Shown: in pieces, positions 1 to 64,000 of the stretch | Position numbering within the stretch: position 1 is the first letter of the stretch | Layout: each line of letters starts with the position of its first letter | Position numbers and translations under genes: made by a program | From: Uloborus plumipes | Taxonomy: Eukaryota; Arthropoda; Arachnida; Araneae; Uloboridae | Assembly (NCBI GenBank): GCA_038373865.1 | Contig: JAXGGA010004730.1 | Span: forward strand, 21,088-85,087 | Direction of reading: 5' to 3' | DNA length: 64,000 nucleotides | The notes under the pieces: model-generated | What the model was told of the DNA's origin: nothing | What the model saw: the letters and a program-made list of their open reading frames with translations, nothing else | The model's database searches: none

Positions 1-44
1 ATGTTATAATATACTTAATTCTTCATATAATAGTATAATACTCA

Positions 45-182
45 TAGAATGGCGTAATGTTATAATATATTGGTATAATGGTATGATGTATTCATATAAT
101 GGTATGATATATTCATACAATGGTATACTATATTCATGTAATGGTATACTATATTCATGTAAAGGTATAATATATTGATATA
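45..182. repeat. 21-bp minisatellite, AT-rich
   Basis: Tandem, imperfect units of about 21 bp built on TTCATATAATGGTATGATAT and close variants. At least four consecutive units are visible before the fold-back element interrupts the array. The short reading frames across it only translate the repeat and are not genes. Confidence 0.75.
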
Positions 183-833
183 CAGGGTGTCCACTCCAAT
201 CGTGGACCAATAGCTAATTTCTAAACCGTTAGAGATAAGCATATAGTTTATTTAGGAAAAAATCTCCAAATTACGAAAGGAATTTTGGGTCTATTCAATG
301 TTTTTCAAAAAATCAAATTTTGAAAGAGTTACGAAATTTAAATTTTTATACAACCCCCCAGTCCTATCAATCATATTTAGTAAAAAATTCTTGACACTGT
401 AACGTTTAAAACTAAAAAAAAATCACTCTTCTACCACAAAAATTGACCGAGTTATGACGTTTTGAAAAATCAAGATTTTGAATGATTTCGCATACGGTCC
501 CTTAAGCGATCTCTCGATGACGTCATGAAATAATGCAAAATCTTGATTTTTCAAAACGTCATAACTCGGTCAATTTTTGTGGTAGAAGAGTGATTTTTTT
601 TTAGTTTTAAACGTTACAGTGTCAAGAATGTTTTGTTAAATATGATTGATAGGACTGGGGGGCTGTATAAAAATTTAAATTTCGTAACTCTTTCAAAATT
701 TGATTTTTTGAAAAACATTGAATAGACCCAAAATTCCTTTCGTAATTTGGAGATTTTTTCCTAAATAAACTATTTGCTTATCTCTAACGGTTTAGAAATT
801 AGCTATTGGTCCACGATTGGAGTGGACACCCTG
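183..833. mobile_element. Fold-back MITE, near-perfect palindrome, TA target site
   Basis: The 651-bp element starts CAGGGTGTCCACTCC and ends with its reverse complement, flanked by TA on both sides. The inverted repeat continues almost without mismatch to a short centre near 500-520, so each arm is about 310 bp. There is no coding capacity. The TA site and the CAGGGTGTCC terminus suggest a Tc1/mariner-mobilised element. The same first ten bases end the mariner transposon at 34.6-36.9 kb, so a related transposase could have moved it (inference). Confidence 0.85.
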
Positions 834-835
834 TA

Positions 836-2261
836 TATGAATAATCCAGTATAACATTGATTTTTTTACATGGCTAATAACTGTATGGTTTCATGGCCAA
901 TAACTATGATAAGGTGGCCAATTACTATCAATTTGACATTTTTGTTTTTGCGTTGACTTTTTTCCAATAATATATTTGAAAAAGTGTTTGCAGACAGTAT
1001 GAGTGGTAAAATACATTAATATAGTATCATATGAAGTATTTTTTATTTATGCAGAAATATTTCATTTATTTTTATTTCAAGCATACAAATACGATGTCGC
1101 TTAAGTGGCCAATAACTATACCGTTTCCCATATACGTTTTTTTTAAGCAACAATTATTTGAATAGTGCTGTCCTACAAAGCATGTTTTGGAAATGTCAGG
1201 GATTTTTTTTATCAGTTATTTATAGCATGCTTCCTCGATTGAAAAACGAGTTTAAACGAAAGTTAAAAGCTTTTAAAACAACTTTGCAAATAATCTTTTC
1301 GAAAAGAATTTCAAAAAAGCACGAAAAGTATATTATGTCTTTTTTTTTCATTTAATTGATTGTAAGTGTTGAAAAATTCTCTTATTTTCTTTTTCTGTTG
1401 ATTCAGAAGATCTTAAGGAGAAATAAATAAGAAAATTCAAATCCAAAAATCGTTCTTAAAAAAATTGTTAAAACGCTTTTAACCATTAAAAGCTAAACAA
1501 CGGTAAATAGTAACTCAAATTTGTTTGTTTTTATAGGACGAAAAAATAGAGTTATATGATTTTCCGATTCCCCTTTTTCCTCATTTAAAAAGACTGTCTT
1601 AAGCTCTTGACTTAAATGCTTATGTTTGCATTGAACTTACAAAAAAAGGGAAGAAAAACGGTACCATTAAATGCGATAACAGTGCCTATTTTTACATTTA
1701 CTTCTATACTCACAAAATAATTTCTTTGCTTCGAAAAAATTTGGAGTTCTGCTCGACAAATTGAGAATTTCTCTCTCCTTAAAATGTAAGTTCAGGGCAC
1801 CCTCTTTCTGGATCCTGAAAATTTTTGTCGGACCCTCTATGCATATATGTATATATTTTTTGTCCCGTAAAAGAAATAAAAAAATCTTTATTTGCTTATT
1901 TCACAGAAAATAAATCACAAATAAGAATACAAGACGGGAAACAAAATACTCCGAAAATCTGACAGACAAAAATGTACGCTTTCAACCCACCAATAACCCA
2001 AAATACCATTTTTAACTTAAAGTACGCTAGAAAAACCTCCCTTCAACCACAGTAAAATTCGAAAAAACCTCGTAACAAGGCGGATATAGTTTTCCAGCGA
2101 AAGTAAAAACAGCAAATGGGTATCTGGCATCCGCGGCGGAAGAATACATTGAATTCGAGGCAAAGATTTCAAAAAGATTCCATTAGGGTCGCATTTCACT
2201 GCAGTTCCAATAAATATATCGGAACGATTTTCGTCCTTTTGTGTAATCGTATCACTAGTAA
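836..2261. other. AT-rich intergenic stretch, no gene seen
   Basis: Only short AT-rich reading frames with low-complexity products. I see no splice-framed exon, RNA gene or recognisable transposon end. Confidence 0.5.
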
Positions 2262-2501
2262 AAGATTTCCAACTTCCCATCCCTATTATCCAATATCAAA
2301 TGGGTTTATGTGCTATGTGTGTGCGTTCAGTTGCGTATGTCAGCAAAAATTGTATAATAGTTTGTTTTTTTCCTCTCTCTATCTTTCTTGAATTTTTTTT
2401 TTTTTTTTTTTGTAACATTGGTTACCTAAAGGTAATAGTTTAGCTTTCAGCTCCAAAAATGGAACATTTGTCCCGAATTTGATAGTAAGTTATGTTATTG
2501 G
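2262..2501. repeat. Left copy of a direct duplication flanking a MITE
   Basis: Begins near AAAGATTTCCAACTTC and ends at GATAGTAAGTTATG. The same order of sequence recurs at 2857-3090 with scattered differences (for example ATGTGTTTATGTGC against ATGGGTTTATGTGC). The MITE at 2504-2853 lies exactly between the copies. The left copy also carries a T run at about 2395-2411. Confidence 0.75.
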
Positions 2502-2503
2502 AA

Positions 2504-2853
2504 CACTGTAAAAAATGAACTGTTGTTTTAATTTAAAACTGTTAAATTCTCAGTAATAAACTGTAAAACTAGCAATTTTAGTTTCTTACTGTAAAGTTTG
2601 CAGTTTTACAGTTTATTGCTGTAAAATTTAGCTGTATTATACTGTAAAAGCAACAGTACAATACTGGCAGCAGAGGTTCCAGTTTAAACTGTAAAATTCA
2701 AGATAATAAACTGTTAAATTAGTAATTTTACAGTTTAGTACTGTAAAAGTAGCAGTTTTACAGTTTATTACTGTAAAATTAGCAATTTCAACAGTTTATT
2801 ACTATAAAATGTACTGTATTATACTGTAAACACAACATTCATTTTTTACAGTG
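2504..2853. mobile_element. CACTG-family MITE, full copy
   Basis: A 350-bp element with perfect 16-bp terminal repeats (CACTGTAAAAAATGAA and its complement). The interior is a run of short repeats of the form ACTGTAAAATTAGCA and TTTACAGTTTATTACTG around a conserved core, GGCAGCAGAGGTTCCAG. TA follows the right end; the left TA is lost. Better-preserved copies elsewhere have TA on both sides. The family recurs at 24.3, 26.4, 33.4, 37.4, 44.6, 45.25, 54.7 and 56.2 kb. It is non-coding and probably Tc1/mariner-like by its TA site. Confidence 0.85.
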
Positions 2854-2856
2854 TAG

Positions 2857-3090
2857 AAAAGATTTCCAACTTCTCATCCTTATTATTCAATATCAAATGT
2901 GTTTATGTGCAATGGGTGTGCGTTTAGTTGCGTTTGTCGGCAAAAATCGTATAATAGTTTTTTCTCTCTCTCTTTGTTGAATGTATTTTCGTAACATTTT
3001 ATTTGGTCGCCTAAGGGCAAAAGTATAATTTTTAGGTCCAAAAATAGTATATTTGAGGTAAATTTGATAGTAAATCATCTTATCGGGAGA
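2857..3090. repeat. Right copy of the direct duplication flanking the MITE
   Basis: Parallels 2262-2501 in order: GATTTCCAACTTCTCATCC, a segment ending GCAAAAATCGTATAATAG, a CT-rich run, then GGTCCAAAAATAG and ATTTGATAGTAAAT. Together with the left copy this looks like a local tandem duplication of about 235 bp with a MITE at the junction. Confidence 0.7.
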
Positions 3091-3217
3091 GATTATCTTG
3101 ACTTTTCTTCTGATATCTTAATAAAACATCATGTTTGCCACTTTTACACTAAAAATTTTAAAGCTTTTTTAACATTGTATTATTTACTTTTATTTTTAAG
3201 CTAACAAATTTTTAAGC

Positions 3218-3592
3218 CGACAGAGTGGTGTAGTGGTTAAGACGCTGGCCTCTCACGCCCAACGGCGCGGGATCAAACCCGACTCCAGTTGGTGGATTTT
3301 CATGATGCAGAAAATCTACAGCGTCAATGTTGTATGATCATGCGGCATGTAAAAGATCCCTCGAGTACTTGTGTGGCTTATTGTATCTCTTGGAAAAATT
3401 GAACTCCTAGTGCAGTTTCGCATCAAGTAGAGTTCAGGTGCCTTCATCTAGTGGGGAAATTGAGCACAAAATTCTCGTGGTAATGGCATTCCGCCGATGG
3501 TGGTGCCACATGAAGAAGTGGATGCCGGTCTTGGGGAATGCACTTGGTCTGCAAATGGCAAGAAGCTAAATGTAGCCCCATTTAAAACAAAC
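3218..3592 (+). mobile_element. tRNA-derived SINE (tRNA-Glu-like head)
   Basis: The 375-bp insertion is flanked by an exact 11-bp duplication, AATTTTTAAGC, at 3207-3217 and 3593-3603. The head looks like tRNA: an A-box-like TGGTGTAGTGG at 3226-3236, a CTCTCAC anticodon-loop-like stretch and a B-box-like GGATCAAACCC at 3270-3280, the order found in tRNA-Glu(CTC). A long tRNA-unrelated body follows, with a short AAAACAAACAA tail. A LINE would have to supply reverse transcription. A second, more decayed copy lies at 12.05 kb. Confidence 0.85.
3226..3280 (+). promoter_or_regulatory. Internal pol III promoter (A and B boxes) of the SINE
   Basis: A box TGGTGTAGTGG and B box GGATCAAACCC, about 33 bp apart as in a type 2 pol III promoter. 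The B box differs from the GGTTCRANNCC consensus at one central base. Confidence 0.55.
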
Positions 3593-3772
3593 AATTTTTA
3601 AGCACAAAGGTACTAAAATTTTCTCATTTAGACCTTCATATTAAAAATTACCAAAATTTACCAGTTTTTTTTTTCTTTTTTTTCAAATTCTGAAGCTCAT
3701 GCGCAACCTATACACATAAATATTCTATTTCTTTCTTTTCTTTTCTTTTTTTCATTATTTTCCTCATATTTA

Positions 3773-4212
3773 GGGTACTAATACGCAACTCGTCGCTTTG
3801 AAAGAATAACGCTGCAACTCAAAAAACTCGAAAAATGACATTTTTTATCATTTTGTTCAGAAAAAAATCGATCTTTATGATGACAAGGTTACAACTCAAA
3901 AATGTCAAAAATATCCGCTAGGGAGCAATTTTTGGAGAACACTGATGTAACTCAAACTACCTTCACTCTTTTTAAAATTACGTCATTAGTTAAGATGCCA
4001 TTGAAGTCAATCATGCTACATTAAAAAAGATATTAAAATGCGGTTTTTTTAATGCTAGTTTCATTAAAATAGTCGCAATAGTTTTGAGCACAAGCGCGAT
4101 AGAAGTTTCTGAAAAGTTAAAAATTGCTCTCCTGAAAAATGGGCTTTTTTGAGTTGCAGCGTTATTCTTCCAAAGCGACGAACTATTGTTTACTATTAGA
4201 CTCGGCCTACCC
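3773..4212. mobile_element. MITE with ~35-bp subterminal inverted repeat
   Basis: GTCGCTTTGAAAGAATAACG at about 3800 is repeated in inverted form at about 4160-4180. The outer ends read TTAGGGTA on the left and TACCCTA on the right, consistent with GGGTA termini in a TA site. It is about 440 bp with no reading frame of note. Confidence 0.6.
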
Positions 4213-6142
4213 TATTATACATTTTTATTTATTGGTCTGTATGACCAAAATATACTACATGTCATTCCACTACACTTTTTTACCCAAACTGCGTGCAATC
4301 AGATAAGGCAGCCGAACACTACTGTAACTATCCGAGCAAATATCCCATTATGACTGGAATGAGGTGGAAATTTATTTTGGAAATGGGGAGTAATGAAATG
4401 ATGTTTACCCAGAATTTCATTAACTGTTAATTAAGTGGTCTCTTAATTGACTTAGAACAAATGAACATATATTTTCTCACAGGAATGAAATATGAAAAGT
4501 TGTGGTACTAGCGCATATGTTGTGATGTTTTTCTTTTTTTTCGTTTCTTCAGGGTGTTTTTATTTCTGGAATATGTTAGCAATATATTGGGAAAATAACT
4601 TTTGCAAATTTAGAAACCATTTTCGAAATTTAGAATAAAACATTGGTTATGAGTAGTTATTTTTAAAAAGTTTATGTTAGAAACGAAAAAAAAAGTCATT
4701 GTTTATGATTATTTTCAGTAACCAAAAATCCACTTGGGAGCGTATATTACATTGTACTAAATACAAGAGTAAAATTAAAATATAATAATATATGTTATAC
4801 ATATAAATATATACATAAAACAATATATATATATATTAGAGATGGGCCGAAGCTTTGGTCCAGCTGAAGTATGAGAAGTGTTTTGGTCGATTTGGCCTGT
4901 AATAATTTATGTTACAAGTTTTTATTTTACAACTATGATTCCATATAATATTGTCCACTATTATACTAATTCATATGCTATGCACTATACAGTATACTAA
5001 AACAACATAGAAGAAAATTATATTTAAATAAACTGATTTATTGATGCTTGTGGGTGAAACATATAGCACTGCATCTTTCCACAATACAACCTCTTCCCTC
5101 AATCTACTCTACACACACTCATTCATAGAACAGCTCAAACACCAGATTTGTGCACACAGAGACATGCGTACTGAGACATAAACACAAATACAAACACATA
5201 CGCAGATATGTACAACTTATTCTAGTTGCAATCGGTGAATGAATTAGTCTTGTAACTTTGTTGAGCGACACAGAACTTGAATTTTTTGTGTTACATTTTT
5301 ATTCTTTTATTTGCATAGTATTGAAAAAGTTTTGTAACATTTCATTTTCTAGAGTAGCAAAAAAAAAAAAAAAAACCTCCAATGTACGAAATGCATTCTA
5401 ATTTAATTTTGACTCTAAACATAATTCTCATTTGCCCTCAATATTTGACGGATTACCGTTCTAACTTTTCTCCCACCAATATTTGAAAAGAATAAAACTG
5501 ATATTATTTTTACAGCAACCAACAATAAATCAATCATGTTTTGACCTCAAAAAAGAGCAGATGCAATTCTTATTTAGTCAGAAAATGTCGAAGAAATCAT
5601 TTTTTCATTTTCCCCTGGCTTATAAATTTCCGAATCATTAAAAATACATTAAAGAAGAGACCTCAATCTTTTTATATCTCTTTCGGCTTTCAATAATTTG
5701 TTAGCTTTGAGATCGTTCATCAAAGTGTAACAGATAATTTCTTGAAAAAATCCTTTGGCAGGGAAAACTCTGGGCGCTCCTTGTATCAATCGTTTAATAA
5801 GAAACACTTTTTTTTAACCTTTTTTTTTTTTTTTGCTTTATTATTCATGTTTTTTTTTTTTTTTTTTTGCTTCATTCTTCATGTTTTTTGGAAGTGTTTT
5901 TTTTCCAATCAAAAGTTTTCATATCCATAAGTTCACATCTTTTCACATCGAAAAGTCTTGCACTCCAGAAGTAGTCTCTCATTATTTGCAATGTTGTGTA
6001 ATTTACTTTTCCTTCTTAACAAAGTTACTAAGTTTATTATTATTATTATCATTATCATTACATATTATTATTTGTTATATTACTAGTAGTATTGACAATT
6101 TTAATCGGACGATAAATAAAGAAAAAAAGTCATTACAACAAA
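4213..6142. other. AT-rich intergenic stretch, no gene seen
   Basis: Holds an (AT)n-like patch near 4790-4840, an A run near 5360-5376 and three T runs at about 5820-5895. Reading frames here translate the homopolymers (poly-Phe) and are not credible genes. Confidence 0.5.
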
Positions 6143-6430
6143 TCAGTATGTATAAAAATGGATATATGTTTGTTCCTTATACAGATACAACAGTTTTCGT
6201 CGGATTTTTACCAAACTTAGCAAAGAGGTTTTTTGATACACTAGAATTCACATGGGCGTGGGTTCAAAATTTTTAAAAACTTCAAAAGGATCAACATTCA
6301 AATTTTTTGTCTCAAAGTGACTATTTTCTTTCAATTTTGAATATATAGAGTAATGGAGATAAGCCTTTAGGCATACAAATTGATAAAATTTAACACGTTT
6401 AACTGTGATATTACCTACAATTGAAATGCG
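6143..6430 (+). mobile_element. Helitron-like 5' fragment
   Basis: Starts TCAGTATGTATAAAAATGG and runs through TTTTTACCAAACTTAG and AGATAAGCCTTTAGGCATAC. The same series of blocks occurs in the Helitron at 16.57-17.65 kb, where it ends in a CTAG terminus. The copy here lacks a recognisable 3' end. Confidence 0.55.
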
Positions 6431-6935
6431 GAAGTAAATCAATGTCGCATAAAATTGTTTTATTACATCAAGTGCTTTTGGAAAGGCATGCTTCAGCAAG
6501 ATTTGTTGATTCCCGAAGTATATGACCTTGTATTATACATTTAATATTTTATTCATCGAGTTTTATAAATTTAGTGTATTTCAAGTAATCTTAAACTTAT
6601 TCCAGCGTCCTAAATGTCGTGTATAAAATTTCGGATATGGAACATATTTGAGCTCTAGAGAGGAAATTGAAAATTTCCCTTTTCTCAGGTCAAAAGTCCG
6701 GAAGTAGAAAACGAAATAAATTTCCCTCCATGCATACCTAGGAAAAAGATTTGCCTGCACTGAAACATACTTCCGAAGTTGAGAGAATCTGTTTCTTGTA
6801 AGATAAGAACTTTAGACGAAAGATCTGTGCAGAAAATTATGCAGCATTATTCAAAATAGCTCTTAGAATTGTAATGTTGAAAAACGTGTGGGTTTTATTG
6901 CATGTCGCCTGCAATGTTGGGGTTAGATATTTTAT
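6431..6935. other. Intergenic stretch, no gene seen
   Basis: No transposon ends, RNA gene or convincing ORF recognised. Confidence 0.4.
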
Positions 6936-6939
6936 TTAA

Positions 6940-7151
6940 CCCTTTGTGCCCCGCTTATATTAATTTATTATTATGAATCCTGAATGGCTAGAATCATGCT
7001 GAAGTTTTTAAGAACCACTCCTCGTACTTCGCTGAGAGGCCTACAGATGGTACCTGCGATCGAAAACAGTTTTCTTAGGGGACCTAAATCGTAGGGGCCT
7101 TAGAAGCTACTGATTTTCAAAATTTGCTAACTTAATTTGGGACATAAAGGG
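6940..7151. mobile_element. piggyBac-like MITE in TTAA
   Basis: A 212-bp element with ends CCCTTTGTGCCCC and GGGACATAAAGGG, flanked by TTAA at 6936-6939 and 7152-7155, the signature of piggyBac insertion. A second copy lies at 28.99 kb. Non-coding. Confidence 0.85.
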
Positions 7152-7214
7152 TTAAACCGTTATTTCCCAAGATGTGAGTCGCGACCTTCAGGTGGAACGC
7201 AACTACATTTTTGG

Positions 7215-7309
7215 AGATTGGAAGCACTTGAATGATGTGCTCCCTTTCAACCACCTACACAACAAGGAAAGGGGTTCAAAGTTTGACGTATCTGTGTATC
7301 TGTCTACTA
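7215..7309 (+). repeat. Helitron-like repeat, left part, split by a fold-back element
   Basis: The blocks ACAACAAGGAAAGGGG, TCTGTGTATCTGTCTA and, beyond the fold-back, CTCTAGCGTAAAAGCG (about 9924-9939) occur in the same order in the palindrome left arm at about 42.69-42.78 kb, there uninterrupted. The fold-back at 7310-9908 therefore inserted into an older dispersed repeat. Confidence 0.55.
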
Positions 7310-9908
7310 GGGTGAGTCGAAAAAATCGATTTTTTCATTTCGAAATCGCATTACCTCTCAAAAGTTGATGTTTAGTATCCACAACTTGGGAAAAATAAGA
7401 AAAAAATTCTAAGTTGACATCTTCGGTTCGCGCATGAGGCTCAAAGTTGGAAAAAATATGTTAAAAATGGAAATTTTCAAAAAGAAAAAAGAAAGAAAAA
7501 ACTGTAACTTTCTATAATGCAAATACTATAAGCTGTAACTATTTTATGCATTTTTAATCTGAAAAAATATTTTATAGCTTTTACATACGATCTTTAGTTT
7601 GCACATCAGCCTTAAGTTGGGCTAAAATCGCCTACAATGTCAAATTTCGAAAATATCGATTTTTTTTATTTCGAAATCGCATTACCTCTCAAGGTATCCA
7701 AAATTTGGGAAAAATAATAAAAAAAAATCTAAGTTGACTCCTTCGGTTCACGCATGAGGCTCAAAGTTGGAAAATATATGCTAAAAATGGAAATTTTCAA
7801 AAAATAATTTGAAAAAAAAAGTAATTTTTTTTCTATCGAAACTGCTTTAAATTGTTAGTAGATAACATAAGTTGAACCCAAAAAATTATATATAACATTT
7901 AGAAGATACATTCTGTTTGTGCATAAGGCTCAAGATATGAAAAAAAATGTCAAAAACTAAACCAGAACGCACTATGTCGGCGCTGTGCCGGTATATTTTT
8001 GTTCTACAGCCGACTTTTCTAGACATTACACATATTTTAGGAGACAAAGTCCCTGCAGTCTGCACTCCCTTTGGTTGTCACTTAGTCAGCTAGACCCGCC
8101 AAACAAACAGCATCTTTAATTAGCAACTGAAAGTGAATCAAAAAGTGCAGCGTGTTTAGCTTTGGGTGAGTTTTTTTTGTAACTTTATAGCATATTTTTA
8201 TGCTCAAGTTTTGTTATACTGTTCTCCGTTCTCCGAATAATAAATAATGGAACCCTGGACAACTTCTAAACGTTTAATTATTTGTCCGTTTTTTGGGTAT
8301 ACTGAAAGGGTTAAGTCAAAGTGTTTTAACCACATGTGCAGATGTGTTGTTAGCTTGCTTTGAAGAAAAATCGCAATCTGTAAAAGGCGAACCTTTTTCA
8401 AGGATTTCAGATTGCATAGCTCATAGAAGAAATTTACTGCAAAGCTTCTATACCAACGGTCAGTCATGTACGTATTGTAAAATTGATAAAGGATTACCAT
8501 AATACTACACTTTGAGAAAGTCATTTAGTCGTGATAAAGATAAATTGAACTTCAAGACAAAACTTAATCATTTTGTTAATTAAGCGAAGTCTAAACTTTT
8601 TGACGTTGCTTCTTTCAAGTGTGCAATGAATTTTTCGTGTTCTTGTGCTAAAAAGCCAATATCTTGTAAATGTACACTATACATCTGTACATTGGTATAG
8701 AACGCACATTGGTATTACCACTGTACATTGGTATAGAAGCTTTGCACTAAATTTTTTCTATTTAAGCAGATATGCAGTCTGAAATCCTTGAAAAAGGTTC
8801 GCCTTTTACAGATTGCGATTTTTCTTCAAAAGAAGTTAACAACACATCTGCACATGTGGGTAAAACACTTTGACTTAACCCTTTCGGTGCACCAAAAAAC
8901 GGACAAACAATTAAACGTTTAGAAGTTTTCCGGGGTTCCATTATTTATTAGTCGGAGAACGGAGAACAGTAAAACAAAACTTGAGCATAAAATATGCTAT
9001 AAAGTTACAAAAAAAAAAAAAAAAAACTCACCCAAAGCTAAACACGCTGCACTTTTTGATTCACTTTCAGTTGCTAATTAAAGATGCTGTTTGTTTGGCG
9101 GGTCTAGCTGACTAAGTGACAACCAAAGGGAGTGCAGACTGCAGGGACTTCGAACTGTCTCCTAGAATATGTGTAATGTCTAGACAAGTCGGCTGTAGAA
9201 TAAAAATATACCGGCACAGTGCTGACGTAGTGCGTTCTGGTTCAGTTTTTGACTTTTTTTTTCATATTTTGAGCCTTATGCACAAACAGAATGTATCTTC
9301 TAAAAGTTATATGTATATTTTTCGGTTCAAATTATGTTATCTACTAACAATTTAAATCAGATTCGAAAGAAAACAATTACTTTTTTTTTTCAAATTATTT
9401 TTTGAAAATTTCCATTTTTAGCATATATTTTCCAACTTTGAGCCTCATGCGCGAACCGAAGGAGTCAACTTAGTTTTTTTTTTATTATTTTTCCCAAATT
9501 TTGGATACCAAACCACAATTTTTGAGTGGTAATGCATTTCGAAATAAAAAAAATCGATATTTTCGAAATTTGACATTGTAGGCGATTTTAGCCCAATTTA
9601 AGGCTGATGTGCAAACTAATGATCGTATGTAAAAGCTATAAAATATTTTTATAGATTAAAAATGCACAAAATATTTACAGCTTATGGCAGTTGCATTATA
9701 AAAAGTAAAAAAAAAAAATTTTCTTTCTTTTTTCCTTTTGAAAATTTCCATTTTTAACATATTTTTTCCAACTTTGAGCCTCATGCACGAACCAAAGACG
9801 TCAACTTAGAATTTTTTTCTTATTTTTCCCAAGTTGTGGATACTAAACCACAACTTTTGAGAGGTAATGCGATTTCGAAATAAAAAAATCGATTTTTTCG
9901 ACTCACCC
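7310..9908. mobile_element. 2.6-kb fold-back (long inverted repeat) element, TA target site
   Basis: The termini GGGTGAGTCGAAAAAATCGA and its complement lie inside TA on both sides (7308-7309 and 9909-9910). The two arms, about 7310-8470 and 8722-9908, are inverted copies over nearly their whole length, with many substitutions and small indels; the centre at about 8471-8721 is single-copy. Landmarks such as AGAACGCACTATGTCGG (left) and its inverted partner near 9225 keep their order. Frames of 69-106 codons occur in the arms, but they mirror one another and show no known domain, so I do not call genes. Confidence 0.8.
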
Positions 9909-9910
9909 TA

Positions 9911-11455
9911 CTGTCTACTGCACTCTAGCGTAAAAGCGATTTTGGAAAAAAAAATTGTGTTTGAAAGGAGGGTTGATAGAGAGTGTTCTTAGCTGGATCG
10001 TGTCTTCGAATGACATTTCTTTCTGATTGATATTTTTTAAGATCCTTCAAAACGTTTTTCGCGATTTTTGAAGTAAAAGCATTTTTAAAAAATTAAGACA
10101 ATAGTATCAAAAAAAAAAAAAAACCTTCATCTGAAAGAATGTTTGGAACTTCCACGTTATATAGAACTCTAACTTAAACGTTTTTAGCAGATGCAGGTAA
10201 ACCTTAAATTTACGCGATGGGAAAACCGTGTCATTGTTAAAGACAAGAAAGAAGACTCAATGATTTAAAATGTTCATCTGTTGCCCGTTTCTATGTGTTA
10301 AAATTTAAAATACTTGTAATTGATTTTAGTATAAGGATTTTAAAATTATTTTCCCTTTTCCCTCTATATCCTACTTTTGCGATTTTCAACTTTTATAAGT
10401 AAGTCCTTCCTTTTTTCCTTTCCTTTTTCGTGTTTATCACGTCCTCTCAAAAACAATAAAATATATTTAAATGTAAAATACTTTCTGACCAGTAAAGTTC
10501 AATTTAATATGAGGTCGGCAATCAGGGTTTTTTTCAATGTTTAATTTAATCTTAAAATTATCTTTAAAATGTTTTTCAATGTTGTAACAACCATTTCGAA
10601 CGTCAAACTTTAAATGTGCTTTCTGAAATAATTTGAGAGTAATAAAAGTTCAAATCTAGGAATCTTCAAAGGCTAGGGAAAAAAATTCATGCATAATAAA
10701 GCTAAAATTCGACGTAAAATATATAGCTTCGTCTGCCAATTTACCACGCTGAGAAACAATTAATGTTCAATTTTATGGGAAATATTTAACATTTTGACTA
10801 CGATGTAGCAAACATAAACCCACATTAGCATGAAAATACGAAAAATTAAATTCAAGTGTCAAACTAACTTTCCGAAACTTCCTAGCACGTCTACTACCGA
10901 AATCATTAATTATTAAGTCTGGAGAAATTTTGCATCTGGAGGAGAAGGACTTAGTTTATGATAAATCCACGGAGAAAAATTCACGACAACTTTTCAAAAC
11001 ATTCAGACACAAACATATTTTTTTTCCTCTTACAGTTGTTTCCCGCGAAAAGAGTTATCTTTGTTGCCATTTATCGTGTACTTTTTATCAAGATAAACAC
11101 ATAGTGTGTGTGTGAAAAGTTTCACAACTTCTTGAAATTTAAAATACGAGAAAGAGGACCTTAACTACGCATTAGATTAGATCAGAAGTTGCTCTTTTAA
11201 GGAAAATAACTTTTGCTGTGTTCAAATGTTAGAGTGAGAATTTTCCAGAAAGTTTTGCTCTTTTTTCATATAACGTTTTTCTTCAATTTCGGAGGCGAAG
11301 TGAAAGTTTCAAGAAGAGATTTGTTGTATCTTGTTTGAAATTTTAAAATGTGCTTTTACTTTTACTCATAACATGATAAAATAAATGGGAAATCCGGTAA
11401 ATTTTTCGGAAAGAACACAGATAGCTTCGCCGCCCCTCTTTGTCCTTTCTTATCA
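9911..11455. other. End of split Helitron-like repeat, then AT-rich intergenic
   Basis: The first ~190 bp continue the repeat interrupted at 7309 (CGTTTTTCGCGATTTTTGAAG near 10052 matches the palindrome arms near 42.9 kb). The remainder shows no RNA gene, TE end or credible ORF. Confidence 0.45.
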
Positions 11456-11832
11456 CACTGTTAAAAATTCAGGAAACTTTTATGGTAAATATTACTGTAA
11501 AATGTTGCATTTACAGTAACTAAAATTTTTACAGTAAATTGTACCATAAAAAAGAAACGATTACAGCGCCAGTTGATAAACCACGTGACTTACTGAGCGA
11601 AGCACGTAATACTCAATTTCTGTTCGCCATGTGTGGTATATTCGGAACAGTGGATAGAGAAGCGAAGTACGATAACTGCGTCTTCGGTTCGATCCTAGCT
11701 GCTTGCATTTTTTAACTCTACTTTTCTCTACCGTAAAATTTTACAGTAAAATTGGATTTTACGGTGAAAGTTACTGGCAACATGGATGCCAGTAACTTTT
11801 ACCGTAAAATTTCAGGAAAATTTTTAACAGTG
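11456..11832. mobile_element. MITE, CACTGTTAAAAATT family
   Basis: A 377-bp element with ends CACTGTTAAAAATTCAGGAA and a matching inverted right end TTTCAGGAAAATTTTTAACAGTG (split here only by reading direction). Inside the right half is a perfect hairpin of GTTACTGGCA and GGATGCCAGTAAC. Relatives occupy both palindrome arms at 40.7 and 49.1 kb. The middle has a GC-richer segment with CACGTGACTTACTG conserved among copies. Confidence 0.8.
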
Positions 11833-12044
11833 CAGTCTGTCATCAGAGATTTTTCTTTCAGTCTTGTTTTTTATGAAAAGTAGTTCTTCGAAATAGTATA
11901 TGTGTTTTCATATGCAAAATGCTTCCTGGAAATAAAAGTTTCCGTATTTTTATGAAAAATATTGTTAATTATAAAATTCTCAAACTTGTGAGAAATGAGT
12001 ATTTTGTTCCCAAAACATCCACTGACATACACCTTGGTTGTGAA

Positions 12045-12437
12045 AACCGACAGAGTGGTATAAAGATTAAGTCGCTGGCATCTGACGCTCTAAGGCGCAG
12101 GATCAAACCTGGCCCCAGTCGGTGGATTTTCAAGATACACATATAAGACGGCGTCCATGTCGTTTGATTCTGCGGCATAAAAAGATCCCTCGAGTACTCG
12201 TTTGGAAAGGGGTATATCTTGGCAAAATTAAACTCCTAGTGCAATTTTTCATCGAATAGAACCCAGGTGCCTCCATCTATCGGGGAAACTGGGCGACAAA
12301 ATTATCGTGGTCATGGCTTTCGCCGATAGTTATGCCACATGAAAAAATGGGTGCCGGCCTCCAGGAATGCATTGGATCTACAAATGGCCAATAGCCAATG
12401 CGCACCTCCGCTTGAAACAAACAAACAAACAGACAGA
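12045..12437 (+). mobile_element. tRNA-derived SINE, second copy (tRNA-Glu-like)
   Basis: Same family as 3218-3592: the CCGACAGAGTGGTA head, AGGATCAAACCTGG B-box region, AAAGATCCCTCGAGTACTCG block and a CAAACAAACAAAC tail. It is flanked by GTTGTGAA at 12037-12044 and 12438-12445. Its A box is decayed (TAAAGATTAAG), so it is probably not transcribed. Confidence 0.8.
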
Positions 12438-12445
12438 GTTGTGAA

Positions 12446-12692
12446 GTCGGTGGAAAAATGAACGATCCCAGCACCGACTCCTAAACTTTCGACTCCAACT
12501 CTAATTACATTTCTTTGACCCTAAAGCCAATCAGACTTCGGCGCCTCGGTTCCAATTCTTATTCCGAAGACCTGACAGAACTCAGGACTCTGACAGAAAA
12601 TGGCAGACTCTGACTCTTTTAACTTTAAAGCTTTCGACTCAAGACTCAGACTCCATAACCTCAAAATCAGAGAAATTTTACCTCAACAAATA
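12446..12692. repeat. Degenerate GACTC-rich simple repeat
   Basis: ACTCCGACTC-like hexamer units (CGACTCC, GACTCTGACTC, GACTCAGACTCC) recur irregularly through this interval, consistent with an old hexanucleotide microsatellite. Confidence 0.5.
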
Positions 12693-12704
12693 ACCCAAAA
12701 AAGT

Positions 12705-13135
12705 AAATACTTCTTGAGGCTGTCACGGCCGGCGTCAATATGAAGAGGTATTTCCGGGCTTATAGGCCGTGGTCGATGAGAAACATAAATTTCAAACGTC
12801 ACTTCAATAGAAAAGAAGAGAACTTCAACTTACCGAAAACATGGCATTCCGTCCTTAGATCCGCTCGCCATAACAGTCCAGACATAGACGGAGGCTCACT
12901 CATGCCGGAAAATCCATCCAATCAGAATCCAGACCGCTCCAGAGACCGAAGAAACAACAACTAATCAGAAGCCAGCACCCATCATCAGTCTACTTTTATA
13001 CTAGAGCGACCGAAGCTAGCGCATCAGTCTCACCAAAACTACTCACTGATGATGTCGACCGCAGTGTCCGACGAAACGTTTGAGATTTATGTTTCTCATC
13101 GACCACGGCTATAAGCCCGGAAATACCTCTTCATT
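12705..13135 (+). mobile_element. 431-bp retroelement-like insertion with inverted repeat and hammerhead-like core
   Basis: Flanked by an exact 12-bp duplication, ACCCAAAAAAGT, at 12693-12704 and 13136-13147, the size expected for target-primed reverse transcription. A ~36-bp left leader is followed by a ~58-bp inverted repeat (12741-12800 against 13076-13133) whose right half ends the element. A hammerhead-like motif abuts the inner edge of the right repeat. The 74-codon frame inside is Arg/Asn-rich and unlike any family I know. The same architecture is seen at 23069-23331. Penelope-like elements are the known class that combines such repeats with hammerhead ribozymes, so a solo pseudo-LTR is the best guess. 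Confidence 0.65.
13046..13077 (+). ncRNA. Hammerhead-ribozyme-like motif
   Basis: CTGATGA (13046-13052), a helix GTCG/CGAC (54-57 with 69-72), then GAAAC (13073-13077). This is the conserved core order of a hammerhead. Two departures: an extra T sits between CTGATGA and the helix, and no good helix I is visible. The right inverted repeat that follows pairs with the left repeat, which ends in ACGTC at 12800, so a type III fold with GUC as cleavage triplet is conceivable. Activity is not shown. Confidence 0.4.
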
Positions 13136-13147
13136 ACCCAAAAAAGT

Positions 13148-13262
13148 TTTTTTTTTTATTTTTAATACAGAAGCCATCAGCTTTGACATACTTAAGGACT
13201 GCGTACTTTGTACCTTGCCTCCTGACAAGCACAAGACAGATTTTACGGCTCAGAGAGGATAA
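13148..13262 (-). mobile_element. Truncated SINE, tRNA-Thr-like family (3' part only)
   Basis: Matches the body of the SINEs at 13.3 and 14.3 kb (GACATACTTAAGGACTGCGT, then a Cys/Pro-box-like GCCTCCTGACAAGCAC). The T run on the plus strand is the A tail of a minus-strand element. The tRNA-like head is absent. Confidence 0.7.
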
Positions 13263-13296
13263 AAATAATAAACTAAAATTGCTAGTTTTACATGTT

Positions 13297-13486
13297 TTTT
13301 TTTATACAGAAGTCATCAGCATCGACATACATGAGGACTGCGTACTATGGTCCTTGCCTTTGGACAAACAAAGGTCAGAATTATGGCACAGAGAGGATGA
13401 AATAACATCCATGGGCAAGGCTGGACTCGAACCCGTGACCACTTACTTACGAGGAGAATACTCTACCTAAAGGCCACCGTGGCTCC
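13297..13486 (-). mobile_element. tRNA-derived SINE (tRNA-Thr(CGT)-like head)
   Basis: On the minus strand the head reads as a tRNA: GGTAGAGTATTC, the anticodon-loop-like CCTCGTAAG and a B box GGGTTCGAGTCC (complement of 13423-13434), followed by the SINE body and an A-rich tail at about 13300. Flanks AGTTTTACATG and AGTTATACTTG look like an imperfect target duplication. Confidence 0.8.
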
Positions 13487-13591
13487 AAGTTATACTTGGG
13501 GGTAGCTTTTGCACGGCACCTGTTCACTTCAAACTGATACATACTCAAATTACATTGACTCGATCCCCAATAAATTTATTCCGAAAGTTCC

Positions 13592-13927
13592 CTAAAACAA
13601 ATACGACAGCAGGTCCTCAAACACACGATTCATTATTTCCCACGTTTCCGGTTGCGTGGGCATCAGCCTCGCTTCAATAGTAAAGTAAACAGTGCCTGTT
13701 AATGATCCTGTTGTTTGAGCACAAATCCAGTAATTAGTTTGATAAATATTAAACTTTTCCCTCTCACAATCAAACTTAACCGGCAGTACTATTTGGACTG
13801 CATTGTTAAGATGGAAAAATACATTAATTTCCTTTTGTTGAACGTCATGTCTCGAATTAAGAATGTAAACAACTGACTGCTGTTTTAACAAAGGGTTGAT
13901 GTTGTAAACGAATGTTCCTTTTTTCAA
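13592..13927 (-). CDS. Unrecognised 111-codon ORF, possible exon or captured gene fragment
   Basis: An open frame of 111 codons ending in TAG at 13592. The only in-frame starts near the left end are non-ATG, and a TAA lies just upstream, so if real it is an internal or last exon rather than a whole gene. The product looks more protein-like than other frames here: two Trp, two Cys, alternating hydrophobic strands (VVYILNSR, INVFFHL, VQIVLPVKF, GTVYFTIEARL) and a charged C-terminal helix, as in a beta-rich fold. I do not recognise the family. No clear pyrimidine-rich splice acceptor precedes it. A Helitron 3' end lies just to the right (13970). Confidence 0.3.
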   Translation of the reverse strand: MKKGTFVYNINPLLKQQSVVYILNSRHDVQQKEINVFFHLNNAVQIVLPVKFDCEREKFNIYQTNYWICAQTTGSLTGTVYFTIEARLMPTQPETWEIMNRVFEDLLSYLF

Positions 13928-13969
13928 TTCTTACTATCAGCTCATATTCTCCATTAACTTTATATTATA

Positions 13970-14660
13970 CTAGCTTGTTGCCCGGATGCTTATTAATACA
14001 ACATAGCTCTAAAAAAATATTTAAATGAACTCTACCCACATAGGCACATAAAAGTTGCTTCAATCTGTCTTTTGCATGTTTCCTCTAATAGGTGGACCAA
14101 AAAATGCTCGCGAAAATTAAAACTAAATATCTGTTGAAACTTCTCTTTTTTCTGCATCGCACAATATTTGTGACAATGTTCCAAGGTAATACAGCATGAA
14201 TCCTAATTGTTTTTAACTTATTTCATACTAAAATGAAAGTGGTGAGCCTTAAATTGATAATTCATTGTTAATCGGAATCTTTGTTGGAAAATACTCCCTT
14301 TTTTTCAGAACCCATCAGCTTCAACATGCATGAGGAGTGCGTACTATGCGCTTTGCCCCCTGACAAACACAGGACAGATTTACGCCACAGAGAGGATGAA
14401 AGAACATCCGTGGACAAGGCGGGATTCGAACCCGTGACCACTTGCTTACGAGGAGAGTACTCTACCTCTAGGCCCACGTGGCCCCCAAATACTCCTATTT
14501 AAATGTGTTAGATTTTATCAACTTGTATGCTTAAAGTCTTATCTCTATTACTCTACATGTTCAAAATTGAAAGAAAATTGCCATTTTGAAACAAAAAAAT
14601 TGAATTTTGAGCTTTTTGGATTTCTTTAAATTTTTTAAAGCTTATGTGAGTTCTAGTACA
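13970..14660 (-). mobile_element. Helitron derivative, minus strand, split by a SINE
   Basis: Its 3' end, read on the minus strand, is GGGCAACAAGCTAG followed by T, the Helitron terminus. Moving right, the sequence is an inverted copy of 17.35-17.65 kb (for example TTAAATTGATAATTCATTG) and resumes beyond the SINE at 14298-14486 with TATGCTTAAAGTCTTATCTC. The 5' end is not recognised. Confidence 0.65.
14298..14486 (-). mobile_element. tRNA-derived SINE (tRNA-Thr(CGT)-like), with exact target duplication
   Basis: A 189-bp insertion within a Helitron derivative, flanked by exact AAATACTCC at 14289-14297 and 14487-14495. The minus-strand head is GGTAGAGTACTCTCCTCGTA with B box GGGTTCGAATCC (complement of 14422-14433), a very good pol III consensus. 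This is the best preserved of the three copies of this family. Confidence 0.85.
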
Positions 14661-14810
14661 TCATAGAACTTCTGTCCCAAGTTTGATGAAAATCCGACGA
14701 AAATTTTGGATTTTTCAGAAACTTCATATTTTCAGTCATATTAGGATTTTGGTTAACTTTGTCAAAATTTTCTTTCACCAATAGACTTGTGAATAATATA
14801 AATACACTCT

Positions 14811-16197
14811 AATTTTTAAGAGCAAGAATCTGAGAGAGTGTCACGCCTGTGATTCATGACCTCTCAGATTTTTTCCAAAAAATTACCAAATGTTTATTAT
14901 CTTATTGAAAGACCAAATCCGTAATGTTTTGCTCTAAAGTTGAGTTGTTTAGTTTTTATGGACCCCTAAAGTTGAAGGTGCGGCATAAAAAATTAAGCGG
15001 ATTTTCAAGACATGGAAATTGCTGTGAGCCAAAACTCTTACCAGGAACTGTTTAACTCCAATTTTATTTTTGTATATGGAATATAGAAGGTTGAAACTTT
15101 ACAAAATGAATGTTAAATTTGTGCTAAGTTGTTGCCGTAAGGTCAGTGAAGGCCCTCAAAACAGGGCATTTTTGACGTTTTTCAGCGTTTTTGAGGTCCA
15201 AAAACAGCTTGTACATTTCAGTTGGCTCGGCAAAAGTAGTGTCGTTTGAAAGACCAGTGTAAGCACTTTAAAATAATGTATAAATAACCGAGGAAAGTTC
15301 AACGTACCTTTAGTTGCGTAAGGCCGAAATATGAAAAATGTCATATTTTACCGATATTCAAACGGTCATAACTTCCTCTGCCAACAGCATATTGAAATAT
15401 TTTTTTCGCCAATGTCATACTCTGTTCTTTGTCTTAACAGAACAGTTGAGTCCTTTGAGGCGAAATGTGAAAATTTTTTTTACAAAAAATTTATCTTTTA
15501 CTGTGCATTTTTTGTAAAAAAATTTTTCACATTTCGCCTCAAAGGACTCAACTGTTCTGTTAAGACAAAGAATAGAGCATGACATTGGCAAAAAAAATAT
15601 TTCAATATGTTGTTGGCAGAGGAAGTTATGACCGTTTGAATATCGCTAAAATATGACATTTTTCATATTTTGGCCTTACGCAACTAAAAGCACGTTGAAC
15701 TTTCCTCGGTTATTTATACATTATTTTAAAGTGCTTACACTGGTCTTTCAAACGACACTATTTTTGCCGTGCCAACTGAAATGTACAAGCTGTTTTTGGA
15801 CCTCAAAAACACTAAAAAACGTCAAAAATGCCCTGTTTTGAGGGAATTCACTGACCTTACGGCAACATTTTACCACAAATTTAACATTCATTTTGTAAAG
15901 TTTCAACCTTCTATATTCCATATATAAAAAGAAAATTGCAGTTTAACAGTTCCTGGTAAGAGTTTTGGCTCTCAGCAATTTCCATGTCTTGAAAATCCGC
16001 TTAATTTTTGATGCCGCACCTTCAACTTTAGGGGTCCATAAAAACTACACAACTCAACTTTAAAACAAAACATTCTGGATTTGGTCTTTCAATAAGATAA
16101 TAAACATTTGGTAATTTTTGGGAGAAAATCTGAGAGGTCATGAACCACCTCACAATGCTAGGCGTGACAGTTTCTCAGATTCTTGCTCTTAAAGTAA
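14811..16197. mobile_element. 1.39-kb fold-back element
   Basis: A continuous inverted repeat centred near 15500. The outer ends are TTTAAGAGCAAGAATCTGAG and its complement, and the inner arms meet around a short AAATTTATCTTTTACTG centre. Identical 62-codon frames appear on opposite strands (15156-15344 and 15653-15841) only because the arms mirror each other; I do not call them genes. No target duplication could be fixed. Confidence 0.75.
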
Positions 16198-16564
16198 GTT
16201 AAATCAGAATTCTGTAAAACTCGTTTTTCTACTAGGGAAGTGCCAATGCAGGAAAAAAAAACTCAAACTTGATACGCTTTTCATCCATACGTGTCGGCGA
16301 CTTCAATATTTTCCCTATAATTGACGCTTAAAAACGTTTTATTTCTTTTACAACTAAATTTAGATTTCCACAAGCACTGATTTAACGAACTTAGTAATGT
16401 AACGAAGTAAACAAAAAACGCCGAGTTCTTGTAAAGAGTTGAGATGTTTTGCGGAGTCTCTCAGACAATTTTTATATTTCCTGGAATTCAAGGCTATGAC
16501 ATAACAAACATCTCTGTTAAAATGTAAAGCAGCCTGAAAAAAATATATCAAGTCCTTAAAAATA
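16198..16564. other. Intergenic stretch, no gene seen
   Basis: Low-complexity AT-rich sequence without recognisable features. Confidence 0.4.
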
Positions 16565-16604
16565 TCAGCATATATAAAAACGGATGTATGTAATATTTTA
16601 TGTA

Positions 16605-17283
16605 CGAGGCGCGTTCAAAAAGTAAGAGCCGTTTGGTCACAGAAAAAAATATACTCATAAGAAAAAAAAAATCAATGTCATATTTAGTTAGGTACAAACT
16701 TACTTTAATTGTCTACATTCTCGCCGTTTACTTCTAAGCATTTTTCGTACCGCTTCACCAGCTTCTTTAACCCCTCTGCGCAGAAACTTGCCGCCTGAGA
16801 GTTGAACCAGTTGACAAGCGTTTATGAGTCCCTCTTTGGTTTCAAAACTTTGTCTACCTAGCCGCTGTTTAAAATGTAAGAGGAAGTAGTCGCTAGATGC
16901 AAGATCGGGACAGTAGGGTGGGTGGTCAAAAAGTTCTCAACGAAAATCTTAAATTTTCTCCTTGGTTTTGGCAGCAGTGTGAGGATGCACGTTATCGAGG
17001 AGGAAGATTATGCCTGATGACAATTTCCCACGGCATTTGTTTTAAAGCGCACGCCTTAATTAGTAGACGAATCACAGAATGCACTTCACAGTTGGCGGGA
17101 TCAACGATTTTCGTGGCCATTGTTCTTTGCATTTACGGACATTAATACGACTTCAGAAGTGAAATAAATGACGCTGTAGCTTCAGAATGAGTTCAGTTAA
17201 TGGCCCAGCAGTAGTAAAACTGTGCTTCGAAGCGCCATTATTTAAATACAAGCAAACGGCCCTTATTTTTTGAACGCGCCTTG
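16605..17283 (-). mobile_element. Deleted mariner element in TA
   Basis: Ends CGAGGCGCGTTCAAAAAGTA and an inverted counterpart (TTTTTTGAACGCGCCTTG) inside TA at both sides. At 679 bp it is about half of a full mariner; the N-terminal half of the gene is missing. Confidence 0.85.
16690..17045 (-). pseudogene. Mariner transposase C-terminal remnant (DD34D type)
   Basis: Read on the minus strand, one frame gives KLSSGIIFLLDN followed by VHPHTAAKTKEK, matching the second catalytic-aspartate block of mariner transposases (usually HDNA.PHTA). A shifted frame continues ELFDHPPYCPDLASSDYFLL, the third block with its catalytic Asp, then FKQRLGRQSFETKEGL and the family's C-terminus (KMLRSKRRECRQ). There is a frameshift between the blocks and in-frame stops (a TGA where mariner has Trp in RWELF, a TAA after KEKI). 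The first catalytic Asp and the DNA-binding domain are deleted. The protein would have cut and joined DNA ends at the TIRs; this copy cannot. Confidence 0.85.
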
Positions 17284-17656
17284 TATATTTGTTTGTTTGT
17301 ATGTTTTTTCCTTATACAAATCCAGTTTTTGTCAGTTTTGCATCAAACTTGGCACAGAGGTTCCTTAATGCACTAAAATTCACTTAGTTGGGGTTTTGAA
17401 ATTTAAAAAAAAATCCAAACAGCTCAAAATTCAAATTATTTGTCTCAAAATGTCCATTTTCTTTCAATTTTGAATAGATAAAGTCATAGAGATAAGCCTT
17501 TAAGCATACATATTGAAAAACGCATTTAAATATGAGTATTTTCCAACAAAGATTACGATTAACAAGGAATTATCAATTTAAGGCTCACCTATTTCATTTC
17601 AGCAGGAAATAAGTTAAGCACAATGCAATACCGGGCAACGCCGGTTAATAAGCTAG

Positions 17657-19014
17657 TAAGCTCCATAAAAATTTGAAATGAATGCATGAGAAGCCAAACA
17701 AAGTGGTGATGTAATAGATAGTTTCTATTTTTACCAAGTTTAGAAAGTAAACAAAATGACAAGGGCCGGTGTTCCCACCCTTACCTAATCTTAAAACGGA
17801 TACAATATTATGTTTTTAGTATTACAAACTCTTTACACACATATTTCAAAACTATTTTAAAAAGTAATGTAAGCATAGGAGATATAAAAGTGCCAAGCTT
17901 TGTAAAAGACTAAAAAATTGCAGTTGCCGAAAATAATGAGTTGAATGCGATGTTATCAGAAAAAAACCAATAAATCTTTTGAAACACTTTCCGAGAAAAT
18001 ATAGACGATATTTTCCCAATTTTCTACAACATCTGTTACACACATCGAGATCGAAAAAAAATACATCATAAAGTATAGTCACGCAAATAAGAAAGACGAT
18101 GAAGATACATTTCTTTTTCTCTCAGAATATTGCTGCGTTAGATGATTTTCGTAAGGGATAAAAATAGATTTCAATCCGACGGCACTAGCACTTTTCAGGA
18201 GAAATTGATAAAATGTAAATCCATGCTTCTCTTTTAGAGCATTTGTATGCACGGGAAAGTTTAACAGTTTTAAGATATTTTGGCATTTTTCACTGTCAGA
18301 AATGTTTAGTTTTAAGTTGCTTCACATACTGACATTGATAAGCAATAAAATAATGTTTTTTGGATTCTTGAAGACGCGACATGAGTGTCCTTACTGATTA
18401 TAACATCAACTATTTGTAGGTTATCGTAATCGCAATATCTTAAAACATAAAAACATGATGTATTTAACTGCATCAAACTTGTGTGGGTTTACATGTATCA
18501 AACTTTTACACTTGCAAATCCAATTTTATAAACCCTGCTCATTTATTTATTTAAAAAGTACTGCACACTATAGAAAAAATTACAGCAGCAAATAAAATAA
18601 AAATAACAATTAAAACACATCATGCTTTTAAAATAATAAAACATCTAGACTTAAAATTATACAATGACGTGTTTAAACTATCTGAATCGTGACAGTGAGT
18701 GTTGAAAGTTTGTAAAATTTTAAAAGACAAAAATTATCAACATAGTTAAATTTGATAAAAATATTTTTGAAACATGATTAGCCCCCAAGAGTTATATTTG
18801 AAAGCACAAATTGGATGGAATTAACAATATCAGACCATTCAATTAAATTAAATATGAAGACTTATCTACCTTATCATGGTATTGCTTTAAAGACACTTGA
18901 TTTCTTTCTGTTATTTAATTATATGTATCCAGAAATATAAACATGAAATAATGCAATATTACAAGCATACTTGATTTTATTTTTAATTTTAATTATATAT
19001 GTGGCTTGAATTAT
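17657..19014. other. AT-rich intergenic stretch, no gene seen
   Basis: No TE ends, RNA gene or convincing ORF. A 76-codon minus frame near 17852-18082 is Phe/Leu-rich and looks like chance. Confidence 0.45.
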
Positions 19015-19450
19015 CTCTACTAATAATAAAGCTGAAGGTGGATCTGTCTTTCTTTCCTTCTTTCCTTCTTTCTGTCTGTCTGTTACGCACGTAGAGCCAA
19101 AATCGTTCGGTCGATTTTCATGAAATTTGGCACAAAATTAGTTTGTAGCATGGGGTTATGCACTACAAAGCGTTTTTTCGAAAATTATTTTTCTTTCTTT
19201 TTCTATTATAATTCTTAACTCATTTTTCACACAAATTCGATAAAATAGGGAACAAATATTTCATACACATTTTCAAGTTTTATGTCATTCGAAAGCTTCA
19301 AATTTTTTGCTAAAAAGGATGTCAGTTTGAAGTTTCTACGAGCATTAGAAGAGCTGCAATAATTGTTTTTAGAATCCCGGAAATTCAAGGCTTACCTTGA
19401 GCAAAGCAAGCCAAACAATTCTAAAATGAAGTGACCTTTGTGCTATAGAT
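19015..19450 (+). mobile_element. Helitron-like 5' end
   Basis: TCTCTACTAATAATAAAGCT followed by GTCTTTC/CTTTC repeats and TGTCTGTCTG, the arrangement seen at the 5' ends of the Helitron derivatives at 21.8 and 61-64 kb. No 3' end is seen before the reverse transcriptase remnant. Confidence 0.4.
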
Positions 19451-19485
19451 GTTCAGAAAATAACAGCATTACGAATGCACAAATG

Positions 19486-19590
19486 AGCAGGGATACTGCA
19501 GACACGTGTTTCGGCGTTACAAGGAACGCCTTTTTCAATGCAAAAAAGTTGTGAGCTTATGGCTGCACAGACATCCGACAAAAGCTTTTG
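19486..19590 (-). repeat. Dispersed 3'-tail module with a hammerhead-like hairpin
   Basis: On the minus strand: TTGTCGGATGTCTGTG, then TTGAAAAAGGCGTTCC, a GGCGTT/AACGCC hairpin, then GAAACACGTGTCTGC. About 95 bp of the same order recurs at 42946-43035. The TGAAAA-stem-GAAAC order resembles a degenerate hammerhead core (CTGANGA replaced by TTGAAAA). It lies where the reverse transcriptase remnant should have its 3' end. Confidence 0.45.
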
Positions 19591-21025
19591 TAAGCTGTTC
19601 CACGTACTCACAACTCTACTGAAATAGTAATTTTTCCTCACCTCTAGGTTAGCCTGAGACTTAAATAGCTTAAACCAGTGTCCCCTTGTCCTGCTTTCTA
19701 AACAAAAGTTTAGCCCATCTACATCATTCATTTTGATCAATTTAAACAACTGGATCATGTCTCTCTGACTCTCCTTTGCTCAATACTGTACATCTTAAGC
19801 ATTTTAAGCCTGGAACCATAATCTAAATCTGTAAGCCCATTTAGTATCCTTGAAGCCCGCCTTTGAACCCTTTCCAGTAAATTAATGTATTTCTTAAGAT
19901 GTTGAGACCAAAACTGAATAGCATACTCCAAATCAGGTCTCACCAAACTTCTATACAGGAGTAGAAGAACCTTTATAGATTTGTTTGAAATAGATTTATT
20001 GATAAACCCCAGCATCCTGTTGGCTTTGTTACTTGCTGCACTGCACTGCTGACTGAATTTGAAGTCCTTATTAATTAAAATCCCAGATCGACAACACTTT
20101 CTGTCCGACTTACAGCTGAGCCCTGTAGAGAATAGCTTGTACCTTTGTTTCCATGACCTAAATGTAGAACTTGACATTTCCCAACATTTACTGCCATACC
20201 CCACTTATCTGCCCACTTAGTAATGTGATCCAAATCCTCTTGCAGCTGATTTACTTGTTCCTCATTATCTACATTCCCTATAAGTTTGACTTCATCAGCA
20301 AAACAATTCATGTTTCCCGAAATATTCTCGTGAATATCATTCATAAAAATGATAAGCAAAAGAGGCCCTAAAACTGATCCCTGAGGAACCCCACTCAGAA
20401 CCTCACTCCAATTCGAAAAATTTCCCCTTGCAACTACTCTTTGTTCCCTTCCAGTCAACCAATTTCCAACCCAAGTTAAAAATTTTCCTTCCACTCCTAT
20501 ATCAGCTAATTTGCTGAGAAGAGCAACATGCGGCACCTTATCGAAAGCCTTTTGAAAATCAATGTAGACAACATCCACACACTTTTTGTTATACAAAGCC
20601 TTAGTAACCTTATCATAGAAATGTAACAAATTAGTAGCAGATTATTTACCTTTCCTGAAACCAAACTGCATGCTAGTCAACAAACTATTAGTCTCTAAGA
20701 AGTTCATAATTTCGACTTCGATCAAAGTTTCAAAAATTTTACAAACTACTGAAGTCAAACTCACAGGCCTATAGTAAGGCCTAAACGAAGAATTGAAAAT
20801 ATTTACAATAACGTCAACCTATTCCTCTGCGCATTCAACTAGAATTTTTGGATAAATATTATCTGGTCCCGGAGCTTTAGTTGATTTGATTTTTTTCAAC
20901 TGACATAAAACGTCGTCCCTGGAGAAAACAAAATCCTGAAGCTGTATAGTAGCTTGTGTCACCCTGGTGTCAACGGTTAAGATACAGTTATCGTTAAAAA
21001 CACTGGAAAAAAAGTTATTTAACAC
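19560..21025 (-). pseudogene. Non-LTR reverse transcriptase remnant (jockey/CR1 type)
   Basis: Overlapping minus frames together give a reverse transcriptase read right to left: KSTKAPGPDNIYPKIL (start of the domain, about 20.85 kb), RPVSLTSVVCKIFETL, VDVVYIDFQKAFDKVPH (palm motif A), SGVPQGSVLGPLL (motif B), NCFADEVKLIG (motif C), then the thumb block LLYRSLVRPDLEY and the C-terminal SRTRGHWFKLF and STWNSLQKL. The enzyme would prime cDNA synthesis at nicked target DNA. This copy is dead: the catalytic FADD is FADE, there is a TAA in FRKGK-stop, at least two frameshifts (near 20.1 and 19.76 kb), a deletion before RPVSL, and no endonuclease domain upstream. It is a 5'-truncated LINE. Confidence 0.9.
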
Positions 21026-21813
21026 ATTAATACCTCAGTTTCATTTTGAAATGAGAGTAAACACAAGCTAAAATACCCGAAACAATCCAATTTATAGAAG
21101 CTCTTCTAAGCCAAAATCACTTTAAATGTTATTTCCGATTTTATAAATGCAGAGAAAAAAAAAGAGCAAAATCCACCATAAACTTTCAACCACATCAATG
21201 AATTTCCAATTTAAATTTTATGTCCTTGACGCAAATAGGTATTTGGTAAATGTCTTTCCCACCACAAGCGACATTTTCTTTGATGTATTCACTCAATCCC
21301 AGCGGCCATTATGGGCCAAAGAAATTGCGTCAAAATTCCTGAAACCTTGCCTAATATTTCAAGCCGGGTTTCAGACACGAACTCTACCATGGGTAAGCGT
21401 CTGACAATAACTGGGTTCGGGGAGATTTTTTGTCAGAATTTTTACGATTCTATTTATCCTCAAGTGAAATCGATTGCTTTCTTTCCAATGAATGTGTTGT
21501 ATCTTATGAATAAAATCACAGTTAAGGTAAGATCTCAGATTTGAGAAATGTGCGATGTTGTATGCAGATGGTAATTTATTTTCCTGTTTCCGTTTATGCA
21601 GTTGCAGTAAAAAACATTGAGACATAATCGTTGTAATTTTGCACTTTCTTGACACATAAGAATGATGTAGGACTTAAAGCTCAAGTTTCCCGGTATCTTG
21701 CAATTTGGATAAAAATGGTGGACGTTACACTTACCATGGAACCACACAACGAGTGTAAGCATTCCAAAGATCATATCAAAAACAAATGAAGAGCTTTGAA
21801 TAAAACTCCGATG
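21026..21813. other. Intergenic stretch, no gene seen
   Basis: Several overlapping frames of 77-94 codons lie on both strands at 21.15-21.77 kb but show no domain or consistent coding bias. Confidence 0.4.
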
Positions 21814-22274
21814 TCTACTGATATTAAAAACTGAGCATCTTTCTATCTTTCTTTCTACATCATGCTTCTTTCTCTTGAACGCTAATGAACTAAAAGTCGA
21901 ACCAGGTACCGATAGATTTGTAATTTCTCAGGCTTCATTAGCTTTAATTTATGTAAGCATACGATTTTAGTTAATGAAGATTATCAATTAATAAGTAGTC
22001 AAATTTAAAGCGATTTGTCCTAAATGATTAAATATGAAATCCATTGTTACAAAACGAGGTTGATATGAAACAGTAATAATAATGATAATGAGAATTTTGA
22101 ACGAAATCTAAACTGAATCAAACATGAAACTCTTTAGCGGGCCACGTACGTAGTATGTCATGAACATTAAATTATATCAAATAACATAACATCAGAATGA
22201 GGTAAAAGTTAGGTGAGCTGAAACGTTTTGCTTTGACATGCCGCAGGAAAAAATCTAGCTGCCCCGGCAGCTAG
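21814..22274 (+). mobile_element. Non-autonomous Helitron, complete
   Basis: 461 bp from TCTACTGATATTAAAAACTG to a hairpin GCTGCCCCGGCAGC that overlaps the terminal CTAG, followed by T. The interior (GTCGAACCAGGTACCGATAG, CAAATTTAAAGCGATTTG) matches the chain of Helitrons at 61.2-62.4 kb. Non-coding. Confidence 0.8.
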
Positions 22275-22526
22275 TTCTCATTGGAAACGACGAGAAAACA
22301 CCACGATTTTCTTTGCAACAACTCTCAAGTTAGTCGTGGATGCCAGCACAGGGGTGCAAAGGAGTGCATTTCCATCCCTTTGCTACACCACCCCTCCACC
22401 GAAGTTCAAAGGGGCCCCCGAGCTGCGAAAAAAAAAACTGGTGACTTTACTACAAACAAAAAAGAATATTGCTAAATTTTTTTGTAAGTTTTTTGTTTTT
22501 TCATTTTTTGAGCAACAAAAATGTTT

Positions 22527-22977
22527 AGGGCCCTTCCACGTGGTGGAACGGGACATTTGTAGCTGTTTTGTCCTTAGATTTTGTTCCATAAATACAAATA
22601 AAGCAAGCTAGAAATTTCTTTTGTAGATCAACAGTTAAGATTTGTCATGAGAATTACATGGAAAGTCAAAAGTTCATAATTTTAAAGAAAATGATTCAAG
22701 GACAAGCAATATAATGCTTGTGACGGAACGGGACTCATACGAGTCCAATTCCGTCACAGGCATTTTAATGCTTAAAATCATTATTATCAAACGGTTATCA
22801 TCGGATATTTTCAAACAAATACCTAATTTTAAATTTTCTACGTAATTTTCGTATGACAAATATTTGCCGTTGCTACCAACAAAAAAAAAAATCCTAGCGT
22901 ATTTAATTTGTATTTATACAACAAAGTCCACTGACAAAACAGCTCCAAATGCCCCGTTCCGTCACGTGGTATGGCCC
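22527..22977. mobile_element. MITE with CACGTG-containing ends and central palindrome
   Basis: Ends AGGGCCCTTCCACGTGGTGG and an inverted counterpart (CGTCACGTGGTATGGCCCT); the inverted repeat extends about 45 bp to AGCTGTTTTGTC. At the middle-left is a separate near-palindrome, GACGGAACGGGACTC with GAGTCCAATTCCGTC. About 451 bp and non-coding. Confidence 0.7.
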
Positions 22978-23068
22978 TTTGCTAATTTTGGTAATCACAT
23001 GGGTTTTTTTTAGTTCGGGTATACCTCCCTGCGTATGATTCTGACGGATGTCAAGACAGTCTTTTAAT

Positions 23069-23331
23069 TAAAAACAGTTCACTTTGCGTAAATGAGTAAA
23101 AACCAAAAAGCACCGTCTAAAAGCACAAATAAGTAAAAGCCCGGATTGGGCGCACGCTGACACCTGATTGGCCTAGCTTTTGCTCCTTTTCTATTTAAAC
23201 TCTCCCGGTACTGTGGTTCTTTCTATTTCTTGCTTGGCACTGAAAAAAGAGGCTTTATGCCTTTGAAACATGTTTGCCGACTTTTAACTTGACTTGTTTG
23301 TGCTTTTAGACGTTGCTTTTTGGTTTTTACT
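23069..23331 (+). mobile_element. 263-bp retroelement-like insertion with inverted repeat and degenerate hammerhead-like hairpin
   Basis: Flanked by exact 12-bp CAGTCTTTTAAT at 23057-23068 and 23332-23343. A ~24-bp leader is followed by an inverted repeat (GAGTAAAAACCAAAAAGCAC at 23093 against 23284-23331) whose right copy ends the element. Before the right repeat: CTGAAAA (23240-23246), stem AGGC-TTTAT-GCCT, then GAAAC. This is the layout of 12705-13135 at smaller size but with different sequence, so the two are separate families or very old relatives. Confidence 0.65.
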
Positions 23332-23343
23332 CAGTCTTTTAAT

Positions 23344-24249
23344 GTATGTTTTTTTCCTACATTTTTCACTGACCTCTCGCTTTCTTTTCTAATGTGCAAA
23401 TGTTGTATTTATATTTAAGCTCTTACACTTAAAGCAACCCCACTGTGAAAAACACTATTAAAGAGAATGTCATGATAAAAGGTCGATTAAAATACTAAAA
23501 TTTTCCTTTCTTAAATCCAGAAAAGGATAAAACCCTACAAAAGTACAAACCATTATGACAGAAGTAATCAGTTTTCAAAATGTTTCTAAATTTAACAGCT
23601 ATTAAATTCTAAAATGAAAAGGTCTGAAACTTTCAACAATAAAATTCCTTTTAAGGTAAACAGCGTTTTATCATGCTTTAAAAGAAAAGAGCATTTTTGA
23701 AATTTCAATTATTTATTGACTTTTACTTAAACACCCACGGTTTCTCCGTCATTTATCTAATCAACAGGAAATATTTAGTCCCTAACGTGTTTGTTTTCAC
23801 TTAAAGACTTAAATCTTTGCTTTTGAACCCATTTCTCCGTTCTAAGAAAAATTATTCGCTTGAGTAGAAGCCATTATTGTTCAAAAAGAACGAATAGTAT
23901 TTCGCACATTAATTTCGTTTTGCTTCGTCTCTTTCTTAAAAATATATCTTTTTTCAAAGTGCATTTTTAGTTTTTCTTTTGAGCTGTAAAACTGTCTTCT
24001 GAAAACTTTTAAATCAGAGTAATCTTGGGGATTATTTAAGAAAAAACATTTTATAACTGAGGGCTGATTATTTATAAAATTTTAGTAAAAGTTGGCTTTT
24101 ACTTACTTATGTTTGAAATTGAATCATAGACAGATTTTAAAGGGTAAGGTTTACCCTTTATTTTTGACGGGACTCCAAATACAGATATTTCGATGTAAAA
24201 ATTGCATATCAACAAACAATACCCACTTAGATGCGACATAATTGCATAT
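23344..24249. other. AT-rich intergenic stretch, no gene seen
   Basis: No credible ORF, RNA gene or TE end. Confidence 0.45.
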
Positions 24250-26661
24250 GCTGCCAAAAATGAACTGTTGAATGCTGTTGTTTTTACCGTAAAATACTGG
24301 CGGCCGAGGTTCCAACTTAAAACTGTAATATGCACAGTAATAAACTGCAAAACTAGCAATTTTGCACTTGCTTACTGTAAAGTTAGTAATTTTACAGTTT
24401 ATTGCAGTAAAATTTAGCTGTATTATACTGTGCAATTCCACGGTAACTTTCGTTACATTTTGACCAACGCTTAGGCATTTAGCACCTCAGTACAGTCAAA
24501 TATTGTTATATAAACCTTGAATAAAAGCTTTCTATGAAAATGACAGTCAAAATCAAAATTAAAATGCAAAAATATTCGATGCATTAAAATTTTTCAAAAT
24601 TTAGCAGTCATAATTAAGGCAGTAACTTACGTTACACAAAAAGGGAATGACATAATATGAAAATTGGTTCTAAGGCAAATTTCTGCTCTATTACAGCTGT
24701 TTTCATGTTTGAAATATAATTTATCAGTTCCTTATAATGCTTAGGATTTTATTTTCATAAATTTAAAAATTTATTTCAAGAATTGAGGATTAAGGGGCTT
24801 TTCAACCGGGTAACTTACGTTACAGTAACTTACGTTACGAAATTTACTTACAAGCATATCTTTATTACAAAAATTAATGAATGAAAATTACAGCTTAGTT
24901 TAGATCAAAATATTGGAAATTAACAATTATGAATGATATTTATAGAACTTTAAAACCAAATTCAATGACCAATTACAAATATTACATAACATAAGACTTA
25001 AATGCATACTAGTCGCTGTTATTAACAAGTTCAGGTAGTTCAATTTTTCGAATCACGTTTTCTTTCTTATAATAAATTTCATCTGTCGTTTCTGGCCATT
25101 TATAATAGGTTCCAACAGCAGCCATTACTTTTACTTTAAACTCGTTTTCTTTAATAATCGTCACAACTCAAGGATATAATGTATTTTCGCACACACCATT
25201 CACCGGCTTTTGTCTCTGTTTTTTCTTCTTGTTCCTTGAAATACTTAACTAAACGAAACCCCACAGTTTGTCCATTTTTAGTTCTTAAATGGTGATTGTC
25301 AATGTGCGGATCTTCAGAAAATAGTTTTGACAAATTTTGCTTTTTCAATACCATCAAGAGTGACTTTTATTTATAAATCTGCAATATCCACATGACTTTT
25401 TTCATACCCCTTTTACAACGCATCTTTTCTGCAGAGTTCAGTGGCATTTTAATACCGAATAAAATATATTTTACCTGTAAGAGATAAAATATTTTTATAT
25501 TTGTTTTTTCCAAAACATATTTTAAAACTTAAAAGCGTAACAGAAGTCATTTTTGAATAATTTATAGTAAAATACCTCCTAAAAATTCTAATGCAGTGAT
25601 ATTGTTTAGAGAGAATTAATATCTTAAAAGCCAAAAAGACACATGTAATTTATAATAGAGGTGTATTGTAATCTTATTAACAAAAAGGGACATTTTAAGA
25701 AATATGATTAATTTAAATTAAGTAAATGCAGTACATTTAAAGGAATTCTTGAATAAATTACTTCTACTAATCACATAGGTTTATTTCACAATTTACTTTC
25801 TTTATAAACACAAGTATTTAAGTCCTACTTAGGTAACTTACACTACCTGCATATTTCGGTAACTTACATTACACGTTTTGATTGCAGCACAAAAAATTAA
25901 ATAAACAATATTTAAAAAAAACTTCAACTATTTGTTTAATACACACTTATAAGATAGAAAATATAGCATTGTTAACATTGCATTGCCCTTTTTTAATGCA
26001 CATCATGAACTTTAACATGTTTTTGGTAACTTACGTTACATAGAACAGTGCATTTTTGAAGTTTACATAAATCACTTAATTTAAGTGAAAACATTCGTTT
26101 TAGCAATTCACAATATTGAATTAAAGTGTAATAATCAATATTCTTCCTTTAAAACAGTTATCTAAAGAAAAAAATTGAAACTTACCAACGTTGAAAAATT
26201 GATCATTTGCTTTACCAAAAGTTAAAAATTCCATTTCCAACTTCAAAGTGCTGCCAAAACTAAAAATACTACATTCTTGACAAAAAATTAGTATAAATAA
26301 TAAATTTCTAATATTTTTAAACCAAAAAATATGCAAAACAGACGCATTGCTGTAATTTGATTTTTCCAGCGCTTTTCCACACTTGCATGGAATTGCCCTA
26401 CTGTGAAGTTAGAAATTTCATAGTTTATTGCCGTAAAATTAAACTGTATTATACTGTAACAACAACAGTATAATACTGGTTGCAGAGGTTCCAGTTTAAA
26501 ACTAAAATGCACTGTAATAAACTTTAAAATTAGCAATTTCGCTGTTTAGTACTGTAAAAGTAGAAATTTTACAGCTTACTACTGTAAAATTAGCAATTTT
26601 TACAGCTTATTACTATTAAATTAGCTGTATTATACTGTAAAAACAATTCATTTTTACAGTG
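24250..26661. mobile_element. 2.4-kb relative of the CACTG MITEs, with inner TAACTTACGTTAC-repeat segment
   Basis: The outer 190-260 bp on each side are the two halves of the CACTG MITE (AGGTTCCAACTTAAAACTG on the left; the right end TTTTTACAGTG is at 26657-26661, followed by TA). Between them lies about 1.95 kb bounded by inverted GCAATTCCACGG (about 24433) and GCATGGAATTGC (about 26383). This inner part carries GTAACTTACGTTAC or close variants at about 24444, 24621, 24810, 24826, 25831, 25859 and 26026, plus the protein remnant at 25009-25400. A shorter version of the same nesting occurs four times in the palindrome arms. Confidence 0.65.
25009..25400 (-). pseudogene. C-terminal fragment of an uncharacterised transposon-type protein
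   Basis: Frame one gives RTKNGQTVGFRLVKYFKEQ and GEWCVRKYIISLS. After a single frameshift near 25150 the reading continues IIKENEFKVKVMAAVGTYYK, WPETTDEIYYKKENVIRKIE and LPELVNNSD, ending in TAG at 25009-25011. The pattern GEW-x-V-x-YI, V-x-VM, Y-x-WP, D-x-IYY, ENVI-x-KI-x-LP resembles, from memory, the C-terminal segment of many uncharacterised arthropod and cnidarian transposon-linked proteins. I cannot name the family. It is the only protein-like stretch within this element and may be what is left of its autonomous gene. Confidence 0.45.
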
Positions 26662-26680
26662 TACGTAGTATAAGAAGACA

Positions 26681-26940
26681 TGGGGAGGCCAATATTAAGG
26701 ACACTGGACTCAGAGTCGGAGAATTCTGGTTCGGAGCCCAAAGCCGCCAAAAGGCCGACTGAGTGTATATGGAGGACGTCCCTGTAAAATCAGTGGGTTC
26801 GAAAGTCCCAAGTTAAGTCACTAGTGGTTATCTTGGGTGCAGGGGTACTAAAGACACATATTCCCATCCCTTTAGTACCATACAGGAATCGTAGAGATCT
26901 TAGTAACCCACTTGGCATGGCTTGCCGAGGCGTGTCAACT
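26681..26940 (+). mobile_element. tRNA-derived SINE (Ser/Leu-like head), probable
   Basis: GGCCAATATTAAGGACACTG then GACTCAGAGTCGGAG and TCTGGTTCGGAGCCC resemble the D arm, anticodon arm and T arm of a class II tRNA. A body with CAGTGGGTTCGAAAGTCCC and AGTACCATACAGGAATCG follows. No target duplication found. Confidence 0.5.
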
Positions 26941-27207
26941 TGATAAAACCAATGGATTTTGTATGCGTGGGAGTCGCAGATATGCCAAAATGTAAATTAC
27001 TGAAACAGTTGGATAATTACGAACAACTTTCTCATTTTCTAGACAAAAAAAATTACCTTCTGCTGATATCAAAAATGGTATCTCCAAATAGTTTTCTGCA
27101 AAATCAGTTGCTTTTTAACGTTCCAACATGGAAATTTTTTCGTGCCAGATATCAAAAGGTTGGTAATAACAACTTTGTTAAGCATTAAACTTTTGAACAA
27201 AAAGTTA

Positions 27208-27294
27208 AATGATGATAATAATAATTACTATTATTATTAAGATAATAATAGCAACAATAATAATAATAATAGTGATTAGGATGAAAATAATAGT

Positions 27295-27388
<94 letters not shown>

Positions 27389-27570
27389 TAATATAATAAT
27401 AATAATAATAACAATAATAGGGGTTAGGATAATAATAACAGCATTAATAGTAATAATAACAACAATAATAATAGTAGTAATGATGATAACAATCATTAAC
27501 AAAATAGCAATAATAACAATAATAGTAGTTGTTGTTACTAAAGAAAAAAAAATAATAATAGTAATAATAA
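27208..27570. repeat. (AAT)n microsatellite, about 360 bp
   Basis: Almost pure AAT from about 27297 to 27412, with interrupted AAT/AAC/AGT units on both sides. Poly-Ile and poly-Tyr frames through it are artefacts. Confidence 0.95.
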
Positions 27571-28394
27571 ACCTTACTCTCAAGTACCCTAATATATCAA
27601 AAGCTGCTCATAATTGACTCAAAATATTAAGACTAATAGAATTTAAATTTAAAACCTCAGGCAAACCTAATTGAACTCTGCAATGAGCGAGACACAAAAT
27701 TAATAATTGGCCAAATCATCCTCTAGCGACAAATGACTTACAATACTTACTTTCCAACGACTCCAACCTCGAGAACCGAATATCCGTGCTCGTACAAGTA
27801 CTCGTTAGGGAATCTGTATTAGTAATCTCATTAACGTGTGGAAAGCCACTGCTGCACTTGGCATTTCGTCAAGTGGCAGACAATGGCGGTGGCTCTACGT
27901 GTGCTGGCAGAATCACGATGGGACAGTAACCACTGATCAATATTGCATTTATTGTTCACAAATTAACTGAAGTTATTAGGATTTAAATAACAACTTGAAA
28001 TTATTTGAGTTCATTGAGAGTGCACCTGCCGACTGCCATAGAATGACTGCCATGGTCTTTTCGTAAGCCGGCAGTCGGAGTCGGTGTCCAAATCTATTCA
28101 AAACACTAAAACATTACATACAATAAAAGTAGTACAAGACAAATAACAGGGTACAATGCAAAAACAGCAAGACAAAGGACTGACAAAACACAGAGATATG
28201 AAAAGATAACAATACGAAACAAACATAATAATAAATAAATGAATGAAATAAAGGCAAATTCACTAACTGAATGAAAAGGTGAGCGCAAAAAAATTATGGG
28301 CTAAGATCACGTGTTGGACGGAAGGTTGTATAAAAGAGGTAGGTGAGAGAAATTTAAACAGAAGATGTCATGCATAACAAAAGAAAGAGTGATT
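27571..28394. other. Intergenic stretch, no gene seen
   Basis: A mixed-composition segment near 27.75-28.08 kb includes a small hairpin, GACTGCCATAG with CATGGTC and the inverted CCGACTGCC/GGCAGTCGG pair. No feature can be supported. Confidence 0.4.
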
Positions 28395-28397
28395 AAG

Positions 28398-28698
28398 GCA
28401 GGGATTCAAGTGAAACAGCACTGCGATCGCTTCGAATTGCAATCGCTACTGGAAGTGAATTACATTATCATCAACTTAACTTGGCATGACGTCACTACGG
28501 GTGGAGCCAATAAGAGCTCACAAGCACTCAGCGATCTCCTCTTATTCGCCAAGTAGGCTGTGACGTTTTATCTAGCTCGTTTTTCATAGGCAAACGTCAC
28601 GCTGACGTCACGATGTTTTTATCAAGAAACGTTCTAATGTAATTCATTTCCAGTAGCGATTGTAATTTGCGATGGCCTGTTTCACTTGAATCCCTGCC
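28398..28698. mobile_element. PIF/Harbinger-like MITE with TAA target duplication
   Basis: 301 bp with ends GGCAGGGATTCAAGTGAAAC and its complement, flanked by TAA at 28395-28397 and 28699-28701. The inverted repeat runs about 90 bp inward (CAATCGCTACTGGAA, GAATTACATTA). The 3-bp target suits PIF/Harbinger; no transposase is encoded. Confidence 0.75.
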
Positions 28699-28701
28699 TA
28701 A

Positions 28702-28989
28702 GGGTGAATTTTAGTTTAGGTCGGGGAAGAGCAGGGTCCTGTTGGCTTCAAGATAGTTTAATAGATTTAACATACATCTCTGAGCTTTAAGGTCAATACG
28801 GGAGAGGATTTTCCAGTTGTCTCTCATGTTTTGATTACTATAGGGGAAGTAGTGGACTCTGGTGTGTGGGCAAGAGAGTAGGTAGTGTTTTAAATCTCCA
28901 AAACACTACCTACTACTACAACCACTGAGTTTATTGATTTGATTTGAAGCAATTAAAGTGAAACTTCTTTCCCTAAAGTCACCTCTACT
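28702..28989. other. Intergenic with a small perfect hairpin
   Basis: A hairpin at about 28878-28914 (GTAGGTAGTGTTTT with AAAACACTACCTAC). Nothing else recognised. Confidence 0.4.
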
Positions 28990-28993
28990 TCAA

Positions 28994-29225
28994 CCCTTTA
29001 TGCCCCGACGGGACTTAGAGGTCCCACTTATATTAATTTAGTAATATGAATCCCATATATCTGTAATCATGCTGGTACTTGAAAATACCTCTCCTTGTAC
29101 TTTGCTGAGAGGCCGACAGATGGTACCTGCAATCGGAAACAGTTTTCTTAGGGGCCCTAAGGCGTAGGGGACCTTAGACCCTACTGATTTTCAAAATTTA
29201 ATGAATTAATTTGGGACATAAAGGG
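28994..29225. mobile_element. piggyBac-like MITE, second copy
   Basis: Same family as 6940-7151: CCCTTTATGCCCC and GGGACATAAAGGG ends and shared interior GAGAGGCCGACAGATGG. The target TTAA has mutated to TCAA and TTAG. Confidence 0.8.
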
Positions 29226-29229
29226 TTAG

Positions 29230-29724
29230 GAACCACTCCTTTTGGGGTTCAATATTTTTAGAAACTGAAATACTCCTAATAAACACACTGTTAACTTTGC
29301 GCCAACTAGAGGGCTACGAATTACTTTCCCCCTTTTAAGGGCCATATTTTTCTCTGACGAGAAAGTGAACGTACACATTTATCGCAAACTATTTCATCGT
29401 CTTCATGAGCCTGGAGATCCATATACAAAGCGTGCAAAAGGTGTCTTCCATTTCTCACCAACGCTCGCTAAATTTTGCTACTTGTTGCAAAATTTCAGCT
29501 GCCTTTAAGACCTTTTATTCCGAAAACGGGGTCACGAGGGCAAATTACTTATGCTATCAAAAACACATTTCACAATGCTCTTTAGATTGCTACTTAAAAT
29601 TAATTATGTTTTTCTTTTTCTGTCACAAGTCATTATATGTTTTCTTTTTGAACCTCTAATGTCGTGTAGTCCCTCTTTCAAATTGGCAGTCTGCCAACGT
29701 TATTCACAAACCAGCTCCTGCTCC
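29230..29724. other. Intergenic stretch, no gene seen
   Basis: Frames of 64-84 codons lack domains. Confidence 0.4.
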
Positions 29725-29727
29725 GCT

Positions 29728-29900
29728 AAAGGCCCAGTTTCCTAGAATCGTCGCTGACACCGGGCGCGACGCACGCTGGAATCAGAACCAGTTTGATTGG
29801 AGCGTGGCATGGAGCGGAGCTCAGGCGCTTGCGCAGAAGGCGGCGGCGTCTGTCACCTCGCCAGAGATCGACGATTTCACTCCTAGGAAACAGGGCCTTT
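29728..29900. mobile_element. Short GC-rich MITE
   Basis: 173 bp with inverted ends AAAGGCCCAGTTTCCTAG and CTAGGAAACAGGGCCTTT. Base composition is much more GC-rich than its surroundings (GGCGGCGGCG, GGGCGCGACGC). It is non-coding as far as can be seen and its superfamily is unknown. Confidence 0.6.
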
Positions 29901-29922
29901 ACGTGTCGCCCACGCCTTCGTT

Positions 29923-30045
29923 ATGCGAGACAAGATGGCGGACCCACAGAGTTGCTCAACCAGTTCACCTGCTCCCCCCTCTCCTTCAGGTGGTGCAGGT
30001 TCGCCTTTGGTCCACGGCAGAGTAGATGGTGGCACCCATATCCTA
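29923..30045 (+). other. Possible first coding exon (weak)
   Basis: GACAAGATGGCGGACCC at 29929-29945 is a good start context. The frame MADPQSCSTSSPAPPSPSGG continues GC-rich and Ser/Pro-rich until a CA microsatellite. Donor-like GT dinucleotides follow CAG at 29990 and 29999. The composition contrasts with its surroundings and would suit a 5' exon of a regulatory protein, but I find no downstream exon. It could equally be a TE-captured fragment. Confidence 0.2.
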
Positions 30046-30068
30046 CACACACACACACACACACACAT
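30044..30068. repeat. (AC)n microsatellite
   Basis: About 24 bp of ACACAC following TCCTAC. Confidence 0.9.
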
Positions 30069-30161
30069 AAATACACGTACCTATCGATATTCGTCATTGC
30101 GAGAAACATAATTTGAACTAATAATGTCAAAGTTCATTTTTTCCCCATTCTTCCTCTATCC

Positions 30162-31949
30162 CAGGAGTGGCCATCCTTTTTAAGGAGAGTGCCACAATCT
30201 GGAGAGAAAAAGCTCAGCGTGCCACATTGTATTTTTCCAACAAATTGAAAATTTTTAAAAAGTTAAAAATAGATTTTAGGTTGGTTGACTATGTAATTCT
30301 TACTCAAATGAAACATTTTTTCTCGTAAATCTTAGCAATTGAAATCTAATTGATAATAAAGATAAAACAAGTCTGAACTTAAGAGTTATCCTTAATAAAC
30401 ACTTTTATAAGTTCTGTCAGTTGGCTTATGCATAAAAAAGAAACAAATAACATCAAACATTCTATTCTAAAAATTAAACAGTCTGTACTTAATGTGGTTT
30501 ATGAGTCTGTATCCTTTTTTACCAAGTCGTTAGTTTTAGGATTAGTTCTTGAGAATCCTAAGAAGTTTAAGTGTTTTAAGTGCTATCAATTAATATTCAA
30601 CGGTATTTATATTTTTTTGCATTCATAACAAAAAATATTTGTTTAGAAGCGTATTTTGAACCAAATCTACAACAGCATCAGACGGCTAAAGCGTGTAATT
30701 GTAAAAAAAAAAAAAAATGTTGGTACAAATTTCCAAATTTCTATATAACGTAGATGAAGTAAGCTCTTACATTTGATTACCAATGTAAAAGGTCAGTAAT
30801 TCTGATTTGGATTTCAGATGGGTAACAAGTAATGTTTTGCAGAGAAATAGACAAATAATTTGAAAAGATTAGCATTTTTTTTATGCTCCTGAAAATCATC
30901 GAACCTAACACTGAATATATACTTGAAATAGGTGTAAAATTTTCTCCATATATCATTGGAAAATTATTTAATTTGAGTTGATACTTTCAGTCTTAAATTT
31001 AATGTTTTGTTCTTTTTTCTCCAAAGTTGAGAGAAAGAAACTGAAGTTTCATTATAAAAGAATGTAGATAACCTATACCAGTTGAGGAAACTTTTTTTGT
31101 ACAATCTTAAATTTAAATTACTTAAACGCCGGATAATAAGAGATGACATATCTAAATTCATTTGCTATTCTTCATTCTTAAATAGCAAGTCCTCATTGCT
31201 TTCCTTCCAGACATTATGAAAAACGCACTCCCTAAAATTCTAAAAATTTTATGACTATTTTTCCATTGGACAGCTATTGCACATTTCAATGAAGGAGTAA
31301 CTTGCCATGCTCTCCTCTTTCTCCTGACAAAAGTCCCCAAAGCATTCAGAGCTCTAATTCGTAGTTTGTTAATACAGTGAACTAACTCTACAGGGTCACC
31401 AGCAGAGAAGTCTCATTCTTTGGCAAGGAGTTTGTGATAAATAATTCGATGATACTTTTGAAGTTTTTTTCCAAAATTATTTTCAAGTAATGTAACAAAA
31501 ACAAATTAAGGATTTTCATTTGTGTAACCATACCAAAGTTTGTCTAATCTTGTTTCTTAATTATACTTGCAGAGTTAACTTAAATAAAAAAAATTCTCAC
31601 CCGTAGCTGAAACTATTGCAGATCAAGAATCCATCGAAAGTTTCATTCGTGTCAAGTACAAATATGCTTAGCATTGTCTGTAGCCGTCACAACTTTCGTT
31701 GGATGTCCGAAGCTAACGCTAAGTACTTTGCAATATTGTAGTAAAGACAATTTATAAGCCAACCTCCTAACACTTAATTGTCATAATATCATTATATTTA
31801 TCAGTTCAATGGTTTTCGTTTTTATCAATATTTTTGAGATCGACATTTTCCCCTCAATTTTGGCATTTTTTCAAAAAGTCTTCACGTGCCACTGTTACTG
31901 CTCTGCCGTGCCACATTGTGGCACGCGTGCCGCGGGTTGGCCACCCCTG
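30162..31949 (-). mobile_element. hAT transposon, decayed, with exact 8-bp target duplication
   Basis: 1788 bp with ends CAGGAGTGGCCATCC and the inverted GGGTTGGCCACCCCTG, flanked by exact CTCTATCC at 30154-30161 and 31950-31957. The 8-bp duplication and CAGGGGTGGCCAACC-type ends define hAT. A decayed transposase is readable on the minus strand (next entry). The subterminal GTGGCACGCGTGCCGC block is GC-rich in an otherwise AT-rich element. Confidence 0.9.
30960..31470 (-). pseudogene. hAT transposase remnant (ZBED5/GTF2IRD2-like group)
   Basis: Minus-strand fragments in order: HRIIYHKLLAKE, then a stop, DFSAGDPVELVHCINKLRIR with ALN, QWKNSHKIFRIL, then after a stop MNLDMSSLIIRRLSNLNLRL and a YRLSTFF block. 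These follow the order of hAT proteins of the ZBED5 type (HC-I-HQ-LC-K, V-I-FIR-ALN, RWLS-G--L-R-F, LN-LN--LQG), judged from memory of that family. The spacing is kept but most key residues are replaced (for example QWKN for RWLS), and there are stops and frameshifts. The N-terminal zinc finger and C-terminal dimerisation region are not recognisable. Confidence 0.5.
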
Positions 31950-32051
31950 CTCTATCCTATAGTTTCCTAGCAAGTAAGTATCGTACCGCATATTACAAAA
32001 TGGTAAAATGTATTTTTCAGGCAGTGATAAGGAAATAACAAGAAAGACATG

Positions 32052-32216
32052 CAATACACCACTAACGCGGCTATTCCATCCAAGGACTGCAGTTTCGTGC
32101 TTATTGGCACTCGTCAGCCTGGAGTGCCTCCTAGCTCGGTTGATCTTATCCCAGGAAGACGAGTGTGAATAAGCACGAAACTGCAGTCCTTGGATGGAGT
32201 AATCGAGTTAGCGATG
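32052..32216. repeat. 165-bp fold-back at the outer edge of the left arm
   Basis: TCCAAGGACTGCAGTTTCGTGC and its inverted partner (GCACGAAACTGCAGTCC) enclose about 65 bp; the inverted repeat is about 50 bp long. Only one half is present at the right-arm edge (57.83-57.90 kb), so the palindrome boundary falls inside this small element. Confidence 0.7.
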
Positions 32217-32284
32217 TATTACATGATTTCTGCCGTAACCCTGGCTTAGGGTCGGTAATTTACTGCTTTTCATCAGTAAGAGTT

Positions 32285-32690
32285 CCCAAGTAGCATCAAC
32301 TCATCGGATTTTGCTCGGCCGATCAACAAACTCCTCGTAAACTGATCCTGTAACGCACGATGACATCGTTCCGATCAGTATCCGAGCACGGTTTTCGATG
32401 AGCTACTTTTCATCGGAAAGCGATATCCTTCCGATCAACTTTCCCGATGAAAATAAGATGAGCTATATTCCATCGGAAAACGATATCCTTCCGATCAAGT
32501 TTCCCGATGAAATTCCTCGGCACGGGACTGTTCTGCTCGTAAATTGCTCCAAATCTCATCGTATTCTCATCGGATTTTGCTGCTCGGATTCTGCTCGGCC
32601 GATGAGACATATTGGATCATCGGCCGATGAGAATTTCATCGGGTTTCGATGAATGGCCGATCATCGGCCGATGAGATGATGCTGCTAGGG
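32285..32690. mobile_element. 406-bp CATCGG-rich element, left arm only
   Basis: Ends CCCAAGTAGCATCAACTCAT and the inverted ATGAGATGATGCTGCTAGGG. The right arm shows the empty site (CAGTAAGAGTTAAAGGC read in the left-arm direction), so the insertion is exact with at most a TT duplication. The interior is a dense set of CATCGG/CCGATG motifs, including two ~65-bp tandem units with GATATCCTTCCGATCAA and palindromes such as TCATCGGCCGATGA. Confidence 0.8.
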
Positions 32691-33386
32691 TTAAAGGCAA
32701 ATAACTAGCACATTTTATTTATTTGTTTTATGTCATGGAAAAAAAATAATAATAAAACAATCTTTCCGTTACTCGTTTTGCTATTTCTCTTAAGGTACTT
32801 TTTTCAAAATAATACCAAAAAAAAAACCGCTTTTATATGTAAGTTATAATTCTAGAGAATAAAATTTAAGATTGAAAAAATTTATTCAAACCTCTAACAT
32901 TACTGTCCGATAAGGAAACTAAATATCATTAAATATTTTTTTTTTTAAAAAACACTTCCCTTAGTTTTACGGGGAAAAAAAACAAATATGTAAGATAGGT
33001 ACAAACATGCATTGAATAACTTGCTTTTTCAAGTTTATATACGGTACCATTTGCTTAAAATATGCCACTTTATCTTTTGGAACCTCTTTCAAGTTATTCA
33101 AATTTGCTTTTCTATTCAAAGACTGAATGGGGGGGAAAAAACTGAACCTGTAACATCAACGCTCTTTAACGCATTACGATTGGGAAAAAAATGAGCTCTT
33201 AAAAAAAAGGGTAGAACAAAAAATTTAAAATAGTTGATTGCACTTTATGAACAAAGTTCTGGGGTATGAATCAAATCTCCCACACACTTCGATGAGGAAT
33301 CTAAACCAAATATATATGAAAGAAAGGGATTAAAATGTAAAGGTATGGTTTAATTAATTAAAAGAATAAATAATAAAGTTATATAT

Positions 33387-34397
33387 ACACTGCAAAAAAA
33401 AAATAAGTTGTTGTTATTTACCTGTATAATACTGATAGCAAGAGGTTTCACAGGCATTAAAACTGCAAAATGCACAGTAATAAAATGTAAAAGTGCTACT
33501 TTCTACAGTCTTATTATTACGGTCATTCCATGGTGACTAACGTAACATTTAGAGCTGATTTTGTAACTGTTTTTACTTGTAACTTAAAGGATAAAAAATA
33601 TTTCTTTAGTTATGCTGGTGGATTTACAATGTACATGGTATTTATGTATCATTTCTGCTAAGAATTTAGAACAAAATGACTGACAGTAGATATTTTTTCA
33701 ACCAAAATAGCGTGACTAACATAACATTTTTGCAAATCTGAAAATGAATGCTCATGTTGTGAGGCAAAAATTTCTCAAAGTTAAGCAAGTGTTAAACATT
33801 GAATGATATATTTGAAAAATGTGTAAAGTTTGCTTTTAAAAACATAAAACACATTTATTAAATCTTAATTTTTTTTTGTCTTAAATGTCACTTTTACTCA
33901 AGATGGAGTGTGACTAACGTAATGTGACTAACGTAACTATCGAATAACAAGCAGTAAACACACTACAAACTATTTATTATGGCTAATCTCAGTGATAATT
34001 ACAATACTTTTTCATTTTTTTTTAAACTTCTTATGTTGTATGATTTTTATTTCTTTATTTATTTTTTGATACTTTTTTCACTTCGGTATTTTTTTTCTTC
34101 GGCTGAGGTGGACATTCCAATCCTGAACGGAACCCTTATAGTATAAAGTAGCGATATTATGCAGTTTATTACTACAAAATTTACAGTTTATTGCCGTTAA
34201 AAATTTAACTGTATTATACTGTATAAAACAACAGTATAATACTGGCAACAGAGGTTCCAGTTTAAAACTGTAAAATGCACGGTAAATTAGAAATTTTACA
34301 GTCCATTTTAACTTACTGTAAAAGCAAGCAATTTTACAGTTTTTTACTATGAAATTAGCTGTATTATACTGTAAAAAACTATCTACTTTTTACTGTT
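33387..34397. mobile_element. CACTG element with inner TAACGT-repeat segment (left arm, outer copy)
   Basis: MITE halves at both ends with about 600 bp between them, bounded by GTCATTCCATGGTGAC (about 33522) and GACATTCCAATCC (about 34110). The inner segment has GTGACTAACGTAAC at about 33532, 33712, 33907 and 33921. It is paralleled in the right arm at 56170-57133. Confidence 0.7.
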
Positions 34398-34872
34398 GTA
34401 AATAACAAGGGGGTTTCCCGAAATGCTATCATTACTTTTTTAAATCTCCCCTCACCCCTATATCTCCCTTTCTCACACTCTGCGTTGTATTACTTTGAAC
34501 GTATTGTTACGCCGACCATCTTGTCGATATAAAAGTTCATAGTGGATTAGACCAAATCTGACTGCTGCTGGGCAGGTTCAGGATTTCGAATCCCGGCTTG
34601 GTACAGGGCTATGGATGTACCATGGCTGTAGGGTGTCCAGAAAAAGCCTGGACTGATTTCAAAAATTCATAAAAGGAGAACGGTAAATGACAAAAAAAAA
34701 ATTCTTGCAGAATATTTATGTGGTTGGACAGGAATTTTTTCTCCCAAAATTCCAAGTTTTAGTTTTAAAAAAATTCAACAGATGGCGCTGCAGATAGTAA
34801 GCCCCATAGATGCGCTTCGGTGTACTTGAGAAGGACATAACTCAATCTTGCCCTCCGCACTTCGAGCCTTTT

Positions 34873-34927
34873 TAGTCGAGTCGTCAGGACATTGGAATAG
34901 CGAACGAAAGGTTCCAGGATCGAAGCC
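34873..34927 (+). promoter_or_regulatory. tRNA-like A/B boxes inside the left TIR
   Basis: A-box-like TAGTCGAGTCG (34873-34883) and B-box-like GGATCGAAGCC (34917-34927), 33 bp apart. The intervening CAGGACATTGGAATAGCGAA resembles a tRNA anticodon arm. The right TIR holds the better consensus of the same segment. Confidence 0.45.
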
Positions 34928-35235
34928 CACGATCAGCATTCATTTTGTACACCAGGTAAGTTTAAAAGTCAAAGAAGAAAAATGTCATTTCACATCACAA
35001 TTTTTCCGAATTTTTAATTATTACAATTACTTTACGATATTTTCTTACTGTCTGCGTCTACTTGCAATCGCATCTCAGTTAACAGACTGTTTTAAAAAAT
35101 TTATGAGAGAAAATCGCTTACAGTAAAAAAAAAAAAACAGAAACCACCATATGTAAATCATTAAAATGCGCATCGGCAGATGTAGTTGAAATTTCCAGCA
35201 TTGAAACCAGCAGGATCGGAAGTATAGAGTAGAAA

Positions 35236-36318
35236 ATGGCGTATTCCTTGGATCAAAGAATTTTTCTTGTATTGGAGTACCACCGATTGGGGGAAAGCAT
35301 TACAGCAACAAGAAGAAGCTTTCAGAGCAAATTTCAGGTTAAGAATGCTCCGCATCCAAATACAATAAGAAAATTGTACGAGAAGTTTAAACGAACCGGT
35401 AGTGTTGTTGATGAGAAAATAGGAAATGTTGGACGACATCGCTCAGCTACCACTGAAGCAAATGCAAACGTCATTCAGAAAGCTATTGACCGCTCGCCTA
35501 GAAAATCAGTTAGAAAAACTGCAGCCGCATGTCGATTGAACAAAACATCTGTGCACACCATAATGCGAAAGTCTCTGGCTATGTTCCCGTACAAAATTCA
35601 AACACAGCAACCGCTTCAAGCTGCATCCATAGAGAAAAGGTTCAATTTTGCAAATGAAATTCTGCAACTGGTTGATAGTGGTAGTGTTGACGTTGATTCA
35701 ATATGGTTTTCAGACGAAGCACACTTTCATCTTGACGGATTCGTTAACAAACAAAACTGGCGTATTTGGGGAACGGAAAATCCACACGTGTGTATTCCAC
35801 AATCTTTATATCCTCAAAAAGTGACTGTATGGGCGGCTGTTTCCAGCAAAGGTGTGATTGGACCCTTTTTCATTCGCGATACAGTGACTTCAAGACGGTA
35901 CATTGAATTATTGCACGAGTTTGTGGCTGTTGAAAATGCTTTGATTCCACATGGGACATCTTGGTTTATGCAGGATGGTGCAAGACCGCATCGGACACCT
36001 GACGTTTTCAAATTTTTAGAGGAGTACTTTCATGATCGTGTGATAGCTTTGGACTATCCATACTATACAGGGAAGGGAATTGAATGGCCACCGTATTCAC
36101 CAGACTTAAACCCTTGTGATTTCTTCCTTTGGGGACATTTGAAAGATGCCGCATATCGGAAAAATCCTCGAACATTGGATGAACTTAAAAAAATAATAAG
36201 TGACGAAAGTGCAGCCATTTCATTAGCAACATTACAGAAAATGTCTGCAAATTTTGTCCTCCGGTTGCGACATGTGGTTGCAGCAGACGGTAAACATTTT
36301 GAAAATATTGTTTTGTAA
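35236..36318 (+). CDS. Mariner-type transposase, intact, DD47D
   Basis: A 360-aa DDE/D transposase that would bind the TIRs and cut and paste the element at TA. Residues 1-55 form an N-terminal HTH of the arthropod DUF4817 type (SLDQRIFLVLEYHRLGES, PNTIRKLYEKFKRTGSV). Residues 88-120 form a second HTH (SVRKTAAACRLNKTSVHTIM). The catalytic core has Asp160 (WFSDEAHFHLDG), Asp247 (FMQDGARPHRT) and Asp295 (YSPDLNPCDFFLWG). There are 47 residues between the second and third Asp because of an insertion, LDYPYYTGKGIEW, longer than the 34-41 of well-known mariner groups. ATG at 35236 is 115 bp inside the left TIR and the TAA sits 84 bp before the right TIR. No stops or frameshifts; length fits the family. 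It is the only intact gene in the window. Neighbours are repeats, so any promoter is likely within the TIR. Confidence 0.95.
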   Translation: MAYSLDQRIFLVLEYHRLGESITATRRSFQSKFQVKNAPHPNTIRKLYEKFKRTGSVVDEKIGNVGRHRSATTEANANVIQKAIDRSPRKSVRKTAAACRLNKTSVHTIMRKSLAMFPYKIQTQQPLQAASIEKRFNFANEILQLVDSGSVDVDSIWFSDEAHFHLDGFVNKQNWRIWGTENPHVCIPQSLYPQKVTVWAAVSSKGVIGPFFIRDTVTSRRYIELLHEFVAVENALIPHGTSWFMQDGARPHRTPDVFKFLEEYFHDRVIALDYPYYTGKGIEWPPYSPDLNPCDFFLWGHLKDAAYRKNPRTLDELKKIISDESAAISLATLQKMSANFVLRLRHVVAADGKHFENIVL

Positions 36319-36595
36319 TTTTGTTCAATAACTGACATCACTAAGTGCTTTTTTGTTTTATTATTATTATTATTTTACATTTTATTATTATTTTTTTAAC
36401 CATGAGCGATTTCTTCTCATGAATCTTTGAAAACCGTTTGTTGACTGAGATGTGATTGCAGCTAGTGGCAGACCGTGAGAAAATATTGTAAAATAACTGT
36501 AAGCATTAAAAATTCTGAAAAATTGTGATGTGAAATGCCATTTTTCATCTTTGACTTCTGAACTTACCTAGTGTACAAAATGAATGCTGGTCGTG

Positions 36596-36654
36596 GGGTT
36601 CGATCCTGGAATCTTTGGTTTACTAGCTAGTCCAGTGCCCCGACCGCTCAACTA
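36596..36654 (-). promoter_or_regulatory. tRNA-like A/B boxes inside the right TIR
   Basis: On the minus strand: A box TAGTTGAGCGG (complement of 36644-36654) and B box GGATCGAACCC (complement of 36596-36606), a near-perfect type 2 pol III pair. Between them, TCGGGGCACTGGACTAGCTA looks like a tRNA D-stem/anticodon region. A tRNA or SINE head appears to have been captured in the TIR. Confidence 0.55.
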
Positions 36655-37419
36655 AAACGGCTCGAAGGGCAGTGTGCTAGATTGAATTATCTGCTTTGAA
36701 AGTACACCGCGTATCTATGGGGCTTACTATACGCAGCGCCATCTATTGAAATTTTTTTAAACTAAAACTTGGAATTCCGGGAAAAAAAAAATTCCTGGCC
36801 AATCGCATGAATATTCTGCAAGAATTTTTTTTTATCGTTTACCGTTCTCCTGTTATGAATTTTTGAAAACAGTCAGTCTTTTTCTGGACACCCTGTACCT
36901 TCTCTCTCTCTCTATTGTCTTTGTCCTTTCTTAGGGTGAATACGTTGTTGTGACTGGTATGCAATGTGTGTGGGATCTAAATTCAAACTTCCACCTTTAT
37001 GATGCTCTGTAATAAAATGGACCGTAATGGTTCTGTCCCTTTAATTGGGGGACTAGCGTATGTTCTACTCGGTACTAGAAATAACCGTGCCTGATATAAG
37101 GTACCGATTCACGAAACGAAGAGTTGTACGAAGAAACGCTTTCATTTTGACATCAATTTTCTCTTTTTCCTCTCACAAACCGTCAAAATATTCTCTCGAA
37201 CCGTCCTCTCTCCTTACAAAGCGTGACCATTCAGAGCAGAACTCGTTCTAGTTGACTTAAATTGAGTTTGAAGCATGTTACATACATATTATGCACCTAT
37301 TGGGAGTAGAAATTTGCACACGATGGAGGAAGTCAATAACTGAGCCTTGGTGTTAAAAATGCCCTGGTCATCTTAATTGCACCTGCCAAAAGACTGTTGT
37401 TTTTCACACATTTAATTAA

Positions 37420-38189
37420 TTGGCAGCAGAGGTTCCAGTTTTTTAAAAACTGTTAAAATGACAACCATTAATAGGCTGAGACTAGCAAATTTTACAGATT
37501 GAGGGTCAATTCATCAAAGACTAAACATAACATTCAGAGCTGATTTAGTAACTGTTTTTACTTGTAACTTAACGGATAAAAAATATTTTTTAGTTATGCT
37601 GGGTGGATTTACAATTGTACATGGTATCTATGTATCATTTCTGCTAAAAAATTTAATACAAAATTACTGACAAGTAATATTTTTTCAACCAAAATAGCAG
37701 CGTGACTAACGTAACCTTTTTTGCAACCCTGAAAATGAATGCTCATTGTTGTGAGGCAAAAATTTCTCAAAGTTAGGCAAGTGTTTAAAAATTGAATGAT
37801 ATATTTGAAAAAATATGTAAAGTTGGCTTTTAAAAACATAAAAAACACATTTATTAAATCTGAATTTTTTTAGTCTTAAGTGTCACTTTCACTCAAGAAT
37901 GGAGTGTGACTAACGTAACGTAACCATCGAATAACAAGCAGTAAACACACTACAAACTATTTATTATGGCTAATCTCAGTGATAATTACAATATTTCTCC
38001 ATTTTTTTAAACTTTTTATGTTGTATGATTTTTATTTATTTATTTATTTATTGATACTTTTTTTTCACTTCGGTATTTTTTTTTTCTTCGGCTGAGATTG
38101 ACATTTCTAAGGAGTGACCCTTTAGTACTGTAAAATTACTACAAAATTAGCTGTATTGTAGTGTAGAAACAACATCTCATTTTGCAGTG
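37420..38189. mobile_element. CACTG element with inner TAACGT-repeat segment (left arm, inner copy, left end truncated)
   Basis: Enters within the MITE at GGCAGCAGAGGTTCCAG and ends TTTTGCAGTG. The inner part, bounded by GAGGGTCAATTCATC and GGAGTGACCC, is about 90% like the inner part of 33387-34397 and carries GTGACTAACGTAAC at about 37701 and 37906. Confidence 0.7.
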
Positions 38190-40712
38190 TTTATCAATGC
38201 ATCGCTACCAGCGAAAGAACACGCATCGACATGACATTTTTTTTCTGCAGGTTCAATATGTCCTAACCGAGATGTCGGTATATTGCTTGTAGTTCTGCCT
38301 TTGCTCTGTCTTAATGGTGGTAATTTACTAAAGAATTTTAAGATAATGGTATTTGAAAAATGTTTTTGATTTGTTACATCTGAGTATGTATACATCCGAG
38401 AGTTACACACAAAAATTTTAAATTTCAGTGTTGTTCATTCGTGTATTTTGTTACTTAGTTTAATAAAATATAAATTTTTTTGACCACTCAGTTTTTAGAG
38501 AATTATATTTCAACAAAATGCAAAACATTTCATTCTGAGATTAAAAATAAATGGCCTCATTAACATGAAATCAGCAAATCTTGAAACATAAATATAAAAA
38601 AATAATAATTACTATTTTTAATCGACTATTCCATCCACGTGTAAGTGAAATTATTATAGTTGGTATTCATTTGATAAAAAACGTTTTCCAATTAACTAAC
38701 AGAAATATGAATTTCTCCAAATTATGGATCATTTGAATGTTGAATACTTTCTGAGAATAGAAAAAAGTTATTGATTTACTCTGAGCAAAACCACCGAAAA
38801 AAAAATTAATGAATTTATTTAGAATTTTGAATTTCATATATATTCATGTATTTGTTTTATTTTTATGTTTTAACAGTAAAATAAAAGTAATTACGAAACT
38901 TAAGATCTTCTTTGTTTGCATTTCAACCACTGCAAAATTTTTATTCCTTAATTAAAAAGTTACTGATCTTTGTTTTTAACACACGGGAATGATTTATTTA
39001 CCAAATTAAAAAATATTATCTTATACGAGTTGTAATTCGGCATCAGTAAATGTATTTTTAATAAAACTTTATTGAGCACTCAAAAATCTTTAAAAACTGA
39101 AAATCGCAGCTATAAACTAAAAACCGAAAAATTGCACAAAAATGCAAAATCAGATTAATTGAAGTAATCTTTATAAAATGACAAGCACTTATAATTGGTA
39201 AATTTATCGTTTTGTATTCCCAATATCTTGTTTTTATTTAATTATGAGAAGTGAATAAAATTGACTAGCATACAAAAAAAAAAAAAAAAAAAAAAAAAAA
39301 CGACGAAGATAAAAATGAGAAACTCAAATTGCTTCTGAGAGCTTTGTTTGTTTCACAAAATGAAGATAGACGTTGAAATGTTGGAGGAAATTATTCAGTA
39401 AAAAAATGCACTCCGTTAATGTGGTTTAACGCTTTGTGTTCTGGAAAATAAAAGCAGCGGCTGACATTTTTTCTCGGATTTGTTTCGTGGTGAAATTTTA
39501 ACGTCAGAATTGTTTGGTCACTTGCCATTCACAATGATGGGCCTTTCAACTTTAGCTATGACGTCAAGTTTTTTTTTTTTTTTTGCCTTTCAGAAAAAAA
39601 CACATACACCAACTTTCTTTTTTTTTTTAACTCAAAAATCTTTGGACTGATATTGAAACTCGAGTGCACTAAGTATAGGTTATATCCTGAGTGCACTAAG
39701 TATAGGGCCCTGAAAAGTAAAAAATGCCACCTCCCCCCCCCCCCCCCCATATAATGTTTTGCATGAATAAAAAAAGTTATTTTGAGATTCCTTTTAACTG
39801 TTTTTAATGAGCCATCAAAGGCAAATAAGCTACTTTAAAGCACAGAAATGTTACTTTCCAATTTACTTCGAATGGGGGGGGGGGTGAAACATCTTTTTAA
39901 CATTTCAAGCCCATTAACTACTAAACCTTACATAATTTCCCCTCTCGTTTTTACTTAGAAATACTGTAAGGGAATAAAAACTATTTTCAAATAAAAGAAG
40001 GCTTGCAACTGACATTCCGATCGTCTGCAAGTTATTTTTTGCTTTTTCTTGCTTTGAATAAAATTAATTGAACTGAACTGAAATAAATAACGCGATAAAA
40101 ATAATAACAAAATTGATGGAACAATTCGACACGCCCAACACGAAGCGGAAAATAGGTAAGATTTTAACTTCTTAAAATTATTTTGAAAGATCCGCTAACA
40201 CAGAAGAATTAATGAACGAATCGTCATATAATATTACTCTTAAACAAGAGACTCGTGACTTTTGTGTACTTTTTCACACTGACCGCCTATTGCAATATTA
40301 GTCCCATAGTACACCAAAGTACTTTTATTCCAATATGCCTTGTATGTGTGTTTCTTTTTAAGAACACAGTTTTAAAATTTTGTGTGTGTGTGTGTGTGTG
40401 TGTGCGAACAAATAGAGAGAGGGGGGGGGGAGAGAGCGAACATATCGTCTACACCATGTTAAACTTACGAATGTGAAAATTGGCACTTTTCATGAGAGCC
40501 AAAATACTGAATATAATTTTCCCCACCTGATGTGTTTAGTTATTTTCAATTTTATAGATATCTTTAAGTGTAAAACCATCGTTCGAAGGTATCATTTTAA
40601 TTTTAATTATTTGTAAAATTCGAACCTGAAAAACGAACTTGAAAAACGCGATTTTTTACATTCGTTATCTTAGCAGGGTGCCGACGATATTAATAGACAA
40701 TACGTATAAATA
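38190..40712. other. Left-arm sequence without genes
   Basis: AT-rich. Holds an A run (39273-39300), a C run (39733-39747), a G run near 39874-39884, and the GT tract with an adjacent GAGAGGGGGG stretch (40380-40437). It is matched, inverted, at 49.44-50.19 plus 52.97-54.73 kb. No credible ORF. Confidence 0.5.
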
Positions 40713-41086
40713 CACTTAAAAATTCAGGAAGCTTTTATGGCAAATGTTACTGTAAAATGTAGCGTTTACAGTACAGAAAATTTTTACAGTAAATTGTACC
40801 GATAAAAAAATTGCGATTGCAGCGCCAATTGATCACCACGTGACTTACTGTGAGATGCAGATGACACCCTATTTCCGCTCTCCTGATGTGCCTCATCTGG
40901 TACCGTGGATAGTAAAGCAGTGTGAAAAAATTGGGTCCTGAGTTCGATCCTCTTCGTTCGTATCTCGTTCTTTTTAATTCTCGTTTCCTCTTCCGTAAAA
41001 TTTTAGTGAAAAAATATTTTACGGTAAAAGTTACTGGCAACATGGATGCCAGTAACTTTTACCGTAAAATTTCAGGAAAATTTATG
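40713..41086. mobile_element. MITE, CACTGTTAAAAATT family (left arm)
   Basis: Relative of 11456-11832 with the same GTTACTGGCAACATGGATGC hairpin and the conserved CACGTGACTTACTG block. Paired with 49064-49439. Confidence 0.75.
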
Positions 41087-41713
41087 GATGCCTTATCACG
41101 TACGTTTGTACACTAAGGTGAAAATCCCTACGTGTTTGAGTCTTAAAAATAATTTCTTCTCTTCCTACTTATTTTGAGCAACCACGAACCCCCCCCCCCC
41201 TTTTATTTAACAATTCAACTGTAAAAAAACACAAAATAGCGGAGATCGGAATGCAGGAAAAAACAGGCGCAGGAAAAGCGGAAACCGTTCATTTAAAACC
41301 CATTTCACCGCAAATAACATGTCACCGATCCCCCCACTTTATCCTTGCTTAGTAGTGTCCTTGTTAGAAAAAGACCCGAGGGTCTGAAAATTGTAAAGAT
41401 GAAGGATTTTATACTGGTTTTTTTTTCTTCTTTTTTTTTTTTTTTTTTTTCTTAAGAGTCGGAGTTTTCGAAGCCCAAAAGATCGCTTTTATGGCTTTTT
41501 CAAGATAAGGATTGTTTTTGCTCTTTTATTGTGTTTGAATGTAATACAAATTTCTTTCTGCGGTATACTTCATTGCAATACATTTCCAATTTAGTTATGC
41601 TTTTATGCCACTTAAAATGTGCATAGAAAAATTTAATTTTCCTTTTATTGCATTTAGAATTGAATCTTCTGTCAATGAACGATCGAAAAACTACGCATTT
41701 AGTTATAGAGTCT

Positions 41714-42578
41714 GTCGTGAAGTGGTTAGATTTTGAGTGCAAGTTTTGAAAAATAGATAAACTGCATATTATATAAAATTGAGTTGTGTTGAAAAAAACT
41801 TAAAGAACAAACCGCCATCCAGATTCGATCACTCTCCCCGCCATTTTTATACCACGTGCCACAGACATACACAGTGTAGCAAAATAGTGGTTCTGGAACC
41901 TAAAAATATCAAAGGAAGTACCTGAAAAGACGACATCTCACATATTCTGGTTAGGACACCTTTTTTTTATTTGTTGTTCCTTGTGGGGGAAGGATCGGCT
42001 CGGGTGGTAGATGATGGGAAAAACATCTCCCCCTTCCTTATGCGTTCGTACATGCACAGGCTGAGGCTGCTGCTGAATTTACGATCATACTTGCTCGATA
42101 TGGGCTCTCCAGAGGCACTTATATCATCTGAATTGATCCAGCTTTCCTTGCCATCAAATGTCCAGTTTACGCACCCACGATTCCATGCCTCGGAAACTAA
42201 CAGCGCTCGGAGACTTTATGGACAGCTCGCTCGATTGATGTGGGGAAGTCGGATCTCAGCCGTAGATCTTCATTCTAAATCTCAGCATGCGACGACATCT
42301 TAAGTTATCATCTAAAAGGAACACCAGAGCGAGAGACATCTTGGAGGAAAATCAGGAAAAAGTTCGACGAGGCAACATCCTCGGATGGTGTAGCTGCACT
42401 GGCGAAAAACGTGGTTGCCGCCAGCCAGGAGCGAACCGTGTTGCCATTTTCAAAATCAAAAAGTTCTGTTCCTAATGCTTCTTCTTTATGCGGAGCACGG
42501 AGGTCATGATTACAAGTGGAGTACGAACACAGAGGAGGGACGAGCAGGGGCAACGCGAAATATGTCTAACTTTACGAC
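41714..42578. mobile_element. 865-bp element of unknown family, 7-bp target duplication, left arm only
   Basis: Flanked by exact AGAGTCT at 41707-41713 and 42579-42585. The right arm shows the single-copy empty site (AGACTCT near 48.47 kb). The short inverted ends are GTCGTGAAGTGGTTAGA and TCTAACTTTACGAC. The interior from about 41.97 kb is more GC-rich than its surroundings and has frames on both strands (110 codons plus at 41971-42303; 81 codons minus at 42308-42553), none with a domain I recognise. Confidence 0.7.
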
Positions 42579-42689
42579 AGAGTCTTTCTTCAACACTTTC
42601 AAGAACTGAAAAAAGATCAACACTTTTGTTTTTAGAAAATACGGGTGATGTTGAAAGTTTTACGTTAATTACTACTATGTTTGCGTCCC

Positions 42690-42920
42690 GACGAAACAAG
42701 GAAAGGGGGTTATAAGTTTAATGTTTCTGTGTAGCTGTCGATCTGTGTATCTGTGTATCTATCTGTGGAATTCTAGCGCCTAAACGGATAAATCTTTTTT
42801 TTTTCTTGAAAAGAGTTGAGTGCGATTGTTTCTAGGTAGATCGCGTCTTCGGATCATATTAATTAACGAAGATATTAATTAAAAACCTTTAATACGTTTT
42901 TCGAGATTTTTGAAGTGAAA
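42690..42920 (+). repeat. Helitron-like dispersed repeat in the left arm
   Basis: AACAAGGAAAGGGGG, TCTGTGTATCTGTG and ATTCTAGCGCCTAAACGG match the repeat split by the fold-back at 7.3-9.9 kb, and are mirrored in the right arm at about 48.17-48.36 kb. Confidence 0.55.
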
Positions 42921-42945
42921 ACAAACTTAAAAATTTTAATACTAC

Positions 42946-43035
42946 AGACACGTGTTTTGGTGTTACAAGGCACGCCTTTTTCAATGCAAAAATGTTAGCT
43001 TATGGATACACAGACATCCGACGAAAGATTTTGTC
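42946..43035 (-). repeat. Second copy of the hammerhead-like 3'-tail module
   Basis: Read on the minus strand: TTGCATTGAAAAAGGCGTGC, a weakened hairpin and CAAAACACGTGTCTG, matching 19486-19590. It is absent from the right arm at the corresponding place, which reads straight from GGCGAATTTCATCCGACG into the shared sequence, so it arrived after the duplication or was deleted on the right. Confidence 0.5.
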
Positions 43036-44545
43036 GGAAGGTTTATAAGCACACACTCTGGATGGCATAACCGGGCTGTCTGTAAATTCTGTTTTAACCC
43101 CTGTTTAACCTCTGCAATTACGAGGAGCTCTTTTTTCAATGCAAAAACAATAGTTCGTGCATTTAAAGACATAAGCGACGAAATATTGGATCTTGCCGAT
43201 ATTTTGGATTTTTTTCTGACAAAAGATGGAAAAAAAAGGCTTTTGTTTGATGTATTTTTTTCCCGAAGCGTATTTTTGCATTCAAAAATTAGCTCCCTCT
43301 AACCCTGAAGCACGGGTTAATTTTTCTTGCTAGTTATCCTTTGCTATTTTTCTATTGCTATTTGTGCTTTTTAAACGAGATTTTAATGTTTTAATTCATC
43401 AAGTGTCCCAAAACTTAAAAAAAATCCTCGAATCAAAAAATGTTAATGTCGCAATAGCAAAACAAACACTTAATTATTTGGCTCAAGGGAAAGTGATGTT
43501 TAAGAGATTGAAACACAGAAAAAATACAACTTTTAAAAATTGTAATTAACGAAGAGTTATGCAATCGAACACGCTTTTTTCCTTCTATTTAATTCGAACT
43601 GTCCTCTGTTAATTGCGTACGTCCTAATTAAAGAAATATTTTCGATAAAACGTTCAAGCTGAGTGTTTAGAAACTGTCTAGTTGTTAATTTATTTATCAA
43701 GTTGAAACGAAATAATTTTTGAAAATAGTTTTTCAACATAAATCAATAGTAATTGAATACAAAAAGAAAACACCGGCATTTTCTCTTGCTGCATCTAAAC
43801 TGAGGAAAATAATCTTTAAATTAATTTTAAAAAACTAAAAAATACTCTTTTAGATGCACTTATAATACATCAACATGTAATATAGTTAGCCTTCAGTATT
43901 AATAGTAGATTAAATATATTTTTTCTATATTTGTAATGGACGTGAATTTTCTCTTTTATTCAGATTTACATACAAACAGCTGAAACGCTTATAATACATC
44001 AGCATGTAATACAGTTTAGCATTCAGTATTAATAATAGTATTACATATATTACTTTTACATTTGCAAAGAACGTGAATTTTAGTTTTTATTCAGAGTTAC
44101 ATCAACGCCTCCTAAATACTAAATGCCTGCAACTTTCTGGTTTTTAGCACAGCGCAAAATTTCATTCTTGATTCACGATACACTGCCATCTACCAGAGTT
44201 CATCGAGAAAGAGAAATTAACGATTGGTTTATTTCTAAATTTAAATTTAAAACTCAACCATTCAAAAAAATTAATCCGAATATTATTTGGATCCATCGCC
44301 AATAGCTGCAAAATGCCCTTGGTTCACGATACACTGCCATCTACCGGAGTTCTTCGAGAAATTAACGATTGGTTCATTTCTGAATTTAAATTTAAAAATT
44401 ATCCAATCAAAAAATAACAACGGCCTTATCGGATTGCTGTAAGATGGTGTTTAAAGTGGAACCCATCTCGACGGTAGCGAAGCAAATCTTCTAGGCATTT
44501 ACTATTTAGGAGACGTTGGTTACATACATACTGCTACCAAGATTA
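43036..44545. other. Inner left-arm sequence without genes
   Basis: Mirrored at 46.61-48.12 kb. Within it, two ~130-bp direct repeats (CTTATAATACATCAACATG about 43859 and CTTATAATACATCAGCATG about 43990) and two near-copies of a block with GATACACTGCCATCTACC (about 44175 and 44325) occur. The frame at 44123-44305 and its mirror at 46845-47027 agree because of the palindrome only. Confidence 0.45.
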
Positions 44546-44629
44546 GATATGTTGTTTAAAATTAAGGCCTTTGAGGGGAAGTGACCCGCTCGTATCCTTC
44601 ACCAAAGTACTTGTTCGATAGCATATATA

Positions 44630-45210
44630 CACTACAAAAGATGAATCGTTGTTTTTACAGTATTATACTGGCAGCCGAGGTTCTAATTAGAAACTGTTAA
44701 CTGTACAGTAATAAATTGTAAAACTAGCAGTTTTAGTTTCTTACTGTAAAGTTAAAAATTTTACAGTTAATTGTAGTAAAATTTAGCTGTATTATACTTT
44801 AAAAACAACAGTAGAATACTGGCAGGAGAGGTTCCAGTTTAACCTTTTGGATCCGCACTGTTTTTTGAAAAATTTTCTTTCGACCCAGATAGTACGACAG
44901 TTGAACCACAGGTTTCTTTTGAATTGAAAAGAGAAGGTATAAACTGTCGTACCAAACGTATGAAACCTTGAAAAAATCTCCGGCTCCAAAGGGTTCGAGT
45001 GAAAAATTCATCCCTGTCCTCTAAAGAAAAAAAATGGTACAACATGTGTACCGGTGTAAATGTGTACCGGTGTACACCGGTGTACAAAATGTGTACCGGT
45101 GTAAATACACGGTAATACATTGAAAAATTAAGAATTTTAGTTTATTACTGTAAAAGTGGCTATTTTACAGTTTGGTACTGTAAAATTAGAAAATTTAATT
45201 TTTTTTAACT
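44630..45210. mobile_element. CACTG MITE split by an insert with TGTACCGGTGTA repeats
   Basis: Starts CACTACAAAAGATGAATCG after TA. The MITE core AGAGGTTCCAGTTTAA is interrupted at about 44842 and resumes at about 45108 with ACGGTAATACATTG. The insert has four TGTACCGGTGTA-type units and an inverted copy at 59.97-60.21 kb. The right MITE end is decayed. Confidence 0.65.
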
Positions 45211-45250
45211 TGGAATTTAGGGTAAAGGCTCCTGAATGAAAGTGCTCCTA

Positions 45251-45661
45251 CACTGCAAAAAAATCAACTGTTGTTTTTATCTTTTATACTGGCATCGAGA
45301 AGTTCCAGTTTAAAACTGTAAAATGCATAGTAATAAACTGTAAAACTAGCAATTTTACACTTTCTTAGTGTAAAGTTATAAATTTTACAGTTTATTGGCG
45401 CAAAATTTTGCTGTATTATACTGTAAAAACAGCAGTATAATACTGGCAGCAGAGGTTCCAGTTTAAAACTGTAAAATGCACGGTAACAAACTGCAAAATT
45501 AGCAATTTTACAGTTTATTACTGTAAAAGTAGCAGTTTTACAGCTTAGTACTGTAAAACTAGAAAATTTAGTTTATGACTGTAAAATTAGAAATTCTTAC
45601 AGTTTATTAATATAAAATTAGCTGTATTACACTGTAAAAACAACATTCATTTTTTACAGTG
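45251..45661. mobile_element. CACTG MITE, full copy in TA
   Basis: 411 bp from CACTGCAAAAAAATCAACTG to CATTTTTTACAGTG, with TA on both sides (45249-45250, 45662-45663). It fixes the TA target for this family. Confidence 0.85.
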
Positions 45662-48600
45662 TAACCGTGACGAATATACACAGGAAGTTTTCTTCTGGCA
45701 ACAACTTTCACAAACAAAAATCAGCGATGATAAAAAGAAGTGATGATGAAGTAATAATAAAAGAAAATAAATAAAATAAATCATGATTTCCTTTTCAGAT
45801 AAGAAGCAAAAATGAATAGAAATATTTCGTAGAAAAATGAAGCATTTGGAAGATAGTGATGAACCAGGAAATGGAATTTCTATTCATTGATAAATGAGGC
45901 AAAGAAATGAACTATGCAAAGGGGGAAAAGGCAGAAAGGTAAAGGACAAAAAAGAAAATGAAATTTATGATCTTTATGTTTGACCAATGGCATTTAGTTT
46001 CATGTGCTGAGTTTAAGTGATAGATTTTTTAAAAATAATGAAAGTTTTTTCGACTTGGAATTTAGGGTAAAGGGTATGGAAGTTGCTGTTAGAAAGTGGT
46101 TGAAGATTTCTATTGGCATAAAATTAAAAATCCATAGGTGTTGCACAATTGTATGCAAATATCAAAAAAGAGAAAAGAAAGAATAAATATTTTTCCTTAT
46201 TTATTAGCGGCCCATTACTTTGCAGTAATCTTCAAGACTTTTTTTCAGTGCTGTTTAGGCCAAAGAAGGACATTAAGGAAGAAGTAGCCTGTGTTTACGT
46301 TTGCACAAAAATGTTATTTTTTTGTATTGTATATGCAAACTGTAATTGTTGCTTGTCTGAAACTTTTTTGTCCTATACTTTTTCCAAAACGACAATATTT
46401 TGTGAATTGATCTCTTTTATCGCTATGTAAATCAAAAAATCTTCGTGATCAACTAAAACTGAGACATATTTTAGACTTAAAAGTCATAAGTTAGTCAGAA
46501 ACAAGTCACAAATCTAAGACAGCCGAATAGTTGTTTTCTTTTGTAACCAGTTGTTTTGAAGCAAAAATAGTTTTTAATACCCTTTTATTAGTTTCACATG
46601 TGGGTTTGTTGTTTGTCAGTATGTATGTAACCAACGTCTCCTAAATAGTAAATGCCTAGAAGATTTGCTTCGCTACCGTCGAGATGGGTTCCACTTTAAA
46701 CACCATCTTACAGCAATCCGATAAGGCCGTTGTTATTTTTTGATTGGATAATTTTTAAATTTAAATTCAGAAATGAACCAATCGTTAATTTCTCGAAGAA
46801 CTCCGGTAGATGGCAGTGTATCGTGAACCAAGGGCATTTTGCAGCTATTGGCGATGGATCCAAACAATATTCGAATTAATTTTTTTGAATGGTTGAGTTT
46901 TAAATTTAAATTTAGAAATAAACCAATCGTTAATTTCTCTTTCTCGACGAACTCTGGTAGATGGCAGTGTATCGTGAATCAAGAATGAAATTTTGCTCTG
47001 TGCTAAAAACCAGAAAGTTGCAGGCATTTAGTATTTAGGAGGCGTTGATGTAACTCTGAATAAAAACTAAAATTCACGTTCTTTGCAAATGTAAAAGTAA
47101 TATATTTAATATTATTATTAATACTGAAGGCTAAACTGTATTACATGCTGATGTATTATAAGCGTTTCAGCTGTTTGTATGTAAATCTGAATAAAAGATA
47201 AAATTTACGTCCATTACAAATATAGAAAAAATATATTTAATCTACTATTAATACTGAAGGCTAAACTATATTAAATGTTGATGTATTATAAGAGCATCTA
47301 AAAGCGTATTTTTTAGTTTTTTAAAACTAATTTAAAGATTATTTTCCTCAGTTTAGATGCAGCAAGAAAAAATGCTGGTGTTTTCTTTTTGTATTCAATC
47401 ACTATTGATTTATGTTGAAAAACTATTTTCAAAAATTATTTCGTTTCAACTTGATAAATAAATTAACAACTAGACAGTTTCTAAATACTTAGCTTGAACG
47501 TTTTATCGAAAATAATTTTTAAATTAGGATGTGCGCAATTAACAGAGGACAGTTCGAATTAAAAGAAGGAAAAAAAGCCTGTTCGATTACATAACTCTTC
47601 GTTAATTACAATTTTTAAAAGCTGTATTTTTTCTGTTTTTCAATCTCTTAAACATCGCTTTCCCTTGAGCCAAATATTTAAGTGTTTATTTACTGTTGCG
47701 ACATTAACATTTTTTGATTCGAGGATTTTTTTTAAGTCTTGGGACACTTGATGAATTAAAAACATTAAAATCTCATTTAAAAAGCACAAATGTCAATAGA
47801 AAAATAGCAAAGGATAACTAGCAAGAAAAATTAACCCGTGCTTCAGGGTTAGAGGGAGCTAATTTTTGAATGCAAAAATACGCTTCGGGAAAAAAAGACA
47901 TCAAACAAAAGCCTTTTTTTTCCATCTTTTGTCAGAAAAAAATCCAAAATATCGGCAAGATCCAATATTTTGTCGCTTATGTCTTTAAATGCACGAACTA
48001 TTGTTTTTGCATTGAAAAAAGAGCTCCTCGTAATTGCAGAGGTTAAACAGGGGTTAAAACAGAATTTACAGACAGCCCGGTTATGCCATCCAGAGTGTGT
48101 GCTTATAAACCTTCCGACAAAATCTTTCGTCGGATGAAATTCGCCTTCAAAAATCTCGAAAAACGTATTAAAGGTTTTTAATTAATATCTTCGTTAATTA
48201 ATATGATCCGAAGACGCGATCTACCTAGAAACTCTCGCACTCAACTCTTTTCAAAAAAAAAAGATTTATCCGTTTAGGCGCTAGAATTCCACAGATAGAT
48301 ACACAGATACACAAATCGACAGCTACACAGAAACATTAAACTTATAACCCCCTTTCCTTGTTGCGTCGGGGCGCAAACATAGTAGTAATTAAAGTAAAAC
48401 TTTCAACATCACCCGTATTTTCTAAAAACAAAAGTGTTGATCTTTTTTCAGTTCTGGAAAGTGTTGAAGAAAGACTCTATAACTAAATGCGTAGTTTTTC
48501 GATCGTTCATTGACAGAAGATTCAATTCTAAATGCAATAAAAGGAAAATTATATTTTTCTATGCACATTTAAGTGGCATAAAAGCATAACTAAATTGGAA

Positions 48601-49063
48601 ATGTATTGCAATGAAGTATATCGCAGAAAGAAATTTGTATTACATTCAAACAGAATAAAAGAGCAAAAACAATCCTTATCTTGAAAAAGCCATAAAAGCG
48701 ATCTTTTGGACTTCGAAAACTCCGACTCTTAAGGGAAAAAAAAACTTCATCTTTACAATTTTCAGACCCTCGGGTCTTTTTCTAACAAGGACACTACTAA
48801 GCAAGGATAAAGTGGGGGATCGGTGACATGTTATTTGCGGTGAAATGGGTTTTAAATGAACGGTTTCCGCTTTTCCTGTGCCTGTCCTTTCCTGCATTCC
48901 GATCTCCGCTATTTTGTGTTTTTTACAGTTGAATTATTGAATAAAGGGGGGGGGGGGGTTTCGTGGTTGCTCAAAATCAGTAGGAAGAGAAGAAATTATT
49001 TTTAAGACTCAAACACGTAGGGATTTTCACCTTAGTATACAAACATACGTGATAAGGCAGCCA

Positions 49064-49439
49064 TAAATTTTCCTGACATTTTACGGTAAAAGTTACTGGC
49101 ATCCATGTTGCCAGTAACTTTTACCGTAAAATATTTTTTCACTGTAAAATTTTACGGAAGAGGATACGAGAATTAAAAAGCGCGAGATACGAACGACAAG
49201 GATCGAACCCGGGACGCAATTTTTTCATACTGCTTTACTATGCACGGTACCAGATCAGACACATCAGGAGAGCGGAAATAGGGTGTCATCTGCATCTCAC
49301 AGTGTCACGTGGTGATCAATTGGCGCTGCAATCGCAATTTTTTTTTTATCGGTACAATTTACTGTAAAAATTTTCTGTACTGTAAACGCTACATTTTACA
49401 GTAACATTTACCATAAAAGCTTCCTGAATTTTAACAGTG
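49064..49439. mobile_element. MITE, CACTGTTAAAAATT family (right arm)
   Basis: Inverted counterpart of 40713-41086; ends TTTTAACAGTG at 49435-49439 followed by TA. Confidence 0.75.
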
Positions 49440-49739
49440 TATTTATACGTATTGTCTATTATTATCGTCGGCACCCTGCTAAGATAACGAATGTAAAAAA
49501 TCGCGTTTTTCAAGTTCGTTTTTCAAGTTCGAATTTTATAAATAATTAAAATTAAAATGATACCTTCGAACGATGGTTTTACACTTAAAGATATCTATAA
49601 AATTAAAAATAACTAAACACGTCAGGTGGGGAAAATTATATTCAGTATTTTGGCTCTCATGAAAAGTGCCAATTTTCACATTCGTAAGTTTAACATGGTA
49701 TAGACGATATGTTCGCTCTCTCTCTCTCTCTATTTGTTT

Positions 49740-49792
<53 letters not shown>
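49740..49792. repeat. (CA)n microsatellite, right arm
   Basis: About 52 bp of CA next to a CT run (49716-49728). The left-arm counterpart at 40380 is about 24 bp, so the tract changed length after duplication. Confidence 0.95.
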
Positions 49793-49796
<4 letters not shown>

Positions 49797-50865
49797 TTTA
49801 AAACTATGTTCTTAAAAAGAAACACACATACAAGGCATATTGGAATAAAAGTACTTTGGTGTACTATGGGACTAATACTGCAATAGGCGGTCAGTGTGAA
49901 AAAGTACACAAAAGTCACGAGTCTCTTGTTTAAGAGTAACATTATATGACGATTTGTTCATTAATTCTTCTGTGTTAGCGGATCTTTCAAAATAATTTTA
50001 AGAAGTTAAAATCTTACCTATTTTCCGCTTCATGTTGGGCATGTCTAATCGTTTCATCAATTTTGTTATTATTTTTATCGCGTTATTCATTTCAGTTCAG
50101 TTCAATTAATTTTATTCAAAGCAAGAAAAAGCAAAAAATAACTTGCAAACGATCGGAATGTCAGTTGCAAGCTTTCTTTTATTTGATAAAAATATTTTTG
50201 AAAAAAAATTGAACCGACTTCGGAACTTCACTCAGAAAATGCTCTAAAAAGTAAAAAATAATTTTATTCTTTGAACACCATCGATACTACATTTAAACAT
50301 AAGTTTTGAAGTCGGCGCAAAAACTATAGGTAAAATGTTTACTATATTTTGCCAACATTTTCAGAGAAATCATTTAAAATTGAGAGCTGAATATTTGTAT
50401 ATGTATTTTTCAATGAATGCGAATAAAGAACCTGGATTCATTTAAATTTATATTTATAGTTTCGAATGATTCTATTTGGCTTTTTTTGCGCCGACTTCAA
50501 AACTTAGGTTTAACTGTAGTATCGATGGAGTTCAAAGAATAAAATTATTTTTTACTTTTTAGAGCATTTTCTGAGTGAAGTTCCGAAGTCGGTTCAATTT
50601 TTTTTCAAAAATATTTTTTACCTATAGTTTTTGCGCCGACTTCAAAACTTATGTTTAAATGTAGTATCGATGGTGTTCAAAGAATAAAATTATTTTTTAC
50701 TTTTTAGAGCATTTTCTGAGTGAAGTTCCGAAGTCGGTTCAATTTTTTTTCAAAAATATTTTTATTTTAATCTTTTTAGTGTAAATGTACATATGAAATA
50801 AAGTAACGTTTCCATTGCAAAACTTCACCTAATTTTCTTAAGTAAATGCTTCATAAAATAAACTA

Positions 50866-52155
50866 CCGTAAAATGGGGTTAATCGGAACACTTTTCAGCT
50901 TTGATTGTAAAAAAAGCAGTTAAAAGATTTTTTTAAATTTGATTTTTTGGGTAAAAACTTCGGTCTTGCTTTACTTTTGATATTCCAAGCAAAGACAAAA
51001 GATTTTGAGCAATTATTATTAAAATATATAGCAAATTATGGGTGTTCCGAATCACCCCGCTGATAGGGGTCAATCGGAACACTTGTTAAAATTTTTATTT
51101 TTTTTCAATTTAATCTGTAATAGGTCTCACAAACATGAGTAATATTGATGGGGGAGAATAAGAACAGATAATTACTGTCAAATAAATGTATAATTTCAGT
51201 ACCAGTAAACGTTTATAATTTGTAAAAATTCAAAATAATTTTGAACTTATGAAAAATGAAAAGTAATTTTAAAAAAAGCTTTTGAATTGAAATGCAAAGA
51301 TTTAACATGAATGGAAGTCACTCATGTCGTCCACAAATATGTACTTGTCCTTAAAACTAGCAATTGTGACTTGGCTTAAGTTTTTTCATAACATCTCCTG
51401 GGATGAACTCTGCCTTTTCTTTAGTTTTTTGAAATTTCTGGGTTTCGGGGATTGTCCTGAAAGATTTTTTCGCTTATTCATCACTGTCTGTGTGATGGAC
51501 GTTTACTACATAAAGTCTATGTGACTTTCTCCCTTTTATTTTAAGTAAAAAAAAGTCTCCTGGAGAAAAAATCTTTTGAAATCTAACTTTTGTCTTTCTA
51601 AGATCTAGTTGCTCACGAGAAGGGATAAACAGTAATAAATCCTTGTCCCTGTCTTGATTAGAAGAATTGGGGTTAGAATCTTGATTTTTCAAACAATTTC
51701 CTTCAAATAAGTTTGAATTGGAACAAAAGAACTAAGTGTTCCGATTCACCCCGCAAATTTATTTCCCATGGCATTTTTCAGAATTCTTCACTTTTATGAC
51801 ACAATTTATAAAAAAATGTAAATTTTAATGTGGTATTCCGTTGTTCAGATACATGTATAATTGAAACATACCACTCATAGTGTTTAAATATAAGAAGGTT
51901 TGTTCTTGCATATGAAGTTTTGCAGTCTATGAAAATGTGATGTTTTCTAGCATTCCACGTGAAGCCCTCTTTAGAAGCCAGTAGCGTTGCCAGATTGACA
52001 AAAGTATTTTTTTCCTACTTCCTATGATCTTACCTTTCTAAGAAAAAAATTCATGGCGAAAAATACCCAATAGTATATTTATGAAGAATTTCTTTGTACG
52101 GTTGGGAAGTTTTGTTCCGATTGACCCCGCTGTTCCTATACACCCCATTTTACGG
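50866..52155 (-). mobile_element. 1.29-kb TA-inserted element with CCGTAAAATGGGGT ends
   Basis: Ends CCGTAAAATGGGGTTAATCG and the inverted CCCCATTTTACGG inside TA (50864-50865, 52156-52157). GTTCCGATT(C/G)ACCCCGC motifs recur internally near 51050, 51740 and 52120. Its only protein-like stretch is the remnant on the minus strand. Confidence 0.8.
51370..51692 (-). pseudogene. Possible pogo-like transposase C-terminal remnant
   Basis: The minus frame gives KIFSPGDFFLLKIKGRKSHR then LYVVNVHHTDSDE and a TAA. The same frame then continues FRTIPETQKF, KEKAEFIPGDVMKKLKPSHN. The order GDF-LLK--G, YVV-V, D-DE, then a short charged tail ending KL-P fits the C-terminal tail of many pogo/Tigger-type proteins in arthropods, as I recall them. 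The DDE core is missing. TA target and TIR agree with that superfamily, but the assignment rests on a short motif. Confidence 0.35.
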
Positions 52156-52349
52156 TATGTAAGAAAAAAAAAGAAAGTATCAACGCGTCTAAAATTTTAA
52201 ACGATTGACACTAAAAAATAATCCTTGTTATTCTCTGGTATTTATTTGTGTACTAGTTTAATTAAAGGCTAAATATTAACGGCTTTACAACTAATTTATG
52301 TTTCAAAACAACACTAGATTCTCGCAGTTCATAAAATTTCACGACGTAT

Positions 52350-52680
52350 TACATAGGTGGCCCGCTAATTAGTTTTATGTTTGATTCAGTTAAGCCTTCA
52401 TTCACAATTTTCATGATCATTATAATAACTGTTTCATATTAATCACGTTCTGTAACAATGGATTTCATATTTAATCATTTAGGACAAATCGCTTTAAATT
52501 TGAGCAAAAATTTGGAGATTTTCCTCATTTTCTTCAGAATTCCTTTATCAAACCTTATGTAAATTAAGACTAACAAAACCTGAAATATTACGAATCAATC
52601 AGTACCTGGTACGACTTTCAGTTCGTTGGAGTTCAGGAGAAAAAAGCAGGACATAGAAAGATACTCGGTTTAAAATTTTC
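52350..52680 (-). mobile_element. Inverted Helitron fragment
   Basis: Reading on the minus strand: GATACTCGGTTT order reversed, GTCGTACCAGGTACTGATTG, AAATTTAAAGCGATTTG, AGTTAAGCCTTC, GCGGGCCACC. These are the blocks of the Helitron derivatives at 21.8 and 61.2 kb. Both termini are missing. Confidence 0.6.
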
Positions 52681-53199
52681 AAAAAGACCATAGAAAGGAG
52701 TTTCATTATGCAATCCAGAGAAGCCTGGCGTTCAAAATGATCATTATTACGATTACTGTGATCCCAATTTCTTTTTCGAAAGATTTCTGCAGGTTCCCGT
52801 TATCGAACCCGGACCACGAGAGGATGGGACCAGTCGGAAAGAAAGACCTTTCTAACAAAAAAAGAATTTTTGAAATCGGTCCAGGCGTCTTCGAGTAATC
52901 TTGGAACATACCGAAAAAAAAAAATTTCTCCGACGAATTGTATAACCTCCTCCTTTGTTGAAGTCGGTTAAAAATAGTTATTATTCCCTTACAGTATTTC
53001 TAAGTAAAAACGATAGGGGAAAATATGTAAGGTTTAGTAGTTAATGGGCTTGAAATGTCAAAAAGATGTTTCACCCCCCCCCCCCCCCCATTCGAAGTAA
53101 ATTGGAAAGTAACATTTCTGTGCTTTAAAGTTGATTATTTGCCTTTGATGGCTCATTAAAAACAGTTAAAAGGAATCTCAAAATAACTTTTTTTATTCA

Positions 53200-54733
53200 T
53201 GCAAAACATTATATGGGGGGGGGGGCATTTTTTACTTTTCAGGGCCCTATACTTAGTGCACTCAGGATATAACCTATACTTAGTGCACTAGAGTTTCAAT
53301 CTCAGTCCAAAGATTTTTGAGTTAAAAAAAAAGAAAGTTGGTGTATGTGTTTTTTTCTGAAAGGCAAAAAAAAAAAAAAAAACTTGACGTCATAGCTAAA
53401 GTTGAAAGGCCCATCATTGTGAATGGCAAGTGACCAAACAATTCTGACGTTAAAATTTCACTACGAAACAAATCCGAGAAAAAATGTCAGCCGCTGCTTT
53501 TATTTTCCAAAACACAAAGCGTTAAACCACATTAACGGAGTGCATTTCTTTACTGAATAATTTCCTCCAACATTTCAACGTCTATCTTCATTTTGTGAAA
53601 CAAACAAAGCTCTCAGAAGCAATTTGAGTTTCTCATTTTTATCTTCGTCGTTTTTTTTTTTTGTATGCTAGTCAATTTTATTCACTTCTCATAATTAAAT
53701 AAAAACAAGATATTGGGAATACAAAACGATAAATTTACCAATTATAAGTGCTTGTCATTTTATAAAGATTACTTCAATTAATCTGATTTTGTATTTTTTG
53801 TGCAATTTTTCGGTTTTTAGTTATAGCTGCGATTTTCAGTTTTTAAGATTTTGAGTGCTCAATAAAGTTTATTAAAAATACAATTACTGATGCCGAATTA
53901 CAACTCGTATAAGATAATATTTTTTAATTTGGTAAATAAATCATTCCCATGTTAAAAACAAAGATCAGTAACTTTTTTAATTAAGGAATAAAAATTTTGC
54001 AGTTGGTTGAAATGCAAACAAAGAAGATCTTAAGTTTCGTAATTACTTTTATTTTACTGTTAAAACATAAAAATAAAACAAATACATGAATATATATGAA
54101 ATTCAACATTCTAAATACATTAATTTTTTTTCGGTGGTTTTGCTCAGAGTAAATCAATAAACTTTTTTCTATTCTCAGAAAGTATTCAACATTCAAATAA
54201 TCCATAATTTGGAGAAATTCATATTTCTGTTAGTTAATTGGAAAACGTTTTTTATCAGATTAATACCAACTATAATATTTCACTTACACGTGGATGGAAT
54301 AGTCGATTAAAAATAGTAATTATTATTTTTTTATATTTATGTTTCAAGATTTGCTGATTTCATGTTTAATGAGGCCATTATTTTTAATCTCAGAATGAAA
54401 TGTTTTGCATTTTGTTGAAATATAATTCTCTAAAACTGAGTGGTCAAAAAAATTTATATTTTATTAAACTAAGTAACAAAATACACGAATGAACAACACT
54501 GAAATTTAAAATTTTTGTGTGTACTCTCGGATGTTACATACTCGGATGTAACAAATCAAAAACAATTTTCAAATACCATTACTTAAAATCTTTAGTAAAT
54601 TAAAACCATTAAGACAGAGCAAAGGCAGAACTACAAGCAATATACCGACATCTCGGTTAGGACATATTGAACCTGCAGAAAAAAAATGTCATGTCGATGC
54701 GTGTTCTTTCGCTGGTAGCGATGCATTGAAAAA
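53200..54733. other. Right-arm sequence without genes
   Basis: Inverted match to 38.19-39.74 kb. Contains poly-G (53215-53225), poly-A (53368-53382) and poly-T (53650-53661) runs. No credible ORF. Confidence 0.5.
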
Positions 54734-55522
54734 CACTGCAAAATGAGATGTTGTTTCTACACTACAATACAGCTAATTTTGTAGTAATTTTACAGTACTA
54801 AAGGGTCACTCCTTAGAAATGTCAATCTCAGCCGAAGAAAAAAAAATACCGAAGTGAAAAAAAAGTATCAATAAATAAATAAATAAATAAAAATCATACA
54901 ACATAAAAAGTTTAAAAAAATGGAGAAATATTGTAATTATCACTGAGATTAGCCATAATAAATAGTTTGTAATGTGTTTACTACTTGTTATTCGATGGTT
55001 ACGTTAGTCACGTTACGTTAGTCACACTCTATCTTGAGTAAAAGTGACATTTAAGACTAAAAAAAATAAGATTTAATAATTTTTTTTTTGTTTTTAAAAG
55101 CCAACTTTACATATTTTTCAAATATATCATTCAATTTTTAACAATTGCCTAACTTTGAGAATTTTTTGCCTCACAACATGAGCATTCATTTTCAGGGTTG
55201 CAAAAAGGTTACGTTAGTCATGCTGCTATTTTGATTGAAAAAATATCTACTGTCAGTAATTTTGCATTAAATTTTTAGCAGAAATGATACATAGATACCA
55301 TGTACATTGTAAATCCACCAGCATAACTAAAAAATATTTTTTATCCTTTAAGTTACAAGTAAAAACATTTACTAATCAGCTCTGAATGTTACGTTAGTCT
55401 TTATGAATGACCCTCAACTGTAAAATTTGCTAGTCTCAGCCTATTAATGTGCATTGTACAGTTTTAAACTGGAACCTCTGCTGCCATTATTATAGTGTAA
55501 AAACAACAGTTTTTTTGCAGTG
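54734..55522. mobile_element. CACTG element with inner TAACGT-repeat segment (right arm, inner copy)
   Basis: CACTGCAAAATGAGATGTTG to TTTTTTTGCAGTG, 789 bp, so here the end missing from the left arm copy is kept. Inner bounds GGGTCACTCC (about 54804) and GAATGACCC (about 55423). GTTACGTTAGTCAC occurs twice in tandem near 55000-55027 and singly near 55207 and 55390. Confidence 0.75.
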
Positions 55523-56169
55523 AAATCAATGACAGGACATTTTACCTAAGGCTCAGTTATTGACTTATCCATCGTTGCAAATTTCTACTCCCAATAGGTC
55601 ATAATATGTATGTACAGCTTCAACGATTTAAGTCAACTAGAAGGAGTTCTGCTCTGATGTCACGCTTTGAAGGAGAGAGGACGGTTCGAGAATATTTGAC
55701 GGTTTGTGAGAAGGAAAAAGAAAATTGATGTCAAAATGAAAGCGTTCTTCGTAAAAATATTTGATGTTGATCGTACTTAACCCGCGCGGTTATTCTAGCC
55801 CGAGTAGATAACGATATCCCATTAAAGGCAGAACCAGTACGTCCATTTTTTACTGAGCATGATAAAGGTGGAAGTTTGATTTAGATCCCACGCACATTGC
55901 ATACCAGTCACAACAACGTATTCATCCTAAGAAAGGACAAAGACGAGAGAGAGAGAAGGTACATCCATGCCCTCGACCAAACCGGGATTCGAATCCTGAA
56001 CCTACCCATCAGCAGTCAGATTTGTCTAACCACTATGAACTTTTATATCGACAAGATGGTCGGCATAACAATACGTTCAAGTAATATAACGCAGAGTGTG
56101 AGAAGAGGAGATTAGGGGTGAGGGGAGATTAAAAAGTATGATATCATTTCGGGAAACCCTTTTATATAC

Positions 56170-57133
56170 ACAGTAAAAATAGATGTTTTTACAGTATAAT
56201 ACAGCTAATTTCATAGTAATAAACTGTAAAATTGCTGCTTTATACAGTAATAAACTGTAAAATTGCTAATTTACCTTGCATTTTACAGTTTTAAACTGGA
56301 ACCTCTGTTGCAGTATTATACTGTTGTTTTTACAGTATAATACAGTTAAATTTTACGGAAATAAACTGTAAATTTGTAGTAATAAACTGCAAAATTGCTG
56401 CTTTACTATAGGGTCGTTCCAATGGAATGTCAACCTCAGCCGAAGAAAAAAAAATACCAAAGTGAAAAAAAGTATCAAAAAATAAATAAATAAAAATCAT
56501 ACAACATTAGAAGTTAAAAAAAATGGAAAACGTATTGTAATTGTCACTGAGATAAGCCATAATAAATAGTTTGTAGTGTGTTTTTTGCTTGTTATTCGAT
56601 GGTTACGTTAATCACACGCCATCTTGATTAAAAGTGAGACTTAAGACTAAAAAAAAAAAAAAAAATAAGATTGAATAAATGTGTTTTATGTTTTTAAAAG
56701 CCAATTTTACACATTTTTCAAATATATCATTCAATTTTTAACACTTGCTTAACTATGAGAAATTTTTGCCTCACAACATGAGCATAAATGTTCAGGGTTG
56801 CAAAAATGTTACGTTAGTCACGTCGCTATTTCTGTTGAAAAAATATCTACTGTCAGTAATTCTGTTTTAAATTCTTAGCAGAAATGATACATAGATACCA
56901 TGCACATTGTAAATCCACCATCAGAACTAAAATATATTTTTTATCCTTTAAGTTACAAGTAAAAATAGTTACAAAATCAGCTCTGAATGTTATGTTAGTC
57001 ACTATGGAATGACTGTATAATAGACTGTAAAATTAGCACTTTTACAGTTTATTACTGTGCATTTTGCAGTTTTAAGCTTGAATCTCTGCTACCAGTATAA
57101 TACTGTAAAAACAACAACTTATTTTTTGCAGTG
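56170..57133. mobile_element. CACTG element with inner TAACGT-repeat segment (right arm, outer copy)
   Basis: Counterpart of 33387-34397. Inner bounds GGGTCGTTCCAATGGAATG (about 56410) and CTATGGAATGACTG (about 57002); GTTACGTTAATCAC near 56602, GTTACGTTAGTCAC near 56808. Ends TTTTTTGCAGTG followed by TA. Confidence 0.75.
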
Positions 57134-57957
57134 TATATATATACTTTAATTATAACCATCCCTTTACATTTATCCTTTTCTTTCATATATATTTGTTTGA
57201 TTCCTCATCGAAGTGTGTGAGATTATTCATACCCAAACTTTGTTCATATGCAATCACTATTTTATTTTTTGTTCTACCTTTTTTAGAGCTCATTTTTTTT
57301 CTATCGTAATGCTAAAAGAGCGAGATTACAGTTCATTTTTTTCACATCATTTTTTAAAAAAAAAAAAAATTTGAATAACTTGAAAGAGGTTCTAAAAGAT
57401 AAAGTGGCATGTTTTAAGCAAATGGCACCGTATATAAACTTGAAAGTTATTCAATACATGTTTGTACCTATCTTACATATTTGTTTGTTTCCTTGTAAAA
57501 CTATAGGACGTGTTTAAAAAAAATATATTTAATGATATTCAGTTTTCTTATCGGACAGTATGCGTTAGAGGTTTGAATAAATTTTTCCAATCTTAAATTT
57601 TATTCTCAAGAATTATAACCTACAGATGAAAGCGGTTTTCTTTGGTATTGTTTTGAAAAAATACTTTAAGAGAAATAGCAACACGAGTGACGGAGAGAAT
57701 GCTTTATTATTATTTTTTTTCCATGACATAAAACAAATAAATAAAATGTGCTAGTTATTTGCCTTTAACTCTTACTGATGAAAAGCAGTAAATTACCGAC
57801 CCTAAGCCAGGGTTACGGCAGAAAACATGTAATACACCGCTAACTCGATTACTCCACCCAAGGACTGCAGTTTCGTGCTTATTCACACTCTTCTTCCTGA
57901 GATAAGATTAACCGAGCTAGGAGGCACTAAAGGCTGACGAGTGCCTCCTGTGCTGAC

Positions 57958-58090
57958 TGTTTGTTATTCGATGGTTACGTTAGTCACGTTACGTAAGTCA
58001 CACGCCATCTTGAGTAAAAGTGATACTTAAGACTAAAAGAAAATAAAGATTTAATAAATGCGTTTTATGTTTTTAAAAGCCAACTTTGCA
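57958..58090. repeat. Third, truncated copy of the inner TAACGT segment
   Basis: GTTATTCGATGGTTACGTTA to AAAAGCCAACTTTGCACA matches the start of the inner segment at 54.98 and 56.59 kb. It begins right at the palindrome's outer edge and stops at a CCGACTTC repeat. Confidence 0.65.
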
Positions 58091-59137
58091 CATTTTTAAC
58101 CGACTTCGAAAAAGGAGGAGGTTCTCAATTTAAAGCGTATACTTTTTTTTTGTTTGTTCGCACATAACATCTGATCTACTGAACCGATTTGGACGATTTT
58201 TTTTAATCGATAGGAGATGGTGTAACTTAGGTACCATGTAGTCATATGACGATATTTGTTCACTAGAAAAAAAAGTTATGATCGAAAAACTAACATTTCA
58301 TGTCATTTAAAACAATATGTGCTATCGTAAATCCTTACTTCAAGGAGCGACCCGATGGTCAAGTGGTTATGCGTGTCAGGTTGAAGTTCCTGATGGAATG
58401 AGATCGAGTCCAAGTCTGCAAGGATTTTTTCGAATGATTGTAATGTCCTTATGCAGGTACATATCCCCATGGGGATCTACCCCATATTTTTTTATAGTAC
58501 AAAATGACAATTTAGGTCGGATCTTTGTTAAAATTGGCAATGGGGTCCTTCGATGCTGTAGAATTTTCTTATGGACGTTTGCGCCATTTTTGGGGGCTTT
58601 GAATCGATTGTGGCAATAAATGGTTTTTGATTTGCGGCACTTATATTATTTTTTCAAAAATTATATATACAATCAATTATATTATGTTAATTTTTGTACC
58701 TTTATAAAATTCTGTATTTTACACCTTGCATTTACGTCAAATTCAAGGTAAAATTAAAAATCAAAAAGTCTTAAGATGATAAATATATGTTAAAAATTAA
58801 AGTAACTATTTTTTGTGAATTTCATATTGGTTGTGACCAAAAAACATCATTACAAACAAATAAAATGTATCAAACACCATGAGTGTTGAGTTATTAGGCA
58901 AAATCTGCTGTGTAATGTTTTTTTTTTGCACTGCGAGGGGGGGGGGTATGAACGACCATTAAAGTGACACAAATTTTTTAAAAATAAGATTTTGATTTGT
59001 GGTGTTCGAAAAAAGCTAAAGAGTCCACTTTAGTTGAAAATTTTTTCCATGAAATGCAAAAACTTGCACCAATTTTCCAAGTCTTAGTCTAACCCTTTCT
59101 CCCACAATTCAAATTACTTACCTTTACTTTCAATTTT
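58091..59137 (+). repeat. CCGACTTC repeat with tRNA-like core, copy 1
   Basis: Starts TTTTAACCGACTTCGAAAAA then GGAGGAGGTTCTCAATT. A tRNA-like pair, TGGTCAAGTGG (58356-58366) and AGATCGAGTCC (58401-58411), lies about 265 bp in. After about 370 bp the sequence diverges from copy 2 and has no known features (a G run at about 58938). The 100-codon frame at 58317-58619 spans the tRNA-like core and is not credible as a gene. Confidence 0.6.
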
Positions 59138-59490
59138 TAACCGACTTCAAAAAAGGAGGAGATTCTCAATTCAAAGCGTATGTTTTTTTGTCTGTTTGTT
59201 CGCACATAACATCTGATCTACTGAAACGATTTGGACGATTTTTTAAAAATCGATAGGAGAAGGTTAATTTAGGTACCATGTATTCATATGACGATATTTG
59301 TTCACTAGAAAAAAAAATATAATCTAAAAGCTAAAATTTCATGTTATTTAAAACAATATGTGCTATCGTAAATCCTTACTTCAATCAGCGACCCGATGGT
59401 CAAGTGATTAAACGCGTCGGGTTGAAATTCCTGATGGAATGAGATCGAGTCCAGGTCTGCAAGTTTTTTTGAACAGCTGCATGGTTTTTT
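59138..59490 (+). repeat. CCGACTTC repeat with tRNA-like core, copy 2
   Basis: Direct repeat of 58091-58470 (ACCGACTTCAAAAAAGGAGG, CGACCCGATGGTCAAGTG, GAGATCGAGTCCAGGTC), about 85-90% alike by eye. The A-box region is slightly decayed. Confidence 0.7.
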
Positions 59491-59559
59491 AACTATATTT
59501 TGATTATTTTAAGTGCATTTACACTAAAAAGAATGAAATAAAATAATTTTGAAAAAAAA

Positions 59560-59965
59560 AATAGAACCGACTTCAGTTGGAAATTGCTCTAAAAAGTAAA
59601 AAATAATTTTTTTCTTTGAACACCATCGAAACTACTTTTAAACATAAGTATTGAAGTCGGCGCAAAAACAATGTATAGAATCATACGCAACTACAATTCA
59701 ACTATAAATATAAATTTTAATGGACTCATTTCATTGATTACCACACATTCGTGTAATGACACAAATATTCTGCTTTTAATTTTCAATGGTTTCTCTGAAA
59801 AAATGTTGGCAAAATATGGTTAAATATCATTTTACCTATCGTTTTTGCGCCGACTTCAAAACTTATGTTTAAAAGTAGTTTCGATGGTGTTCAAAGGAAA
59901 AAATTATTTTTTACTTTTTAGAGCAATTTCCAACTAAAGTGGGCTCGATTTTTTTTTCCAAAATT
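59560..59965. repeat. Fold-back of the CTCTAAAAAGT unit
   Basis: GAACCGACTTCAGTTGG ... GAAGTCGGCGCAAAAAC, a ~140-bp loop, then the inverse (TTTTTGCGCCGACTTC ... AACTAAAGTGGG). It is the same unit as the three copies at 50.2-50.76 kb in the right-arm composite. Confidence 0.7.
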
Positions 59966-60216
59966 ATTTTATACAGTACCAAACTGTAAAATAGCCACTT
60001 TTACAGTAATAAACTAAAATTCTTAAATTTTCAATGTATTACCGTGCATTTACACCGGTACACATTTACACCGGTACACATGTTGTACCATATTTTTTTT
60101 TCTTTAGAGGACAGGGTTGAATTTTTCACTCGAACCCCTTGGAAGCCGGAGATTTTTTCAAGGTTTCATACGTTTGGTACGACAGTTGATACCATCTCTT
60201 TCCAATTTAAAAGAAA
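59966..60216 (-). repeat. Inverted copy of part of the palindrome spacer
   Basis: AGTACCAAACTGTAAAATAG, then GTGCATTTACACCGG, CACATGTTGTACCA, AGCCGGAGATTTTTTCAAGG and CGTTTGGTACGACAG mirror 44.93-45.19 kb in order. It has two rather than four TGTACCGGTGTA units. Confidence 0.8.
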
Positions 60217-61217
60217 CTAGGTGACCCGTGCGGAATTCCGCAAAAAAAAAAAAAAAAAAAAAAAAAACCCTCTAAACTTAAAATTTAATACGACAATTTT
60301 TATTGGCTTCATTATCTGCCCGAAGTTGCAGCGCAGTGTCGAAATCTATAAAGAAAAGTCCAGCGTAAGTTGGTGTAGTCCCTGTCGGAGGTTGCAAGTT
60401 CCCGATCATATGGTACACTTGACCATGTAGTTTAAAACAATATGGATCTCTGCCAGGAATGTTAACTGAGTCCACTTTGACTGAAGCGAAGGCCAAAGCA
60501 TTGTTGAATTGTCTAATATTGTCTAGGTAGAAGACATCTTCCTGTTAGTCTGCCTGTTGGTACCCTGTTCCTTGGCATTGTAAAATCTTGTACGTTTGCA
60601 CAACATCGCCATCTACTGCCGTCGTTCTGACAACTTTTCAAAGAGATCAAAGATACGTTCACTTTTACAACTACTACAAAAGTGATACCCTATATTAAAA
60701 TCAAATACCCAAGGCTACTACTAAACTAAATACTAACGTTATAGCAAAACTACCATAGTATTTTGAAACAATAAAAGTTACAATTAAGGTTTACCGAGCT
60801 AAGCCTTGGCTTGAAATGTCGCATTTAAAATTGATTTGAACAACAATGGTAACGATTTTAACAGTTGAGCAAAAAATTTAACTTTTTCAAACTTCAATCG
60901 CTTATAAGTCGCTTAAACGTGGCCTTTCGAGATTCTCGTTACTCGGCGCTAGCGGAGAAACGTTCGAAACGCATTTTTTTAATCTTTCGAATGAAATCAA
61001 AATGGAGACGATACGACAATTATTTCGCTAGATAGAGTCAATTTTGTGCCCAAAAATTGAAATTCGAATAAAAAACGAACCGACACTTTTTAGAGGGTGG
61101 GTCTAATTTTCGTCAATAGCCCGCGGGATAAGCTTAAAAATCATAAATTTTCATGCAATTCGATAAAGAAATGAGAGAGTTTCGACCGGGTATAGGATTC
61201 GGCTTAGACAAATAATA
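60217..61217 (-). mobile_element. Deleted Helitron, minus strand
   Basis: The 3' end on the minus strand is GCGGAATTCCGC (hairpin, 60230-60241), ACGGGTCAC, CTAG (60217-60220) then T: hairpin plus CTAG, the Helitron terminus. A Helitron protein fragment lies 60 bp inside. Toward the right, minus-strand ACCCACCCTCTAAAAAGTG and TGGGCACAAAATTGACTC look like Helitron upstream sequence. The exact 5' end is not seen; another Helitron begins at 61218. Confidence 0.7.
60278..60544 (-). pseudogene. Helitron replication-protein fragment
   Basis: About 88 codons on the minus strand: EDVFYLDNIRQFNNALAFAS, PGRDPYCFKLHGQVYHMIGN, LQPPTGTTPTYAGLFFIDFD, TALQLRADNEANKN. This is the conserved segment before the Rep domain of Helitron helicases (IRQFNNALAFAS, PYCFKI-GQ-YH-IG-L-P, P-FAQLYFYD), which nick and replicate Helitron DNA. 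No Rep His-His motif or helicase walkers follow, since the element's 3' end comes next, so most of the ~1,500-residue gene is deleted. Confidence 0.8.
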
Positions 61218-62024
61218 TCTACTTATATTAAAAACTGAGTATCTTTCTAACTATCTTTCTTTCTAACTATCTTTCTTTCTATCTTTCTATGTCACGCTTC
61301 TTTCTCCTGAACGCCAATGACCTGAAAGTCGAACCAGGTACCGATAGATAGGTAATTTTTCAGGCTTCGTTAGTTTCAATTGATATAATTATACGATTTT
61401 AATTAGCGAAGATATCAATTAATAAGTAGTCAAATTTAAAGCGATTAAGCCTAATAAATGATTAAATATGAAATCCATTTTTGCAAAACGTCGTTGCTAT
61501 GAAACAGTGATAACAATGAGAATGAGAATTTAGAATGAAGGCTTAACTAAATCAAACACGAAACTCATAAGCGGGCCACTTACGTAGAATTTTTATCGCT
61601 AGCTACTTGTAATATTTTGAAACATTCATTTGTTGAAAAGCCATCTACTTATATTAAAAACTGAGTGTCTATGTCTGCTTTTTTTCTTTGAGCGAGCTGA
61701 ACTTATTGAAACTCTCCTCACCATCTTGAAAGCGCGAAGCATCTCAATAATTCGAATGGTTTTTTATATAGGAAAAAAGTAAAGGCGTGAAGCGCCTATT
61801 AGCGAGCCGCCTTGGCGGGGAGTACTTTCTTGAAATTTTTCTCACTACTTTCAAGGCACGAAGTGCCCGTGCAACGCCGGGCCACGTGCATGGTATGTCT
61901 TGAAATCAAATGAACATTAAATTATATCAAATAATATAACTTCAGAATGAGGTAAAAGTTAGTGAGGGGAGACGTTATGCATCAACATGCCGCAGGAAGC
62001 TAACCTAGCTGCCCTGGCAGCTAG
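61218..62024 (+). mobile_element. Non-autonomous Helitron, with a second 5' end nested inside
   Basis: TCTACTTATATTAAAAACTG at 61218 and again at 61644; one 3' end GCTGCCCTGGCAGCTAG at 62008-62024, followed by T. The first part repeats the 21.8-kb Helitron (GTCGAACCAGGTACCGATAG). The second starts with a different body (GCGCGAAGCATCTCAATAAT, then a GCGAGCCGCCTTGGCGG hairpin). Confidence 0.75.
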
Positions 62025-62416
62025 TATGGAGATTAAAAACTGAGTATCTTTCTAACTATCTTTCTATGTCACGCTTCTTTCTCCTAAACGCCAATGAACT
62101 AAAAGTCGAACCAGGTACCGATAGATAGGTAATTTTTCAGGCTTCATTAGTGTCAATTTATATAATTATACGATTTTAATTAGCGAAGATATCAATTAAT
62201 AAGTAGTCAAATTTAAAGCGATTAAGCCTAATAAATGATTAAATATGAAATCCATTGTTGAAACGTGGTTGCTATGAAACAGTGATAACAATGATAACGA
62301 GAATTTTGAATGAAGGCTTAACTAAATCAAACACGAAACTCATAAGCGGGCGACTTACGTAGTATTTTTATCGCTGGCTACTTGTAATATTTTGAAACAT
62401 TCATTTGTTGAAAAGC
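62025..62416 (+). mobile_element. Helitron derivative, 5' part
   Basis: AGATTAAAAACTGAGTATC and the GTCGAACCAGGTACCGATAG body directly follow the previous 3' end. It ends in the same TTCATTTGTTGAAAAGCC as the insertion point at 61643, with no 3' hairpin. Confidence 0.65.
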
Positions 62417-62599
62417 CATTACTACTATTAAAATCTGTCCGCGTCTGTCTGTCTGTCTGTCTTTCCGTCTAAAGCTTGAACTCCTCAAAAACCGCTGAGC
62501 GTAAAGAATCAAACATAATACCATTCGATTCGAAATTTTCTAAGGAAGACAATAAGACCAACCGCGTAATTGTACGACGTTAATTAGCTGAGATATTAA

Positions 62600-63140
62600 T
62601 TAAAACGTTAATTAAATTCTTTGCACTTTTAAAATTCCAAGACATTTATTTCTTTCCGTTGCCATTTTAAATTAAAGCGTTAATTAAATTATTGAACTAT
62701 TTAAAATTCCAAAACTTTTGTTTCTTTCCGTACCTATTTTAAATTAAAGCGTTAATTAAATGGTTGAACTATTTAAAATTCCAAGACATTTATTTCTTTC
62801 CGTTGCCATTTTAAATTAAAGCGTTAATTAAATTATTGAACTATTTAAAATTCCAAGACTTTTATTTCTTTCCGTACCTATTTTAATTTAAAGCGTTAAT
62901 TAAATGGTTGAACTATTTAAAATTCCAAGACTTTTATTTCTTACCGTTGCCATTATGAATAAAAACGTTAATTAAATTATTGAACTATTTAAAATTCCAA
63001 GACATTTATTTCCTACCGTTGCCATTTTGAATTAAAACGTTAATTCAATTATTGAACTATTTAAAATTCCGAGACATTTATTTCTTTCCGTTGCGGTTTT
63101 AAATTAAAACGTTAATTAAATTGAACTTTTTAAAATTAAA
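62600..63140. repeat. 72-bp satellite, about 7.5 units
   Basis: Units of 71-72 bp recognised by TTGAACTATTTAAAATTCCA, TTATTTCTTTCCGTTGCC and AAAGCGTTAATTAAAT. The TTCC landmark recurs at 62639, 62710, 62782, 62854, 62926, 62998 and 63070. Two unit types (GTTGCC and GTACCT) alternate in the first five, hinting at a 144-bp higher-order unit. Confidence 0.95.
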
Positions 63141-63509
63141 GAGTGTTTTTTTTTCCATTGTCATTTTGAATACGTGTTATAACAAAGTTCTAACAATTGT
63201 TTTTATTCTAATTATTATTGACATATTTTTTCTCTGGTACCATTTTGAAAATGTGTTTATAAATAAATTGCAATTGCTGTTTTTAGAAGGGACTTTTTTT
63301 GGCTGCGATCCAAATATTAAAAGAACTTTTTCGTTTAGAGTTTTGCAATTAATTTTACAGGAAGAAAGCAGTTTGGAAATAATTGTTTTTGGTAAGGAAT
63401 TTTATATGTTATTTAGGGAGAGTGCTAAGTATGTGCTACTTGACATCGTCTTTCTTTTTGAGGAAGTATGAGCAAAGAAACGCGATTTATTCTTTGATGC
63501 AGGAAAGTT

Positions 63510-63760
63510 TTTTAGCGAGTCGCTTTAGCGGGGAGTAGTTTGTTTAACTTTTCCTTGGTGTTTTAAAGGCGAGCCGCCTTGGCGGCGAGTAGTTATCGAA
63601 ACTTTCCTCGCTACTGTAAAGGCGAGCCGCCTTGACGGCGAGTAAACTATTTCAACTTTTCTCATTACTTTAAAGGCGAGCCGTCTTGGTGGCGAGTAGT
63701 TAGTTGAAACTTTCCTCGCTACTTTAAAGGTGAGCCGCCTTGGCGGCGAGTAGTATTCTC
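63510..63760. repeat. 54-bp tandem hairpin repeat, five units
   Basis: Each unit carries GCGAGCCGCCTTGGCGGCGA, a GC-rich hairpin (GCCGCC-TT-GGCGGC), followed by AGTAGTT and a CTTTCCTCGCTACT tail. Unit starts are about 63514, 63568, 63621, 63675 and 63728. The same hairpin appears singly at about 61802 and 63971. Confidence 0.9.
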
Positions 63761-63811
63761 AAACTGCCTTCACTACATTACATCCTGTGCAACGCCGGGC
63801 CACGCAGCTAG

Positions 63812-64000
63812 TCTACTTATATTAAAAACTGAGTATCTATGTCTGCTTCTTTCCCTTTGGTGAGCAGAACTTGCTGTAACTTTCCTCACGATTTTGAAGA
63901 CGCGAAGCATCTCAATAATTCGAATGATTTTTTTTAAGCAGGAAAAAGTGAAAGAGTGAAGCGCCTGTTAGCGAGCCGCCTTGGGGCGAGTTTTTTTGAA
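63812..64000 (+). mobile_element. Helitron derivative, 5' part, cut by window end
   Basis: Starts TCTACTTATATTAAAAACTG immediately after the previous CTAG. It repeats the 61644 body (GCGAAGCATCTCAATAATTC, GTGAAGCGCCTGTTAGCGAG). Confidence 0.75.

What the first reader, a model, noticed from the sequence alone, without database searches (positions are those of the whole stretch)
32052..57945. A ~26-kb palindrome: two ~9-kb arms around a 2-kb spacer
Landmarks run in exactly mirrored order over the whole interval, from the CAAGGACTGCAGTTTCG edge to the AACCAACGTCTCC edge at the spacer. Sampled arm identity is about 95% by eye. Such a structure can form hairpins and cruciforms, drive gene conversion or amplification, and makes long double-stranded RNA if transcribed across (a small-RNA source). 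The arms share no gene, so the duplication itself is the feature. It is unlikely to be a simple fold-back sequencing artefact because each arm has private insertions and substitutions.
Basis: seen in the sequence. Interest (0 to 1): 0.85.

Follow-up and report, generated by a model that had tools for sequence, protein, structure and literature searches.

The report
Large inverted duplication in arachnid-like DNA
A stretch of DNA with no recognised gene, in what looks like an arachnid genome, has been copied next to itself in reverse, forming a 26-kb mirror image that most likely arose from a copying slip and then aged; it is real in the assembly, known in kind, and not yet proven with single DNA reads.

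Summary
The palindrome is there: six collinear inverted blocks (8,484 aligned bases, 96.6% identical) link 32106-44533 to 46617-57945 around a 2,083-base spacer. Its left edge is ~32105, not 32052. Arms are 12.4 and 11.3 kb; about 9 kb is shared. A 779-base arm stretch was found twice in the 1.42-Gb assembly, once per arm; most of the tested half of the spacer was found once, which speaks against a transposon. Two edges are intact and two broken: dispersed element P runs unbroken across the right inner edge but is cut on the left; dispersed element E runs unbroken across the left outer edge but is cut on the right. That fits one inverted duplication with two template switches, whose inserted unit is spacer plus right arm (44534 to ~57949). 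Clean stretches differ by 2.8%, unevenly (1.3-6.8%). Four insertions, each empty in the other arm, show separate histories. The main rival, two haplotypes joined head to head, is weakened but not excluded; no reads were available. Part of the left arm carries raw-read-like errors. New member of a known kind; no gene or function found.

The parts
32106..44533 (+). left arm (with private insertions)
   Evidence: six inverted collinear blocks to the right arm
46617..57945 (-). right arm (inverted copy)
   Evidence: stretch 47358-48136 was found in the assembly only in the two arms
44534..46616 (.). spacer between the arms; in 45664-46616 only the right end (from about 46531) has close matches elsewhere; 44628-45663 holds dispersed 30-base repeats
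44533..44534 (.). junction 1: element P cut on the left (inferred breakpoint)
57940..57950 (.). junction 2: element E cut, then 3-4 bases that extend a 6-bp inverted repeat of E to 10 bp, then the interior of element X (inferred breakpoint)
46568..47344 (+). dispersed element P, unbroken across the right inner edge, with the ~430-base dispersed element T (about 46631-47047) inside it
32045..32270 (+). dispersed, internally palindromic element E, unbroken across the left outer edge
34622..36893 (+). private insertion in left arm: Tc1/mariner-like transposon, 361-aa open frame at 35233-36315, ~506-base terminal inverted repeats
41717..42578 (+). private insertion in left arm, inverted ends GTCGT.../...ACGAC, target duplication AGACTCT
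32285..32686 (+). private insertion in left arm, terminal inverted repeats, clean empty site on the right
42916..43014 (+). 99 bases present on the left, replaced by about 8 on the right; the left form is continuous with a repeat also at 19493-19591, so the right probably lost them
50200..52967 (+). private insertion in right arm; its first ~600 bases are related to the dispersed element at 58093-59972
32800..37800 (+). left-arm tract (outside the transposon and about 33600-34000) with many small extra bases relative to the right arm, read as sequencing errors

Best explanation
A local inverted segmental duplication of DNA without recognised genes. Inferred mechanism: while the ancestral locus (left flank - E - arm - P - spacer in reverse - ... 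- X - right flank) was being copied or repaired, the new strand switched at base 44533, inside P, to the opposite strand about 2 kb further on, copied back through spacer, P, arm and half of E, snapped back briefly on a short inverted repeat of E, and switched again into X. The inserted unit is 44534 to ~57949. Since then each arm has gained its own transposons and point changes, perhaps with patchy gene conversion. Shown: the arms, the copy number of the stretches queried, two intact and two cut edges, private insertions. Inferred: template switching as the cause, a single event, and that the order is true in the living chromosome.
For: Arm stretch 47358-48136: two matches in the assembly, one per arm; the other 38 of 40 rows match only the first 45-58 bases of the query. 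Spacer 45664-46530: no match above 77% elsewhere among 40 scored candidates of 145. Right inner edge unbroken: C17221 matches 46571-47344 in one piece; in the 8 loci fetched the element continues past it (7 of 8 in BLAST, the eighth by eye; the 8 were chosen from 18 rows that reach the query end), while the left copy keeps only the last ~15 bases before T. Left outer edge unbroken: 18 contigs have an E copy running from query base 64-117 to 296-315, across the edge at base 150/151; the right E stops at 57945. Junction 2 extends GGCACT/AGTGCC of E to AGGAGGCACT/AGTGCCTCCT. Empty sites for four private insertions. No N in the window.
Against: No read data, so the contig order is unproven. The ancestral unduplicated locus was not seen. 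The 3-4 snap-back bases have a chance of about 1 in 64 to 1 in 256 (own arithmetic). E copies that span the edge are only 73-83% alike, and about 16 other contigs hold a half-E that starts at query base 170 or later, though the right arm's E reaches base 151 and so is not that form. In one search, 11 of the 29 short rows at the spacer's right end stop 5-7 bases short of the edge. The left arm contains error-rich tracts, a sign of thin support there. Two cut edges could also come from two separate events.
Confidence: 0.58

Rival explanations
1. Assembly artefact: two haplotypes of one locus were joined head to head, so the arms are alleles and not duplicates.
For: Exactly two copies of the arm stretch queried; divergence of 1.3-2.7% over most clean tracts and private transposons are possible between haplotypes of an outbred arthropod (general knowledge); the left arm has raw-read-like errors.
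Against: A single misjoin predicts inverted homology between the flanks beyond both outer edges. Between the ~6 kb on the right and the 53 kb of contig on the left, BLAST gave only repeats up to 90% alike, the longest in direct orientation. A second break inside E is then needed. The spacer stretch 45664-46530 and 63 bases of the left flank, 31956-32018, gave no close second match, so there is no sign that this assembly keeps both haplotypes here; few stretches were tested, and a longer haplotype test was not run. The outermost clean bins differ by 6.8%, high for alleles, but they lie partly in repeat X.
Confidence: 0.27
2. Two-step origin: a broken end folded back on itself and was copied (spacer = single-copy loop), making a longer palindrome; a later deletion or rearrangement removed the outer part on the right and joined E to X.
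For: A ~2-kb spacer with only one broken inner edge is what the fold-back model predicts (PMC3907307, passages: spacers 766-70,466 bp, median 3,428 bp, in 21 sequenced junctions).
Against: It needs a second event at the right outer edge; no trace of a longer palindrome was found in the right flank within the contig.
Confidence: 0.11
3. A giant fold-back transposon or other mobile element with ~11-kb inverted ends.
For: The window and contig hold several smaller inverted-repeat stretches.
Against: The arm and spacer stretches tested gave no further copies; the edges lie inside other repeats; no duplicated target site at the outer edges was seen by eye.
Confidence: 0.02
4. Fold-back or whole-genome-amplification chimera made from one DNA molecule.
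For: Amplification often makes artificial palindromes (PMC6218980, search listing and start of abstract only).
Against: Arms from one molecule would be identical apart from read errors; here 177 of 6,285 clean bases differ and four insertions have empty sites.
Confidence: 0.02

Closest known systems
Non-recurrent inverted duplications with a single-copy spacer (human, fold-back model; PMC3907307, part of the abstract and passages seen)
   Same: inverted copies around a spacer of a few kb; one inner edge is the break
   Different: here ~11-12 kb and inside a contig, no terminal deletion known; the outer edge is a second junction
Inverted duplications by replication template switching (FoSTeS/MMBIR) and ODIRA (PMC10766186, part of the abstract and passages seen)
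   Same: inverted junctions; a short inverted repeat at one junction
   Different: ODIRA starts from an inverted triplication; two copies only were found here, and no de novo event was observed
Palindromes of the springtail Folsomia candida (11 of 15 within-scaffold collinear blocks; PMC5490193, passages seen) and of the rotifer Adineta vaga (17, as cited there)
   Same: invertebrate inverted duplications with divergent arms
   Different: those carry collinear genes; no gene recognised here
X-chromosome palindromes of primates (PMC8981503, start of abstract in a listing)
   Same: large inverted repeats (the presence of a spacer there is recalled)
   Different: those keep arm identity above 99% by gene conversion; here 97.2% in clean tracts

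Membership tests
inverted segmental duplication | non-dispersed DNA present in two inverted copies | tested here: met
   (one 779-base stretch counted genome-wide; 40 of 42 first-look candidates scored)
inverted segmental duplication | physically contiguous in the chromosome | not testable with these tools
   no reads or depth data
template-switch or fold-back inverted duplication | one broken and one intact inner edge around a spacer found once | tested here: met
   only 45664-46616 of the spacer was tested for copy number apart from its repeats
template-switch or fold-back inverted duplication | microhomology at junction 1 against the ancestral sequence | not testable with these tools
   no unduplicated relative was available
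ODIRA | inverted triplication | tested here: not met
   two copies only of the stretch queried; secondary products of ODIRA are not excluded
gene-conversion palindrome (sex-chromosome type) | arm identity above 99% | tested here: not met
   177 of 6,285 clean bases differ
fold-back transposon | further copies in the genome | tested here: not met
   for the stretches queried
haplotype misjoin | homologous inverted flanks beyond both outer edges | tested here: not met
   the right flank is only ~6 kb long
haplotype misjoin | summed arm read depth equal to flank depth | not testable with these tools
   no reads

The most novel reading that the evidence does not exclude
The palindrome was born in one replication accident with two template jumps, and is a standing natural long-hairpin locus: read-through transcripts would fold into kilobases of double-stranded RNA rich in transposon fragments (E, P, T, X, 30-base repeats) and feed small RNAs against those families, while arm-to-arm conversion keeps some stretches alike.
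Probability: 0.05. Interest if true: 0.6.

Novelty: new member of a known kind. Interest (0 to 1): 0.3.

Why it matters
If real, it is a well-marked inverted duplication in a likely arachnid, in which dispersed repeats at the edges tell which two of the four edges are breaks; that lets single-event template switching be tested against fold-back plus later loss. If not, it is a useful example of how haplotypes and raw reads can build a false palindrome. Either way it carries no recognised gene of the host.

Tried and rejected
Giant transposon: rejected by copy number of the stretches queried. One-molecule fold-back artefact: rejected by divergence and empty sites. First idea that the right arm lacks bases through deletion errors: reversed after aligning X copies, where by eye R1, R2 and L2 mostly agree against extra single bases in L1; an automatic count on another alignment put 27 gap columns on L1 against 3 on R1 (24 ambiguous), but 30 on L2 against 19 on R2 (23 ambiguous), and that alignment was poor. 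First idea that the inner edge coincides with the end of element T: replaced when the host element P was seen to continue across it. Genes: of 16 frames, only the transposase and a reverse transcriptase reached a Pfam cut-off (sub-threshold hits only otherwise); no homologue of the 110-aa frame at 47849-48178. RNA families at gathering score and tRNAs: none. Species: named transposase relatives are spiders and two mites; the reverse transcriptase did not help. Arm stretch 53400-54795 did not complete; a longer haplotype test on the left flank was never run. L033, L035 and L036 (contig C14246): L033 showed only repeats shared with the inner arm, L035 and L036 were fetched and not analysed.

Full report
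What is there. Self-comparison of the window shows six inverted blocks in mirrored order between 32106-44533 and 46617-57945. Realigned block by block, 8,194 of 8,484 aligned bases agree, with 149 transitions, 141 transversions and 167 gaps. The spacer is 44534-46616. The strongest inverted match in three shuffled versions of the window (letters shuffled within 200-base blocks) scored 33.7-41.9 bits, so chance is out of the question.

Where it is. The window is bases 21088-85087 of an 85,087-base contig of a 1.42-Gb, 25,906-contig assembly.

Sequence quality. Small insertions (up to 4 bases) in the left arm cluster: 12 of 49 bins of 200 bases hold 114 of them and the other 37 hold 29 (bins were sorted by that very count, so only the clustering is informative); 11 of the 12 lie at 32800-37800, the twelfth at 39000. 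In an alignment of the four X copies, extra single bases in L1 are mostly absent from R1, R2 and L2 together (by eye). An automatic count on another, poorer alignment agreed for L1 (27 gap columns against 3 on R1, 24 ambiguous) and only weakly for L2 (30 against 19 on R2, 23 ambiguous). These look like errors of unpolished long reads; for the tracts outside X this rests on the one-sided bias alone. In the 37 clean bins, 177 of 6,285 bases differ (2.8%).

Uneven divergence. Bins give 95 of 3,521 (2.7%) at 40000-44533, 26 of 1,948 (1.3%) at 37800-39799 and 46 of 676 (6.8%) at the outer end; Fisher p = 0.001 for the first pair, smaller for the others. I left out 11 of the 12 error-rich bins (the one at 39000 was kept) and the three bins at 34600, 36800 and 39800; the outer set lies partly in element X. 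The groups were chosen after seeing the bins. Patchy gene conversion would do this, and so would mixed ancestry of alleles or conversion among X copies.

Private insertions. On the left: a Tc1/mariner-like transposon (34622-36893; DUF4817 and DDE_3 domains; open 361-aa frame), an 862-base element with target duplication AGACTCT (41717-42578) and a 402-base element (32285-32686). On the right: 2,768 bases at 50200-52967, whose first part is related to the element at 58093-59972. The other arm shows the empty site in each case. A fifth difference, 42916-43014, is probably a loss on the right. A same-molecule artefact is thus very unlikely.

Copy number. The arm stretch 47358-48136 was found twice in the assembly, once in each arm; the remaining 38 of 40 rows match only the first 45-58 bases of the query (40 of 42 candidates scored). 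For spacer 45664-46616 the only full match is its own place; of the other 41 rows, 29 are a short repeat at its right end and 12 are matches of 69-77% within 46304-46546 (40 of 145 candidates scored). The rest of the spacer holds a dispersed element, about 45249-45663, with 39 other places among 40 scored. In one search, 31956-32018 of the left flank was matched only at its own place among 102 rows. Much of the flanking DNA queried is dispersed repeats: 30162-31954, 58093-59972 and 60216-61218.

Which edges are breaks. Inner edges: a dispersed element P begins at about 46568 and runs over the right inner edge (46616/46617) into the arm, where element T (about 46631-47047; most listed copies 92-96% alike) sits inside it. 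This is seen in C17221 in one piece, 46571-47344 at 84%. In one search, 18 of the 29 short rows run to the last query base, 46616, and 11 stop 5-7 bases before it. I fetched 8 of the 18: in all 8 the element goes on past the edge (7 by BLAST, the eighth by eye), and in 7 of 8 it is followed, by eye, by the sequence that in the right arm follows T. On the left, P is cut so that only about 15 bases before T remain. So 44533/44534 is a break and the right inner edge is not. Outer edges: in 18 contigs an E copy (73-83% alike) runs from query base 64-117 to 296-315, hence across the left outer edge (base 150/151) unbroken; about 16 further contigs hold only a half-E from base 170 or 203 on. On the right E stops at 57945, base 151, which is not the start of the half form, and the interior of X begins at about 57949. 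So the right outer edge is a break and the left is not. At that junction, E's own 6-bp inverted repeat GGCACT/AGTGCC is lengthened to AGGAGGCACT/AGTGCCTCCT (57919-57928 with 57940-57949): three to four bases not in the left E that read as copied from the opposite side of the hairpin. The last of them may belong to X.

Mechanism. One broken and one intact edge on each arm is what a copy made with two template switches leaves: rightward through E, arm and P to 44533; switch to the opposite strand beyond the spacer; back through spacer, P, arm and E; then a brief snap-back and a switch to X. The pattern of edges is shown; the mechanism is inferred. A fold-back break with a later loss at the right outer edge explains the same edges in two steps (fold-back model, PMC3907307, passages). 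ODIRA (PMC10766186, passages) starts from an inverted triplication, and no third copy was found, though that paper derives other inverted variants from it by secondary rearrangement.

Real or artefact. The chief doubt is a head-to-head join of two haplotypes. Against it: no inverted homology of the outer flanks was found, two false joins would be needed, one of them inside E with seemingly templated bases, and the two stretches outside the arms that were tested gave no close second copy. For it: two copies exactly, moderate divergence, raw-read-like tracts. Without reads I keep it at 0.27.

Standing. Invertebrate palindromes with diverged arms are known (11 in Folsomia candida, PMC5490193, passages), and primate X-chromosome palindromes exceed 99% identity (PMC8981503, start of abstract). 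This one lacks recognised host genes and is less alike than the latter. It is a new member of a known kind. My five paper searches were too few to say what is in print on palindromes of arachnids.

Noticed in passing
35233-36315: Open 361-aa Tc1/mariner-like transposase frame (DUF4817 + DDE_3), 76% identical to an unnamed database protein, inside a 2.27-kb element with long (~506-base, 83.6% alike) terminal inverted repeats; possibly recently active.
   Followed up: partly
173-843; 14815-16193; 7308-9910; 22527-22978: Further near-palindromes of 0.45-2.6 kb (67-95% alike) in the same window; perhaps fold-back elements, copy number not tested.
   Followed up: no
32045-32270: Dispersed element E is itself an imperfect inverted repeat; one search shows full copies and a half form that starts at about 32125.
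   Followed up: partly
62598-63137 and contig C4730:1690-2673: The same 72-base tandem repeat near both ends of the contig; at the left end a stretch with inverted arms (C4730:2663-5544, 91.5%) splits sequence that is continuous at 62418-63729.
   Followed up: partly
32800-37800: Left-arm tract with raw long-read-like small insertions on both sides of a transposon whose frame is open; suggests gap filling or failed polishing.
   Followed up: partly
2532-2855; 24275-24431; 26399-26663; 34173-34377; 44628-45663; 56167-56406: Recurrent 30-base palindromic unit ACTGTAAAATTAGCAATTTTACAGTTTATT in clusters through the window; the spacer's copy (about 45249-45663) has relatives on 39 other contigs among the 40 places scored.
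   Followed up: partly
20075-20638: Piece of a LINE-type reverse transcriptase (RVT_1) on the minus strand.
   Followed up: no
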